DNA from: Caenorhabditis remanei
Taxonomy: Eukaryota > Nematoda > Chromadorea > Rhabditida > Rhabditidae
Reading direction: 5' to 3'
Assembly: GCF_010183535.1 (NCBI RefSeq)
Contig: NC_071331.1
Span: forward strand, 9,176,001-9,240,000
Length of the DNA: 64,000 nt
In this document: piece by piece, positions 1-64,000 of the stretch
Numbering within the stretch: the first letter of the stretch is position 1
How the letters are laid out: each line of letters starts with the position of its first letter
Program-made: the position numbers and the translations under genes
Notes under the pieces: generated by a model
Databases searched by the model: none
Seen by the model: the letters and a program-made list of their open reading frames with translations, nothing else
What the model was told of the DNA's origin: nothing

Positions 1-42
1 TTCCAAATTTTATATGGGCGTTTGAAAACAGTGAAGTAATTT

Positions 43-110
43 CTGTTTCAATACCTCGGTATTAACGCATAGCAACCATTTTATGTTGATTCATGTGCTT
101 CCTGCTGAAG
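43..110 (+). ncRNA. Candidate 21U-RNA (piRNA) locus
   Basis: The core octamer CTGTTTCA is at 43-50. A YRNT start motif (TGAT) ends at 90, so the predicted RNA is the 21-mer 90-110 with a 5' T 40 nt after the octamer. The architecture is that of motif-dependent Caenorhabditis piRNA genes, each transcribed from its own octamer as a short precursor whose product loads the Piwi protein PRG-1. Octamer, spacing and TGAT are all kept in the paralogous copies at 16658 and 30105, which supports a functional unit. Expression is inferred, not seen. Confidence 0.72.
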
Positions 111-1044
111 AAATTGAAAAACCCACTACAGACAATAATGAAAATTTAGAAGGTCAAAGCACAGCTACTATCACTGGATACAATTTCGATGCGTTTTTTT
201 TAGACATTGTGAAACTGAACAACTCCTGTAATTATTTTTTTAAATACGTGTTTACAGTTTCAAATTGCGCTCGAATTGATCTCCATTCTGACTTTATGGT
301 GGAAAATTAATTATTGAGGTGTAGAACTTTTGCAACTGATTTACAGAAATGTTCGCAACAGTATATTTTTCACGTAGGATGAAAGGAAATCCTTAATTTA
401 GAAATCCCGTTTTTTATAACGGCATTCAGAGACAGTGAGTTTTGCGGTTTCAGTATCTGAGTAAAAACCGTATTGCAACCATTTTGAAGTAATTCGTGGC
501 CTTGTTGCTGACGATAATAGGAAAACCCACTACGGACAATAATGGGAATTTAGAAAGGAAATTGAAACCATCAAAGCTTATGGATCTATTGTAGAACAAT
601 AAATTTTAGTTTTTCAAGTTGGAAATCGAGAAGATAATGTATCAACCGATAGAATAATGCTTGATTTTTCTTGGTTTTGCAAAACAACAACTGATAAAAA
701 TGATTAAACCGATTCAAAGAATACAAAACCGTGTCTACAGTTTCAAAATGCGCTTTAATAGATTTAAATGTTGATTGAATGGTGATAAGTATTTCAATAG
801 AAATCAGAAATCGAATTTCAGAAGATTTCCGGTCAAAAATCTTCTAAAAAACAACTGATGTAAGGGTACTTGATAGATCTACTTAACGAGTTGGCAACTT
901 TATGTTCCAAATAATTTTTTTTCAATGAGTTGTGTCACTCATTTTAGCTAGGTTTCAGTAACATAAAATTGTCCTCAACACTGAAAAATTTTCAGTTGAA
1001 AACCGTTTTTGGTTATATCTGAAAACAAAAATGGTCAATAAAGC

Positions 1045-1111
1045 GCTACTAACACCACCCTTCGATCACCCGATATAATTTGATTACACTTTTCATGACA
1101 TGTTGAAACAG
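1045..1111 (-). ncRNA. Candidate 21U-RNA locus
   Basis: The reverse-complement octamer is at 1104-1111. The start motif TGAT places the 5' T at 1065 (spacing 39) and the 21-mer at 1045-1065. Paralogous octamers in the other duplication units are at 18374 and 30259. Confidence 0.7.
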
Positions 1112-1432
1112 AAAAACAGCTGAAAATTATTTTATAAAATACGTGTCTACAGTTTCAAATTGTGCTCTAATAGATCTCCACTCTCGTTTTATGGTGTTCC
1201 GAGAAAATTGGATACAAATTCTCAAAAAATTTTATGTTTCGCAAATCTTGTAGAAAAACGAATTAATGCAAAGGGTATTGATGTGCCATGTTGCTCACTT
1301 ACCATTCCAACTAATAAAGGTTCAATGAGGGATAGAACTTTGTTTTCAAAAATCGTAGTTGCGGAACCTTACAAAAAAATGTTGAAACTGTAGTGAATCC
1401 CAAAACACCATTAAACTGGAGACTCTGAGTAA

Positions 1433-1743
1433 CAGGGTTGGGAAATTCCGGGCCGGGCTGACTGAGAAATTTTCCTCGGCCCGGCCCGGCCCGGCTCCTG
1501 TAGAAATTTGAAATTTTTTGAAAAAATCTTGAATTTTTTTTTTGATTTTTTTGCAAAAAAGTGGATTTTTCGACTGTGTTTTAGAATATTGGTAAAAGCC
1601 TTAGCGTACGAGAAATTTTGAGAACTTTGACTTATTTTAAATAAAAATTTTGCAGAAATTTGTGGAAAAATGGTGCACATTTTTTGAATCCGGGCCGACC
1701 GGGCCGGGCCGGACCGGAAGAATTTTTTGTCAGCCCGGGCCGC
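1433..1743. mobile_element. CG-rich hAT-like MITE, degenerate
   Basis: GGGCC-rich ends flank an A/T-rich core of the type seen in the other elements of this family. The left end resembles the consensus start CAGACTTGCAAAA but is diverged; the right end is truncated. The paralogous sequence around 18710-18750 lacks the insert and runs straight from the GAGTAA context into AAAACGGTTTCAAG, so this is an insertion in unit I. No clean target-site duplication remains. Confidence 0.6.
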
Positions 1744-3128
1744 AAAAAAAACGGTTTCAAGTTTTTGTTGAGTAAGACAAGAAAAAAGTATGTCTGATAC
1801 GATTTCTGTTTCTTTCAATCCTTATACTGTCCCCATCTCTGTGAATTCTTATTCCATGAATCGTCTTCGTATTTCCAGTTATTACCAGCCGAGTGTCTTC
1901 TTCTTGACACCAACACAACATACGGTTTCCTGCTGTTTGTCCCTTCCACTATTCCCCCTTATTTTGACATGTTTGTGTTGAAAGGCATAATGTAATACGA
2001 TGCGCGCATCTTGATTACCCATTGCTTTTGTCGCCCTCCCAGACAAGAAGCAGGTGCTCCGTGGGATCATGGGCTCTTCTTAGATTTCTCTCTGATGCAA
2101 TGTGTTTGTTCTATTGGAATAGCGGGTGGTAATGAAATGACAACTTTTGATTGACCCACCCATATGTTAGAGGGGGACTGATTTATGGTCTCGCATTCCA
2201 AAATATAATACTTTTTGGGATTTTCTTTTGGAAAACAGGGAAAAGGGGCTTATGATAGTTTTTCTCAAAACAAAACGGAAGCGAAGATGGAGGAGTTTAT
2301 GATCCATTCGACGTACTACTTGTCAGAAAACTCTCTCCAAGATTTTTTTATTTTCTAGATTTTTTTTTCTAGATTTTTTTCACTGTGATAAAATAATCTA
2401 ATATAGGTACATGATTTGATGGTTTTGAAACTGTTTTTATTTCTATTTTTGTATTTTTTTGCAAAGCCAATATATTTTTAGGCATTTCCAAAATATAAAA
2501 ATATCAGATTCAGTGCAGTAATTTGAGGCCTCAATAATGTTAAAAAATTTATTAGAGTTGAGTAGAAAGAATGACAACGTTTTAGCTTTTTGTATTTGCG
2601 GAGTTCATATGCACACGGGGCTATTAACAAAAAAAATTATAGCTGAAAAAATAGGTGAGGTGTATGGAACAGAGAATATTTGTTTTGGATACATACGTTG
2701 TTCCGTTTTTAAACATTTTAGATTCCGAAAAACTTCAGTTTCGTGATGATATTCTAAGAATAAGAAAACAATTTTATAGCCATGCGCGAAGATGACGCGA
2801 TTGAATTATCCACCATCCACTTGCTTTTTTACCAATTTCCAAAATATCAGATTTCCAAGAACTATTGAACTAGTTAGAAAAAGTCTCGTAATTTAACGCC
2901 GGTGAAACATATTTTAATTTTTTGTTGTTGAAAAAACCGTGATGATTGTTGCCAGAAGTGCAAAGGAACCTCATCACTTTTCGCACAGCCTCTTTTAAAA
3001 TACTAAATGTTATGAAAATTGAATTTTCTCAACAAAAAATGTAATTATTAAACTTATCTCCTGAAATTCATGCCGGGTATCAAAGTTCATTGTTTTGATA
3101 TTCACTCTATGTAGTGCACATTTTTGAA

Positions 3129-3435
3129 CAGACTTGTCACGGGCCGGGCCGGCCGAAATCAAACAAAATCTCGGCCCGTTTTGAAACATTTTTGGAAAAA
3201 GGTTGAATTTTTGAAATTTTTTTGAACTTTTTTTTGGGAAAAGTATAGTTTTTGACCAAAACTTTAAAATTGAATCAAAATGTGAATATTTATGATAATT
3301 TTAGTATTTTCACTCTATTTTTTCGAAATTTTCAAAAAATTTTAATAAAAAATCGGTACCCACTTTTGAATCCGAGCCGACGGGCCGGGTCGGGCTGAGA
3401 GAAATTTCGGCCCGGCCCGATTTTTGACAAGTATG
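3129..3435. mobile_element. CG-rich hAT-like MITE
   Basis: Terminal inverted repeats CAGACTTGTCA and TGACAAGTATG bound a 307 bp element with GGGCC-rich sub-ends and an A/T-rich centre. It has the same length and structure as the element at 28058-28364. The 8 bp flanks do not match each other, so this copy has probably been rearranged since insertion. Confidence 0.68.
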
Positions 3436-3616
3436 GAAACTTCCAATTTTCCCCACCATTTGCATTCCGATTTTTTAGAAAGTTTTTTTTCAAAAAAGTT
3501 TGTGAACGGCCTAGGACATAAACATATGTAGAGCTCATAATGCTAGTTATGAAACACCCATTTTTAATGCGGGGTTTTCCAACCATTCAATCAACCCGTG
3601 TATCTTTCCGTTGGAG

Positions 3617-4899
3617 ATGCAAGACGTTCATTTTTCGGACGATCTCAAGGATTTCCCCATTGAAAATGTCCCAAAGTCTTGGAAAAGGATGGAGTACGAC
3701 GAGGACGACATTATCAATAATATCGTCGACAAACTTCTTGATCTTGTCATAAAACGTGAAAATCCAGAAGAAGGAAACGACTCTATTGCTGAAAACCTAG
3801 CACAATTTGCTAACACCTTGCATGACATTGTCAATGGTCCGAGTGAACAATCTCAGTCAGATTCTAAACTGACTGATGCTAATATTGTTCGCAAAGATGC
3901 AAATCGATCCGATTCTGAAGAAGAAAAAGATGAAGAAGATGAAGATCTAGCTGATTTGGATTCTGACGAGCTTCGTGATATAGAGAGAGAAAAGAAGAGG
4001 AGAGAGATGGTGGATTCCAATACGTCAGAAGAAAAAGTTCCAGAAGGAACCGAGGATATTGATTTTAGTCAATCCGAGGATATTGACTTTGGTCAATATC
4101 ATTTGCTTCAGACGTCTCCTCCAAATGAGCCAAAAACTCCTCCACCAGAGCCAAAACGCAGAAGAAGTCCATGGGCTCCAGAACCTGGAGATATTGATTG
4201 GCCGGTCTCGCCGATACGTTATCACCAGCCAGGAACTTCTGAGGATCGCCGAAGTAAAAGTTCGACTGTGAGATTATAATTTTTGAAAACAATTTCAATT
4301 ATTTCTTTTTCAGCCAAAGAAGCCAACAACTCCACGATTCGAGGAGGTGGTCCCTGAAGCAGTACTGGCCTCCCCGATTCTCCGTGAAGCACAACTGACT
4401 TCTCCGATTCAAAGATTTGAACGATCAACTTTTATGACGAGGCAAATGATCAATCCACGGACTCCATTGTTGAGACGTGGTCCATTGTTTCCGCATGCCG
4501 CAGTTTTATCTTCCCGTCCTTCGACGCCAATTGATGTGAATCAATCAAGAAGATCAACCGCTCCGTCAACTCCCACTCCAGATGCTCATTTACTGAAAGC
4601 AAAACTTCGAGATATGACAGCTGAACAGATGAAAGAGAATCGCGAACGCGTCAAAGAGGTGATTATTGATTTTTAGCATGTTTTTAGCAAGATTTTCGGT
4701 GTTTTTAAAACACTTTTTTGGTTGTTAACTAAGTAGGTAAGATTATAGCAAGTGAACGATGTAGTTAACATTAAAAGCCGAAATATTTTAAGAATAATAT
4801 TAATAAATCTGTTATTTTCAGCATTCTGCTCGCTTCGTGAAACCCATCAAGCAAGTTGCACAGCCAGTTTTTCCGCCGAGTCCAACTGATCTGTTTTGA
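3617..4899 (+). CDS. Three-exon gene, acidic Ser/Thr-Pro-rich protein, function unknown
   Basis: I do not recognise this gene. Exons 3617-4267, 4314-4658 and 4822-4899 join in phase 0 with good splice sites (donors GTGAGA and GTGATT; acceptors TTTTTCAG and TTTTCAG) and give 357 residues. The start is the first ATG of the open frame; an upstream exon cannot be excluded. There is no signal peptide or membrane segment. Around residues 100-130 is a strongly acidic stretch followed by a basic one (DIEREKKRREM). The second half is rich in SP/TP sites, for example RRSPW, TTPRF, PSTPTPD and a C-terminal PPSPTDLF, suggesting a phosphorylated, largely disordered intracellular or nuclear protein. AATAAA at 5031-5036 may be its poly(A) signal. 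It is the only gene in the window without a paralogous copy, and codon pattern and intron structure argue that it is real. Confidence 0.82.
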
Positions 4900-4931
4900 C
4901 AAACCCATGAGAAATCACGTTATTGAAACAG
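4865..4931 (-). ncRNA. Candidate 21U-RNA locus antisense to a coding exon
   Basis: The octamer is at 4924-4931, just downstream of the stop codon of the + strand gene. The start motif CAGT places the 5' T at 4885 (spacing 39), so the predicted 21-mer 4865-4885 lies inside the last coding exon (4822-4899) in antisense orientation. Confidence 0.58.
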
Positions 4932-6090
4932 TAGTATTTTCAGTCGACATATCCAGAATTTATTATGTTCTAAACCCAACTTTTGAACCTAAATCCAAAC
5001 GAGTATTCGTTTATAAAGAATTCGGTAAACAATAAACAAACAAACATAACAGTTTTATAATGGAGATCAACTGAATCGACTTGTTCCCTTAGTAACACAA
5101 ACTGATAACCAATTTGCTCAGCACCAAAATTTGAAATAGAATCATGACTTCAGAGATTTCGCCAAGAGATGAATTGAAGAGGTGAAACAAATGTACATGA
5201 TTTGATGATTTTGAAACTGTTTTTTTAAACTCTTCAAGTTTTTTTGTCGCAAAGCCGCTAGACTAGGCACCAAAAATATGAAAAATTATCAGTTTCTGTA
5301 CAGTGATTTTAGTCTTCATTATTGTTGAAAAATCAATAATACAAATACAGAGAAGGGAGAATAACAACGAATCGCTTTTGTATTTGCGGAGTTTATTTCT
5401 GGAGATGTTGCAGAGGAGATACATTGCAGATTAAAAACATTTCACCTGGAAAAAATAAGTGAGACGCTTGGAGCAGAGAACATTTATTTGCAATTCATAA
5501 GTTATTTCGTTTAAAAACTTTTTAGGTTCCGAAAAATTGCAGTTTCGCCATGATATTTTGAGAAAGAGAAAATAGTTTTAAACCAATAGGCGAGTTGGTT
5601 TGCCAATTGAATAATCCACCATTAACTTGCTTTTTACAAATCCACAGAAAATCAGATTGCCGATGCCATGAACCTATCAATCAGAAACGATTAATTAAAT
5701 AGTAAGAAATATTTTCGTAATTGGTGAAACATATTTTCATTATATTTTGTTGTTGCCTTCTTTGATTCTTATGATGGGTCAAAACTCAGTATAAAATGTC
5801 ATATATATTGATGACGACCTAGTGCAGATTTTTGACAAACCCATAAATAATCAGGTTATAGAAACAGTAGTATTTTCAATCTACATAAGAAACACAACTG
5901 TTGAACGCAGCCTCCAATCGAGTATTCGTTTTTTAAAAGACAATTCGGTTAACAATACACAAAAATCAAAAGAAACATAACTTTTCTCACAGTGAAAATT
6001 GTTTAACTGAAACAACTTGACTTTTTGAACCCGAGCTGGACACTAAAGAATTGTTCCCATCCACGATTAGGAAAAATCCATTCTAAATCC
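4932..6090. other. Non-coding AT-rich repeat DNA between genes
   Basis: No coding exon is supported here. The stretch carries the presumed 3' end of the preceding gene and two diverged relatives of one repeat (around 5210-5760 and 5820-6060). Relatives of these recur at about 2400-3130, 20190-21000 and 34980-35500. A near-miss octamer (AGAAACAG, near 5855) lies in the second copy. Confidence 0.6.
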
Positions 6091-6096
6091 CGTTAT

Positions 6097-6104
6097 TGAA
6101 ACAG
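6097..6104 (-). promoter_or_regulatory. 21U-RNA upstream motif, no clear start motif
   Basis: Exact octamer, conserved in paralogues at 21310 and 35626. No YRNT fits the usual spacing, but a T preceded by GGA sits 38 nt downstream in all three copies, so a weak locus is possible. Confidence 0.45.
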
Positions 6105-6947
6105 TTGTTTTAATTATAAATTTTATGAAATTTTCGTTTTTTCTTCTGTTCCAATGAACCGACTTCTGGACCATGCTTCCTCATCACTGTTCGAGAAATC
6201 CTTTATGTTAACAATAAACAAACAAATTATATAATGTAGCAACTACGCCAAAACCTCTATCCTCCTCCTCTCTTTTCAACAATGTGCCAGATAGTAGTGG
6301 TCAAATGCACAGTACTTATGGAAAAACAAACAAATATAATAGATGGAATAGATATATATGCATAATATTGGTTTTATTTTGTTGTTTATTGTTAGTTACG
6401 GTGCAAACACAAAGTATTACGTGGTGTCTAGGCGAGAGAAAAGGGGTTAAAGCAACTTTTGAATTTTCAGAAGAAATGTGTGTCCACACGAAGAAGTAGA
6501 GATCGTGACGCTGAAAGAGCCATGTGTCCAAGCATACACAAAATATGTGAGAAGTCGAAAACCAGGACGGGAAGTTCCAGAGCTGTGTAGTGAGACAACC
6601 CAAGTGAGTTTTTGTAGAGTTTCAGGCAAATATGGGAAGAAACTTAAAAGAAATAGTCGTGAGAGTGACCATGTCGTTTTCCTTGGATAACATGAAGTCT
6701 ATGAAACTGCAGAAAAATTTTACCGCTTCAAAAACGGGATTTGTTTGGCGTGCTTGTGTCGTACAACAGTTCGCTTTGCAATTCTTTCCTGTCATAAAAA
6801 AAACATCTTAAAATTGTTGAAAGCAATCAGGTTGACACTTGAATATATTTAACGTTAAAACTTCGAGTTTAGTAGAAGAATGTATTGGAGAAATTAATCA
6901 TTCTAGGTTCTGAGATACGCTTGTGTTATTGGTCGTAAAATTTCTAA

Positions 6948-6985
6948 CTAGGGAATGATCTAAACTGACCGTGGAGTTCAGAAAC
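6948..6985 (+). mobile_element. Solo end of the 54092-54820 element family
   Basis: CTAGGGAA followed by TGACCGTGGAGTT matches the left end of the Harbinger-like element at 54092. No matching right end was seen nearby, so this is a relic. Confidence 0.45.
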
Positions 6986-7138
6986 GGGACCTAGCAGAAT
7001 CGAAAGACAATCGAATTCTGATGAGAAATCAGTTTTCAAAAATTGCTGACGACCCTCCAGAATCCAGATATCCTTGTCTGAAAATCCAAACTTAATACAT
7101 GTGATTTACACGATTTTCCACCCAAATTTAGCTGTATT

Positions 7139-7336
7139 TTGCCCCAAATATCACGGCACCTGAACATCCCTCTCGGTCAGCGATCTGTGGTCACAGGTCG
7201 TTCGCAAACGATCCGTTACGGATGCTTCGGACGATCGCGCACGGTCCATATCGGTACCGAAAAAAAGACTCGTTATGGATCCATAACCGACCCGTTTGCG
7301 AACGTCCGTATATGGGCCCGTGCGCGACCCGTTCAT
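7139..7336. repeat. CG-rich inverted block inside the EMI copy I intron
   Basis: A locally CG-rich stretch with imperfect inverted halves: TCGCAAACGATCCGTTA near 7203 against TAACCGACCCGTTTGCGA near 7276-7294. The equivalent intron in copy II lacks it. It is probably a degraded insertion; its class is unknown. Confidence 0.4.
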
Positions 7337-8653
7337 TTCTGGTTGCTCTCTTTACCCTCAAAAGTCAAAAATTCTAGGTCCTTCTCTATTTTGCTTAAAA
7401 ATCACAATTTGAAGTACAACAATGTGAAAACAACTTGGAACTGCTGCTCCAAAACTACCTTAAAAATATAAAACTAGGAGAACAGTAATCTAAAGATGAC
7501 ATAATCCCATCACTCACGATCCGCCGACACATGCGCGCGCGAAAGCCTCCAACACCACCTAACAAGATTAGCCTTCTCCCTTCACACCATTCTTTATCTC
7601 GTGTCGACTCAATGAGAGATTGTGTCCATGACCTCCGGACACCTATAATTATTGCGCAACCTCCCATCCTTCTATATTCCAGGACAATCTACTTTCACAC
7701 CTACAAAAAAGTCAACCGCACTCGACGTCACACCATTGCAGAATGCTGTCCAGGATGGGTGCATCGACCAGGAGAAGCTGGTTGTCAACGAGGTGACATC
7801 TGGGGGAATCAGATGAGAGAGACAGCATGATTATGTTAATAGGGTTCAATCTGTTGCATAGATTGCGGGATTACATTCACCCTTGTTTTATTACACTTTT
7901 GAAATGGTGAAGAATAGGGAAAATGGAGATGATTAGTTGAATGGGCGGAGCTTAGATCACCGATCAGTTTGAGAAAAGACTCTTCAAAAAACATGCTTGG
8001 ATTGCTTCCCATTCTTAACGCAAAGTTTCATACAAATTTTGCTGAATTTCGAAAAGGTACTGACAATAGCTAGCTTACGGTTTCAACTAGACACCAAGTG
8101 CGGTGATATTTATGGTTGTAAATTATTGGAAAATCCATTAACAGTTGTGGGATCAAAATAATAGAATTAACTCGATTCGTCATGAAAAATCATATATTGA
8201 AGTTTCGAAAAATTATTCTTTGGCCAAAACTTCTAAATTTCCCTACCGTCTGCACGCCGTTTTTTTTGGAGAGTTTTTTATTTCAGAAAATATTTGTGAA
8301 TCGTCTAGGAAATCAACATGCGCTCATAAACCGTCCGTTTTGAAAGTTAACTCATTTTCAGATCGGTATTTTTAGAAATTTGCATCTGTACATAAATGGA
8401 TAAACCTCCAGCAATGAAATTCAAAGATCAACTTTAAAAATGGGTACTTTCGAAAAATAATATAACTGTGTTATAGTTTTTGAAGCAATAAATCACCCCA
8501 TTTTCCGATTTTTCACAGTTTCGAAACAGTAACGTTGAAATTGACCGAGTGAAATTCATCTTGGAAACATGTTAATAACCTTGTTTTACAAGATAATAAT
8601 TTGTGTGCAAATGCCAATATGTATTTTGCTGTTGTTGTTTTTTGAATCAATTC

Positions 8654-8719
8654 GAAGCCACTAATCGAAACCTATCATCATTCTTTTTAAAGTTCAATAT
8701 TATCATGACTATGAAACAG
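8654..8719 (-). ncRNA. Candidate 21U-RNA locus
   Basis: Octamer 8712-8719, start motif TGAT, 5' T at 8674 (spacing 38), 21-mer 8654-8674. The related sequences at about 9930, 41085 and 44365 have lost the octamer (TGTAACAG or CTAACAG). Confidence 0.66.
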
Positions 8720-8793
8720 TTGTTTTTCTTAAAATCTCATAAATGAATATGTGTCTTGAACTTGTGGAAAGGGCATAATTTTTTAATTAAAGT

Positions 8794-9759
8794 TAGGGAC
8801 CGCAATGAACGTGGGCGGAGTTATTCATTTTCTTCTCTTGGGACGTCATGGGGAGATTATCAGAATGTTTGACGGTCTGCCCTGAGAGCCCAGAACGCTA
8901 AAGCAGAGTAAAACTTTTTACCCCTATGTAATCGAGTAGGACTCGCATCGTTTTTTTACTGTTTCTAGTAGTTCTGGACATACTCTAATAGGTTTTGAAA
9001 GAAAATTCAATTTTCGTGTTGTAGAATTTTTTTGGGAGCCAGCTGAACTTCGAGGCATCACATCAAAAAATTTACAGTGATTACCTATATATTTTCTGAC
9101 ATATTGTTTTCGGAAATCTCTTCAGGTACCTGGGGACAAGATTTGGAAAGCCGTTGATTCGTAAAATGTGGTTTTTTCGGTGTCGAAAGACAACAGGCTC
9201 AAAAAGAAAAGTAGTTTTTCCGACAGTTCAGGTTAATGCAAGTCAGACTCGCATCGTTTCTTGACGGAATCAGATTCTACGCAAAATTTCGATATAGACC
9301 CACTTAGAAATTAAAAAATCCATATTGTAGAACTTTAGATATTTGATGTTTTATCTCGAAATATGCTGAAAATCCTTCAAAAAATTCTCTTGAATTTCAA
9401 AAAATCACGTCAATAATATATTTTCCTATTATCAGCGTCACATTTGTGTTCATTTGGTTCAGTGGATAACACGGGGTGGTTTTATTCAAAGGGTTTCTGG
9501 TTCGGATTTTCCCAATTTTTGCCAAAATTTGACGGATTGAACGTGAAAACAGAAAATATTTTTTGCGTGGTCAGGAAAACGAAAGAATTTCCCAAGAGAA
9601 CTCAGTAGAAACCATGGCTGACCAAAAGGTCCTGTAACTTCGGAGAGTGTGAATATTTTCGGGAAAAATTTTGGGAATGTACTTCCATTTACCTGAAGAA
9701 CAGGTCAAGATAGAAATTTTTATGAAAAAATGAGTTTGAAAAAAATGTTGCGGTCTCTA
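8794..9759. mobile_element. hAT-like non-autonomous element, 966 bp
   Basis: Terminal inverted repeats TAGGGACCGCAA and TTGCGGTCTCTA are flanked by a perfect 8 bp duplication ATTAAAGT (8786-8793 and 9760-9767), the hallmark of hAT insertions. The paralogous stretch at about 44450-44490 has the flanks joined without the element. It contains no recognisable transposase ORF. A tRNA-like A-box and B-box pair lies near 9455-9515. Confidence 0.85.
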
Positions 9760-10084
9760 ATTAAAGTGGGATATTTTCTGTGTTTCATGTGGTAAAGATA
9801 CGTTTCGGAAAAATACTATTTCTTGTTCGTGTGCAAATGACAATATGTATTTTGCTGTTGTTATTTTTAGAATCAATTCGAAGTCACCTATATTCATTCT
9901 TTTTAAAGTTCAATATTATCATGACTATGTAACAGTTGTAAAGATACGTTTCGGAAAAATACTGAAAAATACTATTTTCAAAAGATGAGCCACACTTTTC
10001 ACGAACAGTTGTTTACACAGGTTTCTGTGTACACAACTTCCTTGAAGGGGACTAATCATTTGGTAAAAGTTTTGTGATCAAGAA

Positions 10085-10136
10085 GTGGGGGCCATCGGAG
10101 ACTCGAAATGAGGCGATATGGGAGTTTCGGTGGACC
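10085..10136 (-). pseudogene. Relic of the 5' leader of the signal-peptide gene
   Basis: On the minus strand, an acceptor-like TTTCAG is followed by sequence matching the leader just upstream of the ATG at 15406 (CACCGAAACTCCC, then TGGCCCCCACTTC). The match ends before the start codon. It shows that this gene was also duplicated in inverted orientation. Confidence 0.55.
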
Positions 10137-10182
10137 TGAAATAGAAAATTAATGACGTTTAAATAAAAGAATTAATGATTAT

Positions 10183-10190
10183 TGAAACAG
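10183..10190 (-). promoter_or_regulatory. 21U-RNA upstream motif, start uncertain
   Basis: Exact octamer. The nearest YRNT matches place a T at 35 or 43 nt, outside the usual 37-41 nt. Confidence 0.4.
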
Positions 10191-10284
10191 AGCCAGACTT
10201 ATTGTGGAAGGTGGAACAGTGATTTAGTGAAAATTCAATTTGCAAAATTAGAATTGGAATTATGAATAGAAAGTGAAGTGTATT

Positions 10285-10300
10285 TAATAATAATAATAAT
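10285..10300. repeat. (TAA)n microsatellite
   Basis: Five TAA units in a row in otherwise AT-rich intergenic DNA. Confidence 0.8.
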
Positions 10301-11068
10301 GTATTACAATCATTGATTTGATTCCTGAACGGTTCCGGTGAATTTCAAGAAGCTTATGAACTCTTTAATCTTCAAGTTGAAAACTATGAACCCAAAACGA
10401 AGTTTGAAAATATTGAAAAACAGAATTTTCCTCAAATATGGATCTGCTGTTTTTAGGTTAGTAGAAATAATCTCTCAAAATCACATAAAATCGCTAACTT
10501 TGACTTTTGAGACCAAACAAATACAAGCTGATAAAGTGTTCGATTGGAGTAATTATATAAACACAGGAAATTTGAAAGAACATGGATCACTAGATAAAAT
10601 ATATTACCCAAGAAGAAATCAGAGCCACAAAACAGTGAAACATATAAACCAAAGGGTGGAAGTTCACAGAAATCCTAAAAAGTACCAGTTTCATTTTTGG
10701 TGGTTCCCCTCCGCTTGTTCGCGAGGAAGTTGCTGACTGAACGTTTATCTATTTCCAGTCAATTCCTTTTCTTCGATAGTTCAACGCCGGTAAACCTTCA
10801 GCTCGAATTTTTAATGGATGGTGAACACAGCACGATCCGTCTTTTCGCTTGGCATAGTATCTTTTCCTCAGAAATAATCAGTTTAGAATATGAAAATTAG
10901 TGTTTCAGAGCACTATTATTTCCTAACGCTTACATTTCTGTCTTACTTCGGAAACCCAACTCGGGCAGCTACATAAAATTATACAAAAATAAAGTAGCGC
11001 CTTTCTTCGTCGTTTAGAAGAGTGACTAAGTTGAAAGAAAGAGCGAAATTGTACAAACTGTATTTTTA

Positions 11069-11133
11069 GAATGTCATTTCAACTCTCAATCAATTTGGAT
11101 ACACTCTACTGTTTAACATTTAGGATGAAACAG
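11069..11133 (-). ncRNA. Candidate 21U-RNA locus
   Basis: Octamer 11126-11133, start motif TGAT, 5' T at 11089 (spacing 37, at the short end), 21-mer 11069-11089. The paralogous position near 26770 has lost the octamer. Confidence 0.55.
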
Positions 11134-11417
11134 TTTGGTTACACTTTTTTGTTTGAAAAAAACTGTAAAATTAAAAAAAAAGTCAATAGCAACGCTCAGA
11201 AAATACAGTATGTGTACATATATATCATTTTGTTTCCCCGTCATCACTTTTTTTGTTGTTATTTTCCGTTTCAGCCCGACGTAGTCTGCGTTAATGGTTT
11301 CGATATATTTGATCAAATCATTGATACTTCTTCTTCAGCAATGTATAAATTTGTGGAAAGTTGATGGGTTTGAAGGAGTATTCTGATTCTCTTCTGAATC
11401 TTTTTAAACAACTTCTT

Positions 11418-11485
11418 CTGTTTCAGTAGGAGCGTTAATAACCGCTTATCACAAACATCTTCAATATCTTTCAGAAAGAAATATT
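11418..11485 (+). ncRNA. Candidate 21U-RNA locus
   Basis: Octamer 11418-11425, start motif CAAT, 5' T at 11465 (spacing 40), 21-mer 11465-11485. Relatives of this segment near 26450 and 40490 lack an exact octamer. Confidence 0.6.
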
Positions 11486-11832
11486 CTGTTTCTCCATCAT
11501 CACATTATCTTCAGTTACGATTGACAAATACTTTGTACAGAGCGAAAACCAAAATATTCATTTTAAATAAAATCTCAATATGTCTCAATTTACAAAGTCA
11601 CAAAAGACACCGGAGAGCAAAAGTGTCCTATTCCAAAGACACCTTATTCTAAGCACATACCAAAAGTAAAAGATTGATTCCAACCCGTGGTAAACTGTAA
11701 TAATTAGGTTTAAATTAGTAGGGATTCTATGGTTTTTTGTGGACGAGAACCCGGGAAAAAAATGGGAGGGAGAGATCGAAAAATGACGGAGAGAAAGGGG
11801 AGGAAAATAGTTTTTTTAAGTGTGAAAAATGA

Positions 11833-12492
11833 TTAATGTACACCAATGACGTCATCATGGAACGCAGAATCTTCTCGTGCCGCTTTCCGACGGTTGACTT
11901 CGGAGTTCAGTCGAGGTTTGTCGATAATCTGGAAAATAAAAATCGGATGGAAAACTATCTGTGCATGCATCATATTTAATTTATGGAATATTCAAAACAG
12001 AGATTTTTTTTCGAAATGAGGGAAAAACTTACATCTGTATGAACATCCGTCGAAAAGTCGGATCCACTGACGTACGCTGAATCGAGATTCCCAAAATCAT
12101 GATTGATATCCTTATGAACTATCAGTCTCTGGAGCTCCTCTATTCTGGCAGTAGGACTGATATCCTCCACAGAATCCACGTCATACTGTTCGAACACTTC
12201 CTCATTCTCCACTCTCACTCTTAAACTTGGTGGCAATGGAATCAAATCCACTGGATCATCCTCCTCAACTGGCACCGTATCCTCCACTCTATGATGTGTG
12301 TGTTCAAACCATTGGGGATCACTTTCGATATAATGCGCTTTTCGCGACACCGCCGCTTGTAAACGGGCAAACACTTGATTGAAACCGGCAAGTTGCTCTG
12401 CTCGTGCCGGTTGTCCGGTTAGCGAGCTGGCCAATATCATAATATTCTCTGGGATCGAGTATTGGAGTAGACGTTTGACAGGGAACAAGACG
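11833..12492 (-). pseudogene. Truncated IL-17-receptor-like gene copy (3' end only)
   Basis: Matches the last two exons of the complete gene at 45604-49547. The terminal exon 11833-11928 still encodes a 31-residue C-terminus ending DDVIGVH. The preceding exon (about 12033-12492) begins in mid-exon near the FPVKRLLQYS residues; upstream homology stops abruptly just before the element at 12544. Relative to the complete gene it has an in-frame deletion of about 186 bp, removing 62 residues of the acidic tail and joining EEVFEQ to DVDSVED. There is no SEFIR, membrane or extracellular part, so this is a remnant of the tandem duplication. Confidence 0.85.
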
Positions 12493-12543
12493 TAACGGTT
12501 TTGATATTAAGTCATGAGTACCCTGTAACATGAAATGATTATA

Positions 12544-14161
12544 CAGTGCGCGTCATAAATATGCGCCACCCCTCGAAATCGGTGTTTTCGTGAAAGTGAG
12601 CTGTTTTTTAGGGAAATCGTTATTAAAATCAAATTCAGCGTATCAAACAACCTATATTCCCAAGTTTTGAGAAAAAAATGTCGAAAAATACGTCCAGACC
12701 ACCAAAAAGTCGCTAAAACGGCCGCGTCATAAATATACGCCACCTCCCAAAAAATGAGAAATAGTTCAAATTTTGTCGAATTTCTTCAAATTTTTTGGAG
12801 AAATTTGTTCATGAAACAAAGTTTAATGGTGTTTCTGAACACTTACTCGACAGTTCTCAAAAAATTCTTGTGAGATTTTGAAAAATCAGCACTTTTTGGC
12901 GATTTTTCTGATTTTTGAGAAATTACAGTTATTATCTGGTCTCGAAGTACAGTACTTGTTTGTTTTTTAACATTTTTAAAACAAAGATTACTCAATCTTC
13001 CTATTTCAACCTTATTTGAAGCCAGAAATTTATATTCCAGGTCTTATTTTAATCGATTCAGGCAACTCGAGTCAACTAGGTCTGTAAGCATTGTGAGTTG
13101 TAGGCTAGGAATGAGATTTCAGGCGTACTGGAGGACCGAGTATAGGTTGAAAATGCACGAAACTGTTCCCTCTTAATTTGAACAAATCAAAACATTCTTA
13201 ACTTATCTTGATTCGTCCCGGGGGAAAGCCCTAGCTCTTCACAAGTTCATTGTAATTAAAATGGAACAACTAATCTAACTGCAGCTTATGTCACGTACTC
13301 ATTTGTGTATATAAGCAAAATATGGGTTTAATTACGTAGTTTGTATTAACTACACATGTTATCTTAAGCAATTGATAGCCTGATAAGGGTTTACAGACGA
13401 GATCTGTGACGAACAGGTGTGAAACAAATACCTAATACACAGCAGCTTCGTTCGCTCACTTGAAAGGATATCAGTGGTTCTTACCAAGGGTTGATATTCA
13501 AGAAATAGAGGCAAATTGAAGAAGTAACCCCAAATTTAGATGATCCATGCATTTTCAACCTATACTCGGTCCTCCAGTACGCCTGAAATCTCATTCCTAG
13601 CCTACAACTCACAATGCTTACAGACCTAGTTGACTCGAGTTGCCTGAATCGAATAAAATAAGACCTGGAATATCAATTTCAAACATCGAAACGCATTGAA
13701 ATAGGAAAATTGAGTAATCTTTGTTTTAAAAATGTTAAAAAACAAACAAGTACTGTACTTCGAGACCAGATAATAACTGTAATTTCTCAAAAATCAGAAA
13801 AATCGCCAAAAAGTGCTGATTTTTCAAAATCTCACAAGAATTTTTTGATAACTGTCGAGTAAGTGTTCAGAAACACCATTAAACTTTGTTTCATGAACAA
13901 ATTTCTCCGAAAAATTTGAAAAAATTCGACAAAATTTGAACTATTTCTCATTTTTTGGGAGGTGGCGTATATTTATGACGCGGCCGTTTTAGCGACTTTT
14001 TGGTGGTCTGGACGTATTTTTCGACATTTTTTTCTCAAAACTTGGGAATATAGGTTGTTTGATACGCTGAATTTGATTTTAATCACGATTTCCCTAAAAA
14101 ACAGCTCACTTTCACGAAAACACCGATTTCGAGGGATGGCGCATATTTATGACGCGCACTG
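12544..14161. mobile_element. Tc1/mariner-like palindromic element, 1618 bp
   Basis: The ends are perfect inverted copies starting CAGTGCGCGTCATAAATATG, flanked by TA on both sides (12542-12543 and 14162-14163), as in Tc1/mariner insertions. The two arms are inverted copies of about 620-640 bp, so the same 70-odd-codon ORF appears on both strands (12507-12743 - and 13962-14192 +); it is a by-product of the palindrome. A non-palindromic core of about 370 bp lies near 13180-13545. No transposase was seen. Confidence 0.88.
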
Positions 14162-14370
14162 TACTCCACTTCTAAGTATATACTGTAATTGAAACATACG
14201 AAAAAAAAGTCCTAGAAAACGCGAACAAAATGGTAGCTGGCTCCGAAGTATAACAGTCGAAACATGTTTATTTCATAATAAATGTTGTTGTTGAACGATT
14301 GATTGAACAGGTATTCATTCTGGGTATGAACAAGAACCTCCGTATTTCAAAAACTGAAAATATCGAGAAC

Positions 14371-14437
14371 CTGTTTCAAAAACATATTTTTTAAAAAGAC
14401 TACCATTTTGCTATATTAGTGGAGACATTTTTAATCT
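14371..14437 (+). ncRNA. Candidate 21U-RNA locus
   Basis: Octamer 14371-14378, start motif TATT, 5' T at 14417 (spacing 39), 21-mer 14417-14437. A second YRNT (TAGT) would start at 14420. Confidence 0.58.
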
Positions 14438-15033
14438 TTGTATCAGTAATCGTTTTCCGTGTAGCGGTTGGAACAATGAAAGAGACCAAGATGCATTCTG
14501 TATAGATCAACTTGAGAAATAATATGAATTGTTTAGAACAGGAAAATAAACATGCTAGAAGTTCCATGCTTTCCAATCCAACTGATTCCAAAACGTACGA
14601 TTATACTTTATTTTTCTTTCTGTTTCCCAGCATTTTCAAGTCTTGCTTCATTTTTGGAAACGTAATACCGATTTTTTAGAAGTCATGTCTGTATCATCAT
14701 TTTTTTGAATTTCTGCAGCTTGTCACGAAATTTGTTTAATCACATATTTGAATTTTTTCTTTCACGAGATTGCACCTCCGGTGGTTGCGGATTCATGTTG
14801 AATCCCTTTCGAGCATAGCTTTCAATAAATTTTATCGTGTAATATAATTTCAAAATTAATTCAATTTTTTCAGATGGTTATTCCATTTTCTGTCTCCGAT
14901 ATCCTCCACTTTCTAATAAAATTAAAAATGAAGAGATCTCTTCACTCAATATCAACCAAAAAATACAAAATAGTGTATCCAATTGCAAGTATATAATTCG
15001 CTCCCTAATCCAATTAAAGAATTATTAACTGTT

Positions 15034-15041
15034 TGAAACAG
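15034..15041 (-). promoter_or_regulatory. 21U-RNA upstream motif, no clear start motif
   Basis: Exact octamer within a small palindrome (ACTGTTTGAAACAGT), conserved at 28487. No YRNT lies 36-42 nt downstream in either copy. Confidence 0.42.
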
Positions 15042-15405
15042 TAAAACAAAAACTTAATTTACATGAATTTTGTGTCATTTTCCGAGTAAAGAAACCGTAC
15101 AGCAGCAGATTCTTCCAAATAATTGTTTCTGCATCTAAATTTTATTTTCTGTAAAACAATCTAAAATCTGCTCAGTACCGTTCTTAGTTCTCCAATGTGT
15201 CCTAGTTTTGCGAAATAAATGGGACCTAGTTTTGAAAAATAGAAAAATAGATTTTTATTCCATTACTGTTTTACCTTCCCCATAAACTCAAGATGATTCA
15301 AATTCCATTGCTTCCTCTGATTTCCTCCTTTTTTCAGATCCACCGAAACTCCCTCTCATCTCATTTCGTGTCTCCAATGGCCCCCACTTCCTTATCAACC
15401 TGAAA

Positions 15406-16016
15406 ATGAAGATCTCTCTACTCCTTCCCCTCTTCTTATCTTTCCTACTGGTCCACAAATCATCTGGTGGGGAACTAGTCGACGTTCAATTACAGGAAAT
15501 TCGACTCGGACAGTAAGTACTTTTTTCCATTGTTTCTGTTCAATTGGCGCCCTACTTTCTAGCGAGATTTGATTGGTTTTGGTTTTTAGGAGGAGGAGTG
15601 ACACCCTCTTGAATCCTAGAAGCGAAAGTGACTTTTTTTTTTCAATTTTGAACCAATTTTTGGGTCATTGAGAATGCTCATTCAAGTGGGGAATTCAATT
15701 TTGAACTCAAAAAATGGAGCAATAAAATGTAGCAAGATGCAAGAAATTTATGTAAGCATCGAAACAGGTTTTCAATGTTTTGACTTTCAGCGAAAAGTTA
15801 AAAACTGAACCAGTCAGTCGTCAACCGTCTAAAACGCGCCTCGGATACCCCAGACACTATACACAATTGGATCTTTTCCTAAAAAGTTTCCCAAAAGTGT
15901 ATAGCAATGAGAAGAAGAGCTATATAAATTTCTTTTTGACCCCATTCCGAGTGAATGTTCCTTTAATCCCAAAAGAGTGCCTTGTCTTCCGACCCCTTCT
16001 TCTTCTACTTCTCTGA
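15406..16016 (+). CDS. Possible small secreted protein (two exons)
   Basis: Exon 1 (15406-15512) encodes a clear signal peptide, MKISLLLPLFLSFLLVHKSS, then GGELVDVQLQEIRLG, ending at a strong GTAAGT donor. A TTTTTTCAG about 70 bp upstream of the ATG may be a trans- or cis-splice acceptor for the leader. A compatible acceptor (GACTTTCAG, exon from 15791) opens a 75-codon frame to a stop at 16016, giving about 110 residues. Exon 1 is duplicated at 28888-28994 with the reading frame kept; the second exon is not conserved there, which weakens this model. No family is recognised. Exon 1 is well supported, exon 2 is tentative. Confidence 0.42.
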
Positions 16017-16614
16017 TTATTCATAACCCATGGAAGAGAGAGAGAAGGAGACATCAAACTGCGATTTCGACGTATTCTTTTGAATGAGTCCGAGACACCC
16101 CGCTGAGCTGGAAACCTTTGAGTATTTCTGAGTGAAAGTATGTACCTATGCTTATGAAAATATGTATATCCCAACCACACCCTGAATGAAAAAGTACCTT
16201 CGAAATGAATTTCATACAATCTGTGAAACCATTGAGACGGAGGACAAAACAGCCGCGCAAGAGGCGAAGACGATGAAAAAAACACATTTGAATTTGCATG
16301 CACAATATGAAGAAGACGTCGGGGGAGAAAGTATTTGGTTCTCTCTCTGTCTCGAGAAACACGATTTGATGGGTTTAGCGTTTGTATAGAGGATGGAAAG
16401 GTGACGGTTTGTAGGGGGGATAGGGGAGGGAGTAATAACAATGAAAAGATATATACACATGGGTGGTATAGGAATTGGAATGGGGGAGGAGGAAGGATGG
16501 GGGATCTTGTGGTAGGGTAATTATGGAGATGTAGAACTTTGATAAGTGATTTTGAGAAATTTTAAGAACATGGTAGTTTTTGATCACATTAAAAGGGTTA
16601 ATGCCGAAGGTTGA
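16017..16614. other. Conserved non-coding segment shared with 29.4-29.96 kb
   Basis: About 95% identical by eye to 29447-29960, with differences that include small indels and a CT-repeat length change. Open frames exist on both strands in both copies, but substitutions and indels do not favour any one of them, so I treat it as duplicated non-coding DNA. It may be intron or 3' flank of the signal-peptide gene. Confidence 0.5.
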
Positions 16615-16657
16615 ATTCCAAATTTTATATGGGCGTTTGAAAACAGTGAAGTAATTT

Positions 16658-16725
16658 CTGTTTCAATACTTGGGTATTAACGCATAGCAACCATTTTATG
16701 GTGATTCATGTGCTTCCTGGTGAGA
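16658..16725 (+). ncRNA. Candidate 21U-RNA locus
   Basis: Octamer 16658-16665, start motif TGAT, 5' T at 16705 (spacing 40), 21-mer 16705-16725. Paralogue of the locus at 43 with a nearly identical predicted RNA. Confidence 0.7.
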
Positions 16726-17533
16726 AAATTGGAATACCCACTAGAGACAATAATGAAAATTTAGAGAGTCAAAGCACATCTACTATCACTTGATACAATT
16801 TCGATGCGTTTTTTAGACATTGTGAAACTGAACAACTCCTGTAATTATTTTGAAAAATACGTGTCTACAGTTTCAAATTGCGCTCGAATTGATCTCCATT
16901 CTGACTTCTTGGTGGAAAAATTAATGATTGAGATGTAGAACTTTTGCAACTGATTTACAGAAATGTTCGCAACAGTATATTTTTCACGTAGCATGAAAGG
17001 AAATCCTTAATTTAAAAATCCCGTATTTTATAACGGCATTCAGAGACAGTGAGTTTTGCGGTTTCAGTATCTGGATAAAAAACGTATAGTAACCATTTTA
17101 AATTGATCCGCGTGTCTTTCAGGTGCATATGGAAAAACCTACTACAGACAGTAATGGGAATTTAGAAAGAGAGAATTGAAATCATTAAAGCTTATGAAAC
17201 TATATAAGAACAATAATTTTTAGTTTTTCAATTTCCGAAGAAAAGATATCTACCGATACATAGAATACTACTAGATTTTTCTTGATTTGACGAAACAGAA
17301 GAACTAATAACAAAGATAAAACCAATTCAAAAAATACCAAACAGTGTCTACAGTTTCAAAACGCGTTTGAATACATAGATTTTTTTATTTTGATTGAATG
17401 GTGAGGGGTTTTTCAATAGTAATCAAAAATCGAATTTCAGAAGTTTTCAGTATCACAAATCTTCTAAAAAACAACTGATGTAAGGGTAGTTTAGTTTCAG
17501 GTAGTTGTGTCGCCCATTTTGACGATGTTTCAC

Positions 17534-17931
17534 CAGACTTGCAAAATATCGGCCCGGCCCGGCTCGGCCCTGGCCGGGCCGGGCCGGGCCGGGCCGGTAG
17601 AGAAAGTTGCCGGCCCGGCCCGGCCCGGTCGGCCCGGAGTCAAAAAATGAGCACAATTTTTTCACAAAATTTTTCGAAATTTTTTGAAATTTTCATCAAA
17701 AATAGTCAAAAATCCTATGTACACTCGAGTTTTATCGATATGTAAAAACATAGTCGAAAATTCGACTTTTTTGCGAAAAAATCAAAAAATTTTCAAAAAA
17801 ATTCAAATTTTCAAATTTTTGTACTGTGACCCGGGCCGACCGGGCCGGGCCGGGCCGGGCCGGGCCGGGCCGGTGAAAATTCTCAAATCGGCCCGGCCCG
17901 GCCCGGCCCGGCCCGGCCCGTTGCAAGTATG
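17534..17931. mobile_element. CG-rich hAT-like MITE with 8 bp duplication
   Basis: Ends CAGACTTGCAA and TTGCAAGTATG are flanked by a perfect 8 bp duplication TGTTTCAC (17526-17533 and 17932-17939). The paralogous site in unit III, about 31488-31500, is empty and reads straight through. The interior is GGCCC/GGGCC runs around an A/T-rich core; there is no coding capacity. Confidence 0.9.
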
Positions 17932-18315
17932 TGTTTCACTAACTTCAAATTGTCCTCAACAATGAAAAATGTTCAGTTAAAGAAGCTAATAAAAAGATAT
18001 TGAAACTGTAGAGAATCCGAAACGGCTAAAAATTGGTGGCTCTGAGTAATTTCTTGTTTTACGAACGAGAAAACTATTTCAAGTTGTTGTTATGTAAAAG
18101 AAAGAGTAAGTCTGATGGGATTTCCATTATATTACCATCCGAGTGTCTTCTTCTTGATATCGGTGTTCAGAAACAGTGAATTTTTCTGTTTTAATATTTG
18201 AGTAATAACGTGCAGTAACGATTTTAAATTGATTCATCAGCTCATACACAGTGAAAAAATTCAGTATTGACAATAATGGGAATTTAGACTGGAAAAGCTT
18301 TTGGTTCTATCAAAA

Positions 18316-18381
18316 AGCAGAAAGGATCAGGCACTATCACCCGATACATTTTTAAACACTGTTCTCGACATGGTGAAACAG
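18316..18381 (-). ncRNA. Candidate 21U-RNA locus
   Basis: Octamer 18374-18381, start motif TGAT, 5' T at 18336 (spacing 38), 21-mer 18316-18336. Paralogue of 1104. Its octamer lies 39 bp from the divergent octamer at 18420. Confidence 0.7.
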
Positions 18382-18419
18382 AACAACAGCTGAAAATGAT
18401 TTTATAAAACACGTGTCTA

Positions 18420-18485
18420 CTGTTTCAAACTGTGCTCGAATTGATCTCCATTCTGATTTAATGGTAACAAACTGAGTTTTGTAGA
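18420..18485 (+). ncRNA. Candidate 21U-RNA locus (octamer gained in unit II)
   Basis: Octamer 18420-18427, start motif TGGT, 5' T at 18465 (spacing 38), 21-mer 18465-18485. The related sequences at about 253, 1150 and 16866 read CAGTTTCA at the same place, so a single base change separates motif from non-motif. Confidence 0.6.
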
Positions 18486-18512
18486 AATTGGAAGTAAATT
18501 TTCAAAAGTTTT

Positions 18513-18581
18513 CTGTTTCACAAATCTTCTAGAAAAGCGAATTAATGCAAGGGAAGTTGATCAATCCTTTTCTGACGATGG
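18513..18581 (+). ncRNA. Candidate 21U-RNA locus
   Basis: Octamer 18513-18520, start motif TGAT, 5' T at 18561 (spacing 41), 21-mer 18561-18581. The unit I relative near 1238 has ATGTTTCG instead of the octamer. Confidence 0.56.
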
Positions 18582-19329
18582 CCACTTTCTGCTCTAACTA
18601 ATAAAGTTTCTATGGTGGATAGAACTTTGTTATCAAAATTCGTAGTTGTGGAACCTTACAAAGAGATTTTGAAATTGTAGAGAATCCCAAAACACCATTA
18701 AACTGGAGACTCCGAGTAATTTGTTGTTTTGCAAACAAAAAAACGGTTTCAAGTTTTTGTTGAGTAAGACAAGAAAATTGTATGTCTGATACGATATCCA
18801 AGCTGATATGTTTCTGTTTCCCTCGTTCGTTATCCTGTTTCCATTTCTGTGAATTCTTATTCCATCAATCGCCTTCGTATTCCAGTTATTACCAGCCGAG
18901 TGTCTTCGTCTTGACACCAACACAACATACGGTTTCCTGCTGTTTGTCCCTTCCTCCCCCTTATTTTGACATGTTTGTGTTGAAAGGCATAATGTAATAC
19001 GATGCGCGCATCTTGATTACCCATTGCTTTTGTCGCCCTCCCAGACCCAGAAGCAGGTGCTCCGTGGGATCATGAGCTCTTCTTAGATTTCTCTCTGAAG
19101 CAATGTGTTTATTCTATTGGAGTAGCGGGTGGTAATGAAATGACAACTTTTGATTGACCTACCCATATGTTAGAGAAAGACTGATTTATTGTCTCACATT
19201 CCGAAATAGAATACTTTTTGGGATTTTCTTTTGGAAAACAGGGAAGAGTGGGGGCTTATGATAGTTCTTCTCGAAACAAAACGGAAGCGAAGATGGAGGA
19301 GTTTATGATCCATTCGACGTACTACTTGT

Positions 19330-20050
19330 CAGAAATCTCTCTCCTTTTTTGACAAGAACATAATGAGGGTGAGAGGAAGAGAGAGGTATTTAATGATTTC
19401 CTGTGAAAGAAGTGCTCCTTCTGTTCTCTTTTTTCTCTCATCTGGGACACTTTTGACACGGAGAGAGGAAGGGGGCTGTTAACTTGAAAGATGGGATGAT
19501 GATGTGGAAAATTGGAGTGAGGGAACAATAGGATGGATGGGGAATAACTCATTGGAAAGGGAAGAGAGGAAAAAGGTTTGGTTTTTGTTCTTGCGGAGTT
19601 TTCCTGTGGTTGGAGGTGTTGCAGGGTTCAGGAAATAGCGATTGAATGGAAAAATAGTTGTATTCATACTACATTAAATGTGAGAAACAGTGCTTTTTTT
19701 CCATAAAAGTTGGCATACACATGGGTGGTATAGGAATTGGAATTGGAATGGGGAGGAGGAGGGATGGGAATGAGTAGGGGAACTTGCGGAAGGGCAGTTA
19801 TTGAGATGTAGAACGTTGAGTAGAAATTTTCAGAAATGTTATATTTTTCAGATGTAGAATGATTATTGAAATGTAGGACTTTGAAAACGTATTTTCAGAA
19901 ATGTTCGGAACAGGATATTTTTGAAACAATAGGCTAAGGAGGAATAGGAATGAGTGGGGGGAACTTGTGGAATGGCAATCGAGGTGTTGAACTTTTTGAG
20001 AATGGAAAACTGTTCTAATGGTAAAGTGCTTGAAGGTTTTGTCATCTTAC
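19330..20050. other. Purine-rich non-coding stretch
   Basis: Runs of GAGAG, GGAAG and GGGGA on the + strand; no supported exon or exact octamer. The first about 270 bp have a near-identical copy at 32230-32500. Confidence 0.6.
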
Positions 20051-21309
20051 TATTAGTAACAAAAACTGATAACCAATTTTCTTAACACCAAACGCTGAAA
20101 TAGAATCATGACTTCAGACATTAGATACATTTCTGGAAAAATATTTTCGAAGCACGATTTCAGCATATGAAGCAAGTATATGTACATAATTTGATGATCT
20201 TGAAACTGTTATTATTTTTATTTTTCAAGTGTTTTTTGTCGCAAAGCCGATAGATTAGGCGCCTCCATTATGAAAAATTATCAGTTTCAGTACAGTAATT
20301 TGAAGTTTCAGTAACTTTTTAAAATTTAATAAACAAAATAGAGAAGATAACATCATTTTGGATTTTTGTATTTGAGGAATTTATGTCGGGAAATGTTGCA
20401 GAAGACATTTAAACAAAAACACTCATAGCTTAAAAATTACGTGATGCCTGAGGAACAGAGAACATTTGTTTGCAAAAACGTAAGTCATCCCGTTTGTAAA
20501 CATTTCAGATTCCAAAAAAATTTAGTTTCGTGATGATATTTTGAGAATGAGAAAACAGTTAGTCTTCATTATTGTTGAAAAATCAATAATACAAATACAG
20601 AGAAGGGAAAATAACAACGAATCGTTTTTGTATTTGCGGAGTTCATTTCTGGAGATGTTGCAGCGGAGATTTATTGCAGATTAAAACATTTCACCTGGAA
20701 AAAATAAGTGAGATGCGAGGAACAGAGAATATTTGTTTGCAATACATAAGTTGTCTCGTTTGAAAACTTTTTAGATTCCGAAAAATTGCAGTTTTGCCAT
20801 GATATTTTGAGAATGAGAAAAGAGTTTTAAACCAATAAGCGAGTTGGTTTGCCAGTTTAACAATCCACCATTGACTTGCTTTTTACAAATCCACAAAAAA
20901 TCAGACTTCAGAGTCAATGTTAAGAACGTTTTTTTCCTAACGACTATTGAACTAGTGAGAAATTTTTTCGTAATTTAACCCGGGTGAAACATATTTTCAT
21001 TAATTGATTTTATTGAATGAAAACTATATTTTCTCAAAAAATTTAATTTTTTATCTCCTTGAATTCATGCTGGGTCAAAATTCAGCATCAAAGTTTCGAA
21101 TCTACATATCCGAAATTTTTATTCTGTTCCAAACCGAACTTTTGAACCAAACTTCCAAACGACTATTCGCTTTTCAAAAGACAATTCGGTTAACTATACA
21201 CAAAAATCAAAAGAAACACAACTTTTTTGACTTTTTGAACCCGAGCTGGACACAAAAATAACATTGGTCCCATCCACGATTAGGAAAAATCCATTCCAAA
21301 TCCCGTTAT

Positions 21310-21317
21310 TGAAACAG
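21310..21317 (-). promoter_or_regulatory. 21U-RNA upstream motif, no clear start motif
   Basis: Exact octamer, paralogue of 6097 and 35626, with the same T 38 nt downstream outside a YRNT context. Confidence 0.45.
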
Positions 21318-21574
21318 TTGTTTTAATTATAAATTTTATTAAATTTTTGTTTTTTCTTCTGTTCCAATGAAACGATTTCTGGACCATGCTTTCTCAATAC
21401 TATTCCTTGCATCATCCCATTAACAATAAACAAACAAATGATATAATGTAGCAACTACGCCATAACCTCTAGCCTCCTCCTCCTCTCTTTTCAACAATGT
21501 GCTAGATAGTAGTGGTCAAATGCACAGTACTTATGGAAAAACAAACAAATATAATAGAGGGAATAGATATATAC

Positions 21575-24500
21575 ATGCATAATATTGGTTTTATTTTGTT
21601 GTCTATTGTTAGTTACGGTGCAAACACAGAGTATTACGTGGTGTCTAAGCGGGGGTTAAACTTTAAAACAACTTTTGGATTTTCAGAAGAAATGTGTGTC
21701 CACACGAGGAAGTGGAGATCGTGACGCTGAAAGTGCCATGTGTCCAAGCATACACAATATATGTGAGAAGTCGAAAACCGGGACGAGAAGTTCCAGAGCA
21801 GTGTGGTGAAACAACCCAAGTGAGATTTTTGTACAGTTTCAGGCAAATATGGAAAAAAAAACTGAAAAGAAATAGTTAAAAGAGTGGCCGTGTCGTTTTC
21901 CTTGGACAACATGAAGTCTATGAAACTGCAGAAAAATTTTACCGCTTTAAAAACGGGATTTGTTTGGTGTGATTGTGTCGTACAACAGTTCGCTTTGCAA
22001 TTCTTTCCTGTCATAAAAAAACATCTTAAAATTGTTGAAAACAATCAGTTTGACACTTGACCGTTCCAACATTGAGTTTAGTGGAAGAATTCATTGAAGT
22101 AATTGATTTAGCTTTTCGAATGTACTCTTTCATTTTGACTCTTTCAGTTCACAAACAGATCTATTGTTATTATTTGGAAAATTTCCGAGGTTAGATCAGT
22201 TTGGATAGAAACAGAAATACCTAGTATTAGTGAAATAGTTTTAAGTGAAAAACGAGAAAGTATGTTATGGCGTGACGAATTGGTAATCGGTTTTTGTAGA
22301 ATATGTAGATTAATTTTCGAGCTGTGTTTTTATAGTTGACAACATTGCTTTTTGGAAGTTTCCTCTGAGGTTTCACGCAAAATTACCTAGAAAATCTCAC
22401 ATTTTGAACTGACATGGAATGATCGCGAATTGATATGCCTGGTTTTGGCTCATTATATTTTCAAACGAACACCCATGCAAAAGTAAAATGTTCCTGAAAA
22501 TATTGTGTTTTGTGCTATCATAGTTTTTGAGAAAATTGAATTTTTGAAAAAATGATGAAAAACGTTTTCCGCACACTTCAAACCACTTGCTTCAATCTAA
22601 CTCAAAATAAAAGATCTAAAAAATGAAAGAAAGCTAAACTCTTCTAGTTTTAGAAAACAATAACATAAAAATTCTACAAACTTTAATAATATAAAATTAG
22701 AAACGAAATAACATTTTTTCTCCAGTACGTAAAAACCGTATGAAAAATTCTAACCGTAAAAATCGATTGAAATTAGGGTCATAAAGTAGCGAATGCATAA
22801 ATATGTTGAAAACATTTATAAAACCCCGGGGCACTCCAAAAGCAGAAAAAAATTTGAAAAAAATTTGAAGACAAAAATTTGAAAAAAAAATTGAAAATTA
22901 AATTTTTCCATCAAAATATCTATAGAAGTAATATAGTTTTGTCTCAAAATTGAATTTTTTGTATTTTCAGCTTTAAATTGGAACATAAACAAACATGATG
23001 TGAAATGTTTTGGCTGAGTTATCATAACTTGAACTGTGAATAGCTTTTAAAAATTAACACTGGTATCATCCGGCTTCCGGTCACGACTTTCTAAAAATGT
23101 TTATAATTTTACTTAATTATTCGAATATATCTCATTTCTAGCTTTTAGAAAATATTTGCATTTTTGCTGTACGTCACGATTGAAGGCAGTTACCATCATG
23201 TTAGTCAGGTCAGGTGAGAAAAAGTAATTACAAGGTGGCAATTCAGTATTATGACTTGTGTTTCACTCCATATCCGAAATTGGATGCTTACAACTAGAGT
23301 TCATTTTGTTATCTAACAGAATACAACTTTAAGAGTAGGTTTTTGTCCAAAATATTTTATGCTTGGTTGCGTGGAGCGTCGTCTACTTTTGATGACATGA
23401 CACCAGACCACGGAATCAAAAATAGATTTTGTTTGTAACAAAAACTTATTCACAGTGTTGTATAGTGTTAGATAACATAGTTAATTTCTATGTATGCATC
23501 TAATTTTTGGATATGGTGTGAAACACAAGTCATAATACTGAATTGCCACCTTGTAATTACTTTTTCTCACCTGACCTGACTAACATGATGGTGACTGTCT
23601 TCAATCGTGACGTACAGCAAAAATGCAAATATTTTCTCAAAGCTAGAAATGAGATATACTCGAATTATTAAATAAAATTATAAAAATTTTTAGAAAGTCG
23701 CGGCCGGAAGCCGGATGATACCAGTGTTAATTTTTAAAAGCTATTCACAGTTCAAGTTATGATAACTCAGCCAAAACATTTCACATCATGTTTGTTTATG
23801 TTCCAATTTAAAGCTGAAAATACAAAAAATTCAATTTTGAGACAAAACTATATTACTTCTATAGATATTTTGATGGAAAAATTTAATTTTCAATTTTTTT
23901 TTCAAATTTTTGTCTTCAAATTTTTTTCAAATTTTTTTCTGCTTTTGGAGTGCCCCGGGGTGTTATGAGTGTTTTCAACATATTTATGCATTCGCTACTT
24001 TATGACCCTAATTTCAATCGATTTTTACGGTTAGAATTTTTCATACGGTTTTTACGTACTGCAGAAAAAATGTTATTTCGTTTCTAATTTTATATTATTA
24101 AAGTTTGTAGAATTTTTATGTTATTGTTTTCTAAAACTAGAAGAGTTTAGCTTTCTTTCATTTTTTAGATCTTCCATTTTGAGTTAGATTGAAGCAAGTG
24201 GTTTGAAGTGTGCGAAAACGTTTTTCATCATTTTTTCAAAAATTCAATTTTCTCAAAAACTATGATAGCACAAAACACAATATTTTCAGGAACATTTTAC
24301 TTTTGCATGGGTGTTCGTTTGAAAATATAATGAGCCAAAACCAGGCATATCAATTCGCGATCATTCCATGTGAATGACTACATCAATAACCCACAGTTCT
24401 CTCGAGATTTTAAATTTAAAAACAATGAAATTACTGTTTTTCTCCTCTTGTATTTTTGAGATATTTTGGAAACAGCAGTTCCAGAATGTTTGCATTTTTA

Positions 24501-25198
24501 GCGATATACTTTTTTGAGAGTACTCATTTAGAAAAAGCTGTCCACTACATAAGTAACGGTTTACTTTTGATCATCGCATTCTTTAAAAGCGAAACTATGA
24601 ATCAATAGGTAATTCCATACCACACCCTCAAAATTCCAAGTTCATAACTGAAAAAAAAACAGAATGATTTTTTGCTGTTACTGTAGTCCAAGATGTGTGA
24701 AATGGTATATTTGGGGCTTCATCGTTTTGATAAATTTAGCTATTTCAAAAATTCTACGTTCTTCTCTGTTATTTTGAAAAATGTTTGGAACTGCTGCTCC
24801 AAAACTACCTCGAAAATTTAAAAGTAGGAGAACAGTAATCTAAAGATGACATAATCCCATCACTCACGATCCGCCGACACATGCGCGCGCGATAGCCTCC
24901 AACACCACCTAACAAGATTAGCCTTCCCCCTTCACACCATTCTTTATCTCGTGTCGACTCAATGAGCGATTGTGTCCATGACCTCCGGACACCTTTAATT
25001 ATTGCGCAACCTCCTATCCTTCTATATTCCAGGACAATCTACTTTCACACCTACAAAAAAGTCAACCGCACTCGACGTCATACCATTGCAGAATGCTGTC
25101 CAGGATGGGTGCATCGACCAGGAGAAGCTGGTTGTCAACGAGGTGACATCTGGGGGAATCAGATGAGAGAGCATGATTATGTTAATAGGGTTAAATAG
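21575..25198 (+). pseudogene. EMI-domain gene copy II (frameshifted, intron invaded)
   Basis: Exons 21575-21630 (signal peptide MHNIGFILLSIVSYGANTE), 21687-21819 (RNVCPHEEVEIV ... PCVQAYTIYV) and 25033-25142, or to the stop at 25198 (TIYFHTYKKV ... CCPGWVHRPGEAGC). The first intron is 56 bp. As in copy I, exon 2 is 133 bp instead of 138 bp, so the C of PGC is lost and exon 3 is out of phase. The second intron carries a 1958 bp Harbinger-like palindrome (22413-24370). Probably not functional as an EMI protein. Confidence 0.72.
22413..24370. mobile_element. PIF/Harbinger-like palindromic element, 1958 bp
   Basis: The ends CATGGAATGATCGCGAATTG are perfectly inverted and flanked by TGA on both sides (22410-22412 and 24371-24373), a 3 bp TNA duplication. 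Two arms of about 870 bp surround a non-palindromic spacer of about 210 bp (about 23290-23500). Identical short ORFs on opposite strands (22816-23025 and 23759-23968) result from the palindrome. No transposase. Confidence 0.87.
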
Positions 25199-25919
25199 AG
25201 TTAAATCTGTTGGATAGATTGCGGGATGACATTCACCCATTTGTTTTATTACATGTTTGAAATGGTGAATAGGGAAAATGGAGATTATTAGTTGAATGGG
25301 CGGAGCTTAGATCAGCGATCAGTTTGAGAAAAGACACTTCAAAAAACATGTTCTGGGTGGTTTGACTTGCTTCCCATTCTTAACGCAAAATTTCATACAA
25401 ATTTTGCTGAATTTCGAAAAGGTACTGATTTTCAATGGCTAGCTTACGGTTTCAACTAGACACCAAATGCGGTGATATTCATGGTTATCAATTATTGGAA
25501 AATCCATTAACAGTTGTGAGATAAAAAAATAGAATTAACTTGATTCGTCATGAAATTTCATATATTGAAGTTTCGAAAAATCATTCTTTCACCAAAACTT
25601 CTAAATTTCCCTACCGTCTGCACGCCGTTTTTTTGGAGAGTTTTTAATTTCAGAAAATATTTGTGAACCGTCTAGGACATTAACATGTGCTTATAAACAG
25701 TTCGTTTTGAAAGTTAACTCATTTTCAGTTCGGTATTTTTTTTGTGTTTCATGGTGTAAAGATAGGTTTAGGAAAAATACTGAAAAATAATACTTTTAGT
25801 TTATGGATTAGACTTTCACAAACTGTTGTTTTTCGTAAGAATGTAATAATTGCACTTCCTAAATGTCAGATGATCCTCCAAGAGAGTCCAATAACAATCG
25901 ACGACTTTTAATTTTCCAG

Positions 25920-26018
25920 ATTATTGACAAACCTCGACTGAACTCATCAAAAGTCGACCGACGGAAAGCAGCACGAGAAGATTCTGCGTTCCATGATGAC
26001 GTCATCGGTGTACATTAA
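25920..26018 (+). pseudogene. Orphan last exon of IL-17-receptor-like gene
   Basis: After the acceptor TTTTCCAG, 33 codons match the terminal exon of the complete gene (IIDKPRLNS ... REDSAFHDDVIGVH, stop), with one extra codon and intact frame. It lies on the + strand, opposite to the other two copies, and no preceding receptor exon is present upstream. This is a duplication remnant. Confidence 0.8.
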
Positions 26019-28040
26019 CCTTTTTTTCACAAAATTTTTTAAACTCTACTTTCTCTCTCCGTCATTTTCCGATCTCTCCCTTCCATTTCTTTCCCGGGTT
26101 CTCGTTTACAAAAAAACCATTAAATCCCAATTAATTTAAACCTAATTATTATAGTTTCCCACGGGTTGGAATAAATCTTTTACTTTTGGTTTGTGCTTAG
26201 AAAATGGTGTCTTTGGAAGAGGAAACTTTTGCTCTCCGGTGTCCTTTGTGACTTTGTAAATTGAGACATATTGATATTATATTTAAAATAAATATTTTGG
26301 TTTTGTCCGATCACTCTGTACGAAGTAGTAGTCAATCGTAAGTGAAGAGAATGTGATGATGAAGAAACATAATACGTTTTTCAGAAATATAGTCCACACA
26401 CATTGAGAATCAGGTGATGTTTCTGATAAGCGGTTATTCATGGCCCTTCAGAAATAGAAACGTCATTTAAATTGAAAAAAAAATTCGGAAGAAAATCAGA
26501 ATAATACTTCAAAGTTCGAACCCATCAACTTCCAACAAATAAGTGCACTGTTGAAGAAGGTAAATTTTTACAATGTCATCAAAAATATCGAATCCATCAA
26601 TGCAGACTAGGTGGAGCTGAAACGAGAAATGAAATTCAAATATATTAAGTATCTAACATACTGTATTGTTTGCGCGTTGCTATCACCATTTCTTGATTCA
26701 GAAAGCATTTTTTCCGCATCTTGATTTTTGCCTAATTTTACAGTTTTTTAAAAACCAAAAATGCAACCAAACTGTTTTATTCACCGTATTCAAGTACCAT
26801 TGAATCTGGTTGAGAACATTTTGAACCGGTATTTGATACTTTCAATTTTAAAACCCCATTTATGTATCACAAATATTATCTGGATGAACGCGATGAACCT
26901 ACGGTTGTTTATTCGCTTTTTTTGAACATTTTCAAAAGTTTATTCTTTAGACATACTTTTCGATTCGATTAGTGAAACTCAAAAATAAACGTTAGAAAAT
27001 GAGAGTGCTTTGAAACACTAATTTCCCAGATTCAAAACGTATTATTTCGGAGAAAAAGATGGGAGGTCAAGAGAAGAGAAGGCTCGCGACGTGGTACCAC
27101 ACAAAGCCGATTTCATTTTATGGTGAACCGACGTTCAACTATAAAAGAAAAGGAAGGACTCACATTGAAACTGGTTAATAAATATCCGGACAGTCCACAA
27201 CTTTTTTCGCGAACAAGCGAAAGAAAACAGGTAAAAAATGAAACTGATAATTTTTAGATTTTCTGTGAATACCCACTTCTGATTTACATATTTTACTGCT
27301 TTGTGACTCTGATCTCTTCTCGGATATTTTTTTATCTAGTGATCCAGATGTATTTTTTTTCAATCGTTTATCAAAACTTCATTATAATGTTATCCCATTT
27401 TAGTATTCCAATCGGACACCTAATCAGCCTGTATTATTTAGGTTTGCCGCTCAAACTCTGTTTTCTGCTACGGGGTCAAAATGCTACCGAAGATTTACCA
27501 AACATTTACCAAATGGGTAGTCCCCTTCGCGGGATCGATTTCACGTAGAAGCCAGTGAAAACGATGATCAGGTGATGTTTATGATAAACGTTTAATCATG
27601 ACCGTACTGAAATAGAAAAAGTAATTTCAAATGATAAAAGATTCGGAAAAGAATCAGAATAATACTTCGAACCCATCAACTCCCAACAAATATGTGAACT
27701 GCTGAAGAAGCCATGTTCTATGAAGTGATCGAAATATCCCATTAGTGCAGATTAGATGGAGCTGAAACGGAAAATGAAACTCAAATATACAAAGTATATA
27801 ACATACTGTATTTATTTTGCGTTGCTATCACCACTTTTTGATTCAGAAAGTATTTTATCCGCAACTTGACATGATCCCTGAATTTACAGTTTTTGGTAAA
27901 TAAAAAAGTGTAATAAAAACGCGCAACATGATGATCAACAAATGGAGTGGGGATAGCATTATAATGAAGTTTCGATAATTCGGATAAAAAATTGAAACTC
28001 GAATTAGATAAAAAAATAATACCCAGAAACAAATTAGAGT
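26019..28040. other. Non-coding repeat DNA
   Basis: Two diverged relatives of one segment (about 26380-26900 and 27560-28040) that also match parts of 10.4-11.5 kb and the palindrome arms near 40.5 and 44.9 kb. ORFs here are short and broken between copies; no exon is supported. A near-miss octamer (CGAAACAG) is at about 28043. Confidence 0.55.
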
Positions 28041-28057
28041 CACGAAACAGTAGAAAA

Positions 28058-28364
28058 TTATAGTTGTCAAGGCCCGGGCCTTGTCAGCAAAATCAGGGCC
28101 CGGCCCGGCCCGAAGGACCGGTCAATTTGGCGCGAAAGTCAAATTTTCAAATTTTTTGAAGTTTTTTGAATATTTTCGCGAAAAAGTCCAATTTTCGACT
28201 ATCATTCAGAATTAGAAGAAATTCTGAAAAATAGTCAAAAATGGTCACATTTTCGATGAAAAAATGAAAAATTTCGAAAAAAAAAATGGAAAAAAGGGTC
28301 ATTTTTTGAAACCGGGCCTTCGGGCCAGGCCTTGAAAATTTTCTACTGGGCATTGACAACTATG
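28058..28364. mobile_element. CG-rich hAT-like MITE, 307 bp
   Basis: Ends TATAGTTGTCAA and TTGACAACTATG are flanked by the 8 bp duplication GTAGAAAA (28050-28057 and 28365-28372), allowing one extra base at the left end. The paralogous site near 10636-10650 is empty. The interior has GGCCCGG blocks around an A/T-rich core. Confidence 0.83.
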
Positions 28365-28486
28365 GTAGAAAATATAAACCAAAGGGTGGGTATTCACCCT
28401 TTGGTTTTTCCTGCTCTTTTCCGCTTGATCGTGAAGAAGTTGCTGAGAATTCACTCCCTAATCCAATTAAAAATTTATTAACTGTT

Positions 28487-28494
28487 TGAAACAG
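28487..28494 (-). promoter_or_regulatory. 21U-RNA upstream motif, no clear start motif
   Basis: Exact octamer, paralogue of 15034, again without YRNT at the usual distance. Confidence 0.42.
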
Positions 28495-28706
28495 TAAAAA
28501 CAAAAAACTTATATGTTCATGAATTTTGTGACGTTTTCAAACAAAAATAACCGAACAGCAAAAGATTCTTTGAAAGAACTGTCTCTGTTTCTCATTTGAT
28601 TTTTCTGTGAACCCCTCTAAAATCTATTCAGTGCGTCGTTGTCCAATGTGTCCTAATTTTGTGAAATCGAGAGTCTTCAGAAAAAAAAAGCGTTTTCACT
28701 CCATCA

Positions 28707-28772
28707 CTGTTTCACTGTCCCCTTGAATTTTGACTGTTTTTCGAATTCTGTTAAACCGTTTTCAACCATCCA
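28707..28772 (+). ncRNA. Candidate 21U-RNA locus
   Basis: Octamer 28707-28714, start motif TGTT, 5' T at 28752 (spacing 38), 21-mer 28752-28772. The unit I relative near 15263 reads CTGTTTTA. It sits in the 5' flank of the signal-peptide exon at 28888. Confidence 0.58.
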
Positions 28773-28887
28773 AATATCATTCTCCGTTATTTCAGATCCA
28801 ACGTACCTTCCTCTCGCAGTTTCGGTACAGTGGCTTGAGGCTTCATTTCGTGTCTCCAATGGCCCCCACATCCTAATCAACCTGAAA

Positions 28888-28994
28888 ATGAAGACCTCTC
28901 TACTCCTTCCCCTCTTATTATCCCTCCTACTGGTCCACAAATCATCTGGTGGGGAACTAGTCGACGTTCAATTACAGGAACTTCGACTCGGACA
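28888..28994 (+). pseudogene. Signal-peptide exon, copy II
   Basis: Encodes MKTSLLLPLLLSLLLVHKSS then GGELVDVQLQELRLG and ends at a GTAAGC donor. Most changes against 15406-15512 are conservative (I/T, F/L, I/L), consistent with past selection on the peptide. No compatible second exon is visible: the region equivalent to 15791-15850 has lost the acceptor context and contains a frameshift. Confidence 0.5.
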
Positions 28995-30104
28995 GTAAGC
29001 ACTTTTTTCCATTGGCGCCCTACTTTCTAGCGAGATTTGATTGGTTTTGGTTTTAGAAGGAGGGGTGACACCCGCTTGAATCCTAGAGGCGAAAGTAGCG
29101 TTTTTTCAACTTTGAACCAATTTTTTTGGTCATTGAGAATGCTCATCCAAGTGAGGAATTGAATTTTTCATGTATAAGAATAAATCATTAAAATGTAGCA
29201 AGATGCAAAAAATTTATGAAAGCATCGAAACAGATTTTCAGTTTTTTTTTCTATTTTCTGTCAAAAACGCGCCTTGGGTACCCCAGCCACTATACACAAT
29301 TGGATCTTTTTCCTAAAAAGTTTCCTAAAAGTGTATAGCAATGAGAAGAAGAGCTATATAAATTTCTTTTTGACCCCATTCCGAGTGAATGTTCCTTTAA
29401 TCCCAAAAGAGTGCTTTGTCTTCTGACCCTTTCTTTCCCTTCTACTACTCTGATTATTCATAACCCATGGAAGGGAGAAAGAAGGAGACATCAAACTGCG
29501 ATTTCGACGTATTCTCTTGAATGAGTCCGAGACACCCCGCTGAGCTGGAAACCTTTGAGTATTTCTGAAGTGAAAGTATGTACCTATGCTTATGAAAATA
29601 TGTATATCCCAACCACACCCTGAATGAAAAAGTACCTTCGAAATGAATTTCATACAATCTGTGAAACCATTGAGACGGAGGACAAAACAGCCGCGCAAGA
29701 GGAGAAGACGATGAAAAAAACACATTTGAATTTGCATGCACAATATGAAGAAGACGTCGGGGGAGAAAGTATTTGGTTCTCTCTCTCTCTCTGTCTCGAG
29801 AAACACGATTTGATGGGTTTAGCGTTTGTATAGAGGATGGAAAGGTGACGGTTTGTAGGAGGATAGGGGAGGGAGTAATAACAATGAAAAGATATATACA
29901 CATGGGTGGTAAAGGAATTGAAACGGGGAGAAGGATGAGAGATGAGTGGGGGACCTTGTAGAAAGCAATTATTGAGATCTAGAACATTGGCAACTGATTT
30001 TCAGAAATGTTCGGAACAGGATATTTTTCAAAAAATGAGATTGAATCCTGAATCTAGAAATTCCGAATTTCGTATGTGTGTTCAGAAACGGTGAACTAAT
30101 TTTT

Positions 30105-30172
30105 CTGTTTCAATATCTGCATAATAACGTATAGTAACCATTTTAAATTGATTCTAGTCCCGCGGACAGATA
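30105..30172 (+). ncRNA. Candidate 21U-RNA locus
   Basis: Octamer 30105-30112, start motif TGAT, 5' T at 30152 (spacing 40), 21-mer 30152-30172. Paralogue of 43 and 16658; the upstream architecture is kept while the predicted RNA has diverged after its first bases. Confidence 0.7.
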
Positions 30173-30200
30173 CTATCACTAGATACAATTTTTTAACCCT

Positions 30201-30266
30201 GCACAGACGTTAATGGAACTAATGGAATAATACATTTATTACACTATTCTTGACATGGTGAAACAG
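30201..30266 (-). ncRNA. Candidate 21U-RNA locus
   Basis: Octamer 30259-30266, start motif CATT, 5' T at 30221 (spacing 38), 21-mer 30201-30221. Octamer paralogous to 1104 and 18374, but the downstream RNA is different. Confidence 0.65.
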
Positions 30267-30642
30267 AACAACTGCTGAAAAAATATTTTTAAAAATACGT
30301 GACTAGAGTTTCAAACTAAGTTCCAGTTGATCTCATTCAATGGTGCTGAATTTGAATGAGTGGGGGACCTTGTTGTAAGGGAAGTTATTGAGAAGTAGAA
30401 CTTTGAAAAGTGATTTTGAGAAATATTAAGAATATGATAATTTCAAACAGAGGAAGTGAGTTTACCTTAAATTTAGAAATTCCGATTTTTATATGGGCGT
30501 TCAAAAACCGTGAATTTTGCGGTTTCAATATCTGGGTAATAACGTATTGTAACCATCTTAAAGTAATTCGTGTTTGTTGACGATAATAGGAAAACCCACG
30601 ACAGACAATAATGGGAGTTTAGACAGGGAATTGAAATCATTA

Positions 30643-31182
30643 AAGGAGGACTGAAGTCATATTTTTATTTCAGATTATGATACTTCAGAAAATTCTGAGC
30701 AACTTTCATCATTAGAGCATGTGCTAAAAATCGCTCCAAATGCCCTAAATTCACGTTTTCCCGGCTCAAATTGAGCTTTCGTGGAAGAGTTTTCCCACGC
30801 GAATTTTTGCCCCCCGTGTAGTCCTCTCGGACAAAATTATTTCTTTTTATTTCTCGGTTTCTCGTTTTCTTGCTTTCTTCGATAAAATTTCGTGTTTTTC
30901 TTCTTTTTTACGATATAAATTTTAAAAAAACACAGAAATTTGTTGGAAAAAAGCAAGAAAACGAGAAATCGAAAAATAAAAAGAAATAATTTTGTCCGAG
31001 AGGACTACACGGGGGCAAACATTCGCGTGGGAAAACTCTTCCACCTAGGCTCCTTTTGAGAGAAAACGTGAATTTAGGGCGTTTAGAGCGATGTTTAGCA
31101 CATGCTCCAACGATGAAAGTTGCTCAAAATTTTCTGAAGTATCAGAATCTGAAATAAAAAAAATATGACTTCAGTCCTCCTT
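30643..31182. mobile_element. TA-flanked palindromic element, 540 bp
   Basis: Perfect inverted ends AAGGAGGACTGAAGTCATAT, flanked by TA (30641-30642 and 31183-31184). The unit II site near 17186 is empty (ATCATTAAAGCTT). Arms extend almost to the centre. Tc1/mariner-type by target site; no coding capacity. Confidence 0.87.
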
Positions 31183-32872
31183 TAAAGCTTATGAAACTAT
31201 TTGAGAACAATAATTTTTAGTTTTTCAATTTCCGAAGAAAAGATATCGACCGATATATAGAATACTACTAGATTTTTCTTGATTTGACGAAACAGAAGAA
31301 CTGATAACAAAGATAAAACCGATTCAAAGAATACCAAACAGTGTCTACAGCCTCAAAACGCGTTTGAATACATAGATTTATTTTTGATTGAATGGTGACG
31401 GGTATTTCAATGAATCTTCCTCACTAGCTGGAAACTTTTTGTTCCAAACAATTTAGTTTCAGGTAATTGTGTCGTCCATTTTGACGATGTTTCAATTACT
31501 TCAAATTGTCCTTAACAATGAAAAATGCTCAGTTGAAGAACATAATAAAGAGATATTGAAACTGTAGTGAATCCGAAAACGCCTAAAAACTTGTGGCTTT
31601 GAGTCATTCTTTTTTTTTGCGAACGAAAACACAGTTCCAAGTTTTTGTTAAGTAAGACAAGAAAGAAGTATGTTTGATGGGTCTCATAAATGATCATGCC
31701 TTTTTTGTGTCTCTCAATTCTTATACTGTATTCATTTCTGAGAATTCTTATAATATTATAGGAATCTTTCAATAATATCCAGTTATTACCAGCCGAGTGT
31801 CTTCTTCTTGACACCAACACAACATACGGTTTCCTGCTGTTTGTCCCTTCCTCCCCCTTATTTTGACATGTTTGTGTTGAAAGGCATAATGTAATACGAT
31901 GCGCGCATCTTGATTACCCATTGCTTTTGTCGCCCTCCCAGACCCAGAAGCAGGTGCTCCGTGGGATCATGAGCTCTTCTTAGATTTCTCTCTGAAGCAA
32001 TGTGTTTATTCTATTGGAGTAGCGGGTGGTAATGAAATGACAACTTTTGATTGACCTACCCATATGTTAGAGAAAGACTGATTTATTGTCTCACATTCCG
32101 AAATATAATACTTTTTGGGATTTTCTTTTGGAAAACAGGGAAAAGGGGGCTTATGATAGTTCTTCTCGAAACAAAACGGAAGCAAAGATGGAGGAGTTTA
32201 TGATCTATTCGACGTACTACTTGTCAGAAATCTCTCTCCTTTTTTGACAAGCACATAATGAGGGTGAGAGGAAGAGAGAGGTATTTAATGATTTCCTGTG
32301 AAAGAAGTGCTCCTTCTGTTCTCTTTTTTCTCTCATCTGGGACACTTTTGACACGGAGAGAGGAAGGGGGCTGTTAACTTGAAAGATGGGATGATGATGT
32401 GGAAAATTGGAGTGAGGGAACAATAGGATGGATGGGGAATAATTCATTGGAAAGGGAAGAGAGGAAAAAGGTTTGGTTTTTGTTCTTGCGGAATTTTATT
32501 CTGTTTTGGGAGGTGTTGCAAGGTTCAGGAGTGAATAGAAGTGAATGGAACAGATCATACTAAATTAAATGCAAGCAACAATGAATTTTTCCCAAAAACG
32601 TTGACATCAAGAAGATGGTTTTTCATCAAACGCACTTGCGTCCATCAACAAATATGTGGGAGCTATTGAAGCAAATTCTGAAAAAAAAAATGTTTCAGGT
32701 GGTCTTTATAGTTTCTAAAGGTTGCTCGTATTATCCTTTCTTTGGTCATAGAATAAGTGGGCTTGACTTTCGCTAAGCCAAATTTTAAGAAAAAACGGGT
32801 TTGAAAGACCAATTAAGTTGCAATACGTTGTGGGTTTTAATGGTTGTAAATTTCATAATGGTAATCTGCTTA

Positions 32873-34828
32873 CATGGAATGATCGCGAATTGATATGCCT
32901 GGATTTAAATCATTATATTTTCAAACGAACACCCATGCAAAAGTAAAATGTTCCTGAAAATATTGTGTTTTGTGCTATCAAAGTTTTTGAGAAAATTGGA
33001 TTTTTGAAAAAATGATGAAAAACGTTTTCGCACACTTCAAACCACTTGCTTCAATCTAACTCAAAATGGAAGATCTAAAAAATGAAAGAAAGCTAAACTC
33101 TTCTAGTTTTAGAAAACAATAACATAAAAATTCTACAAACTTTAATAATATAAAATTAGAAACGAAATAACATTTTTTCTCCATTAAGTAAAAACCGTAT
33201 AAAAAATTCTAACCGTAGAAATGGATTGAAAATAGTGTCATGAAGTAGCGAATGCATAAATATGTTGAAAACACTCATAAAACCCCGGGGCACTCCAAGA
33301 GCAGAAAAAATATAGAAAAAAATTTGAAGACAAAAATTTGAAAAAAATTGAAAATTGAATTTTTCCTGCAAAATATCTATGGAAGTAATGTAGTTTTGTC
33401 TCAAAATTGAATTTTTTGTATCTTCAGCTTTAAATTGGAACATAAACAAACATGATGTGAAATGTTTTGGCTGAGTTATCATAGCTTGAATTGTGAATAG
33501 CTTTTAAAAATTAACACTGGTATCATCCGGCTTCCGGCCACGACTTTCTAGTAAATTTTATAATTTTATTTAATTATTCGGGTATATCTGGTTTCTAGCT
33601 TTCAGAAAATTTTTGCATTCTCGCTCTACGTCACGATTGAAGACAGTTACCATTATTTTAGTGAGGTCAGGTGTGAACAGGTACTTACAAGGTGGCTATT
33701 CAGTATTGTGACTTGTGTTTCACACCATATCCAAAAATTAGATGCATACATAGAAATTAACTATGTTATCTAACACTATACAACACTGTGAATAGGTTTT
33801 TGTTACAAACAAAATCTATTTTTGATTCCGTGGTCTGGTGTCATGTCATCAAAAGTAGACGACGCTCCACGCAACCAAGCATAAAATATTTTGGACAAAA
33901 ACCTACTCTTAAAGTTGTATTCTGTTAGATAACAAAATGAACTCTAGTTGTAAGCATCCAATTTCGGATATGGAGTGAAACACAAGTCATAATACTGAAT
34001 TGCCACCTTGTAATTACTTTTTCTCACCTGACCTGACTAACATGATGGTGACTGTCTTCAATCGTGACGTACAGCAAAAATGCAAATATTTTCTCAAAGC
34101 TAGAAATGAGATATACTCGAATTATTAAATAAAATTATAAAAATTTTTAGAAAGTCGCGGCCGGAAGCCGGATGATACCAGTGTTAATTTTTAAAAGCTA
34201 TTCACAATTCAAGCTATGATAACTCAGCTAAAACAATCCACATTAAGTTGGTTTATGTACCAATTTAAAGCTGAAGATACAAAAAATTCAATTTCGAGAC
34301 AAAACTACATTACTTCCATAGATATTTTGCAGGAAAAATTTAATTTTCAATTTTTTTTTCAAATTTTTGTCTTCAAATTTTTTTCAATTTTTTTTCTGCT
34401 CTTGGAGTGCCCCGGGGTTTTATGAGTGTTTTCAACATATTTATGCATTCGCTACTTTATGACCCTAATTTCAATCGATTTCTACGGTTAGAATTTTTTA
34501 TACGGTTTTTACGTACTGCAGAAAAAATGTTATTTCGTTTCTAATTTCATATTATTAAAGTTGCTAGCATTTTTATGCTATTGTTTTCTAAAACTAGAAG
34601 AGTTTAGCTTTCTTTCATTTTTTAGATCTTTCAGTTTGAGTTAGATTGAAGCAAGTGGTTTGAAGTGTGCGGAAAACGTTTTTCATCATTTTTTCAAAAA
34701 TTCAATTTTCTCAAAAACTTTGATAGCACAAAACACAATATTTTCAGGAACATTTTACTTTTGCATGGGTGTTCGTTTGAAAATATAATGAGCCAAAACC
34801 AGGCATATCAATTCGCAATCATTCCATG
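32873..34828. mobile_element. PIF/Harbinger-like palindromic element, 1956 bp
   Basis: Same family as 22413-24370, flanked by TTA on both sides (32870-32872 and 34829-34831). The central non-palindromic spacer (about 33740-33960) is the reverse complement of the spacer in the other copy, so this one lies in the opposite orientation. No transposase. Confidence 0.87.
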
Positions 34829-35147
34829 TTAAAGGTTTTGTCATCTCACTATTAGTAACAAAAACTGACAATTAATTTTCTTATCAAAAAACCCAAATTA
34901 GAATCATGACTTCAGACATTAGATACATTTCTGGAAAAAATATTTTCGAAACATGAATTCAACATGTGAAACATGTATATGCACATAATTTTATGATCTT
35001 TAAACTGTTTTCATTTTTATTTTTTAAAGCTTTTTGTCGTAAACCCGATAGACTCTCCAACTTGAACAATTATCAGTTTCGGTACAGTACATAATTTGAG
35101 GCTTCAGTAATGTTGAAAAATTCATTAGAATTGAAAAATTCATTAGA

Positions 35148-35198
35148 AAATCAGGAACATTTTACTTTTGCATGGGTGTTCGTTTGAAAATATAACAG
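35148..35198. mobile_element. Arm fragment of the 22413/32873 palindrome family
   Basis: About 45 bases (AGGAACATTTTACTTTTGCA onwards) match the outer arm of the Harbinger-like elements without recognisable ends. A rearrangement relic about 320 bp beyond the full element. Confidence 0.6.
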
Positions 35199-35362
35199 CA
35201 TCCTTTTTTGCGCAGCTTCTTTAAAAAAAAACAACCAAAAATCATACAAATTTAATTTTTCAATTTATCTCCTTGAATGATGGGTCAAAACTCAGTACAA
35301 AATATCATATATTGATGACCATCTAGTTCAGATCTTGACAAACCCGTAAATAATCAGGTTAT

Positions 35363-35370
35363 TGAAACAG
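35363..35370 (-). promoter_or_regulatory. 21U-RNA upstream motif, start uncertain
   Basis: Exact octamer; no YRNT 36-42 nt downstream, although a T lies at 38. The unit I relative near 5855 has AGAAACAG. Confidence 0.4.
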
Positions 35371-35625
35371 TAGTATTTTTAATCTACATATCCGAAATTT
35401 TTATTCTGTTCCAAATCGAACTTTTGAACCAAACTTTCAAACGACTATTCGCTTTTTACAAGAAATTTAGGGTAACAATACACAGAAATCAAAATAAACA
35501 GAACTTTTCTTACAGTAGTGAAAATTTTTAAACTGAAACAACTTGACTTTTTGAACCCGAGCTGGACACTAAAATAACATTGTTCCCATCCACGATTAGG
35601 AAAAATCCATTCTAAATCCTGTTTT

Positions 35626-35633
35626 TGAAACAG
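35626..35633 (-). promoter_or_regulatory. 21U-RNA upstream motif, no clear start motif
   Basis: Exact octamer, paralogue of 6097 and 21310. A related octamer follows at 35767. Confidence 0.45.
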
Positions 35634-35766
35634 TTGTTTCAATTATAAATTTTTATGAAATTTTCTGGACACTCCAACACCATTGTTTCTATTCACGTTT
35701 TGGAAAAATCCACTCTAATTTTGGAAAAATCCACTCTTTTGGAAAAATCCACTCTAATCACAGTAT

Positions 35767-35774
35767 TGAAACAG
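35767..35774 (-). promoter_or_regulatory. 21U-RNA upstream motif, no clear start motif
   Basis: Exact octamer in a short local repeat of the preceding motif region. The same GGAT context puts a T 38 nt downstream. Confidence 0.42.
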
Positions 35775-36025
35775 TTTTTTTAATACTAAATCTTCTTAAA
35801 AATTTTGTTCTGTTCCAATGATCCGATTTCTCGACCATGCTTCCTCATCACTATTCCCTGAATTATTCCTCTAGCAATAAACAAACAAATGATATAATGT
35901 AGCAACTACGCCATAACCTCTAGCCTCCTCCTCCTCTCTTTTCAACAATGTGCTAGATAGTAGTGGTCAAATGCACAGTACTTATGGAAAAACAAACAAA
36001 TATAATAGAGGGAATAGATATATAC

Positions 36026-39000
36026 ATGCATAATATTGGTTTTATTTTGTTGTCTATTGTTAGTTACGGTGCAAACACAGAGTATTACGTGGTGTCTAAG
36101 CGGGGGTTAAACTTTAAAACAACTTTTGGATTTTCAGAAGAAATGTGTGTCCACACGAGGAAGTGGAGATCGTGACGCTGAAAGAGCCATGTGTCCAAGC
36201 ATACACAATATATGAGAGAAGTCGAAAACCGGGATGCAACGGAAAGTTCCAGAGCTGTGCGGTGAGACAACCCAAGTGAGTTTTTTGTAGAGTTTCTGGC
36301 AAATATGGGAAAAAAACTGAAGAGAAATAATCAAAAGAGTGGCTGTGTCGTTTTTCTTGGATAACATGAAGTCTATGAAACGGCAGAAAAATTTTACCGC
36401 TTCAAAAACGGGATTTGTTTGGTGTGATTGTGTCGCACAACAGTTTGCAATTCTTTCCTGTCGTAAAACAAAACATCTTAAGAGACAATCTCTGACTGGC
36501 TCGAGCACAGGCCTACAGGCCATGTTACACATAAACCAAAGTGATCCGTTTCGGCTGATTTTTTGATATGTTACTACCCTAGGAATTCTAAGAATTTTGT
36601 ATCATACCAGATTAGGCTCCGCCCCCTTCGACCTACCGAAACGATCGATTGAAGTTGAAAAATGAAAATTTTTCTTTCAAAAGATAGGATCAAAATCTTT
36701 TTAGAAATGGATTGTCAGCCTTATTTTGTGCATTTTACAAGATAACTACTTTTTTCTACCTCTCCTGCATCATATAGAAAAAATCACTTTTTTGAAAAAA
36801 TTGTCGATTTTTTCATGTTTTTTGGATTTTTCGGTTAGTCGAAGTACTGTGGTCCGAAGCAAATTTATGATTTTAAGATACATATTTGTGTTGGCTATTT
36901 GAAAATATAAACAGCTTCCCCAGATTTCAGTGGCTAGCCGAGTTATGATCAGAAAAGTGACTAAATTTGATGCATTTCAACGTACCCCCCTCCATGGTAT
37001 AAAATGGCTGGGCGACGAAAATCAAAAATATTCCTGATTTAAGTTATACAGAGCTAGAGTAGTATTCACACAAACTTGCAGACAATTCGGGCCATGTTTC
37101 AGTGAGTTACAGACACCTCCTCCATTTTTTCGAGCCAAAAAGTTTGAGCTCTCGTAACTTTCCTTACTAAGGCTCCAAATCTTAGAAACTTTGGGAGAAC
37201 AATGGAATACACTTTAAAAACAGAAATAAGTAAATGAATGTCAGTTTCTGTCGTTTTGTTAAACTTTCATTTCATTTCATATCTGATAGCTTCATGAGTC
37301 TACGATAGTCAGATATTCTGGGGCATGAAATGCCAGCATTCTTCTTTATAATCAATTTTTAGCTATCTATTTCTGTTTTTAAAGTGTATTCCATTGTTTT
37401 CCCAAAGTTTCTAAGATTTTGAGCCATAGCCTTTAAAGTTACGAGAGCTCAAACTTTTTGGCTCGAAAAAATGGAGGAGGTGTCTGTAACTCACTGAAAC
37501 ATGGCCCGAATTGTCTGCAAGTTTGTGTGAATACTACTCTAGCTCTGTATAACTTAAATCAGGAATATTTTTGATTTTCGTCGCCGAGCCATTTTATACC
37601 ATGGAGGGGGGTACGTTGAAATGCATCAAATTTAGTCACTTTTCTGATCATAACTCGGCTAGCCACTGAAATCTGGGGGAGCTGTTTATATTTTCAAATA
37701 GCCAACACAAATATGTATCTTAAAATCATAAATTTGCTTCGGACCACAGTACTTCGACTAACCGAAAAATCCAAAAAACATGAAAAAATCGACAATTTTT
37801 TCAAAAAAGTGATTTTTTCTATATGATGCAGGAGAGGTAGAAAAAAGTTGTTATCTTGTAAAATGCACAAAATAAGGCTGGCAATTCATTTCTAAAGAGA
37901 TTTTGATGCTATCTTTCGAAAGAAAAATTTTCATTTTTCAACTTCAATCGATCGTTTCGGTAGGCCGAAGGGGGCGGAGCCTAATCTGGTATGATACAAA
38001 ATTCTTAGAATTCCTAGGGTAGTAACATATCAAAAAATCAGCCGAAACGGATCACTTTGGTTTATGTGTAACATGGCCTGGTGGCTTGAGCGAGACATTG
38101 TCTCTTAAGAGGCGTTGTCTGTAAGATGAGGATTCCTCTTGGCACAGTTGCAAAAAGTTGTTTCAATCCGAACTCTTTTTACAGCTTATGTACCCCTATG
38201 GTAGTGATTTACAAAAAATATGTCACCAGTCCCCTATGACGTCATCATAGAAAAATATGCCCAATAATTGACTTTTCACCCAAAAATTCATAAAAATTTT
38301 AATTTTTCAGAAATCATCGGGAAACTTTTGTAACACGTTAGAAATGTTTTTGACTACCTCCACACAAAGTTCCAGCTCCCCAGACCGCCCAGAAACCGTT
38401 CAATTAAATTCGATTTTCATGTTTTTTCAACTTTTCTCGAAAATTTCCTCTAGAAGTCCTCAAATTTCCAATCGTACACGTATTCCACGCAAAAAGTTCT
38501 ACTATTCCAATTAAAAGCATCAAAAAGTAGGGGGACCATTTTGAGATATTTCGATTTTTTCAAAAATCACATAAGGGTCCCGCCTTATGAAAATTTCATT
38601 TTGAAAAAAATTTCGAAAAAAATTAACACCGAAAATAATTTGATAAAACACTTGGAATAAGTCACTCACAAAATATTAGATCTCAGAAATTTGTTTGAAC
38701 GGATTCCGGTTTTTTTGTTCATCCAATTTTTTCCAGTTTTTTCCCGATTTTATCAATAATTCGTACAGAAGTCCTCAAATCTTAAAGGATATCCTAATTC
38801 CTCGCAAAATTTAACATATATTTCAATTGGCATCATTGAAAAACAGGCGGACCATTTTGAGATTTTTCCATTTATTTCGAAAATCACATAAGAGTCCCCT
38901 TATGAAAGAAAATTTTTATCAAAAAAATATTTCAACTTTTTTTTGATGCAAAAACGTTGAGAACATTGATAAAATATCGAAAACATTTTTTTATAGTTCG

Positions 39001-42000
39001 GACCCTTATGTGATTTTCGAAATAAATGGAAAAATCTCAAAATGGTCCCTCTGTTTTTCAATGATGCCAATTGAACTATATGTTAAATTTTGCAAGGAAG
39101 TAGGATGTCGTTAAAAATTTGAGGACTTCTGTACGAATTATTGATAAAAACGGGAAAAACTGGAAAAAATTGGATGAACAAAAAAACCGGAATCCGTTCA
39201 AACAAATTTCTGAGGTGTTTAATCTTGGAATTGGTTTATTTTAAGTCTTTTATCAATATTCTGATTATTTTCGGAACAAATTTTTTCTTTGAATTTTTCG
39301 TGAAAATTTTTTTTTCATAAGGGGGGACCCTTATGTGTTGAGTACTTCTAGAGGGATTTTTCGAGAAAAGTTGGACATATTTTTTGTTAACCACTACCAT
39401 AGGGGTATATATGCTGTAAAAAGCAGACTTGCAAAATTCCGGGCCGGCCCGCCGGCCCGGCCCGGCCCGGCCCGGTCGGCCCGGATTTGAATTTTTGAAC
39501 TTTTTTCACTACAATTTTTTGTCCAAAAATTTATTTTCTGAAAATTGTTCATATTTTTCCTCAAGTATATTTTTCAAAACCCTTCGAAACCTACAAAAAA
39601 TTGTTTTTAAGAAATATTTTTCAAAAAAAATCGGGAAATTTTCGAAAAAAAAATTTGAATTTTTTTCAGTACTGAACTTCCGGGCCCACCGGGCCGGGCC
39701 GGGCCGGGCCGGGCCCTAGAAATTTTCATTCCGGCCCGGCCCAGCCCGGCCCGGCCCGGCCCGGCCCGTTGCAAGTCTGGTAAAAAGAGTTCGGATTGAA
39801 ACAACTTCTTGCAACTGTGCCAAGGTCCAGCACAAACATTCTCACTCTTACAGATAGTGCCTCTTAAACTCACTCAATGCAAGATTATTCAAATTACATT
39901 GAAGTTGGATTAATGAAACAGAAAAATTGGGTTGTTGGTAGCTCGCATTACAGTGAAAGGTTTTTCTAATTTAAACCTAACTATTACAGTTCACCACGGG
40001 TTGGAATCAATCTTTTTACTTTTGGTTTGTGCTTAGAAAAATGTGTCTTTGGAGTAGGACACTTTTGCTCTCCGGTGTCCTTTGTGACTTTGTAAATTGA
40101 GACATATTGATATTATATTTAAAATAAATATTTTGGTTAAAAAAATAAATATTTTTGGTCACTGGCCGGCTCGTAACTCGCGTCAAAATGAATATTATGG
40201 TCTGAAAAATATACCAAAATGTAAATCTCAACGAGTTCTACATACCGTGCTAGAATGGTTTTTTGGCCATTTTCGCGTTTTTTGGCACTTTTTCCCGGCC
40301 CGCGGCACATTAACGAATAGCCATCCGGCCCGTAGTAGGTCATGGAGATAGAACTCGTCGAGATCTAAATTTTGGTATATTTTTCAGACCATAATATTCA
40401 TTTTGACGCGAGTTACGAGCCGGCCCGTGTCGGCCCGTTTCGGCCCGGTTGACAAGTATGCTGATAAGCGGTTATTCTTGGCCCTTCAGAAATAGAAACG
40501 TCATTTAAATTGAAAAAAAAAATCGGAAAAAAATCAGAATAATACTTCGAAGTTCGAACCCATCAACTTCCAACAAATATGTGCACTGTTGAAGAAGGTG
40601 CTAAAAAAACAGTAATGAAGATATACATTCGTATAAAGCAGATAACATTATCTGGATACCACTTGACGTTAAGGGAGTCCAATTTTTGCATCCTGACGAA
40701 ACTGAATTTTTTTCTGTGTTTCTATAATTTCAGTACTCCAATTTAACAATTAATTAGCCTGCATTGTTTCGGTTCACCGCTCAAAACCAGTTTGCTGCTC
40801 CGGGATTGAAATGTAGCCGAAGATTTACCAAACTTTTATCGAATGCTTAGTCCCTTTCGCAGGATTGATGTACATAGAAGCCAATAATAACAACTGTTCG
40901 TGAAAAGTCAAACTCATCAGTTTAAGATAATATTTTTCAGTGTTTTCCCGCAACGTATCTTTACCACATGAAACACAAAAATATCCCACTTTGGTAAAAA
41001 TGATGCCCTAGTTGAATAAAAGATGTGCTCCGACAAGTTCAAGACTAAACACTCATTTATGAGATTTTGAGAAAAACAACTGTTAGATAGTCATGATAAT
41101 ATTGAACTTTAAAGGGAATGATGATAGGTCACTTCGAATTGATTCTAAAAATAACAACAGAAAAATACATATTGGCATTTGCACACAAATTATTATCTTG
41201 TAAAACAAGGTTATTAACATGTTTCCAAGACAAATTTCACTCGATCAATTTCAACGTTACTGTTTCGAAACTGTGAAAAATCGGGTAAACTGATGATTTT
41301 ATGTTTCAAAAAACTTGTACAACGGAACCCGGTCAAAGACGACTCCAATAGAGTAGCCACTAAATTATAGAATCCGTCCGACACTCAGCTCCGAGTTATG
41401 CGCTCTCAAAATTTGGTTCAGATTTAACAGAGGAACCCTCATTTCTACACTTCGCAATAGTTTCCAAAATGTCACTCCCTTCGCTTCACCTCGTTTTAAA
41501 CACGGTCATTTTTTTTCTTAGGGAACAGTTTTATCATTTTTTGAATGCTTTCTGGCAAAATTGAATTATTATGAATGCACCCATTTTTTAAGCGGATTTT
41601 GGAAAAAAAATGCATTTCCTTTTTGCAAGTTTATACATTTTCAGCTGCAAATTTCTGAAAACACCGAACTGAAAGTGAGTTAAAGAACGGTTAATGATCT
41701 CATTGTTGATGTCCTAGACGGTTCACAAATGTTTTTTGAAATAAATAACTTTGGCAGAGAAATTTGAAAGTTTTGAACAAAAATAATTGTTTCCTAACTT
41801 CAAAACATGAAATTTCATGACGAACCGAATTAATTCTTTTTTTTGGATTTCACATTTGTCAGAGGGATTTTTATTATTTATAACCTATAATCACACTTGA
41901 TGTCTAATTGAAGCAATAAGTTGAGAATTTGAAACAGCTATTGGAAATCAGCACCTTTTCCAAATTTAGCAAAATTTATAGAAACGTAGTAAAAGCTTTT

Positions 42001-43309
42001 TTCTTAAACTGGTTGCGTGACCTATACCCACCAATTTATTTAATTATCTCCGTTTCCCTTATTCACCGCCACTTCAAAAGGGTAATAAAACAAATGAACA
42101 ACTGTCATCCCTTCTCTCTCAATCTATCCAACAGATTTAACCCTATTTAACCCTATTAACATAATCATGCTCTCTCATCTGAATCCCCCAGATGTCACCT
42201 CGTTGACAACCAGCTTCTCCTGGTCGATGCACCCATCCTGGACAGCATTCTGCAATGGTATGACGTCGAGTGCGGTTGACTTTTTTGTAGGTGTGAAAGT
42301 AGATTGTCCTGGAATATAGAAGGATAGGAGGTTGCGCAATAATTATAGGTGTCCGGAGGTCATGGACACAATCGCTCATTGAGTCGACACGAGATAAAGA
42401 GAGGTGTGAAGGGGAAGGGGCTAATCTTGTTATGTGAGATTGGAGGCTATCGCGCGCGCATGTGTCGGCGGATCGTGAGTGATGGGATTATGCCATCTTT
42501 AGATTACTGTTCTTCTCCTTTTATATTTTTGAGGTATTTTGGAAACAGCAGTACCACAATGTTTACGCTTTTAGTGATATACTTTTTTGAGAATACTCAT
42601 TTAGAAAAAGCTGTCCACTACATAAGTAACGGGTTTCTTTTGATCATCGTATTCTTTAAAAGTGAAACTATGAATCAATAGGTAATTCCATACCACACCC
42701 TCAAAATTCCAAGTTCATAACTGAAAAAAAAACTGTATGGTGTCCAAGAAACGTGAAATGGGTATATTTGAGTCTGGCTCGTTCTGAAAGTATTGCTATT
42801 TCAAACTTCTTATTTCCTTCTCTATTTTGTTCAACCACTAGTAGATGTGTACATAGCTGCAGGAAAATTTACAGTATCGTCAAGGTGAGGGATTGTTTGG
42901 AACTACTGCTCCAAAATACCTCAAAAATATAAAAGGAGAAGAACAGTAATCTAAAGATGGCATAATCCCATCACTCACGATCCGCCGACACATGCGCGCG
43001 CGATAGCCTCCAACCTCACCTAACAAGATTAGCCTTCGCCCTTCACACCATTCTTTATCTTGTGTCGACTCAATGAGCGATTGTGTCCGTGACCTCCGGA
43101 CACCTATAATTATTGCGCAACCTCCTATCCTTCTATATTCCAGGACAATCTACTTTCACACCTACAAAAAAGTCAACCGCACTCGACGTCATACCATTGC
43201 AGAATGCTGTCCAGGATGGGTGCATCGACCAGGAGAAGCTGGTTGTCAACGAGGTGACATCTGGGGGAATCAGATGAGAGAGCATGATTATGTTAATAGG
43301 GTTAAATAG
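36026..43309 (+). CDS. EMI-domain secreted protein, copy III (intact frame)
   Basis: Exons 36026-36081 (signal peptide MHNIGFILLSIVSYGANTE), 36138-36275 and 43144-43309 join in phase (2, 2) to give about 119 residues. Exon 2 reads RNVCPHEEVEIV, EPCVQAYTIYE, KPGCNGKFQSCAVRQPK; exon 3 continues TIYFHTYKKVNRTRRHTIAE, CCPGW, GEAGC. Cysteine spacing and the CCPGW signature fit a complete EMI domain as in CED-1/Draper/MEGF10-type proteins. It is the only copy keeping the 5 bp that restores PGC and the phase. The first intron is 56 bp (donor GTATTA, weak). The second is about 6.9 kb and contains two TTAA elements and the left arm of the large palindrome. A donor-like GTGACA after 43253 could lead to more exons, but none with EGF-like repeats is seen. 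Expression and splicing across the palindrome are unproven. Confidence 0.5.
36482..38104. mobile_element. TTAA-flanked palindromic element A, 1623 bp
   Basis: The ends GAGACAATCTC and GAGACATTGTCTC lie in inverted orientation between TTAA tetramers (36478-36481 and 38105-38108). Arms of about 800 bp are nearly identical inverted copies around 37293. The site is empty in EMI copies I and II, which read CATCTTAAAATTG near 6806 and 22022. TTAA target choice suggests a piggyBac-type mobiliser; no ORF for one. Confidence 0.85.
38109..39863. mobile_element. TTAA-flanked palindromic element B, 1755 bp
   Basis: Begins GAGGCGTTGTCTGTAAGATG and ends with its imperfect inverse CTTACAGATAGTGCCTC, between TTAA at 38105-38108 (shared with element A) and 39864-39867. 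Its own inverted arms enclose further inverted sequence (about 38480-38900 against 38990-39330). The right arm is interrupted by the hAT-like MITE at 39424. Confidence 0.78.
39424..39779. mobile_element. CG-rich hAT-like MITE inside element B
   Basis: Ends CAGACTTGCAA and TTGCAAGTCTG with a perfect 8 bp duplication GTAAAAAG (39416-39423 and 39780-39787). The opposite arm of element B near 38185-38195 shows the uninterrupted sequence, which proves that the MITE landed after element B had formed. Confidence 0.92.
39856..39921 (-). ncRNA. Candidate 21U-RNA locus
   Basis: Octamer 39914-39921, start motif CATT, 5' T at 39876 (spacing 38). The 21-mer 39856-39876 runs across the TTAA at the right end of element B, so the RNA sequence may have been created by that junction. 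Confidence 0.52.
40160..40460. repeat. Inverted-repeat element with GGCCC ends, left arm copy
   Basis: The block ACTCGCGTCAAAATGAATAT and its inverse flank a CG-rich centre, ending in CGGCCCGGTTGACAAGTATG, which resembles the hAT-like MITE ends in this window. The paralogous site near 26300 lacks it. The mirrored copy is at 44992-45292. Confidence 0.6.
41870..41937 (-). ncRNA. Candidate 21U-RNA locus in left palindrome arm
   Basis: Octamer 41930-41937, start motif TGAT, 5' T at 41890 (spacing 40), 21-mer 41870-41890. The mirror locus at 43515 predicts the same RNA from the other strand. Confidence 0.62.
42143..42308 (-). pseudogene. Inverted extra copy of EMI exon 3
   Basis: Mirror image of 43144-43309 in the left palindrome arm, with the same open frame (TIYFHTYKKV ... 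CCPGWVHRPGEAGC) and one visible replacement (GIQ for GNQ). It lies inside the large intron of EMI copy III in antisense orientation and has no partner exons on its own strand. Confidence 0.8.
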
Positions 43310-43514
43310 GGTTAAATCTGTTGGATAGATTGAGAGAGAAGGGATGACAGTTGTTCATTTGTTTTATTACCCTTTTGAAGTGGCGGTGAATAAGGGAAAC
43401 GGAGATAATTAAATAAATTGGTGGGTATAGGTCACGCAACCAGTTTAAGAAAAAAGCTTTTACTACGTTTCTATAAATTTTGCTAAATTTGGAAAAGGTG
43501 CTGATTTCCAATAG

Positions 43515-43582
43515 CTGTTTCAAATTCTCAACTTATTGCTTCAATTAGACATCAAGTGTGATTATAGGTTATAAATAATAAA
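43515..43582 (+). ncRNA. Candidate 21U-RNA locus in right palindrome arm
   Basis: Octamer 43515-43522, start motif TGAT, 5' T at 43562 (spacing 40), 21-mer 43562-43582; exact mirror of the locus at 41930. Confidence 0.62.
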
Positions 43583-44991
43583 AATCCCTCTGACAAATGT
43601 GAAATCCAAAAAAAAGAATTAATTCGGTTCGTCATGAAATTTCATGTTTTGAAGTTAGGAAACAATTATTTTTGTTCAAAACTTTCAAATTTCTCTGCCA
43701 AAGTTATTTATTTCAAAAAACATTTGTGAACCGTCTAGGACATCAACAATGAGATCATTAACCGTTCTTTAACTCACTTTCAGTTCGGTGTTTTCAGAAA
43801 TTTGCAGCTGAAAATGTATAAACTTGCAAAAAGGAAATGCATTTTTTTTCCAAAATCCGCTTAAAAAATGGGTGCATTCATAATAATTCAATTTTGCCAG
43901 AAAGCATTCAAAAAATGATAAAACTGTTCCCTAAGAAAAAAAATGACCGTGTTTAAAACGAGGTGAAGCGAAGGGAGTGACATTTTGGAAACTATTGCGA
44001 AGTGTAGAAATGAGGGTTCCTCTGTTAAATCTGAACCAAATTTTGAGAGCGCATAACTCGGAGCTGAGTGTCGGACGGATTCTATAATTTAGTGGCTACT
44101 CTATTGGAGTCGTCTTTGACCGGGTTCCGTTGTACAAGTTTTTTGAAACATAAAATCATCAGTTTACCCGATTTTTCACAGTTTCGAAACAGTAACGTTG
44201 AAATTGATCGAGTGAAATTTGTCTTGGAAACATGTTAATAACCTTGTTTTACAAGATAATAATTTGTGTGCAAATGCCAATATGTATTTTTCTGTTGTTA
44301 TTTTTAGAATCAATTCGAAGTGACCTATCATCATTCCCTTTAAAGTTCAATATTATCATGACTATCTAACAGTTGTTTTTCTCAAAATCTCATAAATGAG
44401 TGTTTAGTCTTGAACTTGTCGGAGCACATCTTTTATTCAACTAGGGCATCATTTTTACCAAAGTGGGATATTTTTGTGTTTCATGTGGTAAAGATACGTT
44501 GCGGGAAAACACTGAAAAATATTATCTTAAACTGATGAGTTTGACTTTTCACGAACAGTTGTTATTATTGGCTTCTATGTTTATCAATCCTGCGAAAGGG
44601 ACTAAGCATTCGATAAAAGTTTGGTAAATCTTCGGCTACATTTCAATCCCGGAGCAGCAAACTGGTTTTGAGCGGTGAACCGAAACAATGCAGGCTAATT
44701 AATTGTTAAATTGGAGTACTGAAATTATAGAAACACAGAAAAAAATTCAGTTTCGTCAGGATGCAAAAATTGGACTCCCTTAACGTCAAGTGGTATCCAG
44801 ATAATGTTATCTGCTTTATACGAATGTATATCTTCATTACTGTTTTTTTAGCACCTTCTTCAACAGTGCACATATTTGTTGGAAGTTGATGGGTTCGAAC
44901 TTCGAAGTATTATTCTGATTTTTTTCCGATTTTTTTTTTCAATTTAAATGACGTTTCTATTTCTGAAGGGCCAAGAATAACCGCTTATCAG

Positions 44992-45292
44992 CATACTTGT
45001 CAACCGGGCCGAAACGGGCCGACACGGGCCGGCTCGTAACTCGCGTCAAAATGAATATTATGGTCTGAAAAATATACCAAAATTTAGATCTCGACGAGTT
45101 CTATCTCCATGACCTACTACGGGCCGGATGGCTATTCGTTAATGTGCCGCGGGCCGGGAAAAAGTGCCAAAAAACGCGAAAATGGCCAAAAAACCATTCT
45201 AGCACGGTATGTAGAACTCGTTGAGATTTACATTTTGGTATATTTTTCAGACCATAATATTCATTTTGACGCGAGTTACGAGCCGGCCCGTG
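44992..45292. repeat. Inverted-repeat element with GGCCC ends, right arm copy
   Basis: Mirror of 40160-40460. A shorter relative with the same GAGATCTACATTTTGGTATA core and an AACCCGGTTTGCAACTATG end lies in an intron of the receptor gene at about 48710-48825. Confidence 0.6.
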
Positions 45293-45603
45293 ACCAAAAA
45301 TATTTATTTTTTTAACCAAAATATTTATTTTAAATATAATATCAATATGTCTCAATTTACAAAGTCACAAAGGACACCGGAGAGCAAAAGTGTCCTACTC
45401 CAAAGACACATTTTTCTAAGCACAAACCAAAAGTAAAAAGATTGATTCCAACCCGTGGTGAACTGTAATAATTAGGTTTAAATTAATAGGGATTTAATGG
45501 TTTTTTTTTGAACGAGAACCCGGGAAAGAAATGGAAGGAAGAGATCGGAAAATGACGGAGAGAAAGGGGAGGAAAATAGTTTTGTTTTAAGTGTGAAAAA
45601 TGA

Positions 45604-48600
45604 TTAATGTACACCGATGACGTCATCATGGAACGCGGAATCTTCTCGTGCTGCTTTCCGACGGTCGACTTCGGAGTTCAGTCGAGGTTTGTCGATAATC
45701 TGGAAAATTAACAGTCGTCGATTTTTATTGGAATACTATCTGTGCATGCGACATATTAGATTTGTGGAATATTTGAAACTGACAATTTTTGAAATAAAGT
45801 TTTCCTAATAAACTTACATCTGTATGAACATCCGTCGAAAAGTCAGATCCACTGACATACGCTGAATCGAGGTTCCCAGAATCATGATTGATATCCTTAT
45901 GAACTATCAGTCTCTGGAGCTCCTCTATTCTGGCAGTAGGACTGATATCCTCCACAGAATCCACGTCATCTTCTTCTTCCACGTCTTCATCAGATTCTTG
46001 CTTCGGATCCTCTAGCAAAGCCAACTTCTCCGGTCTTTCTTCTGGCTCCACATCTACTGAAGCTGAATAAGGCTCCTCCTTCAATTCCAACGCCTCTGTC
46101 AGATTCTTCTTCTTCAATTTCTGCTCCAACTCATCCATTGGCATTGTATCCAACTGCTCGAACACTTCCTCATTCTCCACTCTCACTCTTAAACTTGGTG
46201 GCAACGGAATCAAATCCACTGGATCCTCCTCCTCAACAGGCACCTGATCCTCCACTCTATGATGAGTGTGTTCAAACCATTGGGGATCACTTTCGATATA
46301 ATGCGCTTTTCGAGACACAGCCGCTTGTAAACGGGCAAAAACTTGATTGAAACCGGCAAGTTGCTCTGCTCGTGCCGGTTGTCCGGTTAGAGAGCTGGCC
46401 AATGTCATAATATTCTCTGGGATCGAGTATTGAAGTAGACGTTTGACAGGGAACAAGACGTATTTTGGATTGGTGTAGTTGAAATGGCAGGAGATTATGC
46501 AGGGGTGTCTGAAATAGAGCCGCTTATTTTAACAAACAAAAAAATTCGTTCAGTGAAAATAAATATTATGAAACAGTACTCACTGCAATGCCAATTCACA
46601 CTGCGTATTGAACAGTCCATCGTTTCTTCCCCTTACTATTCTCTCCAACGCTGGCTCCCGCTTGTAACGGAAAACGGTACGGTAGTAGGCTCCAATAGAA
46701 TTGATGAGGATCACTTTGTCAGAACGGACGATGCTAGAATTGAGATATTCGAAACGGTTTTCATCGATATCGTCCTCGTCCCACGCGTCGAGCTGAAAAA
46801 ATAATTTCGGTGTGCTGAAGGCAAAGTAATGATGGATGCATAAACTAAATTGCGAAATGGAAAATTTGAAACAGTCAAAAATTTTCTGTTCCTTGGCATT
46901 AGTATCTTTATATCAAAACATTTTTTATAATCTCATGGTGCGTGCTCAAACTTACATGAACATTCAAATGGAACACATCCCTCAGCAACTCTGCAAACGC
47001 CAGGACCGCCGCTTCGTGTTGAGAAGAATCATGGCTGTAGAGGATCAACACTGACACGGATTCTGAAAAAAAAAGTCCGATTGAAATTCAGTAGCAAACA
47101 AAAAAACTTACGCTTTAAAATCAGTGGAATAGATCCGGAATGCGAAAACGCTGGGTTCTCATTCATAAGATGTACATTGGATGCTGCCTTCTTTGTCTTA
47201 TTAAACTTTCTATAGCATCGGACACCAAACAAAACCATTAACGCAAAAATCGATGCAATGATTATGGCAGCAGCGATAGCATACTGATGCCAATGCCATG
47301 TTCCTGCTACACTCTTCTCCTTCCCCGTCTTCTCATCACTAACTACAGTGTCGTTGGTGCCTGGTGGCGGTTTTTCGATTTCTGAAATAATTGAATAGAT
47401 CTTCGACCTATCTGACTCTGACTCACTCGACAACTTCACAGGTTTCCAATCAGCTGCCAGACAGCTGCAACCGTTTTCAGTCTCACACAGACATCGGCCA
47501 TCATGTGCAGTTTCAATGGGTATGACCGATGGGATCAGATTGGTGTCGAGTTCGATATCAGTGAAGTTGTACTCTCCAAATTGTACAGCTCGGCCATCGA
47601 TGATTTCAGTTTTCAGGTCGTCTTTGGAGATCACGGCGGATTGGAGCATAACGATTCCAGAGCTGTCGAGGAGGCGGACCTGAAAACATGTTATAGTTGC
47701 GGTTTCAGATTGAAGATTTGATCGGTTAATTTTTCAGTTGTTCAGTGGTTCTGTAGCAGCACCGTGCAGTAAGATGTATAATTTTAACCGAAAATTACCA
47801 ACTTTGAGAGGGTGTTATGGACTGTCTCACAAAGTAAATTATCAATAAACCATACAGAAAAAAAGCGGAGCTTCATTTTTGTAGTTGAACACGTTTTTGT
47901 ACGGACACTTCCTAGAAAGTTACATATCGACAAAGTGATGTCTTCATCTAATCGTCACATTTCCGTGCAAATTAGAGTGTTGCCTTAAAATGACCATAAC
48001 TCTCTAAGGAGGGTCCGTACAAAAAAGTTATCAACTACAAAAATGAAACTCTATTTTTGTTATTTATGGTTTATTAATAATTTACTTTGTGAGACAATCA
48101 GTGATACCGTATCACCGTCTCAAAGTTGGCCATTCTCAACTGAAAATGACCAAATACATAGTATTTCATACTGGACGGTTCTGTATTTCAGAATTGCCCC
48201 ACCCTTGCTCTATCCTTTCCCAACTTCTCCTTCCCTCACGCTCCCTACCTCATATTCCTCAAAACAATATTGTGGCGGAGCTGCCAAGAACTCGATTTGA
48301 ATCATTCGAATCGCACTGAACAAGAAAATCTTCCGATAACTTGCCGCCCATTTTGATGCTTGCGGATTTGCTGCAAAAAAGAGATAAATTTATAGCTTAT
48401 TCGATCTCTGATCTTACATTTTCCCGAGCAAATCTCTTCGTGTGTTTTCACAAGTTTCGTGGGTGCCTCATCTGGATCATCTGGCATTTGACTGGTAGCC
48501 GACACTTTTGGAGATCGTTTCCGGGATATTGGAAGACTGACAATGGTGACGGAGTAGGCGTGGCCGAACTCGAATAACGTGTTGGAAGAGAATCGGTAGC

Positions 48601-49547
48601 GTGGCTGAAAAGGTTTGCTGTTACAAAACCTGCATAACATTTTTGAGATAGCAAACTGGCGGATAACCATTCGATAATGATTCGCGGTACGGACGAGAAT
48701 GGATTTTTTCGCCGAGATCTACATTTTTTTTACTCGCCGAGATCTACATTTTGGTATACTTTTCAGCTCATAATATTGCATTTTAAGCGAGTTACGCACC
48801 AACCCGGTTTGCAACTATGTTTTGCACTAATTCTCCAAATTTCAAATTCCAAATTAACACTAGAGCGCACTTTCTCCCAACTCACCGCCACATTATCCTC
48901 ATCTTTATGCGGCTGCTGTGTCACATTGAACACAAAACACGTATTCCTGCCATCAGGTCCGTTGACGATCAACTTGAATGCTTTCAAATTACTCGACGAA
49001 TCTAATTGAGGTATTTGCCATGACACGTCGACGTGCAGTCGATGTTTCCTCTTGTCAATTCGGTTTGCACCCATCACTTTTGTCGTCGGCGCGATTCTGA
49101 CGTCATGCGCTCGCGGTGGCTCTTGTCCCTGTTCCACGTACTTGAAAACGTTGTCAGAGCAACCCACTGAAAATAGTATTGGACTTTTTGTTGTTGTGAG
49201 TACGCCTTACCTATGTTGACTGAACATGATATATCCTTATTCAGGGGCTCCGAGCAATCTGTGACATACAGCGGGTCTTCTGAAGGCGTCACGTCTTCCA
49301 CATCGTCCGCTTCCTCATCTTTCTTCTCCGCCTTCTGCACCTTCACCACCTTCTTCGCATTTCCCTGCTTTGTCACCGGTCGCGGCGCCCGTGTCGGTGT
49401 TTCTTCAGACGCCAGAACCAACAAATCTGCGGTGACGTCATCCGGAGAAGTCGTCAGTGAAGACGTCGAATTGTACGGCTCGGTGCGTACCGCTTGTGGG
49501 CCAGCCAAGCAGAACAAAAAGAGCCAGAAAATGGGCGAGTGAAACAT
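45604..49547 (-). CDS. IL-17 receptor-like SEFIR transmembrane receptor (ILCR type)
   Basis: Ten exons (49211-49547, 48886-49166, 48418-48604, 48249-48370, 47427-47679, 47112-47381, 46956-47062, 46584-46792, 45818-46508, 45604-45699) join in phase with canonical sites into 850 residues. Residues 1-20 are a signal peptide (MFHSPIFWLFLFCLAGPQA). A low-complexity acidic/basic stretch and a cysteine-containing extracellular region follow; residues about 427-447 are a membrane segment (YAIAAAIIIASIFALMVLFG). From about residue 485 comes a SEFIR domain: VSVLILYSHDSSQHEAAVLA, then LDAWDEDDIDENRF, SDKVILINSIGA. The long tail is acidic and ends DDVIGVH. SEFIR receptors bind IL-17 family cytokines and recruit adaptors such as ACTL/Act1; nematodes have ILCR-1 and ILCR-2, and I cannot tell which this is. 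The 47382-47426 intron is 45 bp without a stop, so it could be retained. Intron 4 carries a small inverted-repeat element. Two partial copies lie upstream in the window. Confidence 0.9.
46511..46576 (-). ncRNA. Candidate 21U-RNA locus in a receptor intron
   Basis: Octamer 46569-46576, start motif TGTT, 5' T at 46531 (spacing 38), 21-mer 46511-46531. It fits entirely within the 75 bp intron 46509-46583, same strand as the host gene. Confidence 0.6.
46808..46874 (-). ncRNA. Candidate 21U-RNA locus in a receptor intron
   Basis: Octamer 46867-46874, start motif CATT, 5' T at 46828 (spacing 39), 21-mer 46808-46828. It lies within the 163 bp intron 46793-46955, same strand as the host gene. Confidence 0.62.
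47796..48131. mobile_element. Small inverted-repeat element in receptor intron 4
   Basis: Inverted ends around CCAACTTTGAGA and TCTCAAAGTTGG and inner halves AAAGTAAATTAT against ATAATTTACTTT form an element of about 336 bp inside the 569 bp intron. No target-site duplication could be assigned. MITE-like, class unknown. Confidence 0.6.
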
Positions 49548-49838
49548 GTTATGAAGTGGAGGGCATAGTTTTTTGGAGGTGGTTGAATGAGTGGGGAGAA
49601 GATGAAGACGTCGTTTTTGGTGAAGCAGGTTAATTGTGATTTCTGGAAGAAAAAGGAGATAATGGGTTTTGGTTTTAGGAGAATTGAGAATACATACGAT
49701 TTCGATAAAAAAGAAAAATGAAACGATTCAAGAGTCTTGACGAAAACCATAAAAATGTGAGGAAAAAGCAAAGGGTGTTTGTAAAACGTGAGAATTTCTA
49801 TATACGATTTTCTAGTCACATGACAACTTTTTTTTGGT

Positions 49839-49905
49839 TGTGAATGGTGGGGAAAATCATTGAGAGATTTGAAACTGACAAGCGTGTATGGAGCAGTTGA
49901 AACAG
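49839..49905 (-). ncRNA. Candidate 21U-RNA locus
   Basis: Octamer 49898-49905, start motif CAAT, 5' T at 49859 (spacing 39), 21-mer 49839-49859; about 290 bp upstream of the receptor start codon. Confidence 0.64.
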
Positions 49906-50342
49906 AAAAAAAATGGAAGATGTTTCAGGAAAGTTTCGAATTTTACACTTTTAAAAAATGAGCTGGTAGAAGTCCAATATCTGGAAATATATATCACTTA
50001 AAATATAACTGCTAATTATAATTGTGTTAAGGTCGATTTTTTTGGAACATGAGGTACACACCTAGATCTTCATTTTTGTGTAGTGGACAACTTTTCAACC
50101 CACAGAGCTATGATTATCTTGAGTGCGGTTGTACAAAATATATAGCAACTACAAAAATAGTAATCTAAGTCGTCGAGCATCATGTGAACTGTTGGCCACT
50201 GGGATCAAATTCTTAGTCAATCAAAGCTGATAAATTCTATACGAAATAGGCAAAGTAAAAACTTTGTAAAATATATTTATCAGAGTCTCAATTATTTGAA
50301 TATCCGAATCAAAGTCACATAAAATTATAAAAATGAATGCAG

Positions 50343-50408
50343 ATGAACCATTCCAAATTCGTACTAAATGAATCTGATTACAAATCTGAAATCGGTTTCA
50401 TGAAACAG
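50343..50408 (-). ncRNA. Candidate 21U-RNA locus
   Basis: Octamer 50401-50408, start motif TAGT, 5' T at 50363 (spacing 38), 21-mer 50343-50363. First copy of the local tandem repeat. Confidence 0.64.
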
Positions 50409-50607
50409 TTATTAGATATTCACGAACAGTGATTTTCACTGTGATCGCGGTTTTTTTTGAAGTATTTTTTTAAAGCAAAAATTTTGTAAAATGTGTATAA
50501 CAGAGTCTCAAAAGTTAGAAACTTCGAATCAAAGCCACCTTAAATTATAAAAATGAAAGCAAACTCCTGTTAAATGAATCTGATTAAGAAATCAGATATC
50601 GGTTTCA

Positions 50608-50615
50608 TGAAACAG
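50608..50615 (-). promoter_or_regulatory. 21U-RNA upstream motif in repeat copy 2
   Basis: Exact octamer in the second tandem copy. The best YRNT (CATT) would put the T at 35 nt; the TAGT of copy 1 has become TAAC, so the start site seems lost. Confidence 0.42.
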
Positions 50616-50992
50616 ATATTAAATATTCATAAACAGTGATTTCGATTATGCGAATAATTTGGTTAATAATTCAAAAACTGACTGAATGAAGGTAAACCTA
50701 CAAATTAATCTTTTTCATTAAACGATAAAGTTTTTAAAACTTTTTAAATAAGTCCAAATAAACTAGTAAATTCAGATTTATGACTCTACCAACCACATAC
50801 TAGCAAGAGAAGCACTGAAAAAAGAAAAGTTCTCGATGTTTAGCTAGAGTGTATGTTTGGTCTTCTGCACCCTTTACATGTTCAGGAAAACTAACGAAGT
50901 GTGATGACGAGTTCTTTGAGGAGCAGAGAATGAGAGAGGGGATGGGATAGAGAAGAGAGGATGGATGATGCTAGAAATATTTTCCGATGTTA

Positions 50993-51059
50993 TTGACTGG
51001 TGTTATCAATACAATGTTGATGTTGAAGATGAAAGACAGTAATCAGTTTAATGAAACAG
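50993..51059 (-). ncRNA. Candidate 21U-RNA locus
   Basis: Octamer 51052-51059, start motif CATT, 5' T at 51013 (spacing 39), 21-mer 50993-51013. Confidence 0.64.
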
Positions 51060-51820
51060 ATAAAAATGACCATCGATGCTCAAAATTATATTCAATTTCT
51101 GATTTACCTTCTCCCAGAAATCTTTAAAGTTTTTCGAAAAACTAATCTCATCAGAGAAAATATATTTCCTCAAAATAGCCCGTCATACACAAAAAAACCT
51201 TAGAAAATCCCCCTGACCAAACCAAAAACAAGACGTGTGTCTGACTGACGGCATGGGAAACTACCATGAACAATTTTAATGAAGACGTGAGACATGAGGT
51301 TTATGCTCATTTCATACACGCCTCTCTCATTAAATTTCCAGAAAAAATGAGGTCTCTGACACCGAAAACATGACATAAGGAAGTGGTTTTTTTTGAGAAG
51401 CTTTTTGAGGGAAGTGCGCTCTATTGATAATTTCCAATCGAATAGGTGAAGGGGATCAAATGTTCATTTTAAAATTGCAAGAGAATTTACTATCACATTG
51501 ATCCCTCCCTCTTTTCTGCTGCTAGTGTATCCAATAGTGCAAAACAAAAATTCCGAGCGACAACAACGACGACAAAAAAATGTGAGAATTGAATTCATGT
51601 ATGATGAAAAAGGTCTACGAATGAGAAATACATCTCAAGAAAACGAAGGAGGGGAAGAAAAGAGGATTAGCGGGTTCATTCAGAGATCATGCAAATTCGA
51701 ATTCACGTATGGATGGAGTTGGTTCCGGGGGCTCTCTGAGCCGATGAATGCAATGCTCATTCAAATTAAAAGTTCAGACAAACATCACAGGTGGAAACTA
51801 GGTGGGAAGTTGGTGGGATG

Positions 51821-51887
51821 CTGTTTCATGGAAGTCAGGAAGTGAGAAATTTTTTTTCGCTGTTAGTTTGACGGTATTTTCGAGCTG
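51821..51887 (+). ncRNA. Candidate 21U-RNA locus
   Basis: Octamer 51821-51828, start motif TAGT, 5' T at 51867 (spacing 39), 21-mer 51867-51887. Confidence 0.62.
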
Positions 51888-52512
51888 GGTTGCAATTTCT
51901 GAAAGATGAAGATTTAGGAAAAAAACGAGATGTCGAGCGCATTTCTTAAAACTGATCATGTTTCAGCGAATATATGAAACTGAAACTTTGGGTATCCAAC
52001 AATGAATCTAAATTAAGAAGTACATCTCTTTGATAAAATAAACATGGTTCTCCTTAAGATGAAGCGACCTCAATAAAGTTGATAATGTGAAGTTTAGTTA
52101 GTGAAAAAACATATGAAATGAGACGATATGATTTTCATAAGAAATTAATGGATCTATGGTGTAAGCTAGCGGTTTAGACCTCACTTGTCCAAGGAATTGT
52201 TTTACTGTTTCTAAAAAACACTAAATTTCGAAGAGGGATGTATGGATCTGTATTGAAGGAGTGAGAAATGTAATGAATTTCAAAGTATTAGACGTGACTG
52301 TTTTCCCTGTGTTCTAAATCAGAAAAAATAATTTTCACTTCCCTAGTGTTGAGGAACAAATCATTTTAAAAATAGAGATGTTTACTTATATTCTATATGT
52401 ATTTCTTAAAATCTCGGTATAAACTGGAGGATCAATGCAAAACAAACTTGAACATTTGTCGTACAGGTATACGGTTTTCGAAACAGTAAATCACTACCCT
52501 GATACCAAATTT

Positions 52513-52579
52513 AGAGCAATGAAATTAGAACTAACAAAATCCAAAACGGAGAAGCCCAAATATGGCAAACTTGAAACAG
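52513..52579 (-). ncRNA. Candidate 21U-RNA locus (array unit 1)
   Basis: Octamer 52572-52579, start motif TGTT, 5' T at 52533 (spacing 39), 21-mer 52513-52533. The divergent partner motif near 52630 has decayed to CTGTCTGA. Confidence 0.68.
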
Positions 52580-52798
52580 ATTTTCTCGAGAATTTCTGTA
52601 TTTTTTCAGGAAACGTAAATTGAGTGAACCTGTCTGAGTAGTCTAAGAAAACCAGACCAGTTTTCAAAGTTTTGATTTACACGAGTCATTAATAATAATG
52701 CAAATAGGACAAAAACAGAGCGAGGGGCTTCACGTTACTATCTTTTAAAAATGTATCGGAAATTTGAGGTCCTTGAAACACTAAAGTTTAAGATGCCC

Positions 52799-52865
52799 GG
52801 AACAGCTAACCGTAATTCAACAAAATCGTGGACAGAAACACCCCAATATGTAAAGTGTGAAACAG
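52799..52865 (-). ncRNA. Candidate 21U-RNA locus
   Basis: Octamer 52858-52865, start motif TGTT, 5' T at 52819 (spacing 39), 21-mer 52799-52819. Relative of the locus at 55024. Confidence 0.66.
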
Positions 52866-53133
52866 AACTTGTCGACTTTTTCTCAGCCGTTTTGAAAGTT
52901 TTTTGAAAGAAGTTATCGTGTTTCCAATGCAGAATAGAAACCAAAACAGAATGGAAAACTCGCGATACTGTTTCTCGGTGTCCTATCCCCAAAACATTTC
53001 TTTCTTCATTTTTAACTTTCTTCCCAGCTTCAATAAAGGTCATCTAAAGAGTAGTACTCACAAATCAAAACTACAAATAAAACTTACACGAAACTGTAAA
53101 ATATTATTTATTTATTTTTTAAAAAGTTTTTTC

Positions 53134-53737
53134 CAGACTTGCCAAAAATCGGGCCCGCCCGGGCCGAGCCGAAATTTGTCTTGGCCCGACCCGCCCCGGT
53201 CGGTCCGGATTCAAAAATGGGTACCCATTTTTACCAATTTTTTTTTGAAATTTTTTGAAAATAAGAGTAAAAATGCTTAAATTATCATATTAGCCGAGCA
53301 AATTCGTTACAACTGCGCCCCGCCGCAAACGAGAGAGTATCGGCGAGAGACACAGATTTTTATCTCGCGCCAGCAATTATTTTCACAGTTTTTGACCTAT
53401 TTTCACTATTTTCGAAAGTTTTTATGTAATTTGTTCTTAAAAACAGCGAAAATAGGTCAAAAATGGTAAAAATATTTCTTCGCGCGAGAAAAATTCTGCG
53501 TCTCTCACCGATACTCTCTCGTTTGCGACGGGGCGCAGTTGTAAGAGGGGGTGGGCCGCTAATATATATTCACATTTTGATTCAATTTTAAATGTTTGTT
53601 CGAAAACTATACTTTTTTCAAAAAAGTTCAAAAAATTTCAAACATTTCCAAAAAAGTTCAAAAACACAAAATGTTTCAAAACGGGCCGGGCCGAGATTTT
53701 TCTTGAATTTGTCCCGGCCCGGCCCGTGACAAGTCTG
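53134..53737. mobile_element. CG-rich hAT-like MITE with nested insertion
   Basis: Ends CAGACTTG and CAAGTCTG, with near-matching 8 bp flanks GTTTTTTC (53126-53133) and GTTTTTTT (53738-53745). GGGCC-rich sub-ends surround an A/T-rich core resembling that of 3129-3435. A 273 bp TA-flanked element sits in its centre. Confidence 0.82.
53290..53562. mobile_element. TA-flanked palindromic element nested in a MITE
   Basis: TTAGCCGAGC and GGGCCGCTAA ends with TA on both sides (53288-53289 and 53563-53564). Inverted arms share CTGCGCCCC, AAACGAGAGAGTATCGG and their inverses. The related MITE at 3129-3435 has the uninterrupted core near 3280-3300, so this insertion is younger than the host MITE. Confidence 0.8.
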
Positions 53738-53950
53738 GTTTTTTTCAAAACTGGAACAAAATTTCCACAACGGCACATTAATTTTCATAAACCAAGCATA
53801 AGAAATTCTCACTAAATTTTGATTAAGATAAATAAAATAAGAGTATTAGGCGAAACGAACTAAAATATTTGTCGTGCAGATATACAGTTTTCGAAACAGT
53901 GAAGCACTAATCTTATACCGAATTGAAAACAACGTCATTAGTATTTTTTT

Positions 53951-54017
53951 AATGTGGTTATTGAAGTATTAACAAAATTCAAAACGGGCACGCCCAAATA
54001 CGGCAATCATGAAACAG
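53951..54017 (-). ncRNA. Candidate 21U-RNA locus (array unit 2)
   Basis: Octamer 54010-54017, start motif TGTT, 5' T at 53971 (spacing 39), 21-mer 53951-53971. Divergent from the octamer at 54075. Confidence 0.68.
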
Positions 54018-54074
54018 CTAACATTTGCATTTGAGCGTTTCTGGATTTTTCTGGGAAACAGAAATGGAGTGAAC

Positions 54075-54082
54075 CTGTTTCA
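54075..54082 (+). promoter_or_regulatory. 21U-RNA motif separated from its RNA by a transposon
   Basis: Exact octamer followed after 6 bases by the TAA target of the Harbinger-like element 54092-54820. With the element removed, a TGAT start motif would lie 39 nt from the octamer, as in sister loci 55443 and 56280. That start motif now lies beyond 54823. Confidence 0.75.
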
Positions 54083-54278
54083 GTAGTCTAACTAGGGAAG
54101 GCCTCCAGGTGACCGTGGAGTTATGGGTCGAGACCTATATCGTTGGAAAGCTCAGAAGACGCTGATTCCAAATATATATTCAGTTTTTGCCCTCGAGGCC
54201 TGGTATTCGAGAAAAACGAGGTCAACGTTTGGACCCCTGACAAGTCATTACCTTACCGACGTGTTAAAAATATCGGCA

Positions 54279-54343
54279 GCGTGGCGCAGGTGGTAGTGAG
54301 GCGGTGTGGCATGAGGAAGGGTGTGGTTCGGTCTCGGCCACGC
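54279..54343 (+). repeat. tRNA-like sequence in transposon arm
   Basis: The ends GCGTGGC and GCCACGC form a perfect 7 bp acceptor-like stem. TGGCGCAGGTGG resembles a polymerase III A box and GGTTCGGTCTC a B box; a T-run follows. The T-arm does not fold properly and the length is short, so it is at best a tRNA-derived relic, repeated inverted in the other arm. Confidence 0.4.
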
Positions 54344-54508
54344 GAATTTTTTTTGCATTTTTTGTAAAGAAAAATTTTCCGAGTACTTTATCACTTTTTG
54401 ACCATCAAATGATGGACACATTTCTGAAAATTTTTAAAAAAATAAAAATTTTTAAAGTAGTTATTTTTACTTGAAAATCAATAAAACATCATCCAAATCT
54501 TGAAAAAG

Positions 54509-54516
54509 TGAAACAG
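54509..54516 (-). promoter_or_regulatory. 21U-RNA-like octamer inside a transposon
   Basis: Exact octamer in the centre of the 54092-54820 element; no YRNT at usual spacing. May be a chance match. Confidence 0.3.
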
Positions 54517-54922
54517 ACCTTGTCAGAGAATCTTAAAAGTTCTTTACAAAAAATGCAAAAAAAATTCGCGTGGCCGAGACCGAACCCACACCCTTCCTCA
54601 TGCCACACCGCCTCACTACCACCTGCGCCACGCTGCCGATATTTTTAACACGTCGGTAAGGTAATGACTTGTCAGGGGTCCAAAATTTGACCTCGTTTTT
54701 CTCGAATACCAGGCCTCGAGGGCAAAAACTGAATATATATTTGGAATCAGCGTCTTCTGAGCTTTCCAACGATATAGGTCTCGACCCATAACTCCACGGT
54801 CACCTGGAGGCCTTCCCTAGTAAGAAAAGTATAACATTTCTCAAAGTTTTGATTTACATTATCCAATGAACATGCAAAGTTAATGTGATACCAAAGGAAT
54901 TACCAAAAAATGCATATAGGTG

Positions 54923-54989
54923 AATCGTCATAGCTACACCGTACTATATTTTTTTAAAATTTACCGGAAATTTGAAGTCTTTGAAACAG
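54923..54989 (-). ncRNA. Candidate 21U-RNA locus
   Basis: Octamer 54982-54989, start motif TAGT, 5' T at 54943 (spacing 39), 21-mer 54923-54943. Sister of 56450 with identical spacing and start motif. Confidence 0.68.
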
Positions 54990-55031
54990 ATATGTTCAAG
55001 AAATATTTCAACAAAATAATCGGTGAAACAG
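54965..55031 (-). ncRNA. Candidate 21U-RNA locus, overlapping its neighbour
   Basis: Octamer 55024-55031, start motif TGTT, 5' T at 54985 (spacing 39). The predicted 21-mer 54965-54985 runs into the octamer of the next locus (54982-54989). Confidence 0.55.
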
Positions 55032-55201
55032 AACTTTTCGACTTTTTCTCAGTCGTTATGAAAGATTTTTGAAAGAAGTTATCGTGTTTCCAATGCAGAA
55101 TAGAAAACTCGCGATAGGCTCTAAATAAAACTTGAACGAAACGGTAAACTCTTCTTTTTTTCCAAAACTAGAACGAAATTTTCATATCCGTGCATAAATT
55201 T

Positions 55202-55267
55202 TTTATAAACAGAACACTTGGAACAAATTTGAGCATTTTTCGGACAGGTATACAGTTTTTGAAACAG
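55202..55267 (-). ncRNA. Candidate 21U-RNA locus (array unit 3)
   Basis: Octamer 55260-55267, start motif TGTT, 5' T at 55222 (spacing 38), 21-mer 55202-55222. The matching sites of units 1 and 2 (about 52483 and 53893) read CGAAACAG. Confidence 0.63.
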
Positions 55268-55317
55268 TGAAGCACTAACCCGATTCCAAATAGAGAACAA
55301 CGCCATCAGTATTTTTT

Positions 55318-55385
55318 TAAACGCTTATTCACGTATTAACAAAATCCACACCGGGGGACAGCCAAATACGGCAAAAATGAAACAG
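55318..55385 (-). ncRNA. Candidate 21U-RNA locus (array unit 3)
   Basis: Octamer 55378-55385, start motif TGTT, 5' T at 55338 (spacing 40), 21-mer 55318-55338. Divergent partner at 55443. Confidence 0.68.
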
Positions 55386-55442
55386 ATAACATTCAAATTT
55401 GCGCATTTCTGGATTTTTCCGAGAAACGGAAATGGAGTGAAT

Positions 55443-55509
55443 CTGTTTCAGTAGTCTAAGAAAAGTATGACAGTGTTTAAAGTTTTGATTAAAATGAGCC
55501 ATTAATAGC
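55443..55509 (+). ncRNA. Candidate 21U-RNA locus (array unit 3)
   Basis: Octamer 55443-55450, start motif TGAT, 5' T at 55489 (spacing 39), 21-mer 55489-55509. Intact sister of the transposon-split locus at 54075. Confidence 0.7.
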
Positions 55510-56156
55510 AATGCATATAGGTGAACCAAAACAGGGGGCTTCAACTTACTATCTTAAAAAAAAGTTACCTAAAATTTGAGGTTCTTGAAACATAAAAGTT
55601 TAAGAAATGTTCCAGAGTTTTTAATTGAGATATTTTAAACGACACGGTAAAAACAGAATCTACAAAAAGGTACTCTAAATCTTCCGTTCATCTATTACAT
55701 AGATAAACCGAGAATCTTCAAAATGTTATTTTTGGAACAGTACATATTTTCAGAAATCTTCATCTCAACGGTTACTCTCGAGTTCTGCAGTCACGTTGAA
55801 TTGGACAACAACATTTTGAACTTTCAAAAAGAAGTAACCAAAGCAAAAAGTGTGCAAATGGCTCAAGTGTCCATTTCCATCATGTCAAATTTAATAGATA
55901 ACTAGCGATATTCTCTATATGAAACTTTAACGAAACCGTAATATGTTTCTAGTTTTTAAAAATAGAAGAACATTTTCACTACGGTACAGAAATTTTCATA
56001 AACCAAGCATAAGAAATTCTCACTAATCTTTGATTAAGATAAATGAAATAAGAGTATTAGGCAAAACGAACTTGAACATTTGTCGGGCAGGTATACATTC
56101 TTCAAAACAGTAAAGTCTGATACCGAATTGAGAGCAACGCCATCAATATTTTTTTT

Positions 56157-56222
56157 TAATTGCCTCTAGCCGAATTAACAAAATTCACAACGGGACACCC
56201 AAATAAGGGAAACATGAAACAG
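56157..56222 (-). ncRNA. Candidate 21U-RNA locus (array unit 4)
   Basis: Octamer 56215-56222, start motif TGTT, 5' T at 56177 (spacing 38), 21-mer 56157-56177. Divergent partner at 56280. Confidence 0.68.
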
Positions 56223-56279
56223 ATAATATTTACATTTGAATATTTCTGGATATTTCCAAGAAACGGAAATGGAGTGAAT

Positions 56280-56345
56280 CTGTTTCAGTAGTCTAAAAAA
56301 ATACAACAGTTTTCAGAGTTTTGATTTACAAGAGCTAATAAACAT
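56280..56345 (+). ncRNA. Candidate 21U-RNA locus (array unit 4)
   Basis: Octamer 56280-56287, start motif TGAT, 5' T at 56325 (spacing 38), 21-mer 56325-56345. Confidence 0.7.
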
Positions 56346-56390
56346 GCAAGACTAATGTAAGACCATAGGAATTACCAAATAATGCATATA

Positions 56391-56457
56391 TATAGGTGAA
56401 GTTACAACGTACTATATTTTTTAAAAATGTACCGGAAATTTGAAGTCTTTGAAACAG
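56391..56457 (-). ncRNA. Candidate 21U-RNA locus
   Basis: Octamer 56450-56457, start motif TAGT, 5' T at 56411 (spacing 39), 21-mer 56391-56411. Sister of 54982. Confidence 0.68.
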
Positions 56458-56650
56458 ATATGTTCAAGAAATATTTCAACAAAAAGATCGGTGAAATATG
56501 TAGAACTTTTCAACTGTCTCTGAGGCAATTTGGAGGCGTTTACTACATTTAAAAAATTGTACCGGAAATTTGAGGTCCTGGTATAAAACATAATCTACAA
56601 AAAGTTTAATCGGCCGAACCCCGAATTACATAGATAAATCGAGAATCTTT

Positions 56651-57580
56651 AAAATGTTATTTTCGGAACAATATTTCCAGAAAAAAGGTCATTCTCGAGT
56701 TCTGAAGACATTGGACAATAACTTTTTGAACTTTCAAAAAGAAGCACCACTAGAATACCAAAACCAAAGCAAAAAGTGTTGTTCGGGGCACGTGTGCGTC
56801 GACACTCCTTTGGCTCTTTGGCTCCTTATTCAGCTTCTTCTTAGCTCTCCTCCTCCTCCTCCTTTTTCTTCTTTGAGAGCTCAGAGAGAAAAGAAAACCA
56901 AAGATATGTAGAAGTGAGATAGTGGTAAGGACGTAGAGAAGAGAAGAAAGTTTCGAAAAAGGCACTGGGAGCCTTTAAGAAATGCAGCAAAAAAGGAGAG
57001 AGGAGAAAAAGTTTTGACGTGTTGTGTGTTGCTCTGTCTCTCTCTCTCTTTTTCTCGTTTTTTTCTCTTTTTGAGCACATGAAATCAAGGGGAAAACTAG
57101 GAGAATGTCCCTTTGCCACAAGTGGTTGTGAAAAGAAAAAACGAGAAGAAGAGGAGAAAAAAGAGCAGTCGAATGCACAGAAATGAAGTGGTGAATGTGT
57201 GTATCGATGCAGGATGGAGTAGTGAAGGACTGCATATTAACAACATAGAGAGAGTTTGAGATGAAAAAGAGCGTCTGAAAAAAATGACATGAGGAAAAAC
57301 ATGAGAGAAAGATTGTAGACAGAGAGAGAGAGAGAGAGATAGGATTAACTGGGTTCAAATTTTTATTAGGACTGTTTTCTAGCTGAAATTACATCAAGCT
57401 TAGGACCAATTGAACCTGAGCAGTCGGACTGTAAAATAATTAATTTGTGGGAATTTCAACACCAGACGAAACATTAAAAGTTTCTGCTTTTAGATCTGAT
57501 CAACTCTGAAATTTTTAGCAATTAAATATTTGGACACTTTTCCAATCAAATTAGTCTGGTACCGAAATACCCAAAATTTC
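56651..57580. other. Purine-rich non-coding stretch
   Basis: Strong GA/GAA bias on the + strand with CTCC and GAGA runs. Long minus-strand ORFs here (for example 56975-57358) are Ser/Phe/Leu-rich by-products of this bias. The segment 57180-57320 has a diverged second copy at about 58795-58960. Confidence 0.55.
57319..57339. repeat. (AG)n microsatellite
   Basis: Uninterrupted AG dinucleotide run of about 20 bp. Confidence 0.85.
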
Positions 57581-57588
57581 AACACATG

Positions 57589-57653
57589 ACTAATCATTAC
57601 GATGACTAATCAATACATAATAAGTTCGGAATATTCTCAGACTGTTGAAACAG
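57589..57653 (-). ncRNA. Candidate 21U-RNA locus
   Basis: Octamer 57646-57653. Two YRNT options: TGAT with 5' T at 57609 (spacing 37), or TAGT with 5' T at 57605 (spacing 41). Confidence 0.55.
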
Positions 57654-57799
57654 TAACACTTTTGGTGAGAGTTCTCAGGGGCTCTAAACATTTATAAAAA
57701 GTACAGATTGCACAAAGTTTTGTAACAGAACATTACTCGAAGGACATGGAAATGAGTGAAAAAAACTAGATAAGAAGAGGTTTAAACATTTCTCAGGTA

Positions 57800-57807
57800 C
57801 TGTTTCA
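57800..57807 (+). promoter_or_regulatory. 21U-RNA upstream motif, no clear start motif
   Basis: Exact octamer; T residues at 38 and 39 nt lack the YR context. Confidence 0.42.
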
Positions 57808-57928
57808 CGAACATAACACAACTCAATCACAACATTTGGCAAAGTTCATGTATCAGTGGCAAGTGTCTTTCTTTCAATAAAATAAATTCTTTTAAAAAAT
57901 TCATCTCCACTGTTCTCCACCTTATCAA

Positions 57929-57994
57929 ATCATACGTTACAATCATCTAACATTGAACCTTTTCGTGTGTGAATTTAGTTTTAGGATGAAACAG
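57929..57994 (-). ncRNA. Candidate 21U-RNA locus
   Basis: Octamer 57987-57994, start motif TGTT, 5' T at 57949 (spacing 38), 21-mer 57929-57949. Confidence 0.65.
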
Positions 57995-59777
57995 TGAAAC
58001 TCTTCAGTTTCGTATAGGATATTAACTTTAAGACACGGGAAGTCCTAATGGTTTTAATTCTGAGAGTTCTTCTTCTCACAGTAACAATGGTTTCACTGTC
58101 TGAAAAAATCTACAAATTATATCAAGAATATTAAAAACAAAAAATGCTTTTTCAGATTAATCTCAAAAAAAACAACAAACAGAAGACGATACTATTGAGA
58201 AGAAGTATTTGAACAATTGCATGAAACACTAAAAACCCTCTTTGGGTTATTCAAAAACGTTCGAGATATAAAAAGAAAAATAGTAGGAATTCAGATTTTC
58301 AACAGTTTCAGACCCTAGACAAAGACTGCATCGGTAACACGGTCACTGTTATCTCTGTGAAATCGATAGACAGTTGGTTTGAGCTTTTCTCTAATCATCT
58401 CTAGGATAACTGCAAACTTATACCAAGACGTCAATGAGGAAATCAATACACCTCACAAGTTCAGTCATTATTGAAACTGTCGAACATTTTTGTATGAAAA
58501 AGGGAAATGTTATGGAAGCAATCAGGCAAAACAGCAGTGCTACTATTGAGAAGATTCAGTTTAACTGTTTTATGACAATGCAGAAACTGGAAAAAAATTC
58601 ATTATGATTCATTTCATTAGTGAAGATAACTAGTCATTTCCACATATTTTTTTGCTTTGTTAATTTTTAAAACGGTTGTTATGAAGTTTTTTTAGCGTTT
58701 GTTTTCGACAGACCCACTGAAAATTAATAGCCTCTCAGATCTATGCAGCGTAAGTGAAACCGATAAATTTCTCAGACTTCAAAATTATCATCCATCACGT
58801 ATGTATCTCTGTCGGATGAGAGTAAGGATTGCGTATTAACTACGCAGAAAGAGAATTTATTTTGATATGAGAAAGAGCTGCTGAAAGAAGAACTGCAATG
58901 TGACAGAGAACATGGAAAGGAGGAGAAGGGTGAGAGAGATATTCTGGAAAAGGAGACGGAGAGAAACAAAATTAAATGTGGGATTAGAGGTCGGAATATC
59001 GGAAGTCAAAAGAAACTGAAAACTGATAGAGTGACTTGGAAGAAATATGAATCATGTTTCAAGGAGTAGATGAGAGTGAGAACTCAGGTTGGAAAATGAT
59101 GCCAAGATGGATGGGCTTAGAAATAAAAAATGGACTCGAAGCACAAACTGCAACAAAAAACTATTACCGTTTCACAACTGTTGTGAAACTTAAGATTTCT
59201 GATCAAATCCCGTGAAAAGTTCGTATATAAAATAAAATTCCGAAAACCTCAATGCTGCGAAAAAATATAGCTTACATCGATCCGAATAGCGGGTGTACCT
59301 TAAAATGGTGAGCGAGGAGCTGAAAAATAAGTTAGGTTTACAATTGGGAGTTTTGAGGAGGTGTATTTAATAAGAAACAAAAAAACGAGATTAAGAAAGA
59401 AGAGTTATAGGACTGTGAATAGTGCGAAAATCAGATTTCATAATTTTCAAAATGTTTCAAGATCGTAATGAAACCATGAAAGAAAATTTGGGTACATTGA
59501 AATTTTCGAGTCGTTTAAAAACCAAATTAAACTCGTTAATATTAGAAACAAAAGTATTTTGGGAAATGGTACCGTTGAAATTGAAATTTATAGTTTCAAA
59601 AATTTCTGAGGGTTCCATAATATGCCTGGGGATTCCATAACATGGGGATTTCCATAATAGAATACGGTTCATAATTTTAAACCTTGTGGATTTGAACCAC
59701 TTCTGAGTATAGTTGATTTATGCCATTTTGTATCCAAGTATTGCCTTAAGAATGGGCAACGAAAAATGTAAAGTTGG

Positions 59778-59844
59778 TAGACCAGTGGATTTTCTCTATT
59801 GCAAAATTTTTTATTTAGTTTTTTGAATCTTGAAACTGAAACAG
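59778..59844 (-). ncRNA. Candidate 21U-RNA locus
   Basis: Octamer 59837-59844, start motif CAAT, 5' T at 59798 (spacing 39), 21-mer 59778-59798. Confidence 0.65.
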
Positions 59845-60349
59845 ACACAAAAAGAAGCTCTTCGTGGGTTTTCAAGTGCTTCTTTCCCCCTTTTTTCTAT
59901 TTTTGAACCCCTTCAGTGACTGCACACTGAAACATCACTAGTCATTTACGTGACAAAGGTGAATATCTAGAACCTACATAGAGCTCGGAAAGAAGAAAAG
60001 AGAATAAATCGAAAATCACATTAAAAAATGGAAAAAGAGAACATAAAAAATGACAAAAGGGGAGAAGTGTGTTTTGTGTATGTGTGGGAAAAAAAGCGAA
60101 CAAAAGCACCAACAATTCCTGGCGTCGACCAAGAAGGGATTTGGAATTTCCAGGAATGAAAAAGAAAACAAGAAGAGTCAATAATGTTGGATATTGAATT
60201 AGAATTTCAATTTCAGAGTCTGAGATCAAAATGCCATCCATGGAAATGAGAACATGTCTCTCAACTGAAAATAGATAAGAAAAACCCAGATCTGAACAAT
60301 AGAGAAAATAACTAGCAGCAATTCATCAATACAGTAAAACCGAAAAAAT

Positions 60350-60415
60350 CTGTTTCATCTTTTTCATATTTTACGAAACAAGTAAAACTGATAATCGTCG
60401 AAGTTTATGATAAGA
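60350..60415 (+). ncRNA. Candidate 21U-RNA locus
   Basis: Octamer 60350-60357, start motif TAAT, 5' T at 60395 (spacing 38), 21-mer 60395-60415. Confidence 0.63.
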
Positions 60416-62275
60416 ATAGAAACTTAAAGTCAAATTATTCAAAATTTGAGCCAAGCACTTTAAATTTGGTGATATGCTTTGGACGCTTTAAAGTTCAATT
60501 TGTGTCCGACTAATGTTTCAACTTGAAAGTCGAATAAAATTTCTCCAAGTTTCAAGGCGAGTTATTACAAAACGTTGGAAACAAAAAACCTATACAAATC
60601 GTGTGAAACATTACTTTGTGAGTTTTGGGTAATAAAATTCTAACGGACCATGGTAAATCGCGGAATCCAAACGTCAAAAGATTTCAGAACTATTTGAAAC
60701 ACGCTTATATTGTACATAGAACAAAAAACTTGAGGACAGGTGGAATAGAATTGAAAAGTGGAAGAGAAATATGGTCTAGTCGATCAAACATGTAAAGAAC
60801 TCAAAAACTAAACTGATCTTTGGAAACAGTGATATTTTACATCTTGAGATGGGAATCAGACAGTGAGACTTCACTATTTTTATCTCATTGGAGAACTCAG
60901 TTTATGTCAATGTTAAACCACATGTAGATTTCAAAACCGACATAATTTATTATCCCGCATGAACTCTAAATACGGCACGCATTGAAAAAAAAAGTTTTTG
61001 AAAGTTTTTGTGTCTTCATTGAAACACGAAGCATCATTTATAATATGTAGCAATGTTCTTTATAATAAATAGAGGATTCTAGGGGAACTTAAGATCGAAT
61101 TAGCAACCCAGTAAATCGATAAATATATAACTTGGTCACGAAAAGGTAAAATAATTTTTTTACTGTTATGATCAATTGAATGCAGAGCAGAAGATATTCG
61201 TTGATTTGATAACTTCTTTACAACTAAAATTAGGGAAAAATTGATAGTCGATGAACATTCTCAAAATTTCCAAATTGCAGAGGAAAATCGATCACAGAAC
61301 GTTGTAACAAATTGTTTATAAAGATTGAGTGAAACATTACTTTGCGAATTCTGGGTACTGAAACGCTACGTGGTCTAGAAGCATGATATTTCTGTGGATT
61401 GATGTCCTTCAATGATAATTGTTTTTCTAAATAATGGAATCAAAGGAAGGAGAAGTAAATGGTGATATCAAAATGTAAAGAATTCAGAAACCAAACCGAT
61501 CTTTGGAAACAGTGAGATTTTACATCTTGAGATAGGAGTCAGACAGTGAAACTACACTATTTTCATCTTATTAGACAGCTCAGTTTATGTCAGTGTTAAA
61601 CCAGATGTAGATTTCAAAACCGACATGATTTATGAACGCTCTGAATTCAAAATATGGCACGTATTGAAAAAATTGTTTTTGAAAGTTTTTGTGTCTTGCT
61701 TGAAACAAGAATTAACATCAATTTTTACAGAAAGAAATACAGCATTCGAGCGGAATTTCACTAGTCAGAACAGATACCTGACCCATATCAAAACTCACTG
61801 AAAATGGAATTTTTTTCATTGATGGCCAGGAAAGTGTAACAATATTTTTCTTACAGTTTCAAAAAGTCTGGAAGAAGAAACTACGGGGGTTTGATTAGTC
61901 CATCTACCATCATTTTTTAATCCCCAAAACATCCGGCCCGTGACAAGTTTGATTTACTGTAGTAGGAGGACCCCTGAAATTGAAGTACGCCTCCATTAGA
62001 AGAATAGAAGGGCATGTCATTCTATTAAAGGTCTATAGCTAAAATTAGGATAAAAAACTAATCTTCGAATGCGGCAATGCAACATTTCTTTACCAAAACT
62101 CTCGAAACTTGTTGACCGATTGAAACATTAGGAAACATCGTCTCCATATTCTTTTTCACTTTGAAACTAACATAATTTATGAATTCGCGGAAAGTAAACA
62201 AGAAGTTATCCGGTCTTCTGTATAATTTTAATGATTTATACTCCAGTTTTTAAATAAATTAAATTTAAAATTGAA

Positions 62276-62342
62276 TAATTGAAAAAATTAAATTAAGTAG
62301 GAAAATCGGGTTTCAAATTATTTTGAGTCTTGCTTGAAACAG
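62276..62342 (-). ncRNA. Candidate 21U-RNA locus
   Basis: Octamer 62335-62342, start motif TACT, 5' T at 62296 (spacing 39), 21-mer 62276-62296. Confidence 0.62.
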
Positions 62343-63685
62343 GGAGTAACATTGATAATGTCAATGTTCACAGTAAGAAATTGAGGATTCCAAAAGAACT
62401 TTAAACCGAATTAGCAACACAATAACTCGAAAAATAAATATATTGGTCACGAAAAGGTAAAATAATTTTCTACTATTATTTGTAAGCTTTAGAGCTAAGA
62501 TTAGGGAAAATTGATATTCGATGGGCATTCTCAAAATTTCCAAATTGCAGAGGAAATTCGATCACAGAACGTTGTAACAAATTGTTTATAAAGATTGTGT
62601 GAAACATTATTTTGTGAATTCTGGATATTGAAACTCTTAGTAGCAGTTTTCGATGAATTGCGGAATCCATAAGTTGAAAAATTTCAGGACCATTTGAACC
62701 ACATTAATATTGTATGTACATAAAACAAAACAACTTGAGGGCAGGTGGATTTTGATGAAAAGTGGAATAGTTGATTCGTCGCAAATAGCAATATCAAAAA
62801 TGAAAAAAGCTCAGAAATCAAACTTTGGAAACAGTGAGACTATAGCTCGAAAAGTTGATCAGATAGTGAGACTACACACTTTTTTATTAATGTATCATTA
62901 CCGAGCTCAGTTTATGTCGATGTCATGCCATATGGAGATATCAAAACTGACATAATTTATGGACGCGCTGAACCCAAAATATTGCATGTATTGAAAAAAT
63001 TATTTTTGAAAGTTTTTGTGTCTTCATTGAAACACGAAGCATCATTTATAATATGTAGCAATGTTCTTTATAATAAATAGAGGATTCTAGGGGAACTTCA
63101 GACTGAATTAGCAACCCAGTAAACGGACAAATAAATAAATTGGCCACGGAAAGATAAAAATCATTTTTTACTGTTATTTGCAAACTTTGCAGCTAAAGTT
63201 AGGAGAAAACTAATGCTTGAAATACATTCTCAAATTTTGCAAACTGAAACGTTCCGAGGAATACCATCACAAAATGTCGTGACTTATAATTTATAGAAAT
63301 TGTGTAAAATATTACTTTGTGAATTCTGGGTATTGAAACTATTAGTGGCCTAAGTGTTTGATAAGCCAACCTGATCTTTGGAAACAGTGAAATTTTATAG
63401 CTTCTGGTAGGAATCAGACAGCGAGACTCCAATATTTTCTATCGGTATTGAGCTCAGGTTATGTCACTGTGATACCTTATGTGGATTTCGAAACCGGCAT
63501 AATTTATAAATTCGCGGAATGTAGACAAGAAGTAGGAAAATCAGTTATCCCAAATTGTTCCTATTTGAAACACGGAGTAACAAAGGATTTTCTTCACTAG
63601 TCAGAAAAGATTCTCGATCCATAACTTATTAAAAACAGGAAATTTTTGTTTCGATCGTCAGGAAAGTGCAACAATATTTTTCTTA

Positions 63686-63751
63686 CTGTTTCAAAAAGTC
63701 TAGAACAAAAAACTTCAAAGTTTTAGCTAGTTCACCAGCCCTAATCGATTT
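63686..63751 (+). ncRNA. Candidate 21U-RNA locus
   Basis: Octamer 63686-63693, start motif TAGT, 5' T at 63731 (spacing 38), 21-mer 63731-63751. The repeat relative near 61853 reads CAGTTTCA. Confidence 0.62.
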
Positions 63752-64000
63752 TCGAAAGACAACCTTATCTCGTAGAAAAACGTTTCGTTACCAAAACTCT
63801 CGAAACTTGTTGACCGATTGAAACATTAAGAAACATCATCTCCATATTCCTCCTCCTCCTCTGACACGAAATGCAATGTTTATTAGCTTGAATTATAAGG
63901 GAGACCCCCGGAAAAAAGTGTCGACCTATATGTGGCGTGTATTGGTGTCTTGAAGGGGGAGAGAAGACATGCAAGACGACGACGACAACATTGCAATCTA

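Follow-up and report, generated by a model that had tools for sequence, protein, structure and literature searches.

Predicted 21U-RNA genes and duplicated segments in the window

The DNA analysed here, referred to as the window, is a 64 kb stretch of Caenorhabditis remanei chromosome IV (IV:9,176,001-9,240,000). Its whole length (1..64000) is best read as part of the type-I 21U-RNA domains of chromosome IV, with 157 predicted genes, which were called with a two-part model trained on chromosome IV loci outside the window, using a cut-off of 14 bits or more.

Thirty-nine of the 157 predictions combine an exact octamer and a YRNT initiator with a score of 14 bits or more and are listed individually; each interval spans the octamer through the final base of the predicted 21U. 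On the forward strand these lie at 43..110, 11418..11485, 14371..14437, 16658..16725, 18420..18485, 18513..18581, 28707..28772, 30105..30172, 43515..43582, 51821..51887, 55443..55509, 56280..56345, 60350..60415 and 63686..63751. On the reverse strand they lie at 1045..1111, 4865..4931, 8654..8719, 18313..18381, 30201..30266, 39856..39921, 41870..41937, 46511..46576, 46808..46874, 49839..49905, 50343..50408, 50993..51059, 52513..52579, 52799..52865, 53951..54017, 54923..54989, 54965..55031, 55202..55267, 55318..55385, 56157..56222, 56391..56457, 57589..57653, 57929..57994, 59778..59844 and 62276..62342. The predicted gene at 16658..16725 belongs to the same family as those at 43 and 30105, the one at 18313..18381 to the family of 1111 and 30266, and the one at 52513..52579 to that of 54017, 55385 and 56222; 41937 and 43515 are identical copies on opposite strands.

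Positions 1..871 and 16616-17491 are local duplicates of each other (86.5%), and each copy carries several predicted genes; 14995..17190 duplicates 28448-30645 (78%). Short diverged local duplicates, also with predicted genes, occupy the array at 52437..56744 and 60564..63714. Other RNA genes were considered and rejected, a tRNA search having found no tRNA in the window and an Rfam search no match at the gathering score. Pfam matches were obtained for two of the ten window ORFs scanned.

Abundance and chromosomal distribution of the octamer

An exact recount confirmed the 52 octamers on both strands reported in the initial annotation: CTGTTTCA occurs 16 times (+) and TGAAACAG 36 times (-). The local families contribute to this 36:16 strand skew. 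The expectation of about 2 given with that count was too low. Markov models of orders 1 to 5 predict 4.2, 6.2, 8.8, 14.6 and 28.5 occurrences, the highest of these orders already including most of the word; the genome mean is 9.3 per 64 kb (19,000 octamers in 130.47 Mb). The excess is still real, the window holding 5.6x the genome mean. The reversed control word ACTTTGTC was found twice in the window and 6,781 times genome-wide, and among 840 words made by permuting the same letters (mean 2.7) the octamer was the commonest in the window. The Markov and permuted-word controls led us to reject a compositional origin of the octamers. One-base variants were plentiful, as had been claimed, with 192 usable sites distributed over 24 variants.

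Octamer density was patchy, 25 of the 52 lying within the final 16 kb. A sample of chromosome IV between 0.1 and 6.2 Mb (20 pieces of 10 kb) contained 84 octamers, a mean of 27 per 64 kb. The refuting condition named in the initial annotation, a density no higher than in other arm sequence, is answered in part: the window is at approximately 2x this sample, but single pieces reached 102 (L024) and 184 (L029) per 64 kb, the latter having been picked for its hits. For the piRNA-rich chromosome IV, the density of the window is not exceptional.

In two thinned genome listings, 66/100 and 24/48 octamers were located on chromosome IV; chromosome I accounted for 8/100 and 2/48, in what is a coarse test. 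The concentration on chromosome IV agrees with what PMC9683057, in the parts consulted, reports of C. elegans and of C. briggsae. Three features of type-I 21U-RNA genes were found: octamer excess, a YRNT at fixed distance with T first, and clustering in large domains, mainly on chromosome IV. Genes of this type would further be expected to yield 21-nt 5'-U RNAs bound to PRG-1, for which the divergence step across the predicted 21U (below) is indirect support, and to show SNPC-4/PRDE-1/TOFU occupancy and H3K27me3 chromatin.

The initiator signal and gene prediction

Among 51 exact window octamers, 36 were followed by a YRNT whose T lay at +45, +46 or +47; when the offsets were shifted, the number averaged 11.6 and never exceeded 17. 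At other chromosome IV loci the same spacing (+45 to +47) was observed for 83 of 116 octamers (25.9 expected), and for octamers off chromosome IV in only 1 of 13 (2.1 expected). The one-base variants in the window also carried YRNT at the right distance, in 109 of 192 cases against 39.4 expected. Twelve of the 52 exact octamers lacked YRNT at +43 to +49, some of them still passing the gene model.

The model predicted 157 loci in the window (60 on the forward and 97 on the reverse strand), compared with 7.5 in shuffled sequence. In 40,112 bp off chromosome IV it predicted 6. A comparison of sampled loci yielded 290 predictions across 200 kb of chromosome IV and 4 in 40 kb off it. T-rich low-complexity matches are included among the predictions, at 22887, 23897, 34342 and 34354.

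These sequence signals support the earlier interpretation of the octamers as parts of piRNA genes. Two of its extensions did not stand: the window is not a cluster of its own, being a slice of multi-megabase chromosome IV domains, and the predicted genes do not explain most of the non-coding DNA, since 157 units of ~70 bp occupy roughly 11 kb.

Local duplication of the array

Duplicates within the window cover 45,484 of its 64,000 bases (71%) and contain 127 of the 157 predicted loci. The array has thus expanded largely through local tandem, dispersed and inverted duplication.

An alternative is that the octamers are passengers of interspersed repeats or transposons that are common in this region by chance, having no piRNA function. 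Many octamers do belong to repeated families, most predicted loci lie in duplicated DNA, and one octamer family (6104, 21317, 35633 and 35774) lacks YRNT. However, when two octamer families were searched genome-wide, the matches were local, 4/4 and 4/5 falling within the window and the fifth of the latter 36 kb away; for these two families, whose copies are not spread over the genome, a transposon or repeat origin was rejected. The majority of octamers belong to no common family and yet share an initiator at a fixed distance, and the other chromosome IV loci show the same octamer-initiator signal. We regard the passenger explanation as highly improbable.

Divergence of predicted guides between duplicates

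Comparison of duplicates revealed that positions 2-21 of the predicted guides had 1.6-1.7x the substitutions of their flanks and 2-3x the odds of an indel, and that the octamer differed less than the flanks. In the window, guide divergence exceeded flank divergence at 49 sites and fell below it at 14 (p = 1.3e-7); at other chromosome IV loci the effect was weaker (38 up, 20 down, p = 2.2e-4). Dependence of the excess on duplicate age was mixed. Conservation of the initiator T between duplicates was expected and was not borne out in the main comparison, in which the T was no better kept than the flanks (11/64 changed in the window, 7/61 at the chromosome IV loci); in a small set requiring both copies to be predicted genes, it was changed in 1 of 36.

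These results show, for predicted genes, an octamer that appears restrained after duplication and a guide that outpaces the neighbouring DNA. As to the cause, local duplication may copy promoter-plus-guide cassettes in which purifying selection keeps the octamer and diversifying selection speeds guide positions 2-21, an account that we put forward tentatively, at somewhat less than even odds.

The guides could also diverge faster through mutation where germline transcription starts, or at the paused polymerase, rather than through selection on them. Start-site mutagenesis is known in other animals, substitutions and indels were both elevated in the guides, and no seed-region bias was seen within the guide, positions 2-8 behaving approximately as positions 9-15. 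At the chromosome IV loci, divergence at positions 22-26 was still somewhat high (18.0%). In the window, by contrast, the substitution excess stopped around position 22 (positions 22-26: 13.1%), before the end of the precursor, whose length is given as 25-29 nt (PMC9683057, in the excerpts available). Such mutation is a serious candidate, falling a little below an even chance. Window indels at positions 22-26 remained elevated (17/320).

The excess might instead be an artefact of alignment, of site choice or of non-independent copies. Sites share families, so that Fisher tests overstate their independence; independent chromosome IV pairs gave p = 0.09, and those chromosome IV octamers for which both copies had an initiator gave, with the spacing fixed, 26 up and 25 down (p = 0.088). 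Moreover, chromosome IV octamers whose reference copy had no initiator still showed a ratio of 1.60 (p = 0.011, n = 23), and chromosome IV pairs at 88% identity or more had no guide excess (n = 6). Against this, random positions in the same alignments matched the observed value in 0/1000 draws, both in the window and in the chromosome IV set, and control positions that likewise had a conserved 8-mer together with a conserved T gave z values of 9.7 and 5.7 for the two sets (0/2000 each). The guide/flank ratio was 1.61 in the window and in the other chromosome IV loci without any weight matrix, and the pooled ratio dropped to 0.94 where the initiator was absent from both copies (n = 16). Of the 26 individual alignments viewed, many showed the guide excess and several did not. 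We consider an artefact unlikely.

Proposed mechanism and comparison with known systems

We propose, with a probability of about 0.93, that the window forms part of the type-I 21U-RNA domains on chromosome IV, with ~150 predicted tiny genes in a duplicated array whose guides diverge faster than their surroundings. As sequence signals, each predicted unit has an upstream octamer (the Ruby motif), a spacer of ~38 nt and a YRNT whose T is base 1 of a putative 21-nt guide. By analogy with C. elegans, SNPC-4, PRDE-1, TOFU-4 and TOFU-5 would recognise the octamer, Pol II would initiate two bases ahead of the T to give a short capped precursor, and trimming of this precursor would leave a 21U-RNA that is loaded on germline PRG-1 (machinery and initiation rules: PMC6468775 and PMC9683057, as excerpted). 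A Piwi-domain search of the genome returned 67 matches, among which PRG-1 was not singled out by the domain search alone.

In C. elegans, type-I 21U-RNA clusters are reported at 4.75-7.5 and 13.5-17.5 Mb of chromosome IV (PMC9683057). The window shares with them the octamer CTGTTTCA, the YR initiator, the T start, the use of both strands and the location in large domains of chromosome IV; unlike those clusters as described, the array of C. remanei, a different species, is visibly made largely of local duplicates. C. briggsae, with piRNA clusters on chromosomes I and IV according to the same source, has the octamer, the initiator and large domains on IV in common with C. remanei, whereas no chromosome I cluster was seen in the thinned C. 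remanei listings. The dispersed P-type piRNAs of Pristionchus, described from introns of active genes genome-wide (PMC6436959, in part), resemble the C. remanei units in being individual short genes with an upstream motif, but in C. remanei the signal concentrates on a single chromosome. Amniote pachytene piRNA loci turn over rapidly, as do the predicted C. remanei guides, and the available text ascribes this to structural mutation and selection (PMC9925758). There, the mutations are structural variants at least 50 bp long that affect whole loci; here the units are single-guide genes and the step in rate falls at the guide. In the nematode literature surveyed, mainly abstracts and excerpts, no report of 21U sequences outpacing their flanks was found.

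The analysis locates a known piRNA system within a C. remanei genome of chromosome scale, at positions that can be checked directly against reads, and local duplication with guide-specific divergence offers a concrete, testable mechanism. The comparison of predicted genes points to piRNA repertoires that diversify after duplication, in a manner that may be likened to immune-receptor families. If true, such a repertoire would answer how new piRNA genes originate.

Octamer frequency and gene anatomy

The initial annotation had reported 52 copies of the octamer, the upstream Ruby motif of type-I 21U-RNA (piRNA) genes, and the count was found to be exact (16 on the + strand, 36 on the - strand). 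The octamer ranked first by count among the 840 permutations of its letters in the window (mean 2.7); Markov models of orders 1 to 3 predicted 4.2, 6.2 and 8.8 copies. Genome-wide it occurs 19,000 times and its reversed counterpart 6,781 times; the window exceeds the genome mean of 9.3 per 64 kb by a factor of 5.6. Twenty evenly spaced 10-kb pieces of chromosome IV (0.1-6.2 Mb) yielded 84 octamers, equivalent to 27 per 64 kb and ranging piecewise from 0 to 102: the octamer density of the window is not unique on this chromosome.

Sites were aligned on the octamer and offsets to the T of a YRNT initiator were counted from the C of the octamer; the octamer at 43, with too little upstream sequence, was left out of the 51-site window set. 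The T fell at +45, +46 and +47 in 14, 16 and 6 of the 51 sites (about 4 at most other offsets), and in 22, 39 and 22 of 116 sites from loci sampled elsewhere on chromosome IV (about 10 at most other offsets). Combined, the three offsets held YRNT in 36/51 and 83/116 sites, where shifted offsets averaged 11.6 and 25.9. The identification of the octamers as the piRNA upstream motif was right. One-base variants of the octamer behaved similarly (109/192 versus 39.4 expected); octamers on other chromosomes gave 1/13 (2.1 at shifted offsets) and pooled permuted control words 508/2,179 (466 expected). In C. briggsae 21U genes, YR lies just upstream of the 21U T and initiation probably occurs two nucleotides before it (PMC9683057); the genes predicted here have the same anatomy.

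Over the wider range of +43 to +49, YRNT was present at 40 of the 52 window octamers and absent at 12. No copy in the duplicate families at 6104, 21317, 35633, 35774, 15041 and 28494 (all on the - strand) had YRNT in this range; these may be dead genes, genes with other initiators or no piRNA genes at all.

Number and chromosomal distribution of predicted genes

A model combining octamer region, spacing and initiator was trained on 367 chromosome IV sites outside the window. With a cut-off of 14 bits it predicted 157 loci in the window, against an average of 7.5 in ten dinucleotide shuffles; two training loci lie only 8 and 10 kb from the window and may have local repeats in common with it, a handful of the 157 loci are low-complexity, T-rich matches, and some have no strict YRNT. 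On other chromosomes the same model found 6 loci in 40,112 bp, a background overstated by the inclusion of eight 3-kb pieces picked for holding a 14-mer with the octamer. In the reverse test, a window-trained model gave 290 loci in 200 kb of chromosome IV and 4 in 40 kb elsewhere.

The predicted loci (60 on +, 97 on -) are spread at 3-18 per 4 kb, and 3 of the 157 starts fall inside exon-like ORFs, on a partial ORF list. Units of about 70 bp add up to roughly 11 kb, so most of the non-coding DNA is not accounted for by piRNA genes, contrary to what had been proposed.

The window spans 9,176,001-9,240,000 of chromosome IV. The left arm of this chromosome ends at 8.64 Mb in PX506 x PX553 crosses (PMC10461856, Table 1), which places the start of the window about 0.54 Mb into the low-recombination centre. 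In complete genome-wide listings of two thinned octamer patterns, 66/100 and 24/48 copies lay on chromosome IV, which makes up 20% of the genome; several of the 66 have common downstream sequence, e.g. near 2.3-2.43 Mb, and are not all independent. These octamers were common at approximately 2-12.5 and 18.4-24.5 Mb and sparse at 12.6-18.4 Mb (1/66 and 2/24). Below 1.1 Mb, the window-trained model predicted 0-2 genes in each 10 kb; beyond that point it predicted 7-36. With few octamers at about 12.6-18.4 Mb and few predicted genes at 0.1-1.1 Mb, the piRNA genes of the chromosome are divided among two or more large, separate domains.

Local duplication of the array

Self-comparison (matches of at least 80 bp) showed that duplicates, in tandem, dispersed and inverted, cover 45,484 of 64,000 bases (71%) and contain 127 of the 157 predicted loci (81%). 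For one octamer family, at least four genome-wide matches were found, all four inside the window; for another, at least five, four in the window and the fifth 36 kb upstream. These two families spread by local duplication, not transposition.

Two 2.6-kb arms (39967-42556 and 42898-45485), 99.3% identical and about 340 bp apart, form an inverted repeat, perhaps the product of a recent inversion-duplication or of an assembly effect. Six predicted 21U genes are identical in both arms and account for the repeated guides; 151 of the 157 are distinct. A 2-kb element occurs twice (22409-24374 and 32869-34832). Its copies align with one another in direct (91%) as well as inverted orientation (95%), which makes each of them palindromic; the element looks like a fold-back element. 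A 616-bp inverted repeat (12542-13157 and 13548-14163; 97% identical, about 390 bp apart) resembles the ends of a DNA transposon.

The window also carries a receptor-like gene (45725-49727, - strand), whose ILCR1_N and Ig_ILCR1 domains lie on two ORFs; an ORF at 45725-46528 is duplicated in shorter form at 11976-12506 (- strand). Short arrays of CCGGG/CCGGC pentamers occur at 17551-17920 and 39439-39768 in otherwise AT-rich surroundings, and comparable sequence can be seen around 1440-1750.

Divergence of guides between duplicates

Duplicates of at least 200 bp and at most 98% identity were compared, with one alignment per site. In the window (n=64) the octamer differed at 11.3% of positions and flanks plus spacer at 13-17%, while guide positions 2-8, 9-15 and 16-21 differed at 26.2, 26.5 and 21.5%, falling to 13.1% at positions 22-26. 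The chromosome IV loci, scored by the window's model (n=63, mostly sampled loci L024, L017 and L018 with extensions), gave 7.9% for the octamer, 13-15% for flanks plus spacer, 22.7, 22.8 and 18.8% for the guide and 18.0% for positions 22-26. Per site, the guide exceeded its flanks in 49 cases and fell below them in 14 in the window (Wilcoxon p = 1.3e-7), and in 38 and 20 in the chromosome IV loci (p = 2.2e-4); these per-site tests are more trustworthy than Fisher tests, which overstate independence.

The pooled substitution rate was 0.14 at the T, jumped to 0.23 one base later and was back to 0.13 at position 23. The excess was present for both A/T and G/C bases, and the odds of opening an indel in the guide were 2.2 (window) and 3.1 (chromosome IV) times those in the flanks. 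Only the octamer is clearly held back, not the initiator, since the T changed about as often as the flanks (11/64 and 7/61).

An artefact is an unlikely source of this excess. At positions matched for a conserved 8-mer plus T (48 window and 24 chromosome IV sites), divergence was 12.1 and 11.3%, against 24.4 and 22.0% for guides (0/2000 draws each); random positions in the same alignments reached the guide rate in 0/1000 draws for either set. A version without the weight matrix gave a guide/flank ratio of 1.61 in both (p = 6.7e-5 and 0.0024), and a comparison of independent pairs yielded p-values of 0.0013 (window, 17 pairs) and 0.09 (chromosome IV, 16 pairs).

The pooled ratio was 1.58 with an initiator in both copies (n = 84, p = 2.4e-5) and 0.94, no excess, with one in neither (n = 16). 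The chromosome IV part of the former was weak at fixed spacing (1.35; 26 up, 25 down; p = 0.088). Window octamers without initiator showed no guide-position excess (1.03, n = 14); in chromosome IV, where its absence was required of the reference copy alone, the excess persisted (1.60, n = 23, p = 0.011).

Selection for new guides would fit these data: in the window the substitution excess has a 3' edge, and pairs whose promoters both seem intact show a larger excess, with ratios of 1.90 and 1.72 (window, chromosome IV) when both copies kept a good score and 1.49 and 1.23 when one had lost it. Mutation at germline start sites fits as well: substitutions and indels rise together, the guide has no seed pattern and the 3' edge is softer in the chromosome IV loci. 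For amniote piRNA loci both structural mutation and selection have been invoked (PMC9925758).

C. remanei 21U-RNAs have been profiled (reviewed in PMC6468775), piRNA clusters of C. elegans and C. briggsae mapped (PMC9683057), and selection on the octamer inferred from polymorphism (PMC6436959); the predicted piRNA genes of the window belong to an already known kind of cluster. The step in rate at the predicted ends of the 21-nt product gives indirect support to these loci making 21U-RNAs. In the literature searched, mostly abstracts and passages, we found no report comparing guides with flanks in nematodes, and PMC9683057 poses the origin of new piRNA genes as a question. The pattern of duplication and diversification is the part worth following.
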